64,000 bases of DNA from NCBI RefSeq assembly GCF_000186865.1, contig NW_008705576.1:523256-587255 (forward strand). Direction: 5' to 3'. Positions 1-64,000 of this stretch are shown one piece after another. A model generated the notes under the pieces. That model ran no database searches. It was not told the DNA's origin and saw nothing but the letters and a program-made list of their open reading frames with translations. The DNA comes from Aureococcus anophagefferens (lineage: Eukaryota > Sar > Pelagophyceae > Pelagomonadales > Pelagomonadaceae). Both the position numbers and the translations under genes were made by a program. The first letter of the stretch is position 1, and the number at the start of each line of letters is the position of its first letter.

Positions 1-93
1 TCGACGACGGCGCCGACGGCCAAGCCGACGGCCGCGCCGACGGCCGCGCCGACGGCCGCGCCGACGGGGCCGTCGGCCAAGCCGACGGTCTGA
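1..93 (+). CDS. C-terminal tail of a Pro/Thr/Ala-repeat protein (partial)
   Basis: The window opens inside an open frame (frame 1) that ends at TGA 91-93. Its 30 visible residues are an APTA/KPTA repeat with no other content. The same PTA/KPT-type linker occurs inside the FAS1 protein near 22,910-23,120, where it separates extracellular domains. Such linkers are common in secreted and cell-surface proteins of stramenopiles, so this is probably the end of a surface protein whose body lies outside the window. The repeat is low-complexity, so function cannot be inferred. Confidence 0.5.
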   Translation, partial: STTAPTAKPTAAPTAAPTAAPTGPSAKPTV

Positions 94-327
94 GCCCACG
101 CCCGCCCCAATTGCGTGATGCGATCCCCCCCCCCCCCGCTCGGGCAAGCACAAGGCTTGCATCGAACCGAGACGTAAGACGTATAGATCGACCCCGGCGG
201 GCCGCGATGCACCGCGCGCGCGGGCGGCGCCCCGCGCGACGCGCTGGACGCGCGCGCGGCTCTTGGGAGTGGCGCGCCGATGGCGCCGCTCCGCCGCGGA
301 GCTTGTCTCCGGGACGGCGGCGGGGGC

Positions 328-1271
328 CTAGTCGCGCTTCTGCTTGGCGGCCTTGTTGACGAACTCGCGGCCGACGAACTTGAGGACCTCGTCGATGGCG
401 ACGACGGCGACGGAGAAGGCGAGGACGAGGAGCCACTCGCGGCCGTCGAGGGGCACGACGTGGAAGACGGCCGCGAGGGCCGGCACGTACATGACGAGGA
501 AGTGGAGGCCGAAGCTGAGGGCCATGGCCGCGAGGAGGTAGGGGTTCACCCAGGGCGGCTGCGACACGAGCGAGCAGTCCTCGCTGAGCGCGTTGAGCGC
601 GTTGAACATCTCGATGGACACGAGCACGCTCAGCGACAGCGTCGACGCCTTGACCTTGCCGGCGCGGAAGTAGTCGCAGGGCGTGTCGAAGGAGACCTCG
701 CCCGTGAGCGTCGCGTAGGACGTGGCCACGTCGAAGCCGTCCCAGGCCTCGCAGTCGCCCCAGGTCGCGAGCTGGCCGAGCGTCACCGTCGAGTGGCCGT
801 CGCGGCTTAGGTCGATGCCGAGGAACGACGTCCGCGTGAACCAGACCGCGAAGACGCCGACGGTGGCCACACCGACGTAGGCGCCGACGACGAAGTAGCG
901 CACGAGGATCCAGGGCGTGAGGAGCGCGTCGTCGGCCCGCCGCGGCGGCAGGACCATGTTGTCCGCGTCCGGCGGGTTGAAGCCGAGCGCCGTCGCGGGC
1001 GGGCCGTCGGTGACGAGGTTCACCCAGAGGAGCTGCACGGGGATGAGGCCCTCGGGGAAGCCCAGGGCCGCCGTGAGGAAGATGGACGCGACCTCGCCGA
1101 CGTTCGAGCTGATCATGTAGCGGATGAACGCCTTCATGTTCGTGTAGATCGCGCGGCCCTCCGCGATGGCCGCGACGATGGACGAGAAGTTGTCGTCGGC
1201 GAGGACCATGTCGCTCGCCTCCTTGGCGACCTCCGTGCCCGTGATGCCCATGGCGATGCCGATGTCCGCGA

Positions 1272-1305
<34 letters not shown>

Positions 1306-3628
1306 CGTCATGGCGACGACGTCGCCCCGCTCCTTGAGGAGGCGCACGATGTCCTGCTTGTGCGTGGGCTCCGCGCGCGAGAAGACGCGGCCGCCGGAGC
1401 CGCCGAGGAACGCCTTCTGGTCCGCCCTGGCCAGCCTCGCGAAGGCCGCGCCCGTGATCGACGACGCGTCGTCGGGGGGGCCGTCGAGGACGCCGATGGA
1501 CGCGCAGACGGCCTCGGCCGTGAGCTTGTTGTCGCCCGTGATGACGATGACGCGGACGCCGGCGCGGCCGCAGGCCTCGATGGCGCCGGGCACCTCGGGC
1601 CGCGGCGGGTCCCGGAGGCCCACGAGCCCGACGAACGTGAGGCCCGACTCGACGGCCGCGTAGCCTTCGACGTCCTCGAGGAGTTTCGCGGCCGCGGCGG
1701 CGTCCTTCTTCGTCGCCTTCTTCGTGCCGTAGGTCGCGAGGGCGCCGAGGCCCGACCGCTTCTCCGCGAGCGCGAGCACGCGGAGCGCGCCGCCCGAGAG
1801 CCGCGCGGCCTCGGCGTCGAGCTGCTTCCGCCGCGCGGCCGTCAGCGGCGGCGTCGACCCGTCGCCGAGGCGCAGGAACGCGCAGCGGTCGAGGACCGAC
1901 TCCGTCGCGCCCTTGACGTAGAGCGCGTTCGCGCCGCCGGCGTCCACGAGCACGGACATGGACTTGCGGTCGCGGTCGAAGTCGAGGAGCGCGGATCGCG
2001 GCTTCGCCGCGCGCCGCGCGTCGACGGCCGTCGACGGGCCGAAGGGCCCCGGGGGGCCGTCGGCCTTCTCCACGAGGGGCAGCAGCGCGGCCTCCGTCGG
2101 CGCGCCGACGGCCTCGACGCGGCCGTCGCCGCCGACGCGGAGCGACGCCGCGTTGCAGAGGGCCGCGACGTCGCAGAGCGCGTCGAGGGAGCCGTCGGCG
2201 CTCGAGAGCGCCAACCCGCCGTCGCGCGGGTCGTAGGACGTGCCGGCGACGTCGAGGGCGCGGGGCTTGGCCCGCGCGGACGCGCCGGGCAGCACGACGG
2301 CGACGCACGACATCTGGTTCGTCGTGAGCGTGCCTGTGTCGAAATCAAATCTTCAACCCGACTTCAATGTGCGCGTAATTGAACGGATTGCGCCGAACTC
2401 TTTCGCTGTGCTTCGAGAACTCGATGAGAGCGATCGATTCGTCCAAAAATCAGCCGAATCGACTTGGAATTGGCCGAGCTAGAGAATTCTGAAGTTTGGT
2501 CAGGACCCCCCAAACCAGTGGTTGATTTCCACACAGGAGCGTGCCCGTCTTGTCGGAGCAGATGACCGTCGTGCAGCCGAGCGTCTCCACGGAGGGCAGC
2601 TTGCGGACGATGGCGTTCTTCTTGACCATCTTGCGCGTGCCCAGGGCGAGGCACGTCGTGATGACCGTCGGCAGGCCCTCGGGGATCGCGGCGACGGCGA
2701 GCGCGACGGCGATCTTGAAGTAGTACGTGCACTTGGAGAAGGAGAAGTGGACGCCGTCGTCGTCGAAGGACACGAAGTGGGCGTAGTTGATGAGCCAGAC
2801 GAGGAGGCAGACGACGCCGATGACCTGGGTCAGCGTGACGCCGAAGGCGTCGAGCTTCTTCTTGAGGGGCGTGTCGTCCTGCTCCTCGGCCGCGTCCGCG
2901 ATCGCGCCGTGGATCCGCCCGATCTCCGTCGACGCGCCCGTCGCCGTGACGATGCCGACGCAGGACCCGGCGGCGACGGCCGTGCCGGAGAAGAGCATGC
3001 ACTCCTTGGCCTGGATCTCGTCGCCGGCGCCGCAGAGCGCGTCCGCGTGCTTCGCCACGGCGTCGGACTCGCCCGTGAGGGACGCCTGGTCGAGGCGGAC
3101 CGTCGCGCTGTGGCAGGCGACGAGCCGCAGGTCCGCGGGCACGCGGTCGCCGGTGACGAGCTCGACGACGTCGCCGGGCACGAGGTCCGCGGCTGGGAGG
3201 TCCGGGACGAGCGCGCCGTCGCGGTACGTCTTCGCGTGCTCGCTCTGGAGCTCCTTGAGCGCCTCGAGCGCGCGCTCCGCGTTCGACTCCTGCCAGACGC
3301 CGACGACGGCGTTGAGCACGAGGATGAGCACGATGACCGCGGGCTCGACGAACGCCGCGAACCCCTCGTCGCCGTCGCCGCCGAAGTACGCGAGGCCGAA
3401 GGACACGGCCGCCGCCGCGAGGAGCACCTTGACGAGGACGTCGTCGAACTGCTCGAGGACGAGCCGCCAGAGGGGCGTCGGGTCCTCCTTGGCGAGCTCG
3501 TTGGGGCCGTGGACGGCGCGGGCCTTGGACGCCGCGGCGGTCGTCAGGCCCTTCGCGACGGACGTCTTGAGGTGCTTGGCCGTCGCCGCGACGGTCGACG
3601 CCCAGGGGGCGAATTGCGCGGGGGGCAT
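328..3628 (-). CDS. SERCA-type (P-IIA) calcium-transporting ATPase
   Basis: Exons 3628..2545 and 2333..328 give 1029 aa, close to the usual ~1000 aa of the sarco/endoplasmic reticulum Ca2+ pump. Visible are the actuator motif LTGES (~178), M4 PEGLP (~310), the phosphorylation motif DKTGTLT (~357), hinge [16 protein letters not shown], and M5/M6/M8 signatures [17 protein letters not shown] and [11 protein letters not shown]. These carry the Ca2+-coordinating residues known from SERCA (E309, N768/E771, N796/T799/D800, E908 equivalents). It should pump cytosolic Ca2+ into the ER using ATP. The single intron is an introner that splits the DKTGTL codons; removing 2334-2544 restores the motif exactly. 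The ATG at 3628 begins the cation-ATPase N-terminal domain. The stop is followed by 234 bp that holds only a short poly-C run near 127-136. Confidence 0.93.
2334..2536 (-). mobile_element. Introner family A, copy 1 (203 bp) forming the SERCA intron
   Basis: The element has terminal inverted repeats beginning CTGTGTGGAAATCAA on the gene strand and closing with the complementary CGACACAG. It is flanked by an identical 8-bp duplication, GAGCGTGC on the plus strand (2326-2333 and 2537-2544). On the gene strand the duplication reads GCACGCTC, so the intron 2544..2334 (211 bp) would start with GC from the duplication and end with AG from the element. Alternative GT donors inside the element would add residues into the invariant DKTGTLT motif, so the GC donor is favoured. 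The central core GCTGATTTTTGGACG is shared with families B and C. Confidence 0.92.
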
Positions 3629-3807
3629 GGCGTCCGAGTGAGCGGGCGAGCGGGTCCACGCGACAACAGCTCAAGATCTCAGCGATTTCCACGGGGATGC
3701 GATGTGTTGCGCCCGCGTCGACCGCACTCGGCAGCTCTGAGGCCTCCTCCCCCCGCCGCGCGTACGAGTCCTCATGGTGAAGGTCCACTCGGGTGGATTA
3801 GCAGCAC

Positions 3808-5216
3808 TCAGATGTGGCCAACGGGCAGGCGCTCGCCAGGGGCCAAGGGCGCGCGCGGGGCCCTGAGGCCGGCTTGCTCCTCGTCCATGCGCTTGAGGTC
3901 GCGCGCGGCTGAGGCGGCGGACTCGGGACATTCGAGGCCGCGGGCCGCTGCGCGTGCGTACCAGCGTCTGGCTTCTTCCTTATTTTGGGAAACACCCGCA
4001 ACACCTCGTTCATAACACCTGCCGATGTTGAGTTCGGAGGCGACGTCACCTTGCTCGGCGCAAAGTTGCCAGAGCCGAAAAGCTGTCGCCGTGTCACCTT
4101 CCTGCGCTAACAGACCCGCGAGGTTGGCCCGCGAGCGTACGTGGCCGCCGTCTGCAGCCATCTGATACAAGCGCTTGGCTTCGGCGAAACTGGCCCCCAG
4201 GCCGCCGTAGCCGCGTTCGAAGCAGACGCCGAGGTTGTATAGCTTGCCATGGAGGTTGGGGGGGTGCCAGCTTGTAGTAACGGACAGCATCCTCCATGTC
4301 CCCGGAGTGGTGATCAAGCATAATTCCCAGAGAGCTCTGCGCATCCGCGTCGCCCCGATCCGCAGCCATGCGATAGAGCTGCATCGCCTTTTCCTTGTCC
4401 AGCTTGACGCCGTCTCCGCGCTCGTACAAGTTCCCGAGATGCGTCATCGCGTCCACGTTTCCGAGCGCCATACCGCGCTTGAAAATTTTCGCGGCCTTCT
4501 TCGTGGATTTTACTACCAGACGTCCCTCCGTGTAAATCTCGCCCAGCGCGTTGATCGCTTCCGGAACCTCGCGCTCCACGTGGCGGCGGAGCTCAGCCAG
4601 ATACCCCGCTTCGCTCGTCGGCGGTTGTGCTCCACAGATGGGACATGACGCATCGTGAGTCTTCCTGGAGCACGACATGCAGATCGTACGGCAGCAGCAC
4701 GATTGAAGTCGAGTCTGTTGATTTACGTCCCAGGCCTCGAGACAAATCGGGCATCGCCCCCCGAACCGCGCCGACGTCGGCTCCGGCTCCGGGTTCGCCT
4801 CGCGCCGCGCCCGGGCGGCCTCGTGCTCCGCCGCGATGCGCGCGCGGATCTCGTCGGCGTGAGACCGCGGCGCGGGGCCGTAGAAGATCTCCTTCGGTGG
4901 CGACGGCGGGAGCGTCGGCGCTTCCGCCCGCGCCGCTTCCGCCGCGCGCTCGTTCCGGATGGTCTTGCACGCCTTTCTGTGGCCTCGATCGCGCCAGTCG
5001 ATGCGTTGGCACTCGGTCGTACAGTACCTATGGTCGCGCGTCACGGCCGCGCGCCGCCCCCGATCCGCGCGCCGGCGCGCACTGTGTCGTCCCGCAGGGA
5101 CAATTGAGCTTGGCCTTCTCCCCGCAGATGGTGCAGGTCAAGCGGAGCCGCAATTCTTTGGCCCGGGCCTTCCTCGCTTCGTATTCTTTTACTTTCTCGA
5201 CGTACTCTTGCTTCAT
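3808..5216 (-). CDS. MYND zinc-finger / RING-like / Sel1-repeat protein with a homopolymer frameshift
   Basis: Exon 1 is 5216..5083 and the remainder starts at 5027 after a 55-bp GT-AG intron. The N-terminus has a basic helix, then a MYND finger (CTICGEKAKLNCPCG, then YCTTECQRIDW and HRKAC), then a RING-like Cys cluster (CPICLEAWD ... CPICG), then several Sel1-type repeats such as DAMTHLGNLYERGDGV. The frame breaks in a run of seven G (4258-4264): upstream repeats read in one frame and downstream repeats (KLYNLGVCFERGYGG onward) in another, as if one base were extra. The product would be about 450 aa. This may be a sequencing or assembly error or a real disabling mutation. A paralogue at 56012-57109 has the same architecture but lacks the 55-bp intron. 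Codon use is less GC-biased than in neighbouring genes. Sel1/MYND proteins usually act as protein-interaction scaffolds; the partner here is unknown. Confidence 0.75.
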
Positions 5217-5346
5217 ACCGTGTCGGGGGGTAAGGCGTCCGGGTAATGAGGCGCGCGGGGTCGGCAGGCGGTCGGATTCGCCACTACTCGCCGATTCGAC
5301 CCGAAGCATCTCACCAATGGCATTGTGTACAAAAGAAACCGGCAAT

Positions 5347-7083
5347 CTAGAGGAGCTGGGGCGCGGGCTCGGGGTCCTCGATAGCCTGGGCGATGAGGGC
5401 GAATTGGGGCTCGTCCTTGCGCTTGGCGTGCTCCGTGGCGAGGACGGACGGGATCTCGAGGACCTCGGCCGGGGGCTTCGCGGACGGGACGACGCACGCG
5501 GCGAACTTGCGGCGCTGCGCGAGGATGCGCTTGAAGTAGAGGCCCAGGGCGAAGAAGACGAGGGCGCAGACCACGAGGAGGACGGCGACGGCGACCATGG
5601 CCTTGCGCGACAGGCCGTCGTCGTCGTCGTCGTCGCCGCCGCCCGGCCGCGGCTTCCCCTCGCCGCCGCCGCGCTTCATGCCCGTGTCCTTCTTCCCGTC
5701 GTCGTCCTTGCCCTGCCACTGGTCCTTGGCGGCCTGGGCGAAGTCCGACACGGGCGCGTCGCCGACGAAGAGCCCGCCGAGGTCCTCCTCGGCGATGGCG
5801 AACGCGTCGGGCAGGCCCGTCGAGCACTCGCCGAGATTCGACGCGCCGGACGAGCCCGGCTCGGAGCAGACCTCGTAGATCCAGCCCCGGTCCTTTGCCG
5901 CGGCCCGGGCGTCGACGAGGTACTCGTCCTCCACGTAGCGGCCCGTGACCGTGTTCTTGTGGAACTGGTGGTACTGTTCGCCGACGAAGAACGGGTAGAG
6001 GTCCGCGTCGTAGACGTAGACGGGCCCCTGGTCGAGGTACGTGGCGATGCCGCCGTTGTCCTCGACGAGCTCCATGCCGTTGACGTTCGCCGCCCGGAGC
6101 GCGGCGCCGTAGGGCCCCCGGAGGCCGCCGGGAATGCCCACCGCGTTCCGGTACTCCAAGCCTCGGTCCTGCGGGTCCTTGCGCGTCCACTGGCCGTTGT
6201 ACCACATGAAGCCCTCGACGAAGTAGGACTCGGCGATGGCCGCGAACTGGTCCAGGGCGTCGGCCTCGTCGAGCAGCACCTCGACGACCTCCGCGTAGTC
6301 GTAGTCGCCGTAGTAGCTCTTGGGAGGGCCGCGGTAGTAGCAGACGAGGTTGTCCGGCGACCCGCCGACGCCGCCGGCGTAGCCGACGCGGGCCGTGACC
6401 TCGTCGAGCGCGCGCCCGAGCGCGCGCTCGACGACGTAGAAGTCGTACTGCGTGTGCCAGAAGCAGCCGTTGCCCAGGTACACGGCGACCTGGCCGCCGC
6501 AGCCCCCGGCGGCCACGGAGCCCGCGAACATGGTCGACGGCAGCTCGCCGGCGAGGGGCCGGCCGGCGACGGACACGAGGTCGACGCAGTAGCGGTTCCG
6601 GTCGTCGGGGATGTTGTGGCCGAGGTGCGTGCCGTCGACGGACACGAGCTCGCCGCGGTGGTCGCCGCCCTCGACGACGCGCACGTTCTCGACGATCGTC
6701 TCCTCGTCGCGGAACGACGGCCAGCCGTGGTGCAGCGACTCGTCGAGGAACTCGGCCATGGTGCGCCCGCGCGGCGCGACGAAGAGCAATTTTCCGGTCA
6801 CGGAGTCGAAGAACTCGAGCTCCTCGGCCTCCGCGGCCTCCGCGAGGAAGGTCAGGTCGTCGCCGCGCCAGTAGCCCGCGCGCTCCGCGTAGCGCCGGTT
6901 GTGGCACGCGATGCGCTCCGCGAGGTCCTGGTCCACGTTCCAGCGCAGCTGCTCCTGCACGGGGCCGACGCAGTAGGTGCCGCTCGAGTCGTCCATGATC
7001 GAGTCCGGGGCGCCGGGCGCGGCGCCGAAGATCTTCGACGCGCCGGCGGCCGCCGCGAGGGCGACGAGGCGCGCCAGCATCGC
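5347..7083 (-). CDS. Secreted/membrane-anchored MsrB-like + MsrA-like methionine sulfoxide reductase fusion
   Basis: 578 aa from ATG 7083, chosen because it starts a signal-peptide-like segment (MLARLVALAAAAGAS). Residues ~60-180 resemble MsrB: HGWPSF (~120) and GTHLGH followed by RYCVDL (~164). The zinc-binding CxxC pairs of classical MsrB are not visible. Residues ~200-440 resemble MsrA: GNGCFWHTQYDF (~206, catalytic Cys in the GCFW context), GYAGG, and EQYHQFHKN. A Gly/Asp-rich stretch leads to one membrane helix near 490-515 and a ~60-aa tail. The two activities would repair the R and S forms of methionine sulfoxide, here probably in a lumen or outside the cell. MsrA/MsrB fusions are known in bacteria; the B-A order with a C-terminal anchor is unusual. 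The upstream flank has a 3x tandem repeat. Confidence 0.72.
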   Translation of the reverse strand, partial: AMLARLVALAAAAGASKIFGAAPGAPDSIMDDSSGTYCVGPVQEQLRWNVDQDLAERIACHNRRYAERAGYWRGDDLTFLAEAAEAEELEFFDSVTGKLLFVAPRGRTMAEFLDESLHHGWPSFRDEETIVENVRVVEGGDHRGELVSVDGTHLGHNIPDDRNRYCVDLVSVAGRPLAGELPSTMFAGSVAAGGCGGQVAVYLGNGCFWHTQYDFYVVERALGRALDEVTARVGYAGGVGGSPDNLVCYYRGPPKSYYGDYDYAEVVEVLLDEADALDQFAAIAESYFVEGFMWYNGQWTRKDPQDRGLEYRNAVGIPGGLRGPYGAALRAANVNGMELVEDNGGIATYLDQGPVYVYDADLYPFFVGEQYHQFHKNTVTGRYVEDEYLVDARAAAKDRGWIYEVCSEPGSSGASNLGECSTGLPDAFAIAEEDLGGLFVGDAPVSDFAQAAKDQWQGKDDDGKKDTGMKRGGGEGKPRPGGGDDDDDDGLSRKAMVAVAVLLVVCALVFFALGLYFKRILAQRRKFAACVVPSAKPPAEVLEIPSVLATEHAKRKDEPQFALIAQAIEDPEPAPQLL

Positions 7084-7246
7084 GGTCGGGGCGGCGCGAA
7101 CGGGGAGGCTGCCCTCTCTGCGCATAGCTCCCGTGTTCTTCGGTCGGGGCGGCGCGAACGGGGAGGAAGCTGCCCTCTCTGCACCGCGCTCCCGTGTTCT
7201 TCGGTCGGGGCGACGCGAACAGGGGGGGTGCTGCCCTCTGCGGTGG
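7084..7246. repeat. Three tandem copies of a ~57-61 bp unit upstream of the Msr fusion gene
   Basis: Copies start at about 7084, 7141 and 7202, each beginning with a form of GGTCGGGGCGGCGCGAACGG and carrying GCTGCCCTCTCTGC. The first two also contain CTCCCGTGTTCTT; the third is shortened and diverged. They begin directly upstream of the chosen ATG of the minus-strand gene and lie in the 266-bp divergent interval to the gene at 7350, so they sit in a presumed 5' UTR or promoter. Confidence 0.85.
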
Positions 7247-7349
7247 TGGAAACCACAGGGGAACGTGCCGTCAATGTTGATGTGCATCGGCGAAGCGAGC
7301 TCTCGGAGCATGCTCATGCTAAAGCCATGACCGCCATCACCGCAATGCC

Positions 7350-9014
7350 ATGACAGCACCCATGGCACAACCGCCCCGCAAGATCCTCCTCGTCGGCGAG
7401 GGCGACTTCACCTTCGCGCTGGCGCTGAAGCTCGCGCTGCCGGAGATCGACCTCACGGCGACGGGCTTCGACGCGCTCGACGACGTGCGGCGCACGTACC
7501 AGGACGCGCCGTTTACGCTCGCGAAGCTCGAGAAGGCCGGCGCCGCGATCCTCCACGGCGTCGACGCGACGCGCCTCGAATCCTTTTGCGGCTTCGACGA
7601 GGTCGTCTTCTCGCACCCGCACCTCGGCGTCGAGGACGGCCCCGCGCACCACCGGCTCCTCGCGCACTACTTCGCCGCGGCCCGGGCCGTCGCGCCCGTC
7701 GTCCGCGTCACGCTCGCGGCGTCCCAGGCGTCGCTCTGGCGCTGCGACGCCGCGGCGGCGCGCTGCGGCCTGCGGCTCGCCCGGCGGGACCCGTTCCTCG
7801 ACGACCGCGTCCCGGGCTACACGCGGCGCCGGAGCCTCCGCGGCGCGACGTTCCGCCACCGCACGCCGCGCGCGTCGGCGACGCGGGCCTACGCGTCGCC
7901 GGGCGTCGTTGTTTTGCCCGTGGCCTGGGCGGGCCTGCCGCGCGCGGCGGCGGACGCGCGCTGCCCCCGGTGCGGCCGGAGGTGCAGAGACGCGCGCGCG
8001 TACGCGACGCACTGGAAGGACGCCCACGGCGGCCCCCCGGAGGAGGCCTGTGTGCTTGTTGATGACGACGAGGAGGAGGAAGAAGACGACGTCGGCGACG
8101 AGGCGCCCGTCGAGGACGACCCGCCGGGTCCCGGCGGGTCGTGCGCCGTCTGCGGGATCGCGTTCGCGAGCGCCGAGGCCGCGGCGGCCCACGCGCGGAG
8201 CCTCGCGCCGGCGCGGCCCGCGGGCGTGGCCTGCGCCTGCGGCCGCGCCTTCGGCGGCGCGCGGGCCCTCGCGCAGCACGCGGCGAGCGGGACGTGCGCC
8301 GCGGCGCGGCGCCGCGTGCGCGTGCTCTACTGCCACGGCCTCGAGGCGGGCCCGGGCGGCTACAAGGCGCGCAAGTGCGGAGAGTGGGCCGACGTGCTCG
8401 CGCCGGACATGGCCGTGAGCCTGTGGCACCCGCTGCGCGAGAACTCCTTCCTCCTTCGCTTCCTCGCGGCGGTCTGGAACCGCGACGCGGCGCCGCGGCG
8501 CCGCGCGGCGGCCGACGCGCTCGGCGGCTGCGCGCGCGCCGTCGCGGCGGCCGCCGCGGCGGCACCGGCCTGCGACGCGCTGCTGGCGTCGAGCTGGGGC
8601 GCCGTCGTCGCGTTGCGGCTCCTCGCGGACGGCGCGTGGGCGGGGCCGGCCGTGCTGCTCTGCCCGGCGGTCTACGTGCTCCTCCACGCGGACGACGCGG
8701 ACGCGCTCGTCGCGCGCGTCGCGGCGCTGCCGGCGCACCGCCGGCGCCAGCTGACCCTCATGCACGGCGACGCCGACGCGACGGTCCCCCTCGCGGACTC
8801 GCGGCGCGTCGCGGCGGCGACGGGCATCGCGCTCGTCGAGCTCCCGGGCGGCACCCACGGCCTCGGGCGCCACGCGACGGACGGCACGATCTTCGCCGCG
8901 CTCCTCGCGAACCTGCGCGCCGCGCGGGCCGCGCGGCCGGGCGCGAAGCGCGACGGCCGGCCCCTCGCGGACGCGTTCCTCCTCGACGGCCTGCCGCCGG
9001 GGGTAAGTTGCTGA
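7350..9014 (+). CDS. BMT5-like (DUF2431) methyltransferase fused to zinc fingers and an alpha/beta-hydrolase domain
   Basis: 554 aa. Residues ~10-190 begin with KILLVGEGDFTFALAL, the hallmark of the BMT5-like family, Rossmann methyltransferases that in yeast make N3-methyluridine in 25S rRNA; FSHPHLG fits the family's second motif. Residues ~205-320 hold Cys/His fingers (CPRCG...H...H near 205, CAVCGIAF...H near 264, and a CACGRAF...H...C copy). Residues ~325-545 look like a serine hydrolase: SSWGAVVALRLL (~412) as a nucleophile elbow, MHGDADATVP (~470) for the acid and GGTHGLGRH (~500) for the histidine. Three such modules in one frame, with no visible intron, is an uncommon arrangement. A perfect GTAAGT overlaps the last codons (9003), so an extra 3' exon is possible. 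The ATG at 7350 is 266 bp from the divergent Msr gene. Confidence 0.72.
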   Translation: MTAPMAQPPRKILLVGEGDFTFALALKLALPEIDLTATGFDALDDVRRTYQDAPFTLAKLEKAGAAILHGVDATRLESFCGFDEVVFSHPHLGVEDGPAHHRLLAHYFAAARAVAPVVRVTLAASQASLWRCDAAAARCGLRLARRDPFLDDRVPGYTRRRSLRGATFRHRTPRASATRAYASPGVVVLPVAWAGLPRAAADARCPRCGRRCRDARAYATHWKDAHGGPPEEACVLVDDDEEEEEDDVGDEAPVEDDPPGPGGSCAVCGIAFASAEAAAAHARSLAPARPAGVACACGRAFGGARALAQHAASGTCAAARRRVRVLYCHGLEAGPGGYKARKCGEWADVLAPDMAVSLWHPLRENSFLLRFLAAVWNRDAAPRRRAAADALGGCARAVAAAAAAAPACDALLASSWGAVVALRLLADGAWAGPAVLLCPAVYVLLHADDADALVARVAALPAHRRRQLTLMHGDADATVPLADSRRVAAATGIALVELPGGTHGLGRHATDGTIFAALLANLRAARAARPGAKRDGRPLADAFLLDGLPPGVSC

Positions 9015-9035
9015 CGGCCACCCGACTGGCGCCTC

Positions 9036-9081
9036 ATACTAGTACTCATACTAGTGCCTCAACCGGACATACTAGTACTCG
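9036..9081. repeat. Short ACTAGT-containing direct repeats
   Basis: The 238-bp interval 9015-9252 between the BMT5-like fusion and the rhomboid gene contains three closely spaced copies of CATACTAGT, two of them followed by ACTC. The rest of the interval is less GC-rich than the genes and contains TTTTTGGGCAATTTGGGCA. No gene is seen in it; it is presumably the terminator/promoter interval between two co-oriented genes. Confidence 0.6.
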
Positions 9082-9252
9082 CAAGGGGTTCAAGAATCGA
9101 ACTTGAAGATCGCCGTGATTTCGTTTGACCTTTCCCAACTTTCGCGCATTTTTGGGCAATTTGGGCAGCTTCTCGCGGCTCAGCTCGCGGCGGCACCCGT
9201 TCGGAGCGCCCCCCCATAAATTCGAGGGCGCCCCCCCACACACACGGCGGCG

Positions 9253-11819
9253 ATGGGGAGCGAGGTGGCGCCGGGCGACGTGGCCCTCGCGGAGAAGAAG
9301 ATCCGCTTCGACCTCATCGCCGAGGACGACGCGGCGAGCTCGCCCGGGGGCAGCACGATGGCGTCGGAGAAGCACCACACCTACGACCAGCTCGTGAGCC
9401 TGAGCTCGGCGGACTCGACGCGGGGCGACCCCGGCGAGAACAAGGCCACAGTCGTGAGCGCCAAGTACGCGAACGAGTTCGACGCGAAGACGCAGCGCCG
9501 CTGCCTGGCGTTCTACCGGCGCCTCGACCGCGGCCTGGGCCTCGTGCTCCACTACGTCAAGGGCGCCACGTCCAAGCACCTCACGAACCTCGGCGTGTCC
9601 TACGGGTCGAGGCTCGAGGTCATCCTCTACGCGCAGCGGCACGAGGTCTGCTGGGCGAGCCACGAGCTAGGCGCGAAGCGCCGCTTCGACATGCGCAAGA
9701 TCCCGAAGAAGTTCCCCCTCGACGAGCTCCTCCTCACGGACGCGCTCGCCGACGACCCGACGAAGACGCGGTTCCGCGTGACGCTCGGCGCCGAGGACGC
9801 GGACAAGCGCGACACCGTCGAGCTCCGCGTGGAAATCGACCGCCGGTTCGGGACATCCCGACCAAACGTTGAAATTCTCGAGCTCGGCCACATCGAAGTC
9901 CGTTCGGCTGATTTTTGGACGAATCGAGTGCGCTCGTCGAGCGCTCGAAGCGGAGCGAAAGAGCCTGGTCCGAACCGTTCGATGACGCGCGCATTGACGT
10001 CGGCTTGAAGATTCGAGTTCCGCGCAGATCGAGCTCGTCTTCTCCGCGGAGACGGAGCACGCGCGGTCCGTGGCCATCCGCGGCTTCGAGCTGCTGCGCA
10101 AGCACCACATGCAGATCATCCCGCCCGACGGCGACCTCGCGGGCATCGACGCGCTCGGCGGCGACGTGTCGCCGGGCGCGGGGTCGCTGTCCTACGGGCG
10201 CGGCTCGGAGTCGCGGGGCGGCGGCTCGTTCGCGCGCGCGTCCGCGGACTTCTCGCTGGCCGCCGGCGGCGCCAAGGGCGGGTCCGTGGCGGCGCTCATC
10301 GCCGACTCCTACGACCCGAAGCGCGCGCCCGTGCACCGCCGCTTCCGCCAGGAGGTCCGCGCCGCGGAGAGGGGCTACAAGGCGACGGTCGTCGAGATCC
10401 ACTACGAGGCCTTCTTCTTCCACACGGCGCAGATCACGCTGTCCGACGGCAACGTCTTCCACCCCCCCCACGACAACTTCATCGAGGGCATGTGGGTCAC
10501 GGGCGCGGTCCGCGGCTTCGACCTGTGTGCAAATCAAATCTTCAACCCGACTTCAATGTGAGCGTATGCGACAGTTTCGACGCAAGCCCTTCGGCTATGC
10601 TTCGAGAACTCAACGAGAGCAATCGATTCGTCCAAAAATCAGCCGAATCGACTTCGATTTGACCGAGCTAGAGAATTCTGAAGTTTGGTCAGGACCACCC
10701 AAACCAGTGGTTGAATTCCACACAGGCTTCGACGCGGACCGCAACGAGTACGACGTCGAGTACCTCGAGGGCCCCTTCGAGCACGACCCGGAGACGGGCG
10801 CGGACGTCGTGCTGTCCAAGTTCCCCAAGGGCACCATGTTCAACCGCGTGCACCGCGCGGACATGCACATCGACATGTCGATGCAGCAGACGAGCGGCTT
10901 CCCGCTCTTCATGGTCGCGATCACGCTCGCGCAGGTCGGCGTCTTCGTCGCCTGGTCCGACTACGTGCGCCGCGGGGCGCTCGGCGGGCCCGTGTCCCTC
11001 GCCGTGAACATGGTCGGCGACTGGCCCAAGTGCGGCGACCAGCGCGGCCAGCTCTGGCGCTACGTCGGCTACCAGTTCGTCCACGCGGACGCGTCGCACA
11101 TCATCTACAACGCGATCGTCCAGCTGACGCTGGGCATCCCCGTGGAGCTCGTCTACGGCTCGCCGCGCATCTGCGGCATCTACCTCGTCTCCGTGGTCGT
11201 CGGCGCGCTGGCCGTCGTCTTCGCGACGCCGCAGTACATCATCGTCGGCGCGTCCGGCGGCGTCTACTCGCTCTTCGGCGTGCACTTGGGCAACGTGCTG
11301 CTCAACTTCGAGGAGTACCGCGCGGGGCTCTGCAACCGCTGGATGCGCATTTTGGCCCTCGGGCTCTTCGTCTTCGGGGACCTCGTCCAGTACTACGAGG
11401 CGCGCGAGGCCGGCGGCCGCGCGTCGACGTCGTACGCGGCGCACCTCGGCGGCTTCGCCGCGGGCTTCGTCTTCGCGCTCATCTTCCTCCACGAGATGGT
11501 CGACCACCCCATGGAGCACTGCATCCGCCGCCTCGCCTGGGTCGTCGCCGCGGCGTCCGTCGCGTTCCTCGTCGGCTGGAACGTCGTCAACGACCCGCCG
11601 AAGGGGCTCCCCGCGTTCTACACGGACCGCGAGAACCTGCCCTGCTGCTTCCAGGCCCTCTACTGCGACGGCCTCGACCAGGCGGACTGGCGCGACTGGA
11701 AGGAGAGCTTCGTCTGCACGTCGTCGGGCAACAAGCACGTGCTCTGGGACGGCCTCGGCGCGGACGCGCCCGACGACACGTTCTCCTGCTCCATGCTCGA
11801 GGACGTCCTCGACGCCTAA
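9253..11819 (+). CDS. Rhomboid-family intramembrane serine protease with a long N-terminal cytosolic domain
   Basis: Exons 9253..9816, 10028..10514 and 10726..11819 give 714 aa. Residues 1-~350 form a soluble region without a clear family. From ~405 there are six or more membrane segments with rhomboid signatures: HADASHIIYN (~470), catalytic Ser in GASGGVYSLFG (~528) and catalytic His in AAHLGGFAAG (~590). It should cleave transmembrane substrates within the membrane. A Cys-containing lumenal tail follows the last helix. Both introns are introners: 9817-10027 (GT donor) and 10515-10725 (GC donor). Splicing at the duplication boundaries gives the joins DKRDT/IELVF and AVRG/FDADRN, both in frame. 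The start ATG is the first in frame after an interval that includes a C-rich run. Confidence 0.88.
9825..10027 (+). mobile_element. Introner family A, diverged copy 2 (203 bp), rhomboid intron 1
   Basis: The length equals other family A copies, but the sequence has diverged: ends read CCGCGTGGAAATCGA and, on the complement, CTGCGCGGAACTCGA (12 of 15 match). The flanking 8-mers are GTCGAGCT (9817-9824) and ATCGAGCT (10028-10035), 7 of 8 identical. The left copy supplies a GT donor and the element end the AG, giving intron 9817..10027 in phase 0. Internal blocks (CCGACCAAACG, CTCGAGCTCGGCC, CGGCTGATTTTTGGACGAAT) align with copy 1 throughout, showing common origin and greater age. Confidence 0.85.
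10523..10725 (+). mobile_element. Introner family A, copy 3 (203 bp), rhomboid intron 2
   Basis: Terminal repeats are CTGTGTGCAAATCAA and the complement of TTGAATTCCACACAG. Identical 8-bp duplications GCTTCGAC lie at 10515-10522 and 10726-10733. The predicted intron 10515..10725 is GC-AG (phase 1) and restores one GFDADRN reading. Relative to its gene this copy is inserted in the opposite orientation to copies 1 and 2. Confidence 0.93.
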
Positions 11820-12068
11820 TTCGACGACCAGGCGACCCCCAAGTCCCCGCCAATTCACACGACCCCGACCCCGCCCGAATTCGCAGCCTCCCCGCGCGCG
11901 GGTCCCGACGACCCCCCCCCGGAAAACGACATAACCAGTACGCGGCGCGCGGGCCGCGTCGAGCAAGCTCTTCGGGGGGCGGCCGTCCCCCCCCGAGGTG
12001 TCCTCGAGCGGTAAAGGAGATCTAAACCGAAAAGCCAGGAGTCATATACGAATCCGCGAGATCGCGAC

Positions 12069-12258
12069 TCACCCCGCCTCGCGCTCGCGCTCCGCCACCC
12101 GCGGCGGCTCCGACGCCGCGAAGCACGCGCGCACGCAGTCTCGCCCCCGCGACTCCTCCGTCGCGCGCCGGATGGCGGCCTCGAGCCAGGGCGCCGGCGG
12201 CCCGCCGTCGTCCGCGGCGCCCCGCGGCGCCGCGGCCGGCGCCGCGTCGCCGCCGTCG

Positions 12259-12299
<41 letters not shown>

Positions 12300-15200
12300 C
12301 CCGCGCTCCACGACGACGCCCACGGCCCGGAGCTTCGCCCGCAGCGCCGCCGCCGCCGCGACGGTGCCGAGCTCGACGCGGCGCGCCGCGCCCGGGTCGC
12401 CGTCGCGCGCCGCCGCCGCCGCGTCGCCGCGGCTCAGCAGCAGCGACAGCCTGCCGACCTTCGTCGCGCGCAGCTGCGCCCATTTCGCCACCCAGGGCTC
12501 CGGCGCGGCCCGCGCGACGACGACGACGCCGCGGACGGAGATCGCGAGCACGCCCCCGTCCGCGAGCGCCGCGTGGTCGACGTAGGGCTCGCCGTCGGGC
12601 CCGTCGCCGTCGCCGTCGTCGTCGGCCGCCGCCGCCAGCGGCGCCCGCGCGGGCGCCGCGGCGCGGCAGAGCGCCTGCGCGGCCGCGCCGACGCGCGAGT
12701 ACGGCGCGAGCGCGCGGCGCGCGCCGCCGCCGTCCGGCAGCGCGGCGAGCGCGCGGCGCCGCCGGCGCGCGGCGCCGCGGCCCGGCGGCGCCGCGGGCCG
12801 CGGCCGCGGCCGCGCGCGGCCGCCGCAGGGGCCCGACGCGAGGCCCGACGCGAGCGACGCCAGCGCGTCGGCCGCGCCGACGGCGGGCTTGACCAGGACG
12901 CCGAGCAGCGCGCCCGCCGCGGACCGCGCGTCCGCCGACCGCGGCGCGTCGACGAGCAGCGACTCGAGCGCCCCGGTCGCGCCGTCGGCGACGTCGCGCC
13001 GCGCGGCCCGGAGCCCCGCCGCGAGCGACCGGATGCCGCCCTCGCGGCGCCGCCGCGCGGCGTGGCGCCGCGCGCGGTCGCAAAAGTAGGCCGCGTCGCC
13101 TGTGTGCAAATCAACCAGTGAGCTGGGACGCCGGGGCGACACTTCGGAATTCTCTAGCTCGGTCAAATCCAAGTCGATTCCGCTGATTTTTGGACGAATC
13201 GATTGCTCTCGTCGAGTTCTCGAAGCACGGCAGAAAACCTCGCGTCGAAACGGTCGCATACGCGCACATTGAAGTCGGGTTGAAGATTTGATTCGCACAC
13301 AGCGCGTCGCCCGCGACGAGCGCGTGGGCCCCCGCGAGCTTGTCGCCGAGCGCCGACGACACGGCGCCCGCCGCGCGCGGCGCCGCGGCCGTCAGCGCGG
13401 TCGTCGCCGCCGCCAAATCGGCGTCCGCGACCGTCCGGGGCAGGTCGCCCAACGCGCCGAAGACGTACTTGAGCGCCTCGGCCCGCGCGTGCGCGACGAG
13501 CGCCGCGCGGAGCTGCGCCGCCGTGAGGAGCGCGTGGCGCGCCGAGAACGCGCCGAGCTCGAACGCCGCGTCGGACAGCGCCGCGAGCGGCGCGAGCAGC
13601 TCGAGCGCGCGCGCAGCGGAGCCGCCGAGCGACCGGCCGAGCGCGCCGTCGACGTCGTCGCCGCGCGCCGCGGGCGCGCCCGCGAGGGCGAGCGTGCACC
13701 GCAGGTCCACGGCGCCGAGCTCGATCGTGTCGACGTAGACGCGCGGCTCGCGCGCGAGCGCCGCGAAGAGGTCCGCGGGAGCCGCGGCGCCGTGGCGCCG
13801 CAGCGACGCGTCGACGCGCGGCGCGGCGCCGGGCGGCGCCGCCGCCGCGCCCGCCCAGGGGTCGTCGGAGGCCCCCTCGGCGAGGACCGTGCCGAAGGCG
13901 TCCGCGGCCTCGCAGAGCGCGACGAGCGTCGCGCGGTCGAGCGCGAACGACAGCGGCGCGACGCGCGCGCCCGCGTAGCGCCAGACCTCGGCGGCGCCGT
14001 CGACCTGGCGCGCGAGGGACACGTGGAGGAGGCACGCCCGGCCCGCCGGGTCGTCGTCGCGGTCGAGCACCGTCGCGAGGCGCGCGCCGCGCGCGTGCGA
14101 CGTGACGACGCAGTCGCCGACGGTACCGTCGAGCGTCGCGCCCGCGCGGCTCTCGCCTGGGCAGCACAAGGGCGATTCAACGTCGCTTCAACGTGAGTGT
14201 TCCGCGCGCGCGCGTTCCGGAAAAAGCATCCACGCGTCGAGACCGTTCCGAGAGATGATCGCCCGTCCAAAGATCAGCCGAAACGAGTGGAAAACGGCCG
14301 AGAAAGGAGCCTTTGAAGTTGGGAATTTCGCTCTCTTTTGCTGCCCTGGCTCTCGCCCCCGGCGGCGTTCGCGGACCGCGCGCTCACCTCGACGCGCCGG
14401 CACGTCGCGAAGAGCGCCTCGCGCCGCGCGCGCGGCCGCCCGCGCGCCGCCGCCTCGTCCAGGACGACGGAGCACGACGCGGCCGCGACGCGGAGCGCGA
14501 ACTCGGACGCGCGCGCGAGCGGGCTCGGCAGGCACGCCTCGTGGAGCGCCGCGTCGTAGCTGCTCGTCGACCGCGTCGCCACGCGCAGCACGGCGCCGCC
14601 GCCGCGCGCGTCGACGACCGCGTCGACGCCCCAGTGCGCCGACAGCACGTCGAGCGCGCCGCGGGCCTCGTCCGCGAGCGGCAGGCTCCGCCGGTCGCTT
14701 CCGCCGTCGACGCGGAGCGCCGGCGCGGCCCGGGCCAGCGCGCGGCCGTGTTTCCGTAAAAACGCGGCCGCGTCGGCCCGGGACCGGTTCGCGAGCGCGA
14801 CGACGGCGACGCGGCGGTCGCGCGCGGACGGGTCGTCCCAGCCGAACGGCGCGGCGGACCGCGGGCCGACGAGCCAGTAGCGCGGCGCCGCGCCCGCCTG
14901 CCAGACGGCGACGAGCACGTCCGTCTCGTTGGCCACGGACACGAGGGGCGCGGCGACCGCCGCGTCCTCGAGGCCGACGCAGAGCAGCGTGCCGAAGTCG
15001 TCGCCCGGGCCCGCGCGCGGCCGCGCCTCGACGCGCGCGACCTTCGCCGCGGCGAGGTCCGCGACGGCGACGCCGCCGCGCGACGCGTCCGCGAGCGCCA
15101 CGGGCGTCGACCCGTGGGCGTCGAGGCGCACGTCGCCCAGCGACGACAGCACCGCGCCGCCGTCGAGCGCCTGGAGCCGCGCGGCCGTCCGCCGGCCGAC

Positions 15201-18200
15201 GTGCGCCGCGGCCCGCGCGCCGGGTTCGACCAGAACGAGCGCGTCGCCGGCGCGCACGGCGAGGCGGCAGGGCAGCGCGTTGAGGACGACGAAGCGCGGC
15301 AGCACCGCGACGACGCGCGCCGCCGCCGCGCCGGCCGACACCGCGAGGCACAGCGCCTTGTCGCCGAGCTCGAAGGGCACGGGCGCGCCCGCGGCGGCGG
15401 CGGCGCCGAGCGACGCGGCGAAGGTCGCGCCGCCGCCCGCGACGACGAGCGCGTCCGCGGAGCTCAGGAGGTGCACGCGCGCCGCGGCGCGCGCCGGCGC
15501 GGCGCGCGCCTCGTTGTCCACGCAGTCGAAGAACTCGTCGCCCGCCGCCTCCTCCTCGAGCGCCGACTCGTAGTAGGACGACGCGCCGTCGGACTCCGAG
15601 TCGCCGTCGTCGCTCGACGCGTCGCCGTGGTCGCTGAAGTCGTTCATCGTGGCCGCGGCGCCTCTGGACACGAGGAACGCCGCGTACATGTGCACGTCCC
15701 GGGCCCGCGACTTGGCGTCGCCGCGGCTCGTGACGCAGCCGAGCTTGCACACGTCGCCCGGCGCGACGTCCTTCTCGTAGAGGTCGAAGCGCACGGGGGC
15801 TTTGGCGCCGTCGGACGCGAAGATCCGCGCGGTCCGCCGGCCCGCGGCCGACGGCCGCCGCCCGAAGCCGCCCTCCATGAGCCAGAGCGGCCGGCACGTC
15901 GCCCGCGCGTCGAAGGCGACGACGAGCGTCGCGTCGCAGGACGCCTCGACGCTCACGAGGTGCGACGCGCGGAAGCCCGGGACCACGGACGCGTCGCCGC
16001 CGACGGTGAGGATCTGCGTCGTCGCCGGGTCCCGCAGGAACCGCGCGTCCTCGGCGTCGTCGCGCACCCAGGCGAGCCGCGCGTGGCGCCGCGCGTCGGC
16101 GAAGCAGCGCCGCCGGAAGGCGTCGCAGGACACGCTGCCGCGCGCGCCGCGGCCGCGCGCGTTCCCCGGCGCCGCCTCCGCGAAGGCCTCGGCGCCGACG
16201 CGCCGCGCCTCGAGCCCTCGGNNNNNNNNNNNNNNNNNNNNNNNNNNNNNNNNNNNNNNNNNNNNNNNNNNNNNNNNNNNNNNNNNNNNNNNNNNNNNNN
16301 NNNNNNNNNNNNNNNNNNCGGGCGCGGCGCGCGCGGCCTCGTCGCGGCTGCGCGCGAAGACGAGGAAGCCGGGCGCGAGGCCCGACCGGTCCACGACGAC
16401 GGCGGGCGCCGCCAGCGTCACGTCGAGCGCGAAGGCGCCGCCGCCGAAGAAGGCCGGGTCCGCCGCCGGGCGGCGCGGCGCCGCGCGCGGGTCCGCGGGG
16501 CCCGCGACGTCCTCGGCCGACTCGACCGCGACGACGAACGACGACGCGTCCTCCTCGGCGGCCTTCCGCCGCGCCGGCGGCGCCTGGCCGAGAGCCCTGG
16601 CGGCGGCCACGCGCCGGCGCCAGGACCGCGCGTTGAGCTTGACGACGGACCACGACGACGACGCCGGGTCCGCGCGCGTCGCGAGCCACACGTAGTCCGT
16701 CACGTCGGCCTCGGCGACGGCGAGCAGCCCCCCGCTCTCGAGCGTCGCCCGCCGCACGACGCAGCGCTCCCGGCCGCCGCGGCTCGCCGTGCGCGTGCGC
16801 GACGACGCGCGCCCGGCGTCGCGCGGCCGCGGCGTCGCGAAGTCGTCGGAATTCCTCTTGAGCCCGCGGCCGCCGTCGCCCGGCGGCGCGAGCGCGAGCA
16901 CGCGCACGTCGACGGCCACGGGCAGGGCGTTGCGGATGACGAGCGGCGCCTTGAGCGACACGCGCCGCGGCCGCCGCCGCGCGCCCGCGGCGAGGCCCTC
17001 GGGCGCGTCGACGCGCGCGAGGCAGTAGCGCCGGCCCGCCGCGGACACGCGCGCGACGGCCCAGGGGCCGCCGCGGTCCCGCCGCGCGTCGAGGCGCGCG
17101 CAGCGCTCCGTGACGCCGACCTGGAGCGGCGTCGCGACGGCGGCGTCGTCGTAGCGCGCCGGCGGCGGCGCGGCGAAGAGCTTCCGCCGCGGCGTCGCGC
17201 GCGCCGCCGCCGCCGGCCGCGCCGCGGCGTCGCCGAGCGCGACGTCGGCGAGGGGGAGCGGCACGGGCGTCACTCGGGGCCGGCCCGGGCCGCCGGCCCG
17301 GGCGACGCAGGACTCGCCGCCGGCGCTCACGAGGACGTCGACGCCGGCCGCGTTCTCGACGGACAGCGCGGCCTCGAGCGAGATCCGCAGCGCGCCGCGG
17401 TCGTCGAAGACGCCGACCCAGCGCAGGTCGACGCCCCGGCTCGCACTCGACGCGTCGGCGGCGAACGCGCGCGCGCGCCGGTGCAGGTCGCTCCGCCGGA
17501 GCGTCGCCTCGCGCCCCTCCGACGACGCGCGCCTCCGCGGCGTCGGCGTCGACGGCCGGCTCGGCACCGGCAGGCCGTCGCGGCCCCGGAACGTGCGCAC
17601 CGAGAGCGCCGCGGCCCGGGCGCAGGGGAGGGGCTTCGGGCAGCGCCAGCGCAGGTCGCCGTAGCGCGCCGTCGCGAGGCAGTCCGCCGCGCCGGCCGGC
17701 AGCCGCGCGACGTCGCCCCGGGGAACCTCGAGCGCGCCCAGGGCGTCGCCCTGGGCGTCGAAGACGTCGACGACGAGCGCCACGCCCGTGCGGTTCTCGA
17801 GCGTCGCCGACGTCCGCGGCGCGGCGGTCTCGCCGCCGGCGTCGCGCGCGGCTTGCGACACGTCGCGGCACTCGCGCGCGAGCGCGCGCAGCGCCCGGGC
17901 CGCGTCGACGGTCAGCGTGCACTCGACGGGCTCGTCGCAGAGCACGGCGCCGCGCGACGAGCGCCCGGGCGCCAGCGACGACGCGAGCTCGACGGCGAAG
18001 CCCGGCTTGACGAGGGGCTCCCAGCGCGCGGTGCGCACGCGGTACGCGTCGACGCGGCAGGCCTTGACGGTCAGGTACTTCTCGAAGGCGCCGACGTTGT
18101 CGTCGTCCGTGGCGTAGACGAGGTCGCCGCGGCAGCGGACGAGGGGGCGCTTCTCCGCTCGGGAGGCGACGACGACGTCGTAGTCGCGGAAGTCGTACTC

Positions 18201-21200
18201 GAGGCGGGCCACGGACCGGAGCTCGTCGTGGGACAGCGACTCGACGCGTCTGAGGACGTGGGGATGGAGCGACCGCTTGCTGCGGCTCGTCGCCTTGCGC
18301 AGCAGCTGGTGCCGCCGCCGCGCGGCCGCCGCGTCCGCGCAGCGGTCGCCGGCCAAGGCGCCGAGCGCGCGCTCGACGTGCTCCGCGGACGACGACCCGC
18401 GCCGCAGGGGCGGCCGCTTCGGCGCCGGCGCCGCCGCCGGCGAGTGGCGCGCCAGCGACGGCTCGTCCTCGCGGTAGTAGGTCCAGGCCGTCTTCGGCTC
18501 GAAGCCGCCGAGCAGCCCCAGCAGCGACCGGAGCGCGAAGAGCGCGTCCGCGAGCGCCGTGCGCACGCGGGGCTGCGCCACGACGAGGCGCTTCAGGCCG
18601 TCGGGCGGCGGCCGATGGAGGTCCGCGCCGGCCTCGCCGAAGGCGCGGTCGAGGGCCCTCGCGCAGCGGTCGCCGACCGGGGGAGGCGGCCGGTCCGCGA
18701 CGGCCGGCCACCGCGCGAAGTACTCGAAGGCGCCGCCGCCCGTGCCCTCGATGAGCGACGACGCCCGCGCGGCGTCGCGCTCTAGATCGCGCTCGTCGCG
18801 CACGTCGATGAAGACGTCGTCGAAGGCGTAGCGCTGCCCGCGGTAGCCGACGTCGCCGCGGTCGCGCTGCCGCGTCGCGATGCGGAGCCCGCGGACCCTG
18901 ACGAGGCAGCACCGCGCGAGCTCCGGCGTTTCGCGCGGCGCGCCGAGGAGCGAGACGTCGCAGGTCGGGACCACGAGGCGGATCTCGACCTGCGTCGCGC
19001 GCGGCGGCGGCGGCGCGCTTCCGTCCCGCGGCGACTCGGCGTCCCGCGGCTCCCGCGGCGGCAGCCGGTCGCCGGTCGCGTCGAGCGGCGGCACGCCGCC
19101 GAGGTAGTCGCCGAGGATCGCGAAGATGCGCGAGAGCCGGGGCCCGTCGACGAGCACGCGGCACCGCGCCTTCTCGGGCAACACGACGACGACGCCGACG
19201 CGGAGCGTGCCCCGGTCCGCGAGCCGCGACACGCCCAGGGTCAGCGCGCAGCCCTCGAGGGGCTCGAGCGTGGGCCGCAGCGCGTCGCCCGCCGCGAAGG
19301 ACGGGCCCGCGCGCGCGGCGTCCACGAGCGCGTCGTAGTCGAGCGGCGCGGTCTCCGTCACGTAGAAGCCCGCCGACTCGCACGTCGCCGAGAAGAGCGT
19401 CGACGCGACGCGCAGGTCGCTGCCCCGCTCCTCGCCGGCGACGAGGCACGACTCGAGGAAGGCCTCGGCGTCGGCGTAGCTGCCGAGCGTCGGGTCGTCC
19501 AGCGTCGTGTCCACGGTCCCGCGCGCGCGGTCCCAGCCGAGGACGACGGCGCCCCGGTCGCGCTCCCACTCGTAGGGCAGCGTGAAGCGGCAGCCCACGG
19601 TCGCGAAATCCGCGTGGAAGACGGGCCGCGTCGCCGGCGGCGGCGGCGGCGCCGCGTCCGGCGCCGCGTCGGGCGGGTCGCCCCGGAGGTCGTGCCAGGC
19701 GCCGATGAGCCGCCCGAGCACGGGCCAGTTCAGCACGCCGTCGACGCGCGCGCACCAGAGGGACGCGTCGACGCGCTCGAGGGCGTCGCCGACGACGGCG
19801 ACCTTGAGCAGCGCGTCCGCCGCGGCGTCCAAGAACGCCCAGTCGCCCGGCGGCCGGTTCGGCATGGCCGCGTCGTCCGCCGCAACCGGCGCGGCGTCCC
19901 GCCGGGCCCGCGCGACCCACGCGAAGCGGCCCCGGGCCGCCGCGGCGTCCGACGACGCGTCCTCGACGGCGGCGTCCGCGCCGAGGCTCAGCCCGAAGGA
20001 CCAGGCGCCCACGGCCGTGTCGTCGAAGCGCGCGGCCGCGCGCGCGTCGACGGAGCCCGCGCAGCGCGCGAGCGGCGCGTCCGCGCCGTCGCGGACCGCG
20101 GCCCGCAACGCGCCGCGGAGCCGGCAGGACACCTCGACGCCCGTCGCGCGCCGCAGCGACTCCTGGGCGGCGTCCATCTCCTCGTCGAGCACGACGTCGC
20201 TGCCGGAGGAGAGCGACGGCGCGAGCCGCGGCGGCGCGGACGACAGCGCGCGGAAGAGCCGGAGCTGGTCCGGCGCGAAGAGCGCCTCGAGCGCGCGCTC
20301 CTCCGCGGAGCCCCGGGGCCCCGCGCGGCAGCGCACGTAGGCCCGCCGCGCGGCGAGGCGGCCGCGGACCACGAGGCTTCTCGCGCTCCTGCCCTCGGGC
20401 CGGAGCAGCGCGTACGCGTACGGCCCGACGGCGGCGCCGCCGCGGAACGCGCGGACCTCCGCCGCCGGCGACCGCCGCGCGTCGTCGCCGTCGGGCGCGA
20501 GGGCGTCGCGGAGCGCCTTGAGCCGGTGGAAGGAGACGCTCGCGTCCCAGGGCGCCGACGTCGCGCCGTCCATCGCGAGCCTGCGCCGGAAACGACCGGT
20601 GGAACGCCCCGTCCGGCAAAGACTTCTCTCGCTCGGTCACGTCGAAGTCGTTTCGGCTGATTTTTGGACGGATCGTTTTCTCTCGGCCGGTTCTTTGTAG
20701 ACAGTGAAAAGACTATGTCAGAATCGTGCGAAACCATTGAAGTCGTGTCGCCTATGTTTGTTTCCCGCCCGGTCGCGAGCGTCGCCGCGCCTCCGGCCGT
20801 CGCCGAGAAGCTCACGGACGCCTCGAAGCCGCAGGGGCGCAGCACCACGGCCGCGGGCACGTCGAGCGCCGCGTCGCGCGCGGCCCGCACGTCGTCGCCG
20901 AGCCGCGCCGCGTCGTCGCCGGCGACGCGCGCGTCGCCGTCTCCCGAAACCTCCCCCGGACGCGCGTGGTACGCGCAGAGCCCCCGGCACGCGACGGTCT
21001 TCGTCCAGGCCGTCGACGCGTCCCGCGGCGCGGCCTCGACGGCGACCTCGTCGACGCCCAGCCCGACGCTGCCGCCGCCGGGCAGCAGCGCGCGCGCGCC
21101 CGCGTCGCGGACGACGACGTCGACGGATTCGGCGACGCGCCTCGCGAACGCGCGCCAGTAGCTGTATTGCGCGCCGTCGCCCCGCGCCGCGGCCCGGTCG

Positions 21201-21559
21201 TCGGCGGCGAGCGCGCGCCGCGCCGCCGCCTCGCGCGCGCTCGCGCCGCGCGCGCCGCCGCCGCCGCGCGCGTCGACGACGCCGACGGCGCCGTCGACGA
21301 CGATGCGCACGCGCGCGCCCTTGCGCCAGCTCACGGGCACGGACACGGCGACGCGCCGCGCGCGCGCCGCGACGGCGCGCCCGCGGACGCCGAGCACCTC
21401 CAGGAACCGCTCGACGCGCGCGCCGCTCAGGGCGACGTTCAAGAGCTCGAGCTCGCCGCTCCACACGGCCACCTGCACGGCCTCGAGGTCCACGAGGCCG
21501 CCGAGCCAGCGCCGCGCGAGCACGCGCAGGAGCTTCGCGGCGCCGAAGACGCGGACCAT
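12069..21559 (-). CDS. VPS13: VPS13/chorein-family lipid-transfer protein
   Basis: Exons 21559..20781, 20580..14357, 14156..13311 and 13099..12069 give ~2960 aa (including a 97-base gap at 16222-16318), in the usual VPS13 size range. The first ~110 residues match the chorein N-terminal domain: MVRVFGAAKLLRVLARRWLG, then VWSGELELLNVAL and VPVSWRKGARVRIVVDG. Long beta-rich repeats follow, a middle region suggests the VPS13 adaptor-binding/SHR-BD part, and a C-terminal region has the pattern GVLVKPAVGAADALASLASG seen near VPS13_C. A poly-Asp run (12262-12298) precedes the end. VPS13 proteins bridge organelle membranes and move bulk phospholipid. All three introns are introners of different families (C, B, A). 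Divergent to the FAS1 gene across 402 bp. Confidence 0.82.
12262..12298. repeat. (GTC)n microsatellite encoding poly-Asp
   Basis: About twelve GTC/GAC triplets in a row inside the last VPS13 exon encode a run of aspartates on the minus strand. Length is a multiple of three, so slippage keeps the frame. Confidence 0.9.
13100..13302 (-). mobile_element. Introner family A, copy 4 (203 bp), VPS13 intron 3
   Basis: Ends are CTGTGTGCAAATCAA and the complement of TTGATTCGCACACAG. The flanking duplication is CGCGTCGC at 13092-13099 and 13303-13310, identical. On the gene strand it reads GCGACGCG, so the intron 13310..13100 is GC-AG and joins VAGDA to AYFCDR in frame. Orientation relative to the gene is as in copy 3. 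Confidence 0.92.
14157..14348 (-). mobile_element. Introner family B, copy 1 (192 bp), VPS13 intron 2
   Basis: Ends are CTGGGCAGCACAAG and the complement of CTTTTGCTGCCCTG. Identical duplications GCTCTCGC flank it (14149-14156, 14349-14356). On the gene strand the duplication is GCGAGAGC, giving a 200-bp GC-AG intron 14356..14157 that joins AGGES to RAGATLDG in frame. The central core has one change (AAAGATCAGCC instead of AAAAATCAGCC). Confidence 0.92.
16222..16318. other. Assembly gap (97 N) inside VPS13
   Basis: Run of unknown bases. Coding sense is the same on both sides and in the same frame, so the stated gap size is compatible with an uninterrupted exon, but the true length is unknown. 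Confidence 0.99.
20581..20772 (-). mobile_element. Introner family C (192 bp), VPS13 intron 1
   Basis: Ends are CTGCGCCGGAAAC and the complement of GTTTCCCGCCCGG. The identical 8-bp duplication TCGCGAGC lies at 20573-20580 and 20773-20780. On the gene strand it reads GCTCGCGA, so the intron 20780..20581 (200 bp) is GC-AG, phase 2. Only the central core (CGGCTGATTTTTGGACGG) and the length tie it to families A and B; the terminal repeats differ, so it is treated as a separate family. Confidence 0.87.
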
Positions 21560-21961
21560 GGCGTTAGCTGCTGCCGCGCGGCTGGTTGCAATGAGCGCGC
21601 AGGCCCTCACGCATGGCCATTGCGAGATCAAAAGCGTCAATGAGGAGGCAAGGTCGCGAAGGATGCTAAATTGAGGCGCCTGTTGCCGCACTATGCAACT
21701 CGATGATATTGGATCTCGGAGTTGTCTCCAGGCGTAAACACAGCCCTCACAGAGATTATTGGGCTGCCCCAGTCGTGCCGTCAGAAAGCGCCGACGTTCC
21801 TGGGCGGCGGCGGCGCGTCGCCGGGCGTCGGAGGCGCGCGCGGCGCCCGCACCGCGCTCGGCGCGCCGCATCGATCGGCGGTCCCGGCGGCGGCGCTGCA
21901 TCGGAGGCGCCTCGCACCCAGACGACTCCGGAGCCGTTTCTTCTTCGCGGCGCCCGGCGCC
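21560..21961. promoter_or_regulatory. Divergent intergenic region between VPS13 and the FAS1 gene
   Basis: This 402-bp interval has no gene. Its centre (about 21,600-21,780) is clearly more AT-rich than the flanks and holds two ATTGG boxes (inverted CCAAT) near 21,708 and 21,758. It presumably contains both promoters. The side next to 21,962 is GC-rich and could be 5' UTR of the FAS1 gene. Confidence 0.45.
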
Positions 21962-24900
21962 ATGCGGGCCTTCGTCGCGGCGGCGGTCCTCGCCGCGGCG
22001 GCGACGGCCGAGACCATCGTCGAGGTCGTCGCGAGCGACCCGGAGCTGTCGACGCTCTACGAGGCCATCCAAGCGGCGAACCTCACGGAGACGCTCGAGG
22101 GCGACGGGCCCTTCACGGTCTTCGCGCCGACGAACGACGCCTTCGACGGCGTCGACCTCGAGGCCTACCTCGCGGCGGCGACGGGCCCCGACGAGCTGCG
22201 GCGGCTCCTCCTCTTCCACGTCGTGTCCGGCGAGGAAAGGTACGAGGCGAGCTTCATCGAGACGTCGACGACGCTGGAGACGGCCATGGGCCAGGACATC
22301 CGCGTGAACCTGAACCCCATCCGCCTCAATCCGACGGCCGTCGACTGCTCCAAGTCGACGGAGTGCGGCGACCTCGTCACCCGGGACGTCGCGGCGGACA
22401 ACGGCGTGATCCATAAAATAGACAACGTCGTCTTCCCCGACCCGCTGCCGACGCCGTCGCCGACGGCGGCGCCGACGCTCCAGACCGTCATGGAGCTCCT
22501 GCGGGGCGACTCGGACTTTTCCACGCTCGTGGCGGCCATCGAGGCCGCGGATCTCATCGGCGAGCGCGGGCCCGGGTCGACGCGGTTCTCCTTCGACGAG
22601 GACGGGCCCTACACGCTCTTCGCGCCGACGAACGACGCGTTCGGGGACGTGGACGTCGCCTACTACCTGGAGGCGGAGCACCAGGACGAGCTCGTGCGGC
22701 TGCTCGAGTACCACGTGATTGCGGCGGAGGTGAGGAGCGGCGACCTAAGCGAGGGCCAGGAGGCGGAGAACCTCGACGGCTACGACCTCGTCGTCTCCCT
22801 GGACCCCGTGCGCATCGCCGGCGCGATCAACAGCGCCGACGTCACGGCGGCGGACATCCTGGCCATCAACGGCGTCGTCCACGCCGTCGACGCGGTCTTA
22901 ATTCCCGAGCCGTACCCGACGGCCGCGCCGACGGCCGAGCCGACGACGGCCAAGCCCACGGCGAAGCCGACCGACACCCCGACGCCGGCGCCGAGCCATC
23001 CGCCGTCCATGTCGCCGCCGCCGAGCGCCTCGAAGCACCCGACGACGAGCCAGGCGCCGACGTACGGGCCGACGCGTAGCGACGAGCCGACGTACTCGCC
23101 GACGTCGCTGCCGACGTCGAAGCCGAGCACGGAGCTCGTGGACCACGTCAACGACACGTTCACGATCCTGGAGCTCGCCGGCAACACGGACGACGAGATC
23201 CTGCGCCTGGGCCTCCTGCTGAACGCGCGGGAGCGGCTGCTCAACGAGTCGGCGAGCCACCGCGTCGCGGACGACCTCGACGTCCTCATCCCGACCGTCG
23301 AGCGCTGGGCGGACCCGACGGCCTTCTGGGCCGAGGGCGGCGAGCGCTATAGTACGAACGCCGTCTCCGGCGCCGCGGGGTTCCTCAGCGGCAACGACGT
23401 CGACAAGGTCTGGCCCGCGGCCTTCGCGGAGTCCATCGACTTCGCCATGTACCCGGAGATGCTGCCGCCCCACAGCCCCCTCTACCCCATCTGGTGCATG
23501 TACCGGGCGCGCTACCTCATCTGGGCGGGCGTGGAATTGCAGTGGCTCGAGGAGCTCTACTACGCGGAAGCGAGGGATCTCCTGAAGATCGCGCACCGGG
23601 CCTTCCCGAAGAACAACCTCGTCAAGATGTACCTCGGCAAGCCGACGCCCTGGCCCGACCTCCACAAGGAGGACGGCGACGCGCCGAACTGGGCCAACGC
23701 GCAGCGCGCGATCCTGGAAAAGATCAACCACGTCGCGAACTGGTGGGTCGACGAGCGGCAGATGGGCGACGGCGCCTTCGGCGGCGGCTTCGGCGACGAC
23801 GTCGCGCTCTGGCGCTGGTGGACGCCCGTGTTCTTAGGGTTCGAGGACGCGCGGAGCCGCGGCGCGTGGCGGAAACTGGCCAAGGGCGCCTTCGAGGACA
23901 ATCCGAACATGGCGGGCGCGCCCTACCCGACGACGGGCGACGACGTCGGCGAGGCTTCCGCTTTGACGGCGGACACGCTCGTGCCCCTCCTGCTCCTCGA
24001 GGCCGCGGAGCCCTTCAACGTCGACGACCCGGAGTGCGCGGACAGCGTGAGCTTCCACGAGCGGAACCGGCCGTCGCGCGACTGCGGCTTCGTGGGCGAG
24101 AACCTGGATAGATGCGAGAACAGCAAGAACGACGACGGGCAGATCGCCCGGGACGCCTGCTACGTCACCTGCGACTCCTGCCCCTACTACCAGTCCGCGT
24201 GGGTCAACCGGACCGTGTGGCTCCTGAACCACACGCGGGACCACTGGATCGGCGAGAACGACCTCGGGGACCGCCACTTCATGGGCACGCACATCTCGGC
24301 CGTCGACGGCTCCTGGGGCCTGAGCGACGATCTAGCGAACCACAGCGAGTACGCGTGCGGCACGCCGCAGCACGGCGCCGTCCTCGCGCCGGCCGCGCTC
24401 CTGTGGCAGTGGTTCTCCGAGGCCGGCGGCCACTCGCCCGAGGCGTTCGTGTCGGGCGGGGGGGGCACGTCGAAGAAGTACCACCACGTGCGCAAGATCG
24501 TGTTGGCCGTGCTCGGGCCCTGGCTCCGCGCGTGGGCGGCGCGCGCGATGGCCGAGGGCGGCGGCTGCAAGCCCGCGGCCGCGGTCCCCGCGGCCGTGTC
24601 CTGGCCCTCCGGCGACGTCGGCGGCTTCCCGACGAACGCGACGGGCTGGACGACGCCGGGCTGCGACTGGTACTGCGTCAACGTGTCCAACGCGGAGACG
24701 GGCTGCTCCTTCGAGATGTGCGACGCGCCGCCGTCGACAAAACATATGTACCCGCACCGCCAGGACGACACCGCGACGCTCTTCAAGTGGCTCGTGCTCG
24801 CCTACCACTACGCCGGCGCCGCGGGCGACGACCGCGTCGCGTTCCTCGAGCCGCTGTTCGCGAACGCGCAGCTCTACCGCACGTTCCTCGCCTTCGAGGA

Positions 24901-26568
24901 GGACGACGACCTGCCCGACGAGCCGGACGCGGGCACGCCCCTGGACGTGGGGCGGCGGGCCCGGGGGCCCCTCGAGGCCGCCGTCGCCGTCCACGCCATG
25001 CTCCTGGGCGAGCGGGGGCGCCTCGACGAGTTCCAGGCGGACGACCTCCGCGAGTTCGTGACGGGCTACGCGGACTACGTGCTCTTCGGCGAGGGGTCCA
25101 CGGGCGAGGCCGACGACGACGCGCGGCACCGCGACCTGCCCCTGGAGCACCTCGAGCGCCTGCACCGCGCGCTGTCGTACAACGAGGCCGCGTACACGTC
25201 CGAGGTCCAGTACACGGACGCCGCGTGGAGCCTGGCCGCCAACTACCTGGACCACTTTAGCCACGCGGACAACGCGACGGCGCCGGACAAGGCCGCCGTC
25301 GACCTGCTCTACTCCATGGTCACGGGCGACGTGTCCGACGGTCGCGTCGCGCCGCTGCCGGCCGTGCGATGGAAGACGCACCCGGAGCACCTGGCGGCTC
25401 TCGTGCTGCGGCACAACGCGACGTTCCTGTCCGCGCAGCTCTACCACTTTGGCGCGGAGCCCCGGGCCATGGGGGCCCAGTTCCTGCGGCTGCTGCCGGG
25501 GAACTACTCGTGCGTTTTGTCGTTCCCGAAGCGGGAGAAGCCCCACGCGAACCACACGCACTTCAACGTGACGGCCTTTGGCGAATTCCTCGAGGTGCCC
25601 GGGAGCGGCCTCGCCGAGTTCCACCTCGCGCCGCGGGAGCTCGTCCTGCTGACGGTCAAGCGCGCGACGCGCGAGCCGCGAGGCACCCGCGCGCCGACGG
25701 GCCTGCCCTCGGCGACCCCGGTCCCGTCGGCGTCGCCCGCGCCGAGCGCCGTCGACGACGTCGGCTCGCGGACGCCGAAGCCGTCGCGGCAGCCGACGCG
25801 CGCGCCCGCGCCCGAGCCGACGGACGCCTACGCCTACGGCGGCGTTCTGAGCCCCATCACGGAGGCCATGTACGTCGCCTGCGGCGCCCTCGACGCGGCG
25901 CCGAGCGACGCGGAGGTCTACGACATCGTCGTCGACGCCCTCGACGCGAACTGCGGCGACTGCTGCCGGATCACGGACTGCGGCGAGATCTGCGCGGGCC
26001 TCTCGTGCGCCGCGTACGCGCCCGCGACCTGCGCCGCCGTCAAGTTCGAGTACGGCTGCGAGTGCGACGGCTGCAAATGCTCGAGCTCCTACGGCTACGG
26101 CAACTACACGAACTCGACGTCGTCGTCCGGGCAGGACAAGAGAGCGAAATTCCAAACTTCAAAGCCTCATATCTCGGCCGTTTTCCACTCGTTTTGGCTG
26201 ATTTTTGGACGAGCGATCATCTCTTGGAACGGTCTCGAAGCGTGGATGATTTTTCCGGGACGCGCGCGCGCGGAACACTCACGTTGAAGCGACGTTGAAT
26301 CTCTCTTGTCCTGCCCAGGTCGTCGTCCGACTCGTCCGCGGCCAAGCCCGACGTCGTCGCGCTCACGATCTTCTCGCTCATGGGCGCCTTCTTCATCTAC
26401 TGCGTCCACAAGTACCTCAAGTCCCAGCGCGAGGAGCGCGAGTACCAGAAGCGCAAGGCCGCGAAGAAGGAGATGCTCGCGAAGCAGGTCGCGCACATCG
26501 AGCTCGAGATCGTCGAGAACGAGACGTCCCTCGAGAAGGGCGAGGCCGACGACGAGATCAAGATGTAG
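21962..26568 (+). CDS. Type I membrane protein: two FAS1 domains, PTA linker, large helical domain, ShK-like Cys motif
   Basis: Exons 21962..26118 and 26319..26568 give 1468 aa. A signal peptide (MRAFVAAAVLAAAATAET) is followed by two fasciclin domains (~17-150 and ~170-310), both with the FTVFAPTNDAF / YTLFAPTNDAF signature. A PT-rich linker (~318-385) follows. Residues ~390-1240 are rich in Trp and aromatic residues (GGGFGDDVALWRWW; WALVLAYHY-like helices), perhaps an (alpha/alpha) toroid as in polysaccharide-degrading enzymes, but I cannot name the family. A Cys cluster ending RDACYVTCDSC resembles ShK motifs. A second PT linker, a Cys-rich module, a membrane helix (VVALTIFSLMGAFFIYCV) and a charged cytosolic tail end the protein. 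Many NxT/NxS sites fit an extracellular location. The single introner sits just before the membrane helix. FAS1 domains suggest adhesion or matrix contact. Confidence 0.78.
26127..26318 (+). mobile_element. Introner family B, copy 2 (192 bp), FAS1-gene intron
   Basis: Ends are CCGGGCAGGACAAG and the complement of CTTGTCCTGCCCAG. The flanking duplication is GTCGTCGT at 26119-26126 and 26319-26326 and extends three more matching bases because the target is (GTC)-rich. The left copy supplies a GT donor; intron 26119..26318 (200 bp, phase 2) joins TSTSS to SDSSAAKPD. Inserted in the same orientation relative to its gene as the VPS13 copy. Confidence 0.92.
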
Positions 26569-26818
26569 CCCGCCCGCCCGTCGCTTGTTTCCCCCTTCCT
26601 TCGCTACGACACCGTCTCTGTTTTTTGCGTTTTTGGGGGGGCTTGGTGGGCTTCGGAGGCGTCCCGGACGGCTCGGTGACGTGCAACATGCCCTGAGTTG
26701 CCGCTGAACTCTCGTCGACGCGTCGAGCAGTCGCGCGAACCGCGCCGCGTCCGCGACGTCGCAGCGTGGTGCGCATCCGTCGAGTGCTGCGCCGCGCGTC
26801 GCGCCGCGACGCGGCGAC

Positions 26819-27948
26819 ATGGACGACAAGAAGCGGGCGGCGCCCTTCGGCCGGCGCCAGGCGGGCCTCGGGTTGGTCGCCGCGGTCGTCCTCTTCCTGC
26901 TCCTCTGCAACTTCGACGCCGACTTCCTCGACGGCGGCGCGTCGGGCATGCACGCGGCGACGGCGGACCAGATGTACGAGCCGACGTACCCGGACGACGG
27001 CGCCGCGTCCTTCGGCGTCATCTACGCCGCGAACGGGCCGTTCGTCGTGCGCGCGTTCGAGAGCGCGCTGGCGCTCGGCGTCGGCGCGAACGCGACGATT
27101 TTCAGCGACGCCCCCGGCGCGCGGAGCTGCGAGAAGCTGAAGCGGCGCGAGCGGAAGCACGTCGCCGACCGGCTGGGCCACCTGCGGTGCGCCGTCGCGA
27201 ACGCGTCCGACACGTGGGGGTTCCGCGCGGCGAAGCTCTGGGCAGGGCAGGACAAGGGTGATTCAACGTCGCTTCAACGTGAGTGTTCCGCGCGCGCGCG
27301 TTCTGGAAAAAGCATCCACGCTTCGAGACCGTTCCGAGAGATGATCGCTCGTCCAAAAATCAGCCGAAACGAGTGGAAACCGGCCGAGAGAGGAGCCTTT
27401 GAAGTTGGGAATTTCGCACTCTTGTCCTGCCCAGGCTCTGGGCCTTCACGGCGACGCCCTACGACAAGACGCTGTACCTCGACGCCGACGCCTTCCCCTG
27501 CGCGTCCTTCGACTGGCTGCGGTCCGAGCTGTCGCCGGCGCTGGAGCGCTACGACGTCATGGCGACGCACAGCTCGATGCGGCGCGGCTTCGCGCGCGCG
27601 CTGCACTGGCTCAACGCGGGCGTCATCGCCTTCAACGCGCGGCGGCGGCCCGCGAAACGCATCTTCGCCGCCTGGCTGCGCACCTACGAGCGGCAGACCG
27701 TCAAGGTCACGGACCAGAGGCTCTTCAACGAGGCCGTGCTCGCGTCCGACGCGCGGGTCATGGCGCTGCCGCCCGAGTTCAACTGCAAGTCGAACTACAA
27801 GTCCGTGCGCTACGGCTGGCTCAAGCTCGCGTCGCCCCTCCTCTACCGGCGCGTGCGCAAGGACTGGGCCTGCTGCCAGATCGAGTCCGTCGGGCGCTGC
27901 GTCGTCGACCACGAGTGCAAGTTCCCGCGCCATCTCGCGGACCCCTAA
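26819..27948 (+). CDS. Type II membrane glycosyltransferase with a DxD motif (GT8/nucleotide-diphospho-sugar transferase-like)
   Basis: Exons 26819..27234 and 27435..27948 give 309 aa. A short basic N-terminus and one membrane helix (GLVAAVVLFLLLCNF) suggest a Golgi type II enzyme. The catalytic part reads KLWAFTATPYDKTLYLDADA, where YLDADA (~153) is the metal/nucleotide-sugar binding DxD motif, followed by LNAGVIAFNARR and TDQRLFNEAV, both typical of this fold. Acceptor and sugar are not known. The introner lies immediately upstream of the catalytic motif; its GC-AG removal restores the KLWAFTATPYD context exactly. The end of the gene, including the stop, is duplicated just downstream. Confidence 0.8.
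27243..27434 (+). mobile_element. Introner family B, copy 3 (192 bp), glycosyltransferase intron
   Basis: Ends are CAGGGCAGGACAAG and the complement of CTTGTCCTGCCCAG. Identical duplications GCTCTGGG lie at 27235-27242 and 27435-27442. The predicted intron 27235..27434 (200 bp) is GC-AG, phase 2. It is nearly identical to the VPS13 family B copy but in the opposite orientation relative to its gene. Confidence 0.93.
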
Positions 27949-28020
27949 AAAACATCGGCGCGGCGTACGCGGGCGCAAGTTCCCGCGCCCGCTCGCAGAT
28001 CCCTAGAAACATCGGAGTAC
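27917..28020. repeat. Tandem duplication of the glycosyltransferase 3' end (stop codon included)
   Basis: The ~50 bp from GCAAGTTCCCGCGCC (27,917) through the stop and ACATCGGCG...TACGCGG is followed at about 27,973 by a second diverged copy with the same order (GCAAGTTCCCGCGCC, CTAGAAACATCGG, TACGCGG). The second copy lies wholly in the 3' flank, 18 bp before the end of the convergent gene at 28,038. Confidence 0.85.
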
Positions 28021-28037
28021 GCGGACGAGTCGAGAGG

Positions 28038-29150
28038 TTACTTCGCGGCCTCGGCGTACTTGAAGAGGCAGCCGTGGTCGGCGAGGCAGTAGAGGTCGCC
28101 GCCGGGGCTGACGGCGAGCTCGCGCACGGCGGCCGGCGCGGGCTCGGGGAGCGGGTGGACCGTTTTCGCGCCCGCCGCGACGAAGAGCGCGCCGGAGGCG
28201 GATAGGGCGAAGGCGGCGACGGTGTCGCCGGCGGGCGCCGCGTAGCGGAGCGCGCCGTCGCCCCGGCCGTCCCAGGCGAGGTCGTGGACGCCCCGCGCCG
28301 TGGCGACGAAGACGCGGCCGCCGCGGAACACCGGCGCTCCGACGAGCGGCGCGTCCGCGCGCAGCAGCTCCGCGGCGTCCCCCGTCGCCCTGCGGTCGGC
28401 GTCCAGCGCCGCGCAGAGCACGCGGTCGCCGACGAAGAGCACGAGGCCCGTCCCGTCCTCCGACACGGCCGCCGCGGCGACGGGATCGTCGCCCGCGTAG
28501 ACCGTCGCCTCCCTTCCGGACGTCAGGTCCACGGCGACGACCGCCGACCCGCGCGGTGCGACGAGCGCCGCGTGCATGAAGCCGCCGCAGTGGCTCCGCG
28601 TCGCGCGGCTCACGTCGAGCGCCGGCGCGCCGGCGACGTGGGGGGAGTTAGGGGGGGGTTCGTGGACGCGGACGATCTCCGGTCCCGTGACCTCGTTCTC
28701 CGGGATCGTCAGGCACGCCGCGCCGGAGCCGTCGAAGAGGGCGACGCCGCCGTCGAGGGGCGCGTAGCCCGCGACGCCGCGCCCGCTGAGCGGCTCGTCG
28801 CCGACGCGGCCCTCGAGGCAGCCCCGGAGCACGCGGCGGCGCACGACGGCCTCGCCACCGCCGCGCGCGACCCAGAACGCGTGGAGGCCGTCGTCGATCC
28901 GCAGGGAGCTGAAGGTCTCGCCGGGCCGCGCCTTCTCGAGCAGCTCCCAGGGGCCGCTGCGCACGACCGTGTCCGCCAGCGCCCGCTTCCGGTCGCGCTC
29001 GACGGCCCCGTCGTCCTTCGCCGGCGGCGCGGGCCGGATGGCCTGGAACGCGAAGTGGCAGAAGGCGATGGCCATGGCGGCGACGAGCAGGCCCTCCCAG
29101 AGCTGCATCTCCGACACGTCCTCGAGGGCCGCGCGGGGGACGCGGACCAT
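28038..29150 (-). CDS. Single-pass membrane protein with a probable beta-propeller domain, unknown function
   Basis: 370 aa from ATG 29150; an in-frame upstream start at 29231 would add 27 residues of low complexity. Residues ~16-37 form a membrane helix (LWEGLLVAAMAIAFCHFAF). The rest is made of repeated short beta-strand patterns with Gly turns, such as AVSEDGTGLVLFVGDRVL, GGRVFVATARGVHDLAW and ELAVSPGGDLYCLADHG, spaced like blades of a propeller. No catalytic motif is visible. It could be a lumenal or cytosolic interaction domain on a membrane anchor. No family is claimed. Confidence 0.6.
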   Translation of the reverse strand: MVRVPRAALEDVSEMQLWEGLLVAAMAIAFCHFAFQAIRPAPPAKDDGAVERDRKRALADTVVRSGPWELLEKARPGETFSSLRIDDGLHAFWVARGGGEAVVRRRVLRGCLEGRVGDEPLSGRGVAGYAPLDGGVALFDGSGAACLTIPENEVTGPEIVRVHEPPPNSPHVAGAPALDVSRATRSHCGGFMHAALVAPRGSAVVAVDLTSGREATVYAGDDPVAAAAVSEDGTGLVLFVGDRVLCAALDADRRATGDAAELLRADAPLVGAPVFRGGRVFVATARGVHDLAWDGRGDGALRYAAPAGDTVAAFALSASGALFVAAGAKTVHPLPEPAPAAVRELAVSPGGDLYCLADHGCLFKYAEAAK

Positions 29151-29847
29151 CGGTGTCAGAGTTTTGGGGGCTGCCTCGATGCTGGAACTCGCTCGACGGG
29201 GGCCGGGGGTTGATGACGCGGGCGGCGGCATGCGGCGACGCGGTCGTCGTCGCCCGGTTCAAAAAGCGTGGGCTGCCGCTGATCAAGCTCCGCGGCGACC
29301 GATGGTGTCAGGGCGAGCTCCACGTGGCCGGCGTGGGGACGACGGGACGAGGTCCCCAGACACGATGGACTTCCAGGTCAGGCTCGAATCCCCCATCAAG
29401 CGCGTCTCCTCCTGCCAGTAGGCGCGCACCCATGGCTGCCGCACCTCCGCCGGGTAGTACTCGTTGATGAGGCGCCAGCTTACTGAGGACCTCCGCCGGC
29501 GGCCCGCTCGGCGGCCCCTTGATCAGCACGGCGTGCGAGATGCTGGCAACCGGACGCGACTCGGAGTCCACGACATCCGAGTCATCGCGGGGCACCTGCG
29601 CGACATGATGGAGCTCTATGGCCCGCTCTACAGGCACCAGAACGAGGGCCAGGAGCGCTTCAACGACCGCCTGACGGGCCGCAAGAAGCGGCACTCGCAG
29701 CAGAACGGTGGCGCGTGCAACCGCGGCGCCGAGCTCTGCGCGTCGCGCGGTGCGACGGTCGGCAAGTGCGACTCGATCGGGACGTGGGCCGGCCGCTCGT
29801 TGTGCACGGCGGATTGCAATCCGCGAACCTCGACCCTAAAATGTTAC
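29151..29847. other. 697-bp interval with no firm gene; possible fragment of a repeat-encoded protein
   Basis: The interval lies between two minus-strand genes, so it should hold the promoter of the 29,150 gene and the 3' flank of LipA. Within it (~29,560-29,835, plus strand) one frame reads RVIAGHLRDMMELYGPLYRH, followed by NEGQERFNDRLTGRKKRH and SQQNGG. This resembles the conserved block found in mobile-element-associated proteins of protists (a QGxExxN pattern followed by a basic stretch). No complete gene can be built; if real it is a decayed fragment. The remainder shows no recognisable signal. Confidence 0.3.
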
Positions 29848-31116
29848 TCAGCCCGCGGCCTCGGCGCGGCGCGGCGCGGGCGGCTTCGCGGCGACGCGCG
29901 TCACGGTGACGCCGCGGCCCGCGGGCGGCTCCGCGGCCGCGTCCGCCTTTTTCAGCTTCGCGCCGGGCTTGCGGCCCTGCAAGAGGTTCTTCACGTAGAG
30001 CTCGCCCGCGCGGTACGACGAGCGCACGAGGGGCCCCGACGCGACGTAGAGGAAGCCCATGGCGTCGGCCTCGTCCTTCCAGGCGTCGAACTTCTCCGGC
30101 GTCACGTACTCCTTGACCTTGAGGTGGCGCTTCGTCGGCTGGAGGTACTGGCCGAAGGTGACGACGTCGACGCCCGCGGCGCGCAGGTCCGCGAGCGTCG
30201 CGCGGATCTCGTCGTCGGCCTCGCCGAAGCCGAGCATGATCGACGTCTTCGTGAGGACGCCGGCGGACGCCTTGGCGTGGCGCAGCACGTCCAGCGTCTG
30301 CCGGTAGCCCGCGCGGCGGTCCCGCACCAAGGGCGTGAGCCGCTCGACGGTCTCGATGTTGTGCGCGAAGACGTTGAGGCCGCTGTGGGCCACGGTCTCG
30401 ACGCGGGCCAGGTCGCCCCCAAAGTCCGGGCTCAGCACCTCCACGAGTAAATTCTCGTTGGCCAGTTTCAACTCCTTGACCGTCTCGGCGATGTGGCCCG
30501 AGCCGTGGTCGTGGACGTCGTCGCGGTCCACGGACGTGATGACGACGTAGTCCAAACCCCACTCGGCGACGGCCCGGCCCGTGTTCTTCGGTTCCTCGGG
30601 GTTGAGGGCCCGGGGCGTCCGGCTCGTCTTCACGGAGCAGAAGCGGCAGCCCCGCGTGCACGTGTCGCCCATGATCATGATCGTCGCCGTCGCCGTGTGG
30701 TCGTCCTCGTCGGGCTTCGAGCCGTCCTCCTTGCGCGCCGACTTGCCGCCCCAGCACTCGCCGATGTTCGGGCACCGCGCCTCCTCGCAGACCGTAGCGA
30801 GGCCGAGCGACCGGACCGTGCCCCGGAGCCGCTCGTAGTTATCGCCCTCGGCGGGCTGGGCCTTGAGCCACCGGGGCTTCGGGAGCTTGGCGAGCTTGCC
30901 GCCCCTCGTCGTCGCGGCGGCCTTGACGGCCCGCCGCTCCTCATCCTGGAGCGTCTCGCGCAGGGCCGCGAGGCGCGACCCCGGCGCGGCGGCGCGGGCC
31001 GCGGGGGCGCTCAGCGACCGCCGCGCGGCGGCGCGGGCGGACGACGCCAGCGACGCGGGAGCGGGAGCGCCCAGGGCCCGCCGGGGGACGACGGAAACGA
31101 GCCGCGTCGACGCCAT
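29848..31116 (-). CDS. LIAS: Lipoyl synthase, mitochondrial
   Basis: 422 aa, slightly longer than bacterial LipA because of an Arg/Ala/Ser-rich N-terminus that looks like a mitochondrial transit peptide. The auxiliary [4Fe-4S] cluster motif [12 protein letters not shown] lies near residue 108, the radical-SAM cluster motif [10 protein letters not shown] near 154, and the C-terminal serine ligand region [12 protein letters not shown] near 385. [16 protein letters not shown] and [12 protein letters not shown] are family hallmarks. The enzyme inserts two sulfurs into protein-bound octanoyl groups to make lipoate for pyruvate and 2-oxoglutarate dehydrogenase. The 172-bp interval to the divergent gene at 31,289 presumably carries both promoters. 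Confidence 0.95.
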
Positions 31117-31288
31117 CAGCCGCAGATGGAGGCCACAAAGTCAAGGTCAACACTGTTCAATTTGACGTGCATCGACGACCGCCGGCCGACTCCAGATCAG
31201 AGCCTGAGGCAGCCCGCGAGCCAGTCGCGCTCGCAGCCGCCGCGATCCGCGCAGCCCGAGCGCGCTCCGCCGCCACCCAGCAGCGACG

Positions 31289-31981
31289 ATGCTCCGTTTC
31301 CTGCTCCTCGCCGCCTCCGCATCCGCCATAAAGCGCGATGCGAAGCGCCCGCTCAAAGCGCTGCGCGCGCGCGTCGCCGGCGGCGAGTCCGTCGCGAGCG
31401 CCCTGTCCCGCGCGGACAAGCTCAACGTCGCCGCGTCGTTCGTCGGCGGCGGCCTGGCGCTCTACGAGATGCGCGAGGAGCTCCTGGAGCTCGGGCACCA
31501 CCACGGGCTGCTCATGGTCGCCCTCAGCCGCCTCGCTCGGACCTTCGCGGACCTCGAGGAATTGGCGCTGCAGGCGCGGAAGGGCCTCCGCGCCAGGGCC
31601 GGCCTCCTGAAGCGCCTCGTCCTCAACCACCGGACGCTGCGCCTGCTCTGCGTCTTCGCGCTCGTCGCGAGCGGCTACGAGGTCTTCCAGGACCTGAAGC
31701 CCGGCGGCCACCACGGCATGCTCCTCCTCAGCCTCCACGAGCTCCACGACGTCGGCGAGGAGGTCGTCGGCGAGGGCGAGGGGCCGCTCGCGCGGATCCT
31801 GGGGAACCCGTTCCTGAAGCTGGCCCTCGCGGCCGGCGCGCTCGGCTTCGCGGCCGTCGAGCTCGCCGAGGACCTCACGCCGGGCGCGCACCACGGCGTC
31901 GCCGCCATCGCCCTCGGCCACGTCGTCAAGGGCGTCGCGACGGTGCGCGCGGAGCTCAAGGAGGCGACGCACGCGGACTGA
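31289..31981 (+). CDS. Three-repeat HHG protein, unknown function
   Basis: 230 aa. A hydrophobic N-terminus (MLRFLLLAASASA) suggests a signal or transit peptide. The body has three repeats of about 65-90 aa, each ending in a similar block: LELGHHHGLLMVALSRL, LKPGGHHGMLLLSLHEL and LTPGAHHGVAAIALGHV. Each block is preceded by an acidic amphipathic helix (ALYEMREELLE, GYEVFQDL, AVELAEDL) and alternates with a hydrophobic helix. Repeated His pairs next to Gly could bind a metal or cofactor, but this is inference. I do not recognise a family. Start ATG 31289 is the first in frame after the divergent promoter shared with LipA. Confidence 0.7.
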   Translation: MLRFLLLAASASAIKRDAKRPLKALRARVAGGESVASALSRADKLNVAASFVGGGLALYEMREELLELGHHHGLLMVALSRLARTFADLEELALQARKGLRARAGLLKRLVLNHRTLRLLCVFALVASGYEVFQDLKPGGHHGMLLLSLHELHDVGEEVVGEGEGPLARILGNPFLKLALAAGALGFAAVELAEDLTPGAHHGVAAIALGHVVKGVATVRAELKEATHAD

Positions 31982-32193
31982 GCTCCGCGGCCGAAGGAGC
32001 GCCCCGACCTTCGCCGCGACCGACCAAAACGCGACGCTCCGGCGCGCAGCTATCGCGCGCAGATACTTTTTAGCTGGTCGTGCAGAGCATGAAGCAGCCC
32101 GGTTGCCGCTTCGCGCCGATAATTTCGTCTGAGACGCCAATTCTCCAGAGGGCGGCATGGCAGCCCCCGTGCGGTCCAGGAACCCTCTGAGCG

Positions 32194-32258
32194 GTGGACA
32201 AATTACGCGTTTCGGCATCGGATCCGGTGTCTCGTGCCGCGCCACCGATTTTGTCCAC
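32194..32258. repeat. Inverted repeat GTGGACAAA / TTTGTCCAC with nested stems
   Basis: Perfect 9-bp arms at 32194-32202 and 32250-32258 enclose 47 bp containing the palindrome CGGATCCG and a GGTG...CACC pair. The design (outer stem enclosing smaller stems) resembles the structure 93 bp downstream. Confidence 0.6.
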
Positions 32259-32350
32259 GGGAGAGCTTGCCGATGGGCCGCGTTCGAGAGGAGTTGACGG
32301 GCGGCGGCGGGGACGCACCGCCCGAGTATGGTCGAGACAGAGTCTTTCAG

Positions 32351-32415
32351 CTGGACCTAAAGGCGGTTCCGGCCTCGGAACCGGTGCCCCGAGGGGCGCC
32401 AAGCTTTAGGTCCAG
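32351..32415. repeat. Three-way (T-shaped) inverted-repeat structure
   Basis: A perfect 12-bp outer stem, CTGGACCTAAAG (32351-32362) with CTTTAGGTCCAG (32404-32415), encloses two hairpins. The first is CGGTTCCG-GCCT-CGGAACCG (32364-32383, 8 bp perfect). The second is GTGCCCC...GGGGCGC (32384-32399, one G-T pair, very short loop). The whole 65 nt would fold as a three-way junction in RNA or as a T-shaped hairpin in single-stranded DNA. No associated gene is adjacent. Confidence 0.75.
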
Positions 32416-32940
32416 CGATCTCGTCCTTGTTTCGACGGTAACGGGAGCCGCTGCGGGCCGCGGCGGCGCCCGAACCCGACCAGACGAGCTCGACCATATC
32501 GAGCCCCGCGACCTAACCCTTGCACCGAGGCGATGCGTGGGTGACGATGAACGATCTCTGGTGCTGCGAGAGCTCAAATCTAGCTCGAAGGGGTCGGGGA
32601 AGCCGAACGCGCCCCATCCCAGCCCATAAAACCTCTCGTTCGCGTCGCCCCGGAATCGGCTCGATGTCAAGTTTTCGCCGTTGCCTCGTCCGTACGCGCG
32701 CGGTCAACAAAGCCACTGGGATCGTGGTACGTCGTTGCATTATGGCTGGGCTGTGGGCCTGAGAAGCTGATGGATTCTCCATCGCACGCTCGAAAACGTG
32801 CTCGATGTTTCGAGCGAGTGCAACCGGTAAACATGGGCTCAGGCGTATCTGCGCGCGATAGCAGCGTAGTAGAGAGCTTTTATTTAAGCAGCCCCAGGTT
32901 GAATTGGATATGTGAAAAGAACCTCAGAGTTCGGGGCAGC

Positions 32941-33807
32941 ATGGCCTATGACGAGGCGTCGCCGCTCGTGCGGTCCAAGGACTGGCGGCGGCCGTTCCTC
33001 GCGGCCTGCGCCGGCCTCGCCTGCTCCGCGGCTCTCGTCGTGCGCGGCGCGCGGCGGCCGAGCGTGTTAGCGCTGGACGCTCGGAGCGGACGCAGCATCG
33101 ACAAAGTGTTCTACATCAATTGCGACGCCGACCTCGACCGCCGCGCGTCCATCGAGGCCCAGCTCGACCGAGCGCTGCCCGGCGTGCCCCGGGAGCGCGT
33201 CGCCTGCACGGACACGGCCTCGGCGAAGTTCGCGTACGAAAGCGGCGGCGTCCGCGGGCTCGACCTCTCGACGGAGACGGCGCACTTCGGCGCCGACGAG
33301 GCCTACACGACGCTGGCCATCTACCTGTCGCACACGTCGATCCAGGAGACGATCGCGGCGATGGACGACGGGCTCTACCTCGCGTTGGAGGACGACGCCG
33401 TCTTCGCGGACGGCTTCCTCGAAAAGTTCCGGGCCCTGGACCTGCCGGAGGCCTTCGACCTCGTGCGCCTCGGCTGCTGGACCGAGGAGTCCCCCGAGGA
33501 CCGCGCGACGAAGGACGCCTTCGTCGCGGCCGCGCCGGCGCGCGCGTCCGCGACGACGAGGTACCTCGGCGGCCACGCGGAGCTCTGGACGCCCCGCGGC
33601 GCGGCGACCTTCCTCGAGCGGCTCGCCGTCTACGACGGCGGCGCCGTGAGCTCCATCGACGGCCTCGAGCGCACGGACGACGTCGCGGCCTTCGCGAGCT
33701 ACTGCCTCGCGTGCGCGTCGACGATCGTGGCCACGGACGAGGCCCTGCCCCAGGACCACTCCGACGGGAGCGGCGCGGACGCGCGGACCTGCGTGTCGGC
33801 GCGATAG
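32941..33807 (+). CDS. Glycosyltransferase family 25-like type II membrane protein
   Basis: 288 aa. A short cytosolic N-terminus is followed by one membrane segment (FLAACAGLACSAALVV). The lumenal part starts with KVFYINCDADLDRRASIEAQ, the characteristic opening of GT25 / LPS-glycosyltransferase-like proteins, and has LALEDDAVFADGF (~146), the acidic sugar-nucleotide motif, then GGHAELWTPRGAATFLERL. Such enzymes add sugars to lipopolysaccharide in bacteria or to collagen-type lysines in animals; the acceptor here is unknown. It ends 3 bp from the stop of the convergent SpoU-family gene, so their 3' UTRs must overlap. Confidence 0.72.
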   Translation: MAYDEASPLVRSKDWRRPFLAACAGLACSAALVVRGARRPSVLALDARSGRSIDKVFYINCDADLDRRASIEAQLDRALPGVPRERVACTDTASAKFAYESGGVRGLDLSTETAHFGADEAYTTLAIYLSHTSIQETIAAMDDGLYLALEDDAVFADGFLEKFRALDLPEAFDLVRLGCWTEESPEDRATKDAFVAAAPARASATTRYLGGHAELWTPRGAATFLERLAVYDGGAVSSIDGLERTDDVAAFASYCLACASTIVATDEALPQDHSDGSGADARTCVSAR

Positions 33808-33810
33808 TCC

Positions 33811-34653
33811 CTAGCCCCTAGCGTCCTCGCGCGCCTTCTTCTCCCGCTCGCGGAAGTCCTTCGGCGCCCAGCTGCCGCAGGAGACCGTCGCCGCCTCGGA
33901 CGCGGCGCCGCGGATGGTCTCCGGCGCGTCGAGCCACGCGTCGAGCTTGCGCTTCGCCGTGTCGTTCTTCGCGATGGCCGGGCGCCACGCGTCGCGCAGC
34001 GCGTCCCGCTCCCCGCGGTCGAGGTCGCCGCGCCAGGCCGGGAACCAGTCGAAGACGCGCTGGAGGATGAGCGCCGTCGCGACGCTCAAATTGAAGGACG
34101 TCGTGAAGCCGACCATCTCGACGAAGACGCGCCGCGCCGCCGCGGCGAGGAACGCGGCGTCGCAGCCGTCGGCCTCGCGGCCGACGACGACGGCGACCTT
34201 CGGCGCGGCGGCGACGCAGGCCGGCCGCGCCGCCGCGAGCGGCAAGGCGCCGGCGCCGTCGGCGGCGCACCAGATCTCCCAGCCGTCGGCGAGGAGCGCG
34301 GCGACGCACGCCTCCGGGTCGTCGAAGCGCCGGAGGCTCAGCCACGCGTCCGCGCCCTTGGCGACGGTCTTCGCGCCGCGCTTCGCCGAGCGCTTCTTCT
34401 TGTCGACGAGCACGGGATTGACGCTCCAGACGTGCTGGACGCCCAGCGCCTCCGCCGTGCGATGGACGGCGGCCTCGTTGTGCGGGTCGTGGATGCGGTC
34501 GAGCACGAGCAGCACGCGCCCCGTTCGCGCCCGCAGCACCTTCTCGCAGCGCACGACGCGCGCCGGGCACGACGAGTCGGTGCCGGCCTCCAAGGGTTCG
34601 CTAGAGGTAGCGGGCGCGTCGGTCTCGGCCATGGGCTCGTCAGTACTTGCCAT
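33811..34653 (-). CDS. SpoU/TrmH-family RNA 2'-O-ribose methyltransferase
   Basis: 280 aa from ATG 34653; ATG 34632 is a second in-frame option. The three SPOUT motifs are visible: NEAAVHRTAEALGV, VAVVVGREADGCD and MVGFTTSFNLSVATALIL, the last supplying the SAM-binding knot loop. LVLDRIHDPHNEA before motif 1 fits the tRNA Gm18 methyltransferase (TrmH) group. It probably 2'-O-methylates a tRNA or rRNA guanosine; whether it acts in cytosol or organelle is unclear because the N-terminus is short and acidic. The ATG is 30 bp from that of the divergent dioxygenase gene. Confidence 0.85.
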   Translation of the reverse strand: MASTDEPMAETDAPATSSEPLEAGTDSSCPARVVRCEKVLRARTGRVLLVLDRIHDPHNEAAVHRTAEALGVQHVWSVNPVLVDKKKRSAKRGAKTVAKGADAWLSLRRFDDPEACVAALLADGWEIWCAADGAGALPLAAARPACVAAAPKVAVVVGREADGCDAAFLAAAARRVFVEMVGFTTSFNLSVATALILQRVFDWFPAWRGDLDRGERDALRDAWRPAIAKNDTAKRKLDAWLDAPETIRGAASEAATVSCGSWAPKDFREREKKAREDARG

Positions 34654-34683
34654 AGGCAAGCTCGCTGAACCGATGTTGCCGAG

Positions 34684-36129
34684 ATGTTGCCGCTCAAGAG
34701 CATCGCAATCGCCCCGATGGCGCCAAATGGGCGCCATCTGGGCTGCCTCGCGCTCCTCCTCGCCGCGCGGTGGAGTGTCGGCGACGAGGAGCGGCGGGAG
34801 ACGGGGGCGCTCATCAGCGACGGCCTGGCCTGGGAGCACTCCTGCCGCGCCGAGGCGGGCAGCTCCTGCGCGTCCCTCGGCGACGACGACGACCGCTTCT
34901 TCGCGGACCGGCTCGTGCGCGGCGCGCTCCGCGTCGTCGAGGACCCGGAGTGCCAGCAGGGCCACGCCCTCGACGCCTCCGGCCCGGGCTTCTCCATCCT
35001 CGAGGCCGCGCGGGTCTTCCGGAAATGCCGCGTGCTCGTGCTCCGGAACGCGATGGACCGCGGCGACGTCGAGCAGTTCCGCGACGCGCTCGCGGACCAC
35101 ATCCTCGCCCTGAAGAACGGGACCTTGTCCATGAAGGGGTCGACGACGCACGGCGAGGACTACTTCGTGTTTCCCCTGAGCAACCGCGAGGACGACGACG
35201 ACGACCGCGACCACGCGCGATGGCTCATGCTCCTCCCGAAGACCTTCGCGGCGCCGGAGATCGTCGCGCCGCCCTACCTGACGCAGCTCCTGAGCCACCC
35301 GCGCATCCTCGGCCAGGACTTCGTGTTGAACGACGCGGGCGTCGCCATCGCGGAGCGCGAATCGGCGCCGCAGGTCTGGCACAAGGACGACGACTACCTC
35401 TTCGGCGAGGACGCGCTCAGCGCCCACGGCATGGCGGGCCACGACTACGGGTCCTACAGCGTCACGGTCATGCACCCGCTCCTCGACATCCACGGCGACC
35501 GGGGGCCGACGGAGTTCTGCATGGGCACGTCGTGGCTCTCGGGCTGGAACTACGACGACCACCCCAAGGACGAGACCATCGTCGAGGCGCTGAAGGACCG
35601 GACGCTCATGGACACGCTCCTCGAGTACTTCCCGGACCCCAACGACCCGACGCTCGACCACTGCTTCTTCGGCAAGGGCCGCCGCGTCGAGCGCCTGAAC
35701 GTGACGGACGTGCTCCTCTTCGACTACCAGGTCAAGCACCGCGGCGGCACGAACCGGTCGCCGGACCTGCGGTCCCTGCTCTACCTCACCTACGCGCGCA
35801 AGTGGTACAAGGACACGAACTTTGCGCCGCGCGCGTCGTCCGACAAGGCGCGGGAGCTCGACTTCGTCGTCGGCAAAGGCACGGGGCCGCTGTCGACGGC
35901 GCGGAAGCGGCGCTACGCCAAGGTCATCTCCATGGCGCGCTTCGCCGAGGTGGCGCCGGGCCCCAACGCCGACGCGCCGCTGAGCTTCGCGCCGCGGCGG
36001 AGGGCGCCCGCGCTCGAGAACATCTCGCGGCCCTTCGCGTACGACCCGTCGAGCCGCATCGCCGGCAAGCTCCACGACGACTGGGTCGCCGCCGTCACGT
36101 CCGAATTCGGCGGCAAAACCGAGCTCTAA
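34684..36129 (+). CDS. PhyH-like Fe(II)/2-oxoglutarate dioxygenase
   Basis: 481 aa. Residues ~12-32 look like a signal or anchor (HLGCLALLLAARWSVG). The iron-binding facial triad is visible as HKDDDYLF (~232, H and D) and the distal His in YQVKHRGGTNRS (~350), with an Arg a few residues later for the 2-oxoglutarate carboxylate. GPTEFCMGTSWLSGW is the usual beta-strand block of phytanoyl-CoA dioxygenase-like enzymes. The substrate is unknown. Two NxT sites fit a lumenal location. It ends 20 bp before the stop of the convergent Cys-rich gene. Confidence 0.78.
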   Translation: MLPLKSIAIAPMAPNGRHLGCLALLLAARWSVGDEERRETGALISDGLAWEHSCRAEAGSSCASLGDDDDRFFADRLVRGALRVVEDPECQQGHALDASGPGFSILEAARVFRKCRVLVLRNAMDRGDVEQFRDALADHILALKNGTLSMKGSTTHGEDYFVFPLSNREDDDDDRDHARWLMLLPKTFAAPEIVAPPYLTQLLSHPRILGQDFVLNDAGVAIAERESAPQVWHKDDDYLFGEDALSAHGMAGHDYGSYSVTVMHPLLDIHGDRGPTEFCMGTSWLSGWNYDDHPKDETIVEALKDRTLMDTLLEYFPDPNDPTLDHCFFGKGRRVERLNVTDVLLFDYQVKHRGGTNRSPDLRSLLYLTYARKWYKDTNFAPRASSDKARELDFVVGKGTGPLSTARKRRYAKVISMARFAEVAPGPNADAPLSFAPRRRAPALENISRPFAYDPSSRIAGKLHDDWVAAVTSEFGGKTEL

Positions 36130-36149
36130 CCTGTCTTCTGTGTGTGTCC

Positions 36150-36830
36150 TTAGCGTTCGACGGGCGCCACGGATCCCGGCGCGGCGGTGGCCGCGTGGTG
36201 CGACGCGTCCGCGCCGCAGTAGAGCGGGAAGGGCGTGCGCGTCGTGAGCGTCCACGCGGGCCCGTTCGCCGCGACCATGGCGGCGTAGTGTGGCGTTTGC
36301 TGCCCCCGGTCGTCGACGACGCGCGTCAACGTGTACCGCTCGCCGCACCGCCGCCCGCAGCACGCCTTGCACAGGACGGAGTCGCGGATCCAGAGGTTCG
36401 GGTCCTCCGCCTGCTGCTCCATCGTAAAGTCCGCGATGCACCGGCAGCTCTCGACGCCGCAGCAGCACGGCCAGTCGAAGGAGGTGCTGCGGATGTCCGC
36501 GCGCGTCGCGTCTTCGGACACGTAGACGGCGTAGCTCCCGCAGCAGAGCGCCGAGTGCGAGAGCTTGGTCGTCGAGTACCAGGCGTCCGGCGCGTAGATC
36601 TTGAACTTGATGCGCCGTCGCGCCGCATCGAAATGCGAAGTGTTAAAAGAAAGCAGGCTCGGGTCGCCGTTGCCCGGAAGCCACATGATGCCCCGGAAAG
36701 GTGCAGGCACGTCCGTAGTTGGCAGGTGCCACCACTCTGAAGCTTTTAGGCCGTCGCGCTCCTGCGTGTGCTTGTCGTAGTAGCACAGGCAGGAGCCCGA
36801 CATGGGTGCACAGCTAGGATCTTTCCCCAT
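36150..36830 (-). CDS. Cysteine-rich protein of unknown function
   Basis: 226 aa, no introns, ATG 36830 being the first in frame. The protein has about 17 cysteines in clusters (GSCLCYYDK, HSALCCGSYAVYV, WPCCCGVESCRCIADF, LCKACCGRRCGERYTL) among beta-strand-like segments such as RIKFKIYAPDAWY. No signal peptide or membrane helix is obvious. The clusters could bind zinc or be palmitoylated, but there is no recognised domain. Its start lies 83 bp from the divergent DRC8 gene. Confidence 0.6.
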   Translation of the reverse strand: MGKDPSCAPMSGSCLCYYDKHTQERDGLKASEWWHLPTTDVPAPFRGIMWLPGNGDPSLLSFNTSHFDAARRRIKFKIYAPDAWYSTTKLSHSALCCGSYAVYVSEDATRADIRSTSFDWPCCCGVESCRCIADFTMEQQAEDPNLWIRDSVLCKACCGRRCGERYTLTRVVDDRGQQTPHYAAMVAANGPAWTLTTRTPFPLYCGADASHHAATAAPGSVAPVER

Positions 36831-36913
36831 GAGCAGCCTCCATACTCGTCAACTACTCAGACTGCACCGTCAACGTTGAATCGACCTTGACGCCCATAAC
36901 TGCGTTGGGCAGC

Positions 36914-37559
36914 ATGGCCGCCGAGGCGCGGGACGAGAACTGGTACGTGGAGACGAAGAAGAAGATCCGGGAGGCCTTCCAGCTCTTCGACAAGGACCGC
37001 AAGGGCTGCGTCATCCAGGAGGAGGTGTCGACGATCATGCGCTACCTCGGCGCCTACCCGACGGAGCGCGCCATGGTCAAGGAGATCCTCCCGGACATGA
37101 TGGTCCGCGGGCCGGCGTCCTCCGGACGGTGTTTCGCGCTGATCGGACGAGCTGGCGTCGCGGGCCGCCCGAGCGCCTTTCGTCGCGCCCGTCCGAAGGC
37201 TCGCCGCGCGCCGCGCGCGTCGCGTCCGTCGCTTCGACCGCGCCCGGCCCCCGCAGGAGGACGAGCCGTCGGCGTTCGTCAAGTACGAGAGATTCGAGCC
37301 GAAGATGCTCGAGATTTTGGCCGAGGGCGACTGGGAGCCCGACTCCGAGGAGGTGCTGCTCCAGGCCTTCCGGGTCTTCGACGAGGACGGCAAGGGCTAC
37401 ATCGAGGCGAACCGCCTCCGCGAGGCCCTCATCACGAAGGGCACGCCCTTCCGCGAGAAGGAGATCGACGCCTTCCTCTCCGTGGCCAAGGACCTCGAGA
37501 CGGGCCACATCTACTACGAGGACTACGTCGCGCTCCTCACCGCGGACACCGCGGAGTAG
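36914..37559 (+). CDS. Dynein regulatory complex protein 8 (EFCAB2-like, EF-hand)
   Basis: Exons 36914..37102 and 37257..37559 give 163 aa, the normal length of DRC8/EFCAB2. EF-hand 1 is DKDRKGCVIQEE within IREAFQLFDKD; a degenerate second hand runs through the exon junction (MVKEILPDMM / EDEPSAFVKYERFEP); hand 3 is DEDGKGYIEANR; hand 4 is degenerate (DLETGHIYYEDY). TIMRYLGAYPTE and GTPFREKEIDAF match the DRC8 pattern closely. DRC8 is part of the nexin-dynein regulatory complex of motile axonemes, so this points to a flagellated ancestor or life stage. The 154-bp intron is GT-AG, phase 0, and has no target-site duplication. It ends 4 bp from the convergent LRR gene. Confidence 0.82.
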
Positions 37560-37563
37560 GGTC

Positions 37564-40270
37564 CTAATCCGCGCGAAGGTAGGCGGCGCGCTTGAGCCGC
37601 GGGTCGTCCGGCGACGCGATCGGCGCGTGGGCCGCGGCCCACCGCGCGAGGTCCGCCGACGTGAAACGGAAGTCGTCGACGAAGACCTGCGTGCGCGCGG
37701 CTCTCGCGCGCGCAGCCTTCGGCAAGCTCCGCGCGGCGCGGCGGAAACAGAAGCAGAAATTCACGGGCGCGGCCGAACACGACTGGCAGCTTCGCTTTCT
37801 GGAACTCGCGCTCGAGCGGGGACCGCTGGGCGACGACGATCGCGCCAAAGTAGAGGGCTTCCCAGGTCCGAAAGCAATCGAACCCCGCGCCGACGGGGGA
37901 CCTGCGCGAGGGCGCGTAGGTCATAGGTTCGTAGGCTCCGGACGAGGCTACGTAGGCGCGTGGGCGCCTACGTAGCCCGTCAAAAGCGGTGCCTACGCAG
38001 GCGCCAGAGGCTCGAGCAGAGGCTACGTAGCCTCGTAGGCGCCTACGTAGGCACCCACGGAGCGACGCCGCGGGCGACAACACAAAGGCGTACGACGCCA
38101 TGGCCTCCCAGACGTCCCCGCGGCGGCCGAGGACGACGTCCGCGCCCGATGCGACGGCCTGGTCGTAGAGCTCCGTCCGGGACGCGACGCCGCGGTGCCG
38201 CGCGCTGCTCGACGAGTCCCGCGCCCAGGTCACGAGGCACCGATGGGCGCGCGTCGCCGGCCGCGTCACGGCGCGCGCGATCTCGTGCTCGAGGACGGCC
38301 CGCGCGAGGTCGTCGTCGCCGCCGGCCCCCCGCAGGTCCAGCCCCAGCGGCAGCCAGTCCGTGCGCCGCGCCCGCTCGTGGACCAGGGCCGCGCGGTCGA
38401 GGTTCGCCGCCGCGACGGCCGCGCCGCCGGGTCTCAGGACCGCGGCGCGCTCGTACGCGGCGGCGACGTCGCGCTTCGGGTAGTCGCGCGGCCAGCACCG
38501 GTCGGAGCCGACGACGACGGACGTCGCCACGCATTTCGCGGCGTCGAGCGCGAAGCCGCCGGCCCAGCAGACGTCGACGATGTCCGCCGCCGCGTCCTCG
38601 AGGCCGCCGCGATGCGCCGCCGTCGACGCGCCCGCCTCCGCGGGATTCCGGAACAGCGCGAGCACGCGGACCGTCGCCGGGAGGTCGACGGACGCGACGA
38701 CGTTCTCCGCCGCGAGGACGACGGAGAGCTGGGCCGAGGCGCGGAGGTGCAGCGCCGCCAGCCGATTCCCCGCGACGGCGAGGACGCGCAGCGCGGGCAG
38801 CTCCGGCAGCGCCGCCAGCCGGTTCCGCGTCGCCTCGAGCAGCCGGAGCTTCGGCGCGGCGGGGATCGCGCCGAGACGATTGCCGTCGACGACGAGGAGC
38901 TCGAGGCTCGCCGGCAGCGGCGGGAGCGCGAGGAGCCGGTTGTTCCGGAGGCGGACGGCCGCGACCGTCGGCGGCAGCGGCGCCAGCGCCGCGACGCGGT
39001 TGTCCGAGAGGTCCAGGGAGAGAAGCACGCTTGGCGCGTCTCCGATGCGGTTGCCCCGCGCGTCGAGGGCCTCGAGGCGCGGCGCCGCCGGGAGAAACGT
39101 CAGGCGATTGCGGTCGACGCCGAGGTCGCGGACCGCGTTGAGACGTTCCGGGAGCGTCGCGAGGCGATTGCGGCCCACCCGGAGCCGCGTCAGGCGCGCG
39201 AGATCCGCCCAGGTCTCCGGCAGCGCCTCGAGCGCGTTGCCCTCGAGGTCGACGCGCTCGAGCGCCGCGTAGTCGCCGGCGGGCAGCGCCGCGAGGCCGC
39301 AGCCGCGCGCCTCCAGCACGCGCAGCGACGCCGGGATGCGCGTCGGGAGCGCCGCGCCGCCGCCGGAGACCCGCAGCTCCCGCAGCCGCGGCCAGGGCTC
39401 GTGGAGCAGCGGCGCGACGACGTCGAGCGACGCGACGGAATTCGCCGCGGGGCGCGCGTCCGGGTCCGACCGCAGCCACGCGCGGTTCTCCAAATCCAAG
39501 ACCTCGAGGTCCGCGAGGACGCCGAGGCCGGCGACGGCGGCGAGCTGGTTGCTGCCGAGGTCCAGGCGCGTCAGGAACGGGGCCCCCGCGACGTCCGCGG
39601 CCGTCAACGCGTTCCCCGCGGCGACGAGCGTCCGCAGCGCCTCGCATTCGGGGAACAGGCGCGCGAGGTCGTTGTCGGCGACGTCGAGGGTCTCGAGCCG
39701 CGGCGGCAGCGCCGGGAGCGCTTCGAGCAGGTTGCTTTTCAGCGACAGCGTCGCGAGGCACGGCGCGAGGTTGAGGAAGTTTGGAGGCAGGCGGACGATG
39801 GCGTTGCCGTCGGCGCGCAGCGTCACGAGCGTCTCGAAGCTGAGGCGGGGCAGCGCGTCGAGGCCGCGGAAACGGCAGTCGAGCGACGACGCCGCGCGGA
39901 CCTCGCGCGCCGCGGCCGCCGCGGACCGCTCCGCGCCGCGCGCCGCGGCCGCCGCGCCGCGCGCCGCACCTTCCGCTATGCGCGCCGCCGCGGCCCACGC
40001 GGCGCGCGCCTCGTCCGACTCGCGCATCGCCGCGAGCTCCGCGTCGCGCTCCTTGATCCACTTGTGCTCGGCGCGCCGCTCGCGCCTTCGGACCTCGGCC
40101 AGCGACCGCTCGCGCTCGCGCTCCGCGTCGCGCCGCTCCACCTCCGCGCCCATGGCCGCGAAGGCCGCGTTCGCCGCCTCCTCCGCGTCCTCGGCCCACC
40201 GGCCGTCGTAGGCGTCCTCCGCGTGCCGCAGGCGCCGCATCATCGTAGCAGGCGACTCCATGATGTTCAT
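37564..40270 (-). CDS. Leucine-rich-repeat protein fused to an exostosin/GT47-like C-terminal domain
   Basis: Proposed exons 40270..38079, 37901..37781 and 37686..37564 give 811 aa; several nearby ATGs (40270, 40261, 40243, 40240) could start it. Residues ~10-120 form a charged, Ala-rich coiled coil. About 18-20 leucine-rich repeats of the LPxxLPxLEELxVxxN type follow. The C-terminal part has YAFVLSPVGAGFDCFRTWEAL then YFGAIVV and KLPVVFVDDFRF, the signature of exostosin-like glycosyltransferases (RxGxDCxRTWEAL). Both introns interrupt this last domain, and splicing is required to form it. LRR-glycosyltransferase fusions are unusual. Expression is not demonstrated, and the first exon start is uncertain. 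Confidence 0.68.
37687..37780 (-). other. 94-bp intron, possibly a decayed introner
   Basis: On the gene strand the intron starts GTGTTCGG and ends CACGCAG, and the following exon starts GTCTTCGT. The two 8-mers match at 6 of 8 positions, as expected from an old target-site duplication. Splicing gives KLPV/VFVDDF in frame (phase 0). The interior shows no resemblance to families A-D. Confidence 0.6.
37902..38070 (-). mobile_element. Introner family D (169 bp), TACGTA-palindrome-rich, LRR-gene intron 1
   Basis: On the gene strand the flanking 8-mers are GTCGCCCG (38078-38071) and GTCCCCCG (37901-37894), 7 of 8 identical. The left copy gives a GT donor and the element ends in CGCGCAG, so intron 38078..37902 is 177 bp (phase 2). 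Removal restores FVLSPVGAGFDCFRTW. The interior is built from short palindromes around CCTACGTAGG and GCCTACGTAGGCG, present about six times in intact or partial form. It shares no core with families A-C. Confidence 0.78.
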
Positions 40271-40434
40271 GGTCGTTTTTTCTTCCGAGGCCTTCCACAC
40301 GCGCCTCCGCGTCGCCGGCGACGACTCCATCGGTGCCGGCAACCACGAGTCCATTGGTGCGGCAAACGACGCANGCGAACTAGGGATGGGCTGCCTCGAA
40401 CCCGCACATTGCGTGGTTCAACGTGGTTCTTGTC

Positions 40435-40592
40435 GTTTGAGGCTTTTCTTGCCGCGGTGCAGCTGAGACTGGAGTGTTGACGCCGAACGACGCGTTGGGG
40501 ATGAGCTTGTACCTGTTGTCCCATTCGCTGGCTCTGGGCCACCGTCGCCACCGTCCATGCGCTCTCGTCGCGGCCGCCCTACCCGCCGGAAC
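40435..40592 (+). repeat. 158-bp direct repeat, copy 1 (copy 2 at 40772-40929)
   Basis: The two copies, each starting GTTTGAGGCTTTTCTTG and ending ACCCGCCGGA(A/C)C, differ at only a few sites. Copy 2 contains the start of the gene at 40,837. Copy 1 has the same ATG context but loses the frame through a 1-base difference (CCATTCGCTGG versus CAATTCCGCTGG). Copy 1 abuts the gap, so either a true duplication or an unresolved haplotype/assembly join is possible. Confidence 0.85.
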
Positions 40593-40642
40593 NNNNNNNN
40601 NNNNNNNNNNNNNNNNNNNNNNNNNNNNNNNNNNNNNNNNNN
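40593..40642. other. Assembly gap (50 N)
   Basis: Run of 50 unknown bases located at the end of direct-repeat copy 1. A round 50 suggests a placeholder size. Confidence 0.99.
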
Positions 40643-40836
40643 GAAAAGTGGTGCGCGCCACCCTACCGACCAGAGGACCGAGTCGGAAGCGGTGGTCGGA
40701 CCCCAGGGGGCGCGCACAGCGCTGCGCGCCGCGCCGGCGGGCTGTCACTGCGACAGGTTACGGTGTGACGCGTTTGAGGCTTTTCTTGGCGCGGTGCTGC
40801 TGGCATGGAGTGTTGACGACGAACGGCGCGTTGGGG

Positions 40837-41883
40837 ATGAGCTTGTACCTGTTGTCCCAATTCCGCTGGCTCTGGGCCACCGTCGCCACCGTCCATGCGC
40901 TCTCGTCGCGGCCGCCCTACCCGCCGGACCTCGTGAAGCCCGCAGCTCTGAGCCGCTTCGTCACGCAGCGCGCCGTGCAGCAGCAGCTCTACTACTTCGA
41001 GCTCAACATGGACGAGACGAGCGGCGACTACCTCGCCGAGCACCTGCGGCCGCCGCCGACGGAGGACGAAGAGGATGGCCGCAGCCCGCCGCTCGACGCC
41101 GACTACCACGGCGTCGGCGCGCTGCCGTCCCGAACGTCGTGCGACTACCTCTGCGCGCTCCTCGACGAGGACGACCTCGAGATCGTCGTGAAGAAGCCCA
41201 TGGGCTGCGCCGCGGGCCGGGGCCACGGCGGCATCAACGGGCTGACGGGCGAGCCCATCAACCGCGGCGCCAACCCCTACCTGAAGCCGCGCTACGTGGA
41301 ATACGTCTTCGACGTGCGGCCGAAGCAGATCGCCCAGCGCGTCTTCGCGATCCGGGAGCAGGTCGCCGAGGAGTGCGCCGCGGACCTGCGGGACTTGGTC
41401 GCGCGCGAGTCGGACGACGTGCGCGAGCGGGCGCTCTACGGCACGGAGGCGCCCGTCTTCGACGACACGCGGCAGGGCGGCGCGGGGCAGCGCGCGTCGC
41501 CCTTTCGGGGCGCGACCTACGATCTGATCCTGCAACTCGCGACCGCGGCGACGATCGACGAGCTACTCCGCGAGGACGCGGCGAAGTTCGCGAAATTGGA
41601 CGCGATCTGGCGCGACTTTCGACCCGGCTTCTTCCAGCACAACCCCTGGACGCGCGGCGACCCGAGCCGGCGGTCGGTCACGCACCGGCTCTTCGAGGCC
41701 CTCGTCGGCATCGCGCCGGGCTTCGACGGCGAGAAGCTCGTGTCGGACCCGACGACGGCGGTCGTCCTCGAGCGGCGCGCGCAGCTGGCGCGGGCCTGGG
41801 CCGACGCGCTCGGCGACGTCCCCGAGGAGAACGCGCGGTGGAACCGGTGGGCGCTCGAGACGTCCTTCGCGTCGACGGCGTAA
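40837..41883 (+). CDS. Hypothetical protein, unknown function
   Basis: 348 aa from ATG 40837, which lies inside direct-repeat copy 2; an internal ATG in NMDETSGDYL is an alternative. The protein is soluble and acidic, with a Gly-rich block (CAAGRGHGGINGLTGEPINR) followed by a helical segment (RYVEYVFDVRPKQIAQRVFA) and a C-terminal helical part rich in Trp (FFQHNPWTRGD, NARWNRWALETSF). The conserved-looking Gly/Asn block suggests a real protein rather than a chance frame, but no domain is recognised. It ends 134 bp before the stop of the convergent membrane protein. Confidence 0.6.
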   Translation: MSLYLLSQFRWLWATVATVHALSSRPPYPPDLVKPAALSRFVTQRAVQQQLYYFELNMDETSGDYLAEHLRPPPTEDEEDGRSPPLDADYHGVGALPSRTSCDYLCALLDEDDLEIVVKKPMGCAAGRGHGGINGLTGEPINRGANPYLKPRYVEYVFDVRPKQIAQRVFAIREQVAEECAADLRDLVARESDDVRERALYGTEAPVFDDTRQGGAGQRASPFRGATYDLILQLATAATIDELLREDAAKFAKLDAIWRDFRPGFFQHNPWTRGDPSRRSVTHRLFEALVGIAPGFDGEKLVSDPTTAVVLERRAQLARAWADALGDVPEENARWNRWALETSFASTA

Positions 41884-42017
41884 GGTATATGCACACTTAA
41901 ATGTTCAAACAGCATGTTCAAAACGGCGCCGTCGGGCCCCGCGCGCCGGTCCGGCGCGCGCGGGGCCGTCATCCGCGCGGAGAGGGGGGAGCAGGGTCAC
42001 ACCTCCGCCGTCCGGCG

Positions 42018-42851
42018 TCAGCCGGGCGTCATCGTCCGCGCGAGCGCGAGCGAGTCGCCCGGCTTCGTCACGGCGCGCGCGAGCGGCTCCGGCGCGGCGA
42101 CGGAGTCGTTGGAGAGGCCCAGCGCGTCGCGGAACTCGTAGCGCAGGTTCTTGTTCATCGTCGCGCCGACGCAGTAGGGCGGGAAGCCCCGGATCCACCG
42201 CATGACGACGACGCCGCCGACCTGCGCCTTCACCGTCGACCAGTGGGACGACAGGGGCGCGTCGGGCTTGAAGGAGAAGAGGAAGCCGAGCTGGTGGAAG
42301 GGCGCGACGACGGGCTGGATGGCCATGGGCAGCGTGAACTGCAAAAACGTCTCCGCGGATCTGAGATTCATGTCCGTGGCCGCCGCGAGCTTCGGCGCTA
42401 ACAGCGGCGGCAACGTGAAGACGACGGACATGCCCGTGAGGTCGCGCACGGCCCAGGCGCCGTAGGATTTCGGGGGCAGCGCCGCCGCCGTGGCGCCGCC
42501 GAAGATGCGCGCGAACGCCGCGTCCTTCCACATCGCGAGCGACATGTTGCCCGCGAAGACGCTGCTCGTCTTCGCCGCGGCGAGCGACGTCTTCTTGTGC
42601 TGCTCCGCGGAGCAGACGAGGTTGTTGATCGTGTAGGTCCCGGCGAAGAGCGCCCAGGCGTACAGAAACTCGGGCCGCCGCAGGGCCCGCGGATCCAGGA
42701 AGCCCCGCATCGTCGCCGTGAACGACGCGAAGATGTTGGCCCGGCCGGCCGACGACTCCGTGATGGCCTTGTCGACGGCGGCGACGACGGGCGCGACGAA
42801 GACGGCCGACGTGAACGCAGCCGCGAGGTCGCTCCCGACCTCGGCGGCCAT
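42018..42851 (-). CDS. Multi-pass membrane protein of an uncharacterised family, probably organellar
   Basis: 277 aa from ATG 42851. Several moderately hydrophobic helices are visible, for example AAAFTSAVFVAPVVAAVDKA, EFLYAWALFAGTYTINNLV and LTGMSVVFTLPPLLAPKL. The patterns AEVGSDLAAAF near the start, FAGTYTINN, MSLAMWKDAAFARIFG and LRYEFRDALGL are reminiscent of a family of uncharacterised membrane proteins in fungi and protists that look distantly like mitochondrial carriers. The carrier signature PxDxxKxR is not seen, so transport is not claimed. Confidence 0.6.
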   Translation of the reverse strand: MAAEVGSDLAAAFTSAVFVAPVVAAVDKAITESSAGRANIFASFTATMRGFLDPRALRRPEFLYAWALFAGTYTINNLVCSAEQHKKTSLAAAKTSSVFAGNMSLAMWKDAAFARIFGGATAAALPPKSYGAWAVRDLTGMSVVFTLPPLLAPKLAAATDMNLRSAETFLQFTLPMAIQPVVAPFHQLGFLFSFKPDAPLSSHWSTVKAQVGGVVVMRWIRGFPPYCVGATMNKNLRYEFRDALGLSNDSVAAPEPLARAVTKPGDSLALARTMTPG

Positions 42852-42969
42852 GCTTTCGTCGATGGATAAGACCGGGCTGCTGCCTCGTCACCACGGTCAG
42901 AATCATTCCGTTCAGAGAAACTGACGGTGAACTGGCAAATTCGACCTTCCTGCGTGTCGCGACGTCGCG

Positions 42970-44037
42970 ATGGGGCTGCCGCGACTCCTCCTCGTCGTCG
43001 CCGCTCTCTGCGGCGCCCAGCGCATCCCGGAGCTGCCGAGCCTGCCCGTGCCCAACGAGCCCTTCGCCGTCCTCGAGCACGTGAATTTGAACTCGGGCCG
43101 GGCCTGGGACCGGCGCGTCGACGCCTTCTATTTCGAAGTACTGCGCTGCGCGCGCGACAGCCGCGCGTCCCACACGCTGACGCGGACGAACGAGGCGCGC
43201 GAGTTTCGCTCGCAGCCGGCCCTGGCGAACCTGTCCTGGGCGAACGTGGGCCTGCAGCAGTTCCACCTGCCGGTCGGCGACGGCATGGAGGACGGGGACG
43301 GGCACCACTTCCAGACGATGCGCGGCGAGATCGCGCTCCTCTACGCCCGCGGCGCCCTCGACGACCTGCGGGCGCGCCTCGAGGCCTGGGGCGCGGAGGT
43401 CGACGACGAGTTCCGCTTCGAGGGGCCCTTCGGCAACCGGTTCGTCGTCGAGGCCGTCGACGATTCGAGGTCGCGCGAGCTCGTGGGCCCCGTGAAGGGC
43501 GTCAGGAAGGGCGGCATGGACACGATGTTCATGGGCATCTCCGAGGGTGTCGGCATCCGCGGCGTCGCCTTCGACGTGCCGACGGGCGCCGCGAAGAAGA
43601 TCTGCAAGTTCTACGACTTGGTCTTCCACGCGAAAACGACGCTCTCCAAGGGCGCCTGCGCCGTCGCCATCGGCTTCGAGCAGCGGCTCACGTTCACGGA
43701 CGTCGCCGGCGACGTGCCGGCCTACGACGGCCACCACCTGGCCATCTACGTCAACGGCGACGCGTGGACGGCGACCTACGACCAGCTCTTCGTCCGCGGC
43801 CTGCTCTACAACAACCCGCGCTTCCCCCAGTTCAAGTACGACTCGCTCAAGGACGCCCTCGAGCACAACGAGTTCCGCATCCGGGGCTTCCCGGACCTCG
43901 ACGCCGTCGAGGGCCACGGCCACCCGATCATCTTCGAGCTCGAGCACGAGATACGCAACCTGCGGCACCCGGGCTTCGCGCTCAAGAGCCGGCTCCCGCG
44001 CGGGCCGGAGCACGGCTTCTTCGGCAACGAGCTCTAA
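42970..44037 (+). CDS. Secreted VOC/glyoxalase-superfamily-like protein
   Basis: 355 aa with a signal peptide (MGLPRLLLVVAALCGAQ). Two halves resemble paired VOC beta-alpha-beta modules: FAVLEHVNLNSG with FYFEVLRC at the start, GLQQFHLPVGDG, then GIRGVAFDV with ICKFYDLVFHAK, DGHHLAIYVNG and IIFELEHEIRNLRHPG. Metal-binding His and Glu at the module edges are plausible (EHVNLN, QFHLPV, GHHLAIYV, ELEHEI). The reaction is unknown; the family includes glyoxalases, dioxygenases and resistance proteins. Start 118 bp from the divergent membrane-protein gene. Confidence 0.62.
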   Translation: MGLPRLLLVVAALCGAQRIPELPSLPVPNEPFAVLEHVNLNSGRAWDRRVDAFYFEVLRCARDSRASHTLTRTNEAREFRSQPALANLSWANVGLQQFHLPVGDGMEDGDGHHFQTMRGEIALLYARGALDDLRARLEAWGAEVDDEFRFEGPFGNRFVVEAVDDSRSRELVGPVKGVRKGGMDTMFMGISEGVGIRGVAFDVPTGAAKKICKFYDLVFHAKTTLSKGACAVAIGFEQRLTFTDVAGDVPAYDGHHLAIYVNGDAWTATYDQLFVRGLLYNNPRFPQFKYDSLKDALEHNEFRIRGFPDLDAVEGHGHPIIFELEHEIRNLRHPGFALKSRLPRGPEHGFFGNEL

Positions 44038-44151
44038 CTACGACTGGGGAGTCCCGAGCTGCTGTGGCGCCGACGGTGAAGCAAGTGGTGAATCTGTGGT
44101 GAATCTACCGTGCGGCCTGGAAGAACGCATCACTCCTGCCCGCGGGGCGGA

Positions 44152-45045
44152 ATGGGGCTGCGCGGGGCCGCCGGGATGGCGAACGCCCGGGGCGGGTTCG
44201 ACGGCGTCCAGGGCTCGAGCAGCGCCTGCGACGACGCGTCGCGCGCCTTCGACGACGCGACGTCCGTGCGGAGCGTGTCCTGGGCGCCGAGCCCCGTGCC
44301 GCGGCCCCGCGACGACCGCTGCCGGCGGCGCGCGCGGTCCGAGGGCGGGGAGCCCCGGGCGCCGCCGCCGCTCCGCTGCGGCGTCTGCGCCGGCCCCGTG
44401 GCGAGCGGCTACCGCCACGTGCTCGCCTGCTGCGTCCGCGCGGTCTGCCGGAGCTGCCGCGGCGCGGTCCGCGGCGGCCACGTCTGCGGCTGCGGCGTCG
44501 CCCACCCGCTGCCCGACGCCGAGATCGTCGCGCGGCTCGAGGCCCACGCCGCGAGGGGCCACGCCGCGGCGACGACGCGGCTGGGCGTCGCGGCCGGCCG
44601 CGGCCACTTCGGCCTCCGGCCCGACGCGGCGCGCGCCGCGGCGCGCTTCGACGCCGCGGCGGCCCTCGGCGACGCCGCGGGCCAGTACAACCTGGGCTTG
44701 GCTTATTTAGCGGGCGACGGCGTGCGGCTCAACAAGAGCCGCGCGGCCAAGTGCTTCCGCGACGCCGCGGACCAGGACTTCCCGCCGGGCCTCCACAACC
44801 GGGGCATGTGCTACGCCTTCGGCACGGGCGTGCCCAAGGACCACGCGCGCGCAATCGAGCTCATCACGCGCGCCGCGGCCCTCGGCGAGCCCAACGCGGC
44901 CTTCGCGCTCGGCCAGTGCTACCGCACGGGCACCTTCGGCGTCGCCGCGGACGCGCGCAAGGCGCGGGCCTGCTTCGGCCGCGCCGCGGCCCTCGGCCAC
45001 CCCGACGCCGCCGCCCTCGTCGCCGGCGACGACGGCGCCGCGTAA
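44152..45045 (+). CDS. Sel1-repeat protein with an N-terminal Cys-rich RING-like region
   Basis: 297 aa from ATG 44152; ATG 44176 is also possible. Residues ~70-125 contain LRCGVCAGPVASGYRHVLAC followed by CVRAVCRSCRG and CGCGVAHPLP, a RING-like zinc-binding arrangement. About four Sel1 repeats of 36 aa follow, such as GQYNLGLAYLAGDGVRLNKS, GLHNRGMCYAFGTGVPKDHA and AAFALGQCYRTGTFGV. It shares this layout with the two MYND/Sel1 genes but lacks the MYND finger and has the usual high-GC codon use of the window. It is probably a protein-binding scaffold or ubiquitin-pathway adaptor; function is inferred only from domains. Confidence 0.72.
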   Translation: MGLRGAAGMANARGGFDGVQGSSSACDDASRAFDDATSVRSVSWAPSPVPRPRDDRCRRRARSEGGEPRAPPPLRCGVCAGPVASGYRHVLACCVRAVCRSCRGAVRGGHVCGCGVAHPLPDAEIVARLEAHAARGHAAATTRLGVAAGRGHFGLRPDAARAAARFDAAAALGDAAGQYNLGLAYLAGDGVRLNKSRAAKCFRDAADQDFPPGLHNRGMCYAFGTGVPKDHARAIELITRAAALGEPNAAFALGQCYRTGTFGVAADARKARACFGRAAALGHPDAAALVAGDDGAA

Positions 45046-45165
45046 GCGTTCGTGTGTTTCCTTTTTTTTTACTAGTAGGTGCAAGCTGGTTCAACATGGT
45101 TCACCGTGGGGATATGAAGCCGACATCAATTTTTAGGACCTGGTGGTTGCTTACTTGGTTGCTCG

Positions 45166-47112
45166 ATGGGCTTCCACCTGGGGCAGCTCCGCGTGCTGCT
45201 CGGCGCGCTCGTCGCCGCGTCCGTCGTCGGCGACGACGTGGGCGCGTCGCCGTTCCCCTTCGACGTCCAGACCTGCACGGGCATCAGCAGCTCCCAGGAG
45301 TGGTGGAACCGGACGCGCGACGCGGGCTACGACGCGAGCGTGCGGCCGAACCACGCCCTGGTCCTCGCGACGGGCCGGGGCGGCCACGGGGACCCGGACG
45401 TCGTCGAGATCCAGTTCCGCCTCCTCGAACTCAAGGAGGTCGACTCCATCCGCCGCGAGTTCGCGATCCTCGTCTACGAGCGCATCTGGTGGACGGACCC
45501 GCGGCTCGCGTGGTCCGTGGCCGACGACGCGTGCCTCGAGTCGCTCGACATCATGCGCTACGCGGGCGACATCTGGCAGCCCGACGTCGTCGTCGAGAAC
45601 ATCGCGGGCGTGGGCTTCCCCTCCGAGGCGTCGGCGAAGCCGGAGATGCTCGTCGTCACGCGCGAGGGCCGCATCTGCTCGAGCAAGATGATCATGCTGG
45701 CGCTGAGCTGCGACATGCACTACGGCCGCATGCCCTTCGACACGCACCGCTGCCCGATCCTCGCCGCGTCCTACGTCCACGGCTCCGCGGACCTGCGGGT
45801 CGTCGCGCGCGGCGGCACGCCGGGCGTCGGCGGGAGCGGCGTGAGCTTCTCCTCGGGCAGCCACATCAAGAACCCGATCTGGGTCGTCGCCGAGGCCGAG
45901 CCCGTCCACGTATCCGGCGAGAACGTCGTCTACGACACGGACGGCCTGCGGAGCATCCGCCGCGAGTCGATCCTCAGCGACATCGACCAGGACTGGGACT
46001 ACGTCGAGGCCTCGCTCAAGCTCGAGCGGAAGGCCCGGTACTTTTACGTCAACGCCATCATCCCCGACGCCATCTTCATGATGTTCGTCTACACGGGCTT
46101 CTTCGTCGACCGCGCCGCGGTGCCCGCGCGCGTCGCGTGCGTCGCCATCGGCCTCCTCATCGAGCGGACGATGATCAACGGCGTCTACGCCGTGCTGCCA
46201 CCGATCAGCTACGGCGTCTGGCTCACGGACTACCTGCTGTACTCGCTGCTGCTCATGGCGGCCGCGGCCGTCGAATTCGGCTTCGTCAGCTACTTCGTCG
46301 GCCGCGAGAAGATGGGGCACGCGATCCGCGACGCGATCAACACGCACGGCCGGGACATCCTCGCGCGGCTCGACGCCGCCGTCGAAAAGCAGGCGGAGGC
46401 CGCGGCGCCCGCGCCGAAGCCCGCGCCGGCGCCCGCGCCGCCGCCGCCCGCGCCGCCGCCGCCCGCGCCGCCGCCGCCGCCGCTGTCGCCGACGGCCAAG
46501 TGGGCGGGGATGCTCGCCTGCCGGCCGGAGGAGGCCCAGCCCGAGCCCCAGCTCAGCGCCATCGCCGTCTTCCCCGACGACGTCGAGGCGCGCGCGGCCG
46601 CGCGGCGCGCGCCGCCGCCCGCGCGCGGCGGCGACGAGGGCCGCGGCGACGCGCGGCGCGACGAGCACGCCGCGGCCAAGGAGACGCTGACCAAGTTCGA
46701 CCCCTTCGAGCCCACGCTCGCGCGCCTTGCGCCGCCCGCGCGCATCCTTGTCGAGCGCGTGCGGACGCGCTACCTCGCGGTGCTGCGCGAGGGCCAGTAC
46801 CGCGTCGGCGAGGAGCAGACGCGGAAGCTCCTCGCGGACTTCAACGTCCGCGTGTCGCAGCGCGTCATGACGCACCTCTGGGACGCGACGCCCCACGGCG
46901 ACTCCATGGACTTTGACGACTTCCTGCGGCTCCTGCTCGACGTCGACGTCCACGTGGAAGTCGCGCTCCAGAAGACGCACACGACGAGCCTCGACTTCAA
47001 GATGCTCCCCCGGTCCCTCCAGCTCGACATCGTCGCGCGCTACGTGTTCCCCGTCGTCGTCATCCTGAAGATGGGCATCTTCTTCGCGCTCGTCTCCTCC
47101 TACCCGTCCTGA
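45166..47112 (+). CDS. Cys-loop (pentameric ligand-gated) ion channel subunit
   Basis: 648 aa. A signal peptide precedes an extracellular beta-rich ligand-binding domain (IWWTDPRLAWS, IWQPDVVVENIAG). The Cys-loop is canonical: two cysteines with 13 residues between them (CDMHYGRMPFDTHRC, ~181-195), containing the FD pair. Three membrane helices follow: M1 (~293-316, YVNAIIPDAIFMMFVYTGFF), M2 (~320-347, ending RTMINGVYAVLPPIS) and M3 (~350-380, DYLLYSLLLMAAAAVEFGF). A long cytosolic loop of ~240 aa with a Pro/Ala tract and an acidic DSMDFDDFLRLLLD segment leads to M4 (YVFPVVVILKMGIFFALV). Ligand and ion selectivity are unknown. Such receptors are patchily distributed outside animals. Confidence 0.85.
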   Translation: MGFHLGQLRVLLGALVAASVVGDDVGASPFPFDVQTCTGISSSQEWWNRTRDAGYDASVRPNHALVLATGRGGHGDPDVVEIQFRLLELKEVDSIRREFAILVYERIWWTDPRLAWSVADDACLESLDIMRYAGDIWQPDVVVENIAGVGFPSEASAKPEMLVVTREGRICSSKMIMLALSCDMHYGRMPFDTHRCPILAASYVHGSADLRVVARGGTPGVGGSGVSFSSGSHIKNPIWVVAEAEPVHVSGENVVYDTDGLRSIRRESILSDIDQDWDYVEASLKLERKARYFYVNAIIPDAIFMMFVYTGFFVDRAAVPARVACVAIGLLIERTMINGVYAVLPPISYGVWLTDYLLYSLLLMAAAAVEFGFVSYFVGREKMGHAIRDAINTHGRDILARLDAAVEKQAEAAAPAPKPAPAPAPPPPAPPPPAPPPPPLSPTAKWAGMLACRPEEAQPEPQLSAIAVFPDDVEARAAARRAPPPARGGDEGRGDARRDEHAAAKETLTKFDPFEPTLARLAPPARILVERVRTRYLAVLREGQYRVGEEQTRKLLADFNVRVSQRVMTHLWDATPHGDSMDFDDFLRLLLDVDVHVEVALQKTHTTSLDFKMLPRSLQLDIVARYVFPVVVILKMGIFFALVSSYPS

Positions 47113-47274
47113 GCGCGCGCCGAGTCTCTAGTTGAGGTGCAATGTTTCCCTGGGCTTGACGTCCCATCAGCGGGCGCACGATCGGCTCTCCGAGATTGAG
47201 TGCACTTTGCTGTTCAAGGTGCCGTCCGAGCGGGCGACGCCACGATGGGCTCGGGCTCTCCCTAGACCAACACC

Positions 47275-48981
47275 ATGAACGACAACACGACGTTCTGGAG
47301 CCCGGACCCGTCGCGGCTCGTCGTCGCGCTGCAGCCCGGCGAGCGCGTCGTCGTCGTCGGGTCCGCCTGGCTGCGCTGCCTCGCCGGCGCCTGCGAGGTC
47401 CACGGCCACGCGCTCGAGGCCGGCGCGCCGCGCGTGCAACTCCACTCGACGCGGGCGCTGCCGCCCGTGTCGCTGCGCGGCGTGTCCCCCGGCGCGGGCG
47501 ACGCCGCGGTCCTCGCCGCGGGCCCGGGCTGGCTGCGGCGCGGCGGCGCGGCGGTCGCGGAGCTCGAGGCCTTCGACGCGGCCGACGGCCTGCGGAGCGG
47601 CGCGCGCGACGCGGCGCAGGCCTGGGACGACGGGGCGCACCTACCGCGCGCGCGGCTCGCGGGCTGCGCCGCGTTCCGCGTCGGCGAGGACGGCGGCGGC
47701 CTCCGGCCGCTCCTCGAGCCGGCCGCGTGGGCCGGCGCGCGCCGGGCCTTCGCCGCGGCGGGCCGGGCGCCCTGCGGCGTCGTCGTCGGCGCCAAGGGCG
47801 CCGGCAAGTCCACGTTCTGCCGCCAGCTCCTCAACGGCCTCGGGAGGGCGGCGCTGCTGGAGCTCGACGTCGGCCAGCCGTCCGCGGGGCCGCCCGCGTG
47901 CCTGTCGCTGCGCGTGCTCGACGGCCCGCTGCTCGCGCCGCCCCACCTCTGCGCCCGGGAGCTCGGCGACGTAAAGCGGCGCTACTTCTTCGGCGACAAC
48001 ACGCCCCGCGACGACCCGGGCGGCTACCTCGACGCCGCGGCGGCGCTCCACGGGTTGTGGCTTTCCGAGCTCGCGCCCGCGGGCGTGCCCCTCGTCGTCA
48101 ACACCTGCGGCTGGGTCACGGGCCTGGGGGCGGAGCTCCTCGCGAATGTGATCCGGGCGCTGCGGCCGACGCACGTCTTCGCGGCGGGCGACGCGGCCTT
48201 TTGCGCGCGGCGAGGCGCGCCCGTCGCTTCGGCGCTCGACGCGTGCGATCCGCGGCCGCACCTGCGCTGCCTCGGAAACTTCGCCGACGACGGCGAACAC
48301 AAGCGGCGGCGCGAGTCCGAGGGGGACCTGGCCGCGCGGCGGCCCGCGGCGCCCGCCGCGCGGCGCGCGCTGCAGCTCGCGTGCTACTTCGCCGAAACGC
48401 TCGAATTCGGCGACGACGGCCCCGCGGCGCGCAACGGCGCCCTCGCGGACCCGCGCGGCGACGTGGCCGACGCCATCGCGAAAGCGGCGCCGCGCGTCGC
48501 GGACTGGCGGCGCCTGAGCGTGGCCTACGTCGGCGGCGCCGCGGACTTCGCGCCGGCGAGCCGCGCCGAGGCCGCGGCGACGCTGCCCTGGTCGCTCGTC
48601 GGCCTCGCGCGGAGCGCGGACCTGCCGCGCGACCTCGTCGCCGCCGCCGGCGGCGTGCCCGCGGGGGGCGCGGACGGGCCGGGCGTCTGGCCGCCGGCCG
48701 ACTGGCTCCAGGCCGCGCCGTGCGCGGGCCTCGCGCTCGTCACGTCCGCGGCGGCGGGCGCCGTGCGGCTCTGGTCGCCCGCGGCGTCGCTCGACGGCTG
48801 CGACGTCCTGCTGCGGGGCCGGCTCGCGCCGCCCGTGGACCTGCTGTACCGCGGGCCGGCGCGCCACGGCGCCTTCGCGTTCCTGTCGTCCGAGTCCCTC
48901 GACCGCGACGACCTCGCGACGGCGATGAAGTCGCGGTCCAACATCGGGCGCAAGGCCCACAAGGCCGACGCCGCGAGTTAA
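47275..48981 (+). CDS. NOL9/GRC3-type polynucleotide 5'-hydroxyl kinase
   Basis: 568 aa. The P-loop VVVGAKGAGKSTFCRQLLNG is at ~165-185, followed by the Clp1/Grc3 signature LLELDVGQPS and the block YFFGDNTPRDDPGGY; VPLVVNTCGWVTGLG is the typical third motif. The C-terminus carries LLYRGPARHGAFAFLSS as in GRC3. The family phosphorylates 5'-OH RNA ends during ITS2 processing of pre-rRNA (with LAS1) in the nucleolus. The basic C-terminal tail (GRKAHKAD) may serve localisation. It ends 4 bp from the stop of the convergent patatin gene. Confidence 0.85.
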   Translation: MNDNTTFWSPDPSRLVVALQPGERVVVVGSAWLRCLAGACEVHGHALEAGAPRVQLHSTRALPPVSLRGVSPGAGDAAVLAAGPGWLRRGGAAVAELEAFDAADGLRSGARDAAQAWDDGAHLPRARLAGCAAFRVGEDGGGLRPLLEPAAWAGARRAFAAAGRAPCGVVVGAKGAGKSTFCRQLLNGLGRAALLELDVGQPSAGPPACLSLRVLDGPLLAPPHLCARELGDVKRRYFFGDNTPRDDPGGYLDAAAALHGLWLSELAPAGVPLVVNTCGWVTGLGAELLANVIRALRPTHVFAAGDAAFCARRGAPVASALDACDPRPHLRCLGNFADDGEHKRRRESEGDLAARRPAAPAARRALQLACYFAETLEFGDDGPAARNGALADPRGDVADAIAKAAPRVADWRRLSVAYVGGAADFAPASRAEAAATLPWSLVGLARSADLPRDLVAAAGGVPAGGADGPGVWPPADWLQAAPCAGLALVTSAAAGAVRLWSPAASLDGCDVLLRGRLAPPVDLLYRGPARHGAFAFLSSESLDRDDLATAMKSRSNIGRKAHKADAAS

Positions 48982-48985
48982 GACG

Positions 48986-50115
48986 CTAGCTCATCACGGA
49001 CGAGAGGCCGTCCATGGAGTAGGTCCGCTTCGCGAGGGACGCGAGCGTCGCGAAGCCGACCTCGGGCCGGTCGACGCCGCGCCGCGCCGCGACCTCCGGC
49101 CGGATGAGCTCCAGCCGCCCCGCGAAGGGCCGCTCGCCGTCGTCCCGGTGGTCCAGGTGCCCCGCGACGTCGAGGAACGCCGCGGCGTCGTCGACGCCCC
49201 GCTTGAAGAGCTCGAGCATCTCCCGCGGCGTGAACACGACGCCGGCGACGCGCCCCTGCCACTTGGCGTCGAGCGTGCGGTACCGCAGGACGAGCTGGGG
49301 CGTCGCCTCCCCGTCGACGAAGAGCGGCGCGTTGTCCGTGACGCCGCCGTCGATCGCGCGGCCGCCGCGGTGCGCGCGCCCGAGCGGTGAGCACGTGATC
49401 AGCGGCACGGACCCCGAGGCCATGAGCGTCGTGAAGAGGTCGCCGCGCGACGCGAAGGCGTCGACGCGCTCGTTCGCGCCCTTGGGGGGCGCGTAGGCGC
49501 GGACGCGCGTCAGCGACACCGTCAGCGCGCCCGGCGCCGGGAGCTCCGGCAGCCGGCCGCACTGGCGCTCGTAGAAGAGCTCCCAGTAGGGGCCCGGGTG
49601 CGCCAGGGGGAAGCGCTGGAGCATCGCGCCGAAGGAGAAGGACCAGCGCAGGCCGTCGGCGATGCCGTCGGACCTGGGCACACAAAGGTCTCGACGCGTG
49701 GATGCGTTTCGCGGAACGCGCGCGCGCGGAACAATCACGTTGAAGCGACGTTGAATCACCCGTTCGCGGCGACGCCGTCGGACCAGTGCATGAACGCGCA
49801 GAGTCCGCCGGCCGACGCGCCCGCGACTCGCCGCGTCGTGATGCCGTATGTCTTCAAGAAGTAGAGCGCGCCGGCGGCGTACAAGACCTTGAAGCCGCCG
49901 CCGCTGCAGACGACGTCCACCTCCAGCGGGAAGTCCGGCGCGATGCGCGCGCGCCGGACGGCGGCTGCTGCGTAGGCCTTGGCGTCGGCGATCTCCGCGT
50001 CCCAGCCGTCGAGCAGCCCGAGGAACTCGGCGACGGCGCGGGCGCAGTAGCGGCGATAGAGCATTATGGCTGCGATCGTCAATGCGACGGCTGCCCACGG
50101 CAAACGCGGATCCAT
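48986..50115 (-). CDS. Patatin-like phospholipase with N-terminal membrane anchor
   Basis: Exons 50115..49784 and 49673..48986 give 339 aa. A hydrophobic N-terminus (AAVALTIAAIMLYRRY) anchors it. The catalytic elements are CSGGGFKVLYAAGAL (~73, oxyanion Gly-rich loop), GASAGG (~100, nucleophile Ser in GxSxG) and the DGG motif in RAIDGGVTDNAP (~218). Patatins hydrolyse acyl esters of phospholipids or neutral lipids. The single intron is a shortened family B introner; splicing at the duplication gives HW/SDGIADGLRWSF, in frame. The ATG is only 34 bp from the ATG of the divergent phosphatase gene. Confidence 0.85.
49674..49775 (-). mobile_element. Introner family B, truncated copy 4 (~102 bp), patatin intron
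   Basis: On the gene strand the 8-bp duplication GTCCGACG (extending to GTCCGACGGC) flanks it on both sides; the left copy (49783-49776) gives a GT donor and the element ends in GTGCCCAG. The 110-bp intron is 49783..49674. The left third matches family B (GGGTGATTCAACGTCGCTTC, CGCGCGCGCG, GCATCCACGCGTCGAGACC), but the central core and the whole right half are missing, and the left terminal repeat is replaced. Splicing function appears preserved despite loss of about half the element. Confidence 0.83.
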
Positions 50116-50149
50116 CGTCACCCCGGATCGACTTCAGCAGCGGCGGTTG
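50116..50149. promoter_or_regulatory. Very short bidirectional start region (34 bp between ATGs)
   Basis: The patatin ATG (50115, minus) and the phosphatase ATG (50150, plus) face away from each other with 34 bp between. An in-frame ATG at 50066 for the phosphatase would overlap the patatin coding exon and was not preferred. Both transcription start sites must lie very close or inside the opposite 5' coding end. Confidence 0.5.
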
Positions 50150-51139
50150 ATGGGCAAGCTGAAGGGCAATTTTGCCTCAGGCCCAACCGCGACGAGGTGG
50201 TGCCCCAAGGAGGCCACGCCGCGCCCAGTCGCACCGCGCGCGCGCCTCCGCCCGCGCCAGACCTCCGCCACCATCGCCGACCGGTCTCCCATCACGTACC
50301 GCGCGCCCATGGGCCCGGCGCGCATCGGCGACCTGCGCCTCTACCTCGGCGACCGCCACGACGCCAAGGACCGGTCGCTCCTGCGGTCGTTGAAGATCAC
50401 CGCGGTGCTCAACTGCACGCCGCCCCGCGACGAGTCGAGCACGGGCTGCCCCAACTTCTTCGAGAAGGAACCGGCCATGCGCTACCGCCGCGTGCCCATC
50501 TTCGACACGCAGGCGGAGGACGCGTCGGGCCATTTCGACGGCGCGTGCGACTTCATCGCGTCGCGGCTCCACCACGGCGGCGTGCTCGTGCACTGCAACC
50601 GGGGCGTGTCGCGGTCCGCGACCTTCGTCGTCGCGCACCTCATGACGTCCGCGGGGCTCTCGGTCGACGGGGCGCTCGATTTGGTCCGCGAGACGCGGCC
50701 GTCCGCGGCGCCGAACGACGCCTTCCTGGCGCAGCTCCGGGCGCTCGAGGCGCGCCTCGACGCGGCGCGGGCCGCCGACGCGAAGCGCACGGGCGCCGCG
50801 CCGGCGCCGGCGCCCGCGCGCGCGGCCGGGCCCGCGCGCGGCCCCATCGGCGCGCCCGCGCGGCCCGAGCGCGCGGCTCCGGCGGCGCCCGCGCGGCCCG
50901 AGCGCGCGGCTCCGGCGGCGCCCGCGCGACCCGAACGGGCGGCTCCGGCAGCACCCGCGCGGCCCGAGCGCGCGGTTCCGGCGGCGCCCGCGCGGCCCGA
51001 GCGCGCGATCGCGGCGCCCGCGCGTCCCGAGCGGGCGCCCGCGGCGGCGATCGGCCCCGCCGCCGGGCCGCCGCCGGGGGCGAAGCGCCCCGCCATCGGC
51101 CCCGCGCGGCCCGGGCCCGAGAAGCGACCTAAGCCCTAG
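50150..51139 (+). CDS. Dual-specificity protein phosphatase with a Pro/Ala-repeat tail
   Basis: 329 aa. The catalytic domain (~50-200) has GDLRLYLGDRHDAKD near the start, YRRVPIFDTQAEDASGHFD with the general-acid Asp, and the signature VLVHCNRGVSRSATFVVAHL (~148), i.e. HCxxGxxRS. It should dephosphorylate Tyr and Ser/Thr residues, perhaps in a MAP-kinase pathway; no kinase-binding domain is seen. The C-terminal third is a Pro/Ala/Arg tail made of about six 11-residue repeats (AAPAAPARPER) from a 33-bp minisatellite. The stop is 3 bp from that of the convergent coiled-coil gene. Confidence 0.85.
   Translation: MGKLKGNFASGPTATRWCPKEATPRPVAPRARLRPRQTSATIADRSPITYRAPMGPARIGDLRLYLGDRHDAKDRSLLRSLKITAVLNCTPPRDESSTGCPNFFEKEPAMRYRRVPIFDTQAEDASGHFDGACDFIASRLHHGGVLVHCNRGVSRSATFVVAHLMTSAGLSVDGALDLVRETRPSAAPNDAFLAQLRALEARLDAARAADAKRTGAAPAPAPARAAGPARGPIGAPARPERAAPAAPARPERAAPAAPARPERAAPAAPARPERAVPAAPARPERAIAAPARPERAPAAAIGPAAGPPPGAKRPAIGPARPGPEKRPKP
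50852..51040 (+). repeat. 33-bp coding minisatellite in the phosphatase gene
   Basis: About six imperfect copies of a 33-bp unit (CCCGCGCGGCCCGAGCGCGC plus GGCTCCGGCGG) encode AAPAAPARPER repeats. Copy number differences would keep the reading frame. Confidence 0.85.
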
Positions 51140-51142
51140 TCG

Positions 51143-52800
51143 TCACGCCGGCGGCGGGCCGTCGAGGTCGCCGAGCGCACTTCCGAGCGCGTCCGCGCTG
51201 GGCGCGCGGCTCGGCGACTTGGCGAGGGCGAGCCCCTTGGCGTAGACCGGCGACGGCGGCCGCGCGGCGGCGGGCGCGTTGGTCGCGACGGGCATGTAGA
51301 TCTTGAGCGCGCGCGGCGAGTCGCGCTTGTCGCGGCCTACAGGTGTGGAATTCAACCACTGGTTTGGGTGGTCCTGACCAAACTTCAGAATTCTCTAGCT
51401 CGATCAAATCGAAGTCGATTCGGCTGATTTTTGGACGAATCGATTGCTCTCGTCGAGTTCTCGAAGCACAGCCGAAGAGCTTGCGTCGAAACTGTCGCAT
51501 ATGCGCACATTGAAGTCGGGTTGAATATTTGAATTCCACACAGGTCGCGGCCCGGCGGCGCCGTCGACGGCCGCGCCGTCGGCTTGACGCGGACGACGGC
51601 GGGGACGGCCGCGCGGTCCTCGGGCGCGTCCAGGGCGCGCCGCGGCGCCTGGGACGCCGGCGGCGCGGCCGGCGTCGCCGTCGCGGGCCGCGGCGCGCCG
51701 CCGCCGTCCGCCGGCTCGACGAGGCGCTTCGGCGGCGCGGAGCAGGGGCGGATCGCCTTGGGCGGCGGGAAGGTCCGCGGCGGCTGGCGCGGCGCGGGCC
51801 GCGGCGCGAAGGCCGGCGACGGCGCCGGCGCCTGGGCGGGGATGGGGTGGCGCGACGTGAGCACGATGGGCGAGGGCTTCGGGTGGTCCACTCGCACGTA
51901 CGCGCGGTCCGCGTAGAGCGACGCCGACTGGCCCCGGACGGCCATGGAGCCGCGCTTCTTCTTCTTCGAGGAGGACCGCGCCCTGGGCTTCTCCGGCGGC
52001 GGCGCGGGCGCGGCCGCGGACCCGGCCGGATTCCTCGCGACCAACTTCTCGGGGAACTCCGGGGCCGCGGGCTTCTCGAGCAGCGCGGCGTCCTTCTCCA
52101 AAAGTTCCAGGCGCAGCTGTTTGTTCTCGGCCCGCAGCGCGTCGACCTCGCGGGCGACGACCTTCTCCAGGCGCGACTGCACCTCCTCGATGGCCTGGAT
52201 CGGGTCGAGCGCGTTCCGCGGCGACGTCGCGCGCTCCGCGAGCCGCGCGCGCAGCGCCGCGCCGTCGGCCCGCAGGGCCCGGTTCTCCGCCTCGAGCCGC
52301 TGGAGCGCCGGCCCGAACTCCGCGACGAGCTTCGACGACCGCTGCGACTCGCGGTCCGCGCGCTCGATGCGGCCCCGCCAGTCCTCCGCCCTGCGCCGGA
52401 AGCTCTCGTCGCGCTCCGCCTCCCGCGCCAGGCACTCCGCGAGCTCCCGCCGGAGCCGCGCCTCGGCGCCCTGGAGCCGCATCTGGTCCTGCTGGAGCGT
52501 CTTGCACTTGGCCCGCTCGGCCCTGACCTCCCTGTCGGCCTTGGTCTTGATCTTCGAGATGCGGTCCCGCTGGCCGTCGACCATGGACTTCCAGTTCTTC
52601 ATGATCGACGTGCCCTGCTGGAGGACGAAGGACTTGCCGCCGCCGGGGTCCACGCGCAGCGCCCAGCCCTTGTTCCGCTCGAGCTGCGCCGCGTTCTCCA
52701 CGCTCTTCAGGGGCAGCCCCGGGTTCTTCCCGATCAGCGTGTCCCCGGGGCCCAGCCCCAGCTCCTCCATGGCGTCGGCGCCGCCCGTGTTCCGCGGCAT
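51143..52800 (-). CDS. Coiled-coil protein with Pro-rich C-terminus, unknown function
   Basis: Exons 52800..51552 and 51336..51143 give 480 aa; ATG 52770 is a second option. Residues ~60-260 form a long Arg/Glu/Ala-rich coiled coil (for example MRLQGAEARLRRELAECLA). A basic patch (SSSKKKKRGS) and a Pro/Ala-rich disordered region follow. Short blocks such as PLKSVENAAQLERNKGWALR may be structured. The introner near the 3' end is removed as GC-AG, joining PPG/RDKRDSPRALKIYM. The coiled coil suggests a cytoskeletal or centrosomal role, but no family is recognised. Confidence 0.65.
51337..51543 (-). mobile_element. Introner family A, copy 5 (207 bp), coiled-coil gene intron
   Basis: Identical duplications GTCGCGGC lie at 51329-51336 and 51544-51551 (GCCGCGAC on the gene strand). 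The right end is the standard TTGAATTCCACACAG; the left end reads CTACAGGTGTGGAATTCAA, a 4-bp insertion relative to other copies. The predicted intron 51551..51337 is 215 bp, GC-AG, phase 1, and ends in CACCTGTAG. Orientation relative to the gene as in copies 3 and 4. Confidence 0.9.
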
Positions 52801-53285
52801 CCTCCTCACCGCCGCGCCAACGATGGTGCCATCCCGCCTCGACCTCAATCAGTTTCAAGATTTATCTTCCACGTTGAAGCGGGTTGCCGCGGTCCGCGGC
52901 GCGGGCGTCGGCGCTCGCGACGGCGTGCCCCCCCGTCGCGGTGGGATCAGGTATGTGTAAGCCCAGGGACGTCGTTCCGGCTTGGCGGACGCGTCCAAGT
53001 TCGGCTCGAGCTGCAACTCGGGGGAAACGTGAAGACGGGGGCGCTCAACAAAAATCATCTCGGGTCGTCCGGCTCATACAGCCTCGCGCGCGCGACGCAG
53101 CTGCTTGGGGAACGCCGCCGAAGTGTGTCGAATCGCCTGCCCCGAGGTGAGAAAACGCCGCCCGAGTGTGTCGGAACCCCGCCCTCGAAAGTTTCGCATC
53201 ATTTCATAGGTGCACCGCCCCGATCGGCGACTCGTGGGCGAGAAGATCGACGCTCCGCACCCCCCCGAACACCCCCGCGAACCCC
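52801..53285. promoter_or_regulatory. 485-bp divergent region between coiled-coil and PAH-domain genes
   Basis: No gene is seen. The part next to 52,800 holds TTTATCTTCCACGTTGAAG, part of an intergenic motif also seen upstream of other genes. Near 53,126-53,182 a ~45-bp spaced direct repeat (GAAGTGTGTCGAATCGCC, GAGTGTGTCGGAACCCCGCC) occurs. Promoters of both genes are presumed here. Confidence 0.4.
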
Positions 53286-55799
53286 ATGGCCGACGCCGAG
53301 ACCGACGGCGGCACGCGGTCCGAGAGCGAGCAAGCGAGCGGCGACGAGGGGGCGAGCGGATCCGACGACGCGCCGGAGCCGTCGCCGCGCCGAACGACTC
53401 GCCTGTCGGCGAAGACGAGCACCCAGAGCTTCGCGCCGCAGCCCTGCCCGTGGCGCGCCGCGTCCACGGGGTCCCGGGGGCGCCGGGCGGCCGCGCGGCG
53501 CCCGCGACCGCCTCGCCTCGCCGCCGGGTCGCGCCGCGACCAACGACCGAGTCCGCCCCGCGCCCCGCGCAGGATCTGCGGCCGCGTCATGGCGCCGGAG
53601 CTCCTCGAGGCCCACGCGGAGCGCTGCGCGACCGAGGCCTTCGCCGGCGCCGCCGCGTCGCCCGCGCCGCGCGCGCCGCGGCCGCGCGCCGCGTCGACGG
53701 CGTCCGCGCCGGCCGAGACCATCTGGACCGAGCCGAGCGACGACCCGGAGACGCCCCTCGTCGTCACCTTCATCAACAAGGTGCGCCGCCGCGCCCCCCG
53801 CCCCCCGTCATCCCCCAACCCCTCGCAGCCGCGGCCCAAGACGCCGCCGCCGAAGAAGCGGCCGCCGCCGCGGGCGAAGGCGCGGCGCGGCCGCGGGCCG
53901 CCCGGCGACGCCGAGGTGCTCACGGTCCACGCGGGCATCACCGTCGAGCTCCGCGACGTCGCGGCGGCGAACCCGGCCATGGTGCCCGCCGTCGAGGCCG
54001 CGGACGAGAGGCTCCGGCGGCTACCGGAGAGCGCGCTCGTCTTCACGAACGGCCGGGGCGAGCCCGACCTCCGCAAGAACGTGGAGTGGCAGCGCCTCGT
54101 CGCCGAGGAGGACGCGCTCCTGCGGTCCTACGCGGGCAAGCGGCGCAAGAAGCCGCAAAGCGGCGACCCCGCGGGGAAGCGCGCCAGGGCCGCGGCGCCG
54201 CCGCCGCGGCCGGGGCCCCGCGGCTCCGAGCCGCGGCGCAAGCGCACGCCCGGCGGCGCGGAGCTGCTCCGGCGCCTCGCCGACGCCGCGCGCCTGCCCC
54301 GGGGCGCCTACGCCGCAAACGACGGCCGCTGCCGGCTCCTCGCGCGCGTCGCCTACAAAGCGGAACTCGCCGTCGACCAGCCGCCGCGGCCCCGGCCCCC
54401 GAAGCCCGTCGTCCGCGCGCCCGCGCCCGCGGCGCCACCGCCGGCGCCGGCGCCGGCGCCCCAGAGTGAGAACGCGGCGGCGCGCGAGTACATCGGCCGC
54501 ATGCAGCACGTGCACCGCCTCGACGCGTCCGTCATCGCTCGGTTCGCGTCGGAGCTCAAGGACTACCAGGACGGCCGCGGCGACAAGGACGCCATCGTGC
54601 GGCGCGTCCACGGGCTGCTCGCGGGCTACCCGGACCTCATCCGCGACTTCTACAACTTCCTGCCGCCGGGCGACCGCGCGGCCGCGCGCGCGGCCGTCGA
54701 CCAGCCGCCGCCGGGCGCGCGCGGCCCCTACCGCCAGCCGCCCGCGGCGCCGCCGCCCTACCGCCAGCCGCCCGCGGCGCCGCCGCCGGCGGCGGCGCTC
54801 ATGCCGCCCGTGGTCCAGGGCCGGCCGCCGCCCGCGCGCGCGGCGCCGCCGCCGCCCGTCGACTACCTCGCGGCGCCCGCGCGGCCCGCGTCCGTGCCGA
54901 CGCTNNNNNNNNNNNNNNNNNNNNNNNNNNNNNNNNNNNNNNNNNNNNNNNNNNNNNNNNNNNNNNNNNNNNNNNNNNNNNNNNNNNNNNNNNNNNNNNN
55001 NNNNNNNNNNNNNNNNNNNNNNNNNNNNNNNNNNNNNNNNNNNNNNNNNNNNNNNNNNNNNNNNNNNNNNNNNNNNNNNNNNNNNNNNNNNNNNNNNNNN
55101 NNNNNNNNNNNNNNNNNNNNNNNNNNNNNNNNNNNNNNNNNNNNNNNNNNNNNNNNNNNNNNNNNNNNNNNNNNNNNNNNNNNNNNNNNNNNNNNNNNNN
55201 NNNNNNNNNNNNNNNNNNNNNNNNNNNNNNNNNNNNNNNNNNNNNNNNNNNNNNNNNNNNNNNNNNNNNNNNNNNNNNNNNNNNNNNNNNNNNNNNNNNN
55301 NNNNNNNNNNNNNNNNNNNNNNNNNNNNNNNNNNNNNNNNNNNNNNNNNNNNNNNNNNNNNNNNNNNNNNNNNNNNNNNNNNNNNNNNNNNNNNNNNNNN
55401 NGCGCGGCCGTCGACGCGCGCGACCGCCCGCTCGCGCGCGACGTCTCCGAGCTCGCGAAGACGGCCGCGGCGGCGCTCGTCGCCTTCCCCCGCGACGCCG
55501 CGACCTTCGCGCTCTTCGCCGACGTCGCCGCCAAGGCCGCCGTGGCCCTCGCGACGAACGCCGCCGCGGACGACGACCTCGTCGCCGCGCTCGCGGCCTT
55601 CGGCGCCGCCGCCGGCGCCGCCGCGACGCCGCTCCTCGCGCGCGTCATCGGCCTCCTCCCGGACGCGACGACGGTCCAGTCCCGCGTCTACGTCGCGCGC
55701 ATGCGCAAGCCCACGGCGCTCGCCGAGGTCGCGGACGCGCAGGACCTCCTCTTCGCCGACGGCGGCGCCGAGGCCGCCCCCATGGACACGTCCGCCTAG
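53286..55799 (+). CDS. PAH-domain (SIN3-like) nuclear protein, interrupted by an assembly gap
   Basis: 837 aa if the 497-N gap (54905-55401) is correctly sized. The N-terminus is acidic and Ser/Pro/Arg-rich with KKRPPPRAKARRGRG-type basic stretches suggesting nuclear targeting. Residues ~397-461 match a paired amphipathic helix domain: AREYIGRMQHVHRLDASVIA, then FASELKDYQDG and YPDLIRDFYNFLPPG, the last being the classic PAH ending. PAH domains of SIN3 bind repressor helices in histone-deacetylase complexes. Only one PAH copy is visible, and the rest of SIN3 (HDAC-interaction domain) is not, so this may be a stand-alone PAH protein. Pro/Ala repeats flank the gap. The region after the gap is Ala-rich and helical. 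Confidence 0.7.
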   Translation: MADAETDGGTRSESEQASGDEGASGSDDAPEPSPRRTTRLSAKTSTQSFAPQPCPWRAASTGSRGRRAAARRPRPPRLAAGSRRDQRPSPPRAPRRICGRVMAPELLEAHAERCATEAFAGAAASPAPRAPRPRAASTASAPAETIWTEPSDDPETPLVVTFINKVRRRAPRPPSSPNPSQPRPKTPPPKKRPPPRAKARRGRGPPGDAEVLTVHAGITVELRDVAAANPAMVPAVEAADERLRRLPESALVFTNGRGEPDLRKNVEWQRLVAEEDALLRSYAGKRRKKPQSGDPAGKRARAAAPPPRPGPRGSEPRRKRTPGGAELLRRLADAARLPRGAYAANDGRCRLLARVAYKAELAVDQPPRPRPPKPVVRAPAPAAPPPAPAPAPQSENAAAREYIGRMQHVHRLDASVIARFASELKDYQDGRGDKDAIVRRVHGLLAGYPDLIRDFYNFLPPGDRAAARAAVDQPPPGARGPYRQPPAAPPPYRQPPAAPPPAAALMPPVVQGRPPPARAAPPPPVDYLAAPARPASVPTXXXXXXXXXXXXXXXXXXXXXXXXXXXXXXXXXXXXXXXXXXXXXXXXXXXXXXXXXXXXXXXXXXXXXXXXXXXXXXXXXXXXXXXXXXXXXXXXXXXXXXXXXXXXXXXXXXXXXXXXXXXXXXXXXXXXXXXXXXXXXXXXXXXXXXXXXXXXXXXXXXXXXXXAAVDARDRPLARDVSELAKTAAAALVAFPRDAATFALFADVAAKAAVALATNAAADDDLVAALAAFGAAAGAAATPLLARVIGLLPDATTVQSRVYVARMRKPTALAEVADAQDLLFADGGAEAAPMDTSA
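54905..55401. other. Assembly gap (497 N) inside the PAH-domain gene
   Basis: Run of unknown bases flanked on the left by a repetitive Pro/Ala-coding stretch (CGCCAGCCGCCCGCGGCGCC repeated), which probably caused the gap. Confidence 0.99.
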
Positions 55800-56011
55800 G
55801 CGCGTCTTGAAACCCCCTTTTACCGCACCTTTCCTTCCGCCTTTTTGGGATTGGGCAGAGGCGTGGGAGGCGGAGGTGAGTCGCCGATTTGACGATTTTG
55901 ACGGGCAAAACAGCACGAGGTAGAGACGCCAATGCCGCACAGCGAGTAGCCGCACGGTCGCAACGCCGCGACCCTCCCCGCCCAGACCTCCACAATCACG
56001 GTCGCACAACA

Positions 56012-57109
56012 ATGGACCGCGGAGACGCTCCGGACTGGCGAAAAAAGCAACTAGAATATGAGGAGCGCAAAGCCCGGGCGAAAGCTCTAAAGCTGCGTTT
56101 GACCTGCACCATCTGCGGGGCGCGACCGAAGACCTTGCTAAATTGCCCATGTGGAACAACCCAGTACTGTTCGACAGCCTGTCAAAGAATTGATTGGCGC
56201 GACCGAGGCCACCGGACGGCGTGCAAAAAGATCCGAAACGAGCGCGCGGCGGAGGCGGCGCGGGCGGAGGCACCAACCCCCCCGCCCCCGCCGCCGCGCG
56301 AGGTAGTCTACGGCCCCGCGCCCCGTTCTCACGCGGACGAGGTCCGCGCGCGCATCGCCGCGGAGCACGAGGCGGCGCGTCTGCGGCGCGAGGCGAATCC
56401 GGAGCGGGCGCCTCTATCGGAGCGCTTTGGATCGCGATGCCCAGTCTGTCTCGAGGAATGGGACGTGAATGAAAGGTCCATGCATCGTAGCTGTTGCTGC
56501 GTGAGGATCTGCTCGTCTTGCGAGGAGAAGATCGGCGACGCGCCGTGTGTGCTTTGTGGTTCGCCGCTACCTGAAACTGATGCAGACGTGCTGGCTATGA
56601 TTCGTCGCAGCGTGGAAGATGAGGTACCTGAAGCGATTAAGCATTTGGGGGATCAGTATCGCCGCGGCCACCTCGGGCTCGTGAAAAATGCGAAGAAGGC
56701 CGCGAAGATTTACAAACGCGCCGTGGAGCTCGCGAACGTGGACGCGATGGTGTGTCTAGGCACTATGTATCGTACGGGCGAGGGAGGCGTCAAACTTGAC
56801 AAAATGAAGTCGATACAGCTCTATCGCATGGCCGCGGATCGAGGAAGCGCGTTGGGTCAGTGCAATCTAGGAGTACAACTTTCCGGTTCCTGCCCTGAAG
56901 AGAGCATTCGCCTTTGGAAGCTCAGTGCCGGCCAGGGCTACGCCCAAAGTGAGCTCAACCTGGGGCAAGCCTATGCGCAAGGCTGGTGCGTCGAAGTCGA
57001 CCTCGAGGAAGCCAGGCGATTGTTCACGCGCGCGCTCACAAGGGGCGGCGAGGTCGGCGATCAAGTCCGCGAGCCCGCCAAGGCTGAGCTCGCGCGTCTC
57101 AGCTTGTGA
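56012..57109 (+). CDS. MYND zinc-finger / RING-like / Sel1-repeat protein (paralogue of the 3808-5216 gene)
   Basis: 365 aa, no introns. The order is a basic N-terminal helix (KKQLEYEERKARAKALKLR), a MYND finger (CTICGARPKTLLNCPCG then YCSTACQRIDW and HRTAC), a segment PPREVVYGPAPRSHADEVRA shared almost unchanged with the paralogue, a RING-like cluster (CPVCLEEWD ... CVLCG) and five or six Sel1 repeats (AMVCLGTMYRTGEGGVKLDK, LGQCNLGVQLSG, SELNLGQAYAQGW). Codon use after the first ~130 codons is clearly less GC-biased than in neighbouring genes. The intact frame shows that the family can be functional, in contrast to the frameshifted copy. Molecular role is unknown beyond protein binding. Confidence 0.82.
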   Translation: MDRGDAPDWRKKQLEYEERKARAKALKLRLTCTICGARPKTLLNCPCGTTQYCSTACQRIDWRDRGHRTACKKIRNERAAEAARAEAPTPPPPPPREVVYGPAPRSHADEVRARIAAEHEAARLRREANPERAPLSERFGSRCPVCLEEWDVNERSMHRSCCCVRICSSCEEKIGDAPCVLCGSPLPETDADVLAMIRRSVEDEVPEAIKHLGDQYRRGHLGLVKNAKKAAKIYKRAVELANVDAMVCLGTMYRTGEGGVKLDKMKSIQLYRMAADRGSALGQCNLGVQLSGSCPEESIRLWKLSAGQGYAQSELNLGQAYAQGWCVEVDLEEARRLFTRALTRGGEVGDQVREPAKAELARLSL

Positions 57110-57566
57110 GTATTATTTTGTACTTGCGGAGACGTTGGCAGGACGCATGAGTAGAGGCGTCCGACCGGTCCGCTGTCCGAGGCTTGCGCATGCCGGCCGA
57201 CGGCGTCGCGCGCGTCGCGAGTCGCGCGGCTCGCTGTCGAAGCAACACCAGGACGCTTCGCAGGAGCGCTCGTTCAAATCACACCGAGGCTCGACCCGCT
57301 AGGTGCGTGCCGCGCGACGCCCGGGTGCCGGGGGCCGGGGCGCAGAGCACTGCGTGACGCTGCCAACGCCGAGCACGGCCGCGGCGCGCTCGCGCGCGAG
57401 CCCTGCGACGCGCGCGCGTCGCCGGAGCGCGTCGCCGTCGACGCGCCGCCGCCCGCGGGCTCGGGCGTCGCGACGAGCGCGGGCGCCCGGGGCCGGGGCG
57501 CAGAGCACCGCGCGACGCTGCCGAACGCGCCGCCATCACGAAAAACTGCGCGCAGGTACCGACGAC
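57110..57566. other. 457-bp interval upstream of SMC6 with a GC-rich direct repeat
   Basis: No gene is seen. Two copies of a ~32-bp repeat, beginning GGGCCGGGGCGCAGAGCAC and continuing through GACGCTGCC, lie at about 57,333 and 57,489, some 156 bp apart, with related GC-rich sequence between. This may be a diverged tandem duplication in the SMC6 promoter or 5' UTR. The reading frame is open upstream of the SMC6 ATG, but the peptide is low-complexity and not considered coding. Confidence 0.5.
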
Positions 57567-60500
57567 ATGGCGCCGCGGCGTAAGAAGTCGAAGGCGAGCT
57601 ACGCCGAGGAAGAGGACGAGGACGACATGGTCGACGTGCCGCCGCCGGCGGCGGAGGACGACGACGAGGAGGAGGAGGCCGCGGAGAAGCCGCGGGGCCG
57701 CGCGTCCAAGAAGAAGAAGGCCGCGGCGCCGCCGGCGCCGGCGGACGACGACGACGACGAGTTCGAGGCGCCCGCGGAGGACGAGGACGCGGGCATGGAC
57801 GAGGACGACGACGACGAGGACGACGAGGAGGACGACGACGCCGCCGAGGACCGGCTCGTGCGGCGCATGCGCAACGACAGCGACAGCAGCTCGTCGGCGG
57901 GCATCATCCACGAGATCTACTGCGAGCACTTCATGTGCCACAAGAAGCTGACGATCAAGCCCTGCCGGCGCATCAACTTCATCAACGGCGCCAACGGCAG
58001 CGGCAAGTCGGCGATCCTCGCCGCGCTCCAGATCTGCCTCGGCGCGTCGGCGAAGTCGACGCACCGCGGGAACCGCATGGGCGACCTCGTCCGCGAGGGC
58101 TACGAGGGCCAGGCGCTCGTCCGCGTGTCGCTGGTCAACGAGGGCTCGGACGCGGCGAAGCCCGAGGTCTACGGCGACATGATCACGATCCAGCGCCGGT
58201 TCTCGCGCCGGGGCCCCGCGAGCCTCCAGCTCCTCGGCGCCGACGGCGCGTGCAAGTCCAAGGACAAGAAAGAGCTCCGCTTCATCCTGGACACGCTCAA
58301 GGTGAGCGTCGACAACCCCGTCTGCGTCCTCGACCAGGAGAACTCCAAGAACTTCATCCGGGGCAAGGGCAAGGAGAAGTACCAGTTCTTCCTCAAGGCC
58401 ACGGAGATCCAGGACGTGCAGAACCGCATCTCCAAGGTCAACCACGCCGCGAACAAGTGCCTCAACGACGCCGCGCACCAGCGCACGAAGCTCGAGCACT
58501 TCGCGCGGCTCTTCACCCAGGCCGAGCAGGAGTACGAGGAGGTGAAGCGCCTGGCCAAGTACGACGACGAGATCCGCGACCTCAAGGTCACCTTGGCCTG
58601 GGTGTCCGCGCGCGCGTCCGAGAAGACGCTCGCGGCGGCCGAGGGCCACCTCGCCGAGGCCGCGGCCGCGCGCGAGCAGTACGACGCCAAGGTCGCGGAC
58701 TGCGCGAAGAAGCTCGCGGAGCTGAAGGGCGACGAGCACGGCTCCCACCAGCAGCGCCTCGAGGACCGGCTCACGCAGTTGAAGGACGTCGACCTCGCCG
58801 CGTGCCAGGAGTCGACGAGCAAGGTCAGCGCGGCCATCGGCCTCAAGAACGCGGAGGTGAAGAAGGCCATGCAGGTCGAGAAGAAGGCCCAGTTCACGCT
58901 CAAGGACAGCGAGCGCGACAAGCAGGGGCTCCAGCAGAAGTTGGGCGACGCTCGGAAGCGCAACGCCAAGGAGGCCGCCAAGTTCGAGTCCAACTCCGCC
59001 GGCGCGGCCGTCGCCAAGCTCGAGCAAGCCTTCAAGGCGCTCGAGGCCGACGAGGCCGACCTCGCCGGCGGCGGCGCGGGCCTCGAGGAGGCCGCGCTCG
59101 CCGCTGACGACGCGGCCAAGGCCGCGGCGACGGCGGAGCGCGACGCGCTCGCCAAGAACCGCGACGCCAAGGCCGAGGCCGACCACCTCGAGGGCACCGT
59201 GCGCCACCTCGAGCAGGCCGCCGCGTCGCCCCTCGGCGCCTTCGGCGCCTACCAGGCGCAGCTCGCCAAGGAGCTCGCGCGGCGGTCGCGCGACTTCGAG
59301 CGGCCGCCCGTCGGCCCCATCGGCGCGCACGTCAAGCTCGCGTCCGCGGCGGCGAAGAAGTGGGCGGGCTCCATCGACGACTGCTGCGGCCGCCAGCTCG
59401 CGTCCTGGATCGTCGGCTCGAAGAAGGACCAGAAGGTGTTTTACGACGTCGCGCGGAAGCTCAACTGCGCGGAAGCCGTGAAGCTGATCATCCAGGTGCC
59501 GCGGCCCCGCCACAAGATCCGCGACCTCGTCCAGGAGCACGGCCTCACGACCGTCGCGTCGCTCCTCAAGGTCGACGACGACGCGTGCTTCAACGCGCTC
59601 GTCGATTTGTCGGACGTCGACTCGACGTGCCTCTTCGACGACAAGGCCGACGCGGAGAAGCGCGGCATGGTCCAGCGCGGCGGCATGTGGGACCAGCTCC
59701 CGGGCGTGCGCCACCTGCTGGTGCACGGCGGCGCGCGCACGGGCGCGAAGAAGGGCACCCTGTTCTTCCGCAACGGGTCGTCGCGGCGCCGGGCGCTCAT
59801 CGGCGTCGACGCGTCCGCGGATCTGCCCGGCGCGCGCCGCGACGCCGCGGACGCGCGCCACCGCGCCGACGCGCTCGTGGCCGAGGCGCGCGACGCGTCC
59901 AAGGCGGCCAAGGGCGCCGCGGCGGCGGCGACGCGCGCCAAGGCCGGCCGCGACAAGGCCGCGCGCGACCTGCAATTGGTCCGCCGGAAGCTGCGCGACG
60001 CGCGGACCGCGCGCGACGACGCCGTGGCGAAGACGAACGAGGAATTGGTCGTCGAGCCGACGGACGGCCTGGAGTCGGACATCGCGGACTGCGACGCGGA
60101 CATCGTCGCGAACAAGCGGGCCCTGGCGGACGCCAAGTCGCGGGTCGCGGACGCGCGCGCGGAGCTCAAGCCTTTGGAGGCCACCAAGGCCCAGCACCGG
60201 GAGCGCAACGAGGCCATCATCGCCGAGATGGAGGGCATCCACGACCAGATGGCCCAGTCCGTGCAGATCGAGCAGCAGGCGAAGCGCGTGCTCGAGAAGT
60301 CCGAGAAGAAGCGCGACGAGGCCAAGCGCACCGAGGCCAAGCACGCCGAGGCCGTCGAGGAGGAGCAGAAGCGCCACGGCGACGTCGTCGACAAGGCCAC
60401 GCGCTACACGCGGCAGCTCTGGGGCGAGACCTGGGACGGCGTCGCGCGGCCCGACGACGTAAAAAAGTACAAGTCCCAGGAGGCGGTCAAGGCGCGCATC

Positions 60501-61160
60501 GAGCACACGGAGGGCATCAAGGCCAAGGCCCTCAAGCGCCGCGGCGTCACGGAGGTCGACCCCGAGGTCGCCAAGGAGAAGATGGACCGCGCGCGCCACG
60601 CGTATTTCGAGAAGGAGTCGGGCTGCAAGCAGATCGAGCGCGAGGGCGAGCAGCTCAAGCAGGACGCCCACGAGCGCTGGAACCGGCTCAAGCGCATCCG
60701 CCAGTACATCTGCCGCCGGTCCAACAGGGAGTTCGACAACATCCTCCAGGCCAAGGGCTCCGCCGGCAAGCTCGACTTCGAGCACAAGGAGAAGACGCTC
60801 GGGCTCACGTACCAGAAGGACAACGCCGACGACGCCAACATCATCAACAACATCACGTCCCTCAGCGGCGGCGAGCGCTCCTTCTCGACCCTCGCCATGC
60901 TCATCTCGCTCGGCGCGACGATCGAGTGCCCGTTCCGCGTCATGGACGAGTTCGACGTCTTCATGGACCAGGTCTCCCGCAAGGTCGCCATGAAGGAGCT
61001 CGTCGACATGGCGAAGAAGATGGAGAACCGCCAGTTCATCTTCATCACGCCCCAGGACCTCAGCTCCCTGCCCCAGTCCGACATCCTCAAGATCTTCAAG
61101 ATGAACCCGCCCATCCGCGGCCAGCGCACGCTCGAGGAGGCCTTCGCCACCCAGGGCTAG
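57567..61160 (+). CDS. SMC6: Structural maintenance of chromosomes protein 6 (SMC6)
   Basis: 1197 aa, no introns. After an acidic, Lys-containing leader (~1-110) come the N-terminal ATPase half with IYCEHFMCHKKLTIKPC and Walker A NGANGSGKSAILAALQICLG (~140), a Q-loop region (CVLDQENSKNFIRGKGKEKY), a first coiled coil, a hinge (~590-740), a second coiled coil, and the C-terminal half with NITSLSGGERSFSTLAMLI (signature, ~1098), PFRVMDEFDVFMD (Walker B, ~1125) and QFIFITPQDLSSL. These are SMC6-specific forms. With SMC5 and NSE proteins it forms the SMC5/6 complex for recombination and genome stability. ATG 57567 is chosen because upstream frame is low complexity. Confidence 0.94.
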   Translation: MAPRRKKSKASYAEEEDEDDMVDVPPPAAEDDDEEEEAAEKPRGRASKKKKAAAPPAPADDDDDEFEAPAEDEDAGMDEDDDDEDDEEDDDAAEDRLVRRMRNDSDSSSSAGIIHEIYCEHFMCHKKLTIKPCRRINFINGANGSGKSAILAALQICLGASAKSTHRGNRMGDLVREGYEGQALVRVSLVNEGSDAAKPEVYGDMITIQRRFSRRGPASLQLLGADGACKSKDKKELRFILDTLKVSVDNPVCVLDQENSKNFIRGKGKEKYQFFLKATEIQDVQNRISKVNHAANKCLNDAAHQRTKLEHFARLFTQAEQEYEEVKRLAKYDDEIRDLKVTLAWVSARASEKTLAAAEGHLAEAAAAREQYDAKVADCAKKLAELKGDEHGSHQQRLEDRLTQLKDVDLAACQESTSKVSAAIGLKNAEVKKAMQVEKKAQFTLKDSERDKQGLQQKLGDARKRNAKEAAKFESNSAGAAVAKLEQAFKALEADEADLAGGGAGLEEAALAADDAAKAAATAERDALAKNRDAKAEADHLEGTVRHLEQAAASPLGAFGAYQAQLAKELARRSRDFERPPVGPIGAHVKLASAAAKKWAGSIDDCCGRQLASWIVGSKKDQKVFYDVARKLNCAEAVKLIIQVPRPRHKIRDLVQEHGLTTVASLLKVDDDACFNALVDLSDVDSTCLFDDKADAEKRGMVQRGGMWDQLPGVRHLLVHGGARTGAKKGTLFFRNGSSRRRALIGVDASADLPGARRDAADARHRADALVAEARDASKAAKGAAAAATRAKAGRDKAARDLQLVRRKLRDARTARDDAVAKTNEELVVEPTDGLESDIADCDADIVANKRALADAKSRVADARAELKPLEATKAQHRERNEAIIAEMEGIHDQMAQSVQIEQQAKRVLEKSEKKRDEAKRTEAKHAEAVEEEQKRHGDVVDKATRYTRQLWGETWDGVARPDDVKKYKSQEAVKARIEHTEGIKAKALKRRGVTEVDPEVAKEKMDRARHAYFEKESGCKQIEREGEQLKQDAHERWNRLKRIRQYICRRSNREFDNILQAKGSAGKLDFEHKEKTLGLTYQKDNADDANIINNITSLSGGERSFSTLAMLISLGATIECPFRVMDEFDVFMDQVSRKVAMKELVDMAKKMENRQFIFITPQDLSSLPQSDILKIFKMNPPIRGQRTLEEAFATQG

Positions 61161-61212
61161 GCGCGCCAGCCTAACCTAACCCCGCCGCGTCGGACGTTGT
61201 TTGAACCGCCCT

Positions 61213-62814
61213 TTACCCCTCCGACATGTCGTCGCCGCTCTCGATGTCGTCGCCGCTGTCGCTGTCGTCGAGGAGGAGCGCGTCCTCGAGCGCGCGCGTC
61301 GGCGCGCCGTCCACGTCGTCGTCGTCGTCGTCGCTCTGGGGGCCCAGCAGGCCCTTGCCCTGGAGGTCCCAGTACTTCTGCTTGCACTGGTAGTCCTTGC
61401 GCGTCCGCACGTCGCCCGCGATCCTCGTCCAGTTGCCGACGCCGTGCGCGTCGACGGCCGCCGCGAGCGCGTCGATCTCGGCCGGCGCCCACTCGCCGGC
61501 GTTGTAGTCGCCCGAGAAGGAGCAGTGCCACTTCTCGCGGCACTGCGACGCCGTGCGGCTCGGCACGTGCACGGCGACGCGCTGCCAGAAGCCCGCCTCC
61601 TCGCGGATGGGCGCGTTCACGAGCTTGTCGACGCCCTCGTCCGAGTGGAAGTGCACGGCCAGCACGAGCCGCTGCTCCTCCACGGGGAACCACTTGCCCT
61701 TGACGTTGCCGCCGACGAGCTCGTGCTTCAGGTGGCCGTGCCAGCGGTCCCGGCACTGCTTCGCGGTCCGCCGCCCGAGCTCGTCCGCCAGAAACTGCCA
61801 GCTGTTGGCCCCGAAGTGCCTCACGTGCTCGACGACGCGCCGGTCGTCGTCCTCGGACCACGTCGCGTCGATCATGCAGGGGTTCAGGCGGCGCTGGTAG
61901 TGCTTGAGGCACTCCACGGCCGTCCGCGCCGGCCGCCAGGGCTCGCCCTCCTCCCGCTGGTTCAGGAACGCGGCGCAGATGTCCCAGCGGTGGCCCTGGT
62001 TCGCCTCGACGATGGCGTGGAGCATGCGGTTCTCGAGCTCGGTGAAGGGGCCCGCCCGCGGCCGGAGCGCGGCGGCCCAGCGGCGCTCGCAGTGCGCCGC
62101 CGTCGCGCCGCCGTCGCCCGCGGCCGTCGCGTACGGGTCCTTCGGCGGCCCCGGCCGCCGGCCGAGCTTCTTCTTCCGCGGCGGTTCGCCGCCGTCCGCG
62201 GCGGCGGCGGGCGGCGGACCCGCGGCGACGGGCGCCCCGAGGGCGGCGGCGGGCGCGCCGAGAGCGCCGGCGGGCGCGCCGAAAGCGGCGGCGGGCGCGC
62301 CGAGGGCGGCGGCGGGCGCCCCGGGGACGGCGGCTGGCGCCCCGAGGGCGGGGACGGGCGGCCCGAGGGCGGCGACGCGCGCGGCCTCGGCCGCCGCGCG
62401 CGCGTCGCGGTCCGCGACGGCGACAGCCCAGACCTCGAGCGCGCGCGCGGCCGCGAGCGCCGTCACGGCGGCGGCGACGCGGTCCCAGTCGGGATGCTCC
62501 CAGTCCGGCTCCGACGCGACGGCGCACGCGAGCGCCGCGTCCTCGGCGGCGCTCCATCGCGGCTTCGCGGCTTTGCGGACGCGCTCGAACTCGTCCTCGA
62601 CGGCCTTCGCGTGCGCGGCCGCGGCCTCGCAGCGCGTCTCCGTCTCCTCGACGTAGTCCGGGTCCACCGACGGCCAGGAGATCTCGAGCATCTGGTCCAG
62701 CAGGTGGCGCCGCTTGACGCCCGCGGTCTCGATGCGGCCGTCGAGGGCGCGCAGGCCGTCGCGCAGCTGCTTCTGCAGCGCGAGGTTCGCCGCGAGGGTT
62801 TCGGAGGCGGTCAT
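61213..62814 (-). CDS. Multi-Myb-repeat protein, SNAPC4 (SNAP190)-like
   Basis: 533 aa. At least four SANT/Myb repeats are visible: FTELENRMLHAIVEANQGH, TWSEDDDRRVVEHVRHFG then SWQFLADELGRRTAKQCRDR, KWFPVEEQRLVLAVHFHSDE then FWQRVAVHVPSRTASQCREK, and EWAPAEIDALAAAVDAHG then WTRIAGDVRTRKDYQCKQKY. A degenerate N-terminal repeat (PRWSAAEDAALACAV) is separated by a GAPAAALGAP repeat encoded by a ~21-bp minisatellite (62230-62370). The order of repeats and the N-terminal helical region recall SNAPC4, which binds the proximal sequence element of snRNA promoters; a CDC5/MYB-type factor is the alternative. The C-terminus is acidic. It ends 52 bp from SMC6. Confidence 0.65.
   Translation of the reverse strand: MTASETLAANLALQKQLRDGLRALDGRIETAGVKRRHLLDQMLEISWPSVDPDYVEETETRCEAAAAHAKAVEDEFERVRKAAKPRWSAAEDAALACAVASEPDWEHPDWDRVAAAVTALAAARALEVWAVAVADRDARAAAEAARVAALGPPVPALGAPAAVPGAPAAALGAPAAAFGAPAGALGAPAAALGAPVAAGPPPAAAADGGEPPRKKKLGRRPGPPKDPYATAAGDGGATAAHCERRWAAALRPRAGPFTELENRMLHAIVEANQGHRWDICAAFLNQREEGEPWRPARTAVECLKHYQRRLNPCMIDATWSEDDDRRVVEHVRHFGANSWQFLADELGRRTAKQCRDRWHGHLKHELVGGNVKGKWFPVEEQRLVLAVHFHSDEGVDKLVNAPIREEAGFWQRVAVHVPSRTASQCREKWHCSFSGDYNAGEWAPAEIDALAAAVDAHGVGNWTRIAGDVRTRKDYQCKQKYWDLQGKGLLGPQSDDDDDDVDGAPTRALEDALLLDDSDSGDDIESGDDMSEG
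62230..62370. repeat. ~21-bp coding minisatellite in the SNAPC4-like gene
   Basis: About seven imperfect units around GGCGCGCCGAGGGCGGCGGC encode repeated GAPAAAL. The unit length is a multiple of three. Confidence 0.85.
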
Positions 62815-63027
62815 GCGCTTCTCGGGCGGCGCGCGCGCGCTTTGCAGTGCTGCGGCGCGGCGCGCGGCTCACTCAGTACGGCTCAGCACATGGGGTGCTC
62901 CGCCATCATCTCGAAAAATGAGATCTCATTTCTGCCACACACGATGGTGTGCGCACAGACGCGCCGCGGCGCGCGCCGCCTAGCTGCGTGAGCGCGTAGC
63001 ACGCACCAGAAAAACAGCGCTACTACC

Positions 63028-64000
63028 ATGGACTCCGAATTGGAAGCGATCCTCGCCGAGTCCGACGGCTCCGACGACGGCGCCGCCGCCGGGCTGTCCC
63101 TGGAGGACATTTTGAAGGAGGACGAGGCGCTCGGGGGCGACGAGTCGCCGGGCCTCGCGCAGGCGCTGTCCTACGCGCGGCTCCGCGAGGACGACGACGA
63201 GGCGCCGGCGAGCGACGACGACCTCGACGGCGGCGCGTACTCGACGAGCGAGACTCCGTACTCCGCGCGGGACTGGGCCGTGCTCCAGCAGATCCTCCGC
63301 GAGGAGGAGGAGGGCGACGACGGCGCGCCGCGGCGGCCGGTCGCGCCGCCCGCGGACGACGCCGCGCCGGAGCCGCCGCGCGCGTCGCCGCGCGCGTCGC
63401 CGCGGTCGTCGCCGCGGCCCGCGGCGCCGGCGCCGGCGCCGGCGCCGGAGCCGCGGCCCGCGCCCGAGCGGGCGCCGTCCGCCGCGGAGCCGCCGCCCAG
63501 GGGCCCGACGCTCTGGCGCGGCGACCGCCTCGCCGCCGCGGCCGCGCGGGAGGCCCGCCTCGTCGCGGGCGGCGGCGACGTCGTCACGAGCCCGCTGCAG
63601 ATGAAGCGGCGCGCGCGCGCGCGCGCGCCGGCGCTCCTGCGCCGCGAGGGCTGGGAGCCCCCCGCGTCGGCGCCGGCGACGCGGCGGTCCGCGGCGAGCG
63701 GGCGGGGCGTCGCGCGCGCGGAGACGATGGGCGCGATCTCCCGCCAATTGGGCAAGAACGCGCAGTACCGCGCGCACGGCCCGGGCCTGCCCTGCGCCTT
63801 CGCCGTGCGCGCGAAATTCGTCGCCATCGGCACGTCGCGGGGCCTCACGCTCGTCTTCGACCACTTCCAGGAGGTGCGGCGCGTGCTGGGCACCGCGTCC
63901 GACGACGGCGTGAGCTCCGTCGACCTCAGCGTGTCGGGCGACCTCGTCGCCTGCGGCCACGCGAGCGGCAAGGTCGCGCTCTGGGACGTGATCAAGGGCG
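63028..64000 (+). CDS. VPS8-like CORVET subunit, N-terminal part (cut by window end)
   Basis: 324 codons are visible from ATG 63028 and the frame remains open at the window edge. The first ~230 residues are acidic and then Pro/Ala-rich and disordered. The conserved part starts at ~250: AVRAKFVAIGTSRGLTLVFD, then HFQEVRRVLG, then GVSSVDLSVSGDLVACGHAS and GKVALWDVIKG, the form of the first WD40 blades of VPS8. VPS8 is the Rab5-binding subunit of the CORVET endosomal tether. A (GC)n run near 63608-63630 lies in the coding region. Divergent to the SNAPC4-like gene across 213 bp. Confidence 0.75.
   Translation, partial: MDSELEAILAESDGSDDGAAAGLSLEDILKEDEALGGDESPGLAQALSYARLREDDDEAPASDDDLDGGAYSTSETPYSARDWAVLQQILREEEEGDDGAPRRPVAPPADDAAPEPPRASPRASPRSSPRPAAPAPAPAPEPRPAPERAPSAAEPPPRGPTLWRGDRLAAAAAREARLVAGGGDVVTSPLQMKRRARARAPALLRREGWEPPASAPATRRSAASGRGVARAETMGAISRQLGKNAQYRAHGPGLPCAFAVRAKFVAIGTSRGLTLVFDHFQEVRRVLGTASDDGVSSVDLSVSGDLVACGHASGKVALWDVIKG

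Follow-up and report, generated by a model that had tools for sequence, protein, structure and literature searches.

Introners of three related families in Aureococcus anophagefferens and a possible record of donor-site change in their paired target-site duplications

The window, a stretch of 64,000 nucleotides from contig NW_008705576.1 of Aureococcus anophagefferens, holds ten predicted introns in which a short element lies between two copies of a target-site duplication (TSD; Table 1). A lipoate synthase matches an A. anophagefferens protein at 98% identity with 59% of the query aligned, which fits this species or a very close relative as host. The original prediction had listed eleven such units in eight genes; the ten that we located fall in seven genes, and the unit assigned to an LRR gene was not found. 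The TSD, predicted to be 8 bp throughout, is an exact 8/8 repeat in nine of the ten units and matches at 7/8 in A2. On the coding strand, the upstream TSD copy opens with GC (seven units) or GT (three units), together GY, and every one of the ten elements ends in AG, exactly as predicted. Terminal inverted repeats (TIRs), claimed for each copy, are found in most units but are lost or altered in A2, B4 and A5. B4 lacks part of its interior and has exon-like sequence in place of the 5' TIR, and the extra nucleotides of A5 lie in the TIR just inside the AG end. The rhomboid and fasciclin hosts are named after matches to the rhomboid and FAS1 domains. The name glycosyltransferase-like follows a weak Glyco_transf_8 match (E 0.0047, below the cut-off), and the earlier name VPS13 for the long gene that hosts A4, B1 and C1 is likewise weak (best Pfam E 0.035, below the cut-off).

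Table 1. Ten introners located in the window, with their host genes, duplications and predicted splice sites.
Introner	Position	Strand	Host gene	TSD	Splice sites	Phase	Remark
A1	2326..2544	-	SERCA-type Ca ATPase gene, 328-3633	GCACGCTC	GC-AG	1	203-nt element between TSD copies
A2	9817..10035	+	rhomboid gene, 9253-11819	GTCGAGCT / ATCGAGCT	GT-AG	0	5' tip shortened
A3	10515..10733	+	rhomboid gene, 9253-11819	GCTTCGAC	GC-AG	1	element orientation opposite to A2
A4	13092..13310	-	long gene, 12069-21567	GCGACGCG	GC-AG	1	
B1	14149..14356	-	long gene, 12069-21567	GCGAGAGC	GC-AG	1	
C1	20573..20780	-	long gene, 12069-21567	GCTCGCGA	GC-AG	2	third family, more diverged than A and B; element of 192 nt
B2	26119..26326	+	fasciclin (FAS1) gene, near its 3' end	GTCGTCGT	GT-AG	2	
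B3	27235..27442	+	glycosyltransferase-like gene, 26819-28006	GCTCTGGG	GC-AG	2	
B4	49666..49783	-	patatin gene	GTCCGACG	GT-AG	2	102-nt truncated copy
A5	51329..51551	-	coiled-coil gene	GCCGCGAC	GC-AG	1	4 extra nt

The reading frame is continuous at all ten junctions. The prediction that splicing returns the exact pre-insertion frame holds, but it is uninformative by itself, because excising one TSD copy together with the element always regenerates the empty site. The informative point is that GY and AG sit on the borders between TSD and element on the coding strand, which for the ten window units was inferred from codon usage alone. The rule fits both strands at A5, whose host gene lies on the minus strand, and at A3, where the coding strand is the plus strand and the minus strand satisfies it too; eight of the ten units are therefore informative for strand. 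Two of the encoded proteins are restored across their introner junctions in spliced translation: identity to SERCA1 is unbroken over 16 residues spanning the A1 junction, and the Patatin match of the patatin gene improves from E 1.4e-4 with exon 2 alone to 4.9e-11 once spliced across B4.

In the LRR gene (ORF 37523-40354, minus strand), neither our filters nor the family models located an introner within the gene or around its ends. The minus strand of 37400-40500 contains seven GY-starting 8-mer repeats before an AG, all of them in DNA of 76-80% GC, and none passes the low-GC filter or the TIR filter; the A and B family models gave no match within the ORF at E values up to 10. Searching for pairs of TSDs and TIRs without a model produced mostly runs of N and, in GC-rich DNA, chance matches, so that family models, or filters on GC content and tips, are required.

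The window units belong to three related families, with elements of 203 nt (A) and about 192-198 nt (B and C), for which a first look at the genome gave 1,701, 2,076 and 610 candidates, respectively. Many near-identical copies form introns at unrelated gene positions, a property by which introner elements are recognized. We scored a sample of 40 candidates per family and found an 8-bp TSD with GY and AG to be the norm. Among the 120 full-length records (including three duplicates, window copies that fall in overlapping loci), the flanks match at exactly 8 positions, each with a frequency of 0.82-1.00, and on either side of these the match drops to the level of shuffled partners; in three copies (L021, L097 and L099), the TSD match stays below 6/8 even after re-anchoring. 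Once duplicates are removed, the sample contains 118 distinct copies whose coding strand was inferred independently; in these, GY and AG are combined on the coding strand in 116 and on the opposite strand in 11 (Fisher p 5e-51), the donor being GC in 72. The two rule-breaking copies are found in L043 (GA-AG) and L063 (CG-GG). Intron phases (47/33/38) fit the share of GY dinucleotides at each codon position (p 0.64), and in RNA folding the 5' parts of two introns were not more structured than expected (z +1.86 and +1.00). What had been described as one rule thus stands as far as GY and AG are concerned, but it spans three families whose TIRs differ, subfamilies in which a single end has AG, and one unit that was not located.

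Taken together, these data support the proposal that non-autonomous DNA transposons are the source of these introns. We consider it very probable that all ten are introners belonging to three related families of short, non-autonomous DNA transposons inserted in exons, with the GY at the start of the TSD co-opted as donor and the AG of the element as acceptor. Insertion into an exon would duplicate 8 bp of that exon; where the coding strand has GC or GT at the start of the duplicated 8-mer and AG at the 3' tip of the element, the spliceosome could remove the first TSD copy plus the element, which would restore the old mRNA. Insertions that cannot be spliced would presumably be purged. Mobility would be by cut-and-paste, with a transposase of an 8-bp-TSD superfamily, perhaps P-type, supplied in trans.

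Two other accounts bear on these observations. If excised intron RNA reverse-spliced into other transcripts and was then copied back into the genome, introners should be nearly confined to coding DNA, and indeed only 3 of 130 copies scored as non-coding (one of the three being mis-anchored) against 23% of random positions. Excised RNA would, however, bring along the first 8 nt of its donor, whereas here these 8 nt are particular to each site and recur in the downstream exon; nor would reverse splicing leave family A in both orientations about equally often, as is seen with 20 copies sense and 21 antisense to their genes, and we give RNA-based spread almost no credence. Alternatively, the transposase may simply prefer targets starting with GY, in which case the splice-site rule would reflect target preference without selection for splicing. 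The near-universal GY at the TSD start agrees with this, as does GY on the opposite strand in 33/118 copies (28%), moderately above the 19.7% share that GY has of coding dinucleotides (p 0.03). Yet a staggered 8-bp target should favour GY about equally on both strands, rather than in 28% versus 98% of copies, and it is the coding strand that obeys, whichever way the element lies. Target preference as the whole explanation strikes us as very improbable, and DNA transposition followed by co-option of splice sites remains our preferred reading.

For the mobilizing transposon, we searched for autonomous elements with the same 14-15-bp tips but other sequence just inside, and obtained seven pattern matches, all of them short copies; only exact tips were accepted, so a diverged autonomous partner would be missed. 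DNA transposons of the P-element superfamily make 8-bp TSDs, as do the Aureococcus introners, whose tips are CTG...CAG. The P-type transposase domain PF21787 has one match in the genome (C25:178372-178818, E 1.4e-9, with three in-frame TAG codons); this candidate domain is the only lead to an autonomous transposon. Domains of hAT, KDZ/Zisupton and Merlin elements (PF05699, PF18758 and PF12762) had no match in the genome, and in the control genomes PF05699 and PF18758 had none and PF12762 one.

All three families have a 17-bp core in common, which occurs 2,230 times in the genome and is kept exact in 85 of the 120 sampled copies; dividing the former by the latter fraction gives an estimate of about 3,000 introner introns. 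Only 2 of the 2,230 cores lack a T in the two preceding bases. Conservation of the core within copies exceeds the element mean, yet the core is the best window in no family. A match to the core in a viral contig was rejected as a chance match inside a phage-like gene. In family B, AG lies at the 3' side of the gene in 32/32 sense and 15/16 antisense records (duplicates included). The nearest neighbour of a copy with AG at the right tip only is also right-tip-only in 36/36 cases, and we therefore set aside the idea that the AG-end types arise anew with each insertion, although 9 of the 28 left-tip-only copies are nearest to a right-tip copy. The left-tip and right-tip types are therefore not cleanly separate clades.

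The two TSD copies also differ from each other in a directional way. In 21 copies, intron positions +3 to +5 hold a total of 22 mismatches; the intron copy carries G in 20/22 and the exon copy in 0/22, and most of the changes would be non-synonymous. We think that the downstream copy, held by the protein code, probably preserves the co-opted 8-mer in its original form, and that donors start at little more than GY, the upstream copy then being sharpened after insertion by directional substitution to G at +3, +4 and +5. Errors of gap repair at insertion, or a mutation bias, might produce the same pattern without selection on the donor site. A repair polymerase inserts dC, and such an enzyme could yield coding-strand G in the upstream copy in either element orientation; moreover, the sample is small, and the excess of mismatches at +3 to +5 over +6 to +8 (22 versus 10) reaches only p 0.05. 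Unlike errors made at insertion, however, the mismatch rate per site climbs with family divergence, from 0.023 in B and 0.063 in A to 0.152 in C, the most diverged family (C versus B, p 6e-4). As for mutation bias, private substitutions inside the elements go to G in just 29.3% of 259 cases, against which 20/22 has p 2.7e-9, and mismatches at +6 to +8 have G in 4/10. We regard repair errors and mutation bias as an unlikely source of the pattern, and favour gradual sharpening of the donor. The usual donor is GTRAGT; since G at +4 departs from it, donor recognition in A. anophagefferens may favour a G-rich +3 to +5.

Huff, Zilberman and Roy reportedly described in 2016 (Nature 538:533) short non-autonomous introners of A. 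anophagefferens that carry one splice site and co-opt the other from duplicated exon sequence. Compared by description, species, kind of element and splice-site layout are the same as here; the mechanism is one already published for this species, and the finding as given is therefore already known. The introners analyzed here match what is given for Aureococcus introners, namely a characteristic length of about 210 nt (PMC9481584) and direct repeats and TIRs that do not vary in length (PMC7789003); the splicing motifs are called canonical in the latter paper, in contrast to the many GC donors in our sample. In Gozashti 2022 (PMC9860276), a Symbiodinium introner has the same layout, carrying its 3' splice site and co-opting the 5' one, but from a 4-bp rather than an 8-bp TSD; introners are enriched in genes there, as they are here; and in an Aureococcus sp. 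example both splice sites come with the element and the mRNA becomes 12 bp longer (4 bp of element plus the 8-bp TSD), whereas the introners here would add nothing. In those parts of the introner literature on Aureococcus that we consulted, we found no description of the TSD-mismatch record of donor-site change or of the shared 17-bp core, and the record in the paired copies is possibly new.

The question of how introns originate is old, and nowhere can ongoing intron gain be seen more clearly than in introners. Paired TSD copies would place ancestral and descendant donor sites side by side, for an estimated 3,000 or so introns in one genome. If this reading is true, both intron birth and splice-site maturation could be measured genome-wide from a single assembly.

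Ten inserted units were located in the window with concordant results from a repeat search, family models and a scan for 8-bp target-site duplications (TSDs); GC content exceeds 70% in 20 of the window's 32 two-kb bins. In the assembly searched, the window spans positions 523256-587255 of contig C16. These units are introners, i.e., short non-autonomous DNA transposons acting as putative introns, and belong to three families (A, B and C). The pattern described in the original prediction is real and its interpretation correct, but its count of eleven was slightly too high, as the unit assigned to the LRR gene was not found. Inside the open frame of that gene, 37900-38060 has a low coding signal and many CCTACGTAGGC-like palindromes; this stretch does not conform to the introner rule. 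In the unit at 49666, the 5' terminal inverted repeat (TIR) is replaced by downstream-exon-like sequence (a near-repeat of ~17 nt), and judging from this copy the TIR seems dispensable after intron formation.

Introner units located in the window (window coordinates)
Feature	Position	Remarks
Introner, family A	2326-2544	
Introner, family A	9817-10035	
Introner, family A	10515-10733	
Introner, family A	13092-13310	
Introner, family A	51329-51551	4 extra bases inserted just inside AG end
Introner, family B	14149-14356	
Introner, family B	26119-26326	
Introner, family B	27235-27442	
Introner, family B	49666-49783	Truncated copy; GT, TSD and AG retained
Introner, family C	20573-20780	

To train a codon model, four long stretches of reading frame were taken from parts of the window outside the introners; the window was then segmented with this model. 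Nine of the ten introners are gaps between coding segments on the same strand; at the 51329 unit, coding was called only on the side upstream of the unit, on the minus strand. The joined flanks were then scored in either direction, and this assigned a strand to all ten units, with the weakest call again at 51329 (15.3 versus -6.3). On the inferred coding strand, every unit has GC (7) or GT (3) opening the upstream TSD copy and AG closing the element, in agreement with the predicted rule (GY+AG). Considering that the units at 10515 and 51329 satisfy it on either strand, eight units are informative. A continuous reading frame runs over all ten junctions, in seven genes; frame return in itself is not evidence, because removing one TSD copy and the element always regenerates the empty site. 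In the predicted spliced proteins, the SERCA junction lies within the phosphorylation motif (16 residues identical to SERCA1), and the Patatin domain match goes from E 1.4e-4 for the second exon alone to 4.9e-11. Elsewhere in the window of this alga, a single open frame at 45166-47112 encodes neurotransmitter-gated (Cys-loop) ion-channel domains (E 3.4e-23 and 4.7e-9), and 4718-5027 and 56164-56473 form an inverted pair of 310-bp stretches, ~80% identical, the first of which is close to a repeat-protein-like reading frame at 3600-4600.

The three families have unlike TIRs and partly different lengths and share a common centre, which is in reverse orientation in B. Their common 17-mer core, CGGCTGATTTTTGGACG, has 2,230 exact copies in the assembly searched (49.05 Mb, 86 contigs) and its reversed control none. 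The family consensuses have TT directly before the core, and just 2 of the 2,230 copies lack T at both of these positions; with at most one mismatch, the core occurs at 9905-9921 and eight more sites in the window. Searches with one copy of each family gave 1,701 (A), 2,076 (B) and 610 (C) first-look candidates, 40 of each being scored. The genome sample, which is non-random, comprised best-match loci of families A and B, 30 for each, 20 places from the 40 for C, 7 tip-pattern loci, five arbitrarily placed 10-kb pieces, and 20 stretches covering the first 21 of 100 core places listed on contig 1. It yielded 139 full-length records with flanks, including three second readings of window copies, and hence 136 distinct copies. 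Across the 120 records available before the core-place stretches were added, left and right flanks matched at exactly eight positions (0.82-1.00 each), and positions beyond these matched only at the shuffled-partner level. Three full-length copies (L021 1501-1702, and those in stretches L097 and L099) have TSDs matching at fewer than 6/8 bases after re-anchoring, perhaps through rearrangement after insertion, and one 817-bp stretch (L109) holds two partial family A copies, possibly a composite or nested insertion.

For the strand test, 18 of the 136 distinct copies were dropped (for TSD identity below 7/8 in 7, short flanks in 5, an N in 1, non-coding sequence in 2 and an ambiguous strand in 3). 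Among the remaining 118, GY+AG was found in 116 on the coding strand versus 11 on the opposite strand (Fisher p 5e-51). Keeping duplicate records gave 119/121 versus 11/121, and re-anchoring the ends gave 123/125; the rule-breaking copies read GA-AG (stretch L043) and CG-GG (L063). Such an introner pattern is already published for Aureococcus anophagefferens. The lipoate synthase encoded in the window shares 98% identity, over 59% of its length, with an NCBI protein from this brown-tide species, which makes the host this alga or a very near relative. AG stands at both tips in 36/48 family A copies, at a single tip in 64/66 family B copies, and in the 22 family C copies at the left tip only in 14, the right only in 4 and both in 4. 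In family B, the AG is at the gene's 3' side in 32/32 sense and 15/16 antisense records; one-sided AG therefore accompanies one surviving orientation, as would be expected if unspliceable insertions were lost. The nearest neighbours of the 36 right-tip-only B copies are all of the same type, and those of the 28 left-tip-only copies are of their own type in 19 cases and of the other in 9. Only 3/130 copies were non-coding, one being the mis-anchored 51329 unit (3 more were ambiguous), versus 23% of positions drawn at random from the window plus the five 10-kb pieces (p 2e-11). Enrichment of introners in genes is already known (PMC9860276).

TSD positions 1-2 are nearly fixed and the remaining positions are close to coding composition (121 records), with mild shifts (G 0.46 at +3 versus 0.36; C 0.47 at -1 versus 0.38). 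AG forms the final two exon bases in 6/121 records, and no GTRAGT-like preference at +3 to +6 was seen in these records. Intron phases (47/33/38) match the way GY dinucleotides of coding DNA are distributed over codon positions (p 0.64). Given this composition and these phases, co-option accounts for the sites without a target motif. The 116 GY donors comprise 72 GC and 44 GT, an over-representation of GT relative to plus-strand dinucleotides of the window (GC 9,698, GT 2,962; p 3e-4). GY opens the TSD on the opposite strand in 33/118 copies (28%) versus 19.7% of coding dinucleotides (p 0.03); insertion may therefore slightly prefer GY targets, a preference that cannot produce the GY+AG rule.

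Searches for exact tip patterns turned up no longer element with the same tips in the genome, and genome profile searches gave no match to KDZ or hAT domains, for which control genomes were silent too, or to Merlin. The sole P-type transposase match is an RNase-H-like domain (PF21787; contig C25, 178372-178818; E 1.4e-9) with three in-frame TAG. Because P elements make 8-bp TSDs, we regard this domain as a lead to a candidate mobiliser.

Once an element is inserted, its downstream TSD copy forms part of the exon and is constrained by the code, and its upstream copy is intron. Comparing the two in 121 distinct copies with TSD identity of at least 6/8 and known strand, we counted 35 mismatches. 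At +3 to +5 of the intron copy there are 22, in 21 copies, where the intron copy has G in 20 and C in 2 and the exon copy never has G; the G changes occur in elements of either orientation (8 sense, 12 antisense) and in all three families. Since the changes are spread over codon positions 1/2/3 (6/9/7) and 15/22 would be non-synonymous in the exon, the change most likely took place in the intron copy. G accounts for 4/10 mismatches at +6 to +8 and for 29.3% of 259 private substitutions inside elements (coding strand), against which 20/22 has p 2.7e-9. Mismatch rates per site at +3 to +5 (B 0.023, A 0.063, C 0.152) follow the same order as the families' mean distances from their consensus (0.042, 0.084, 0.098), those at +6 to +8 are flat across families (0.024-0.030), and the difference in counts, 22 versus 10, is borderline (p 0.05). 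Our reading is that borrowed donor sites were sharpened after insertion toward G at +3 to +5. At +4, A is replaced by G in 5/5 cases, which is unexpected under standard U1 pairing; G-rich intronic enhancers close to the donor are an alternative explanation for G at this position. No prior report of TSD-pair donor change was found in the literature covered, including passages of PMC9860276, PMC7789003, PMC9481584 and PMC12768974, with Huff 2016 outside this coverage, and novelty is not established. We consider this paired-TSD record of donor-site change, read as sharpening of borrowed sites, to be the part of the result worth following.
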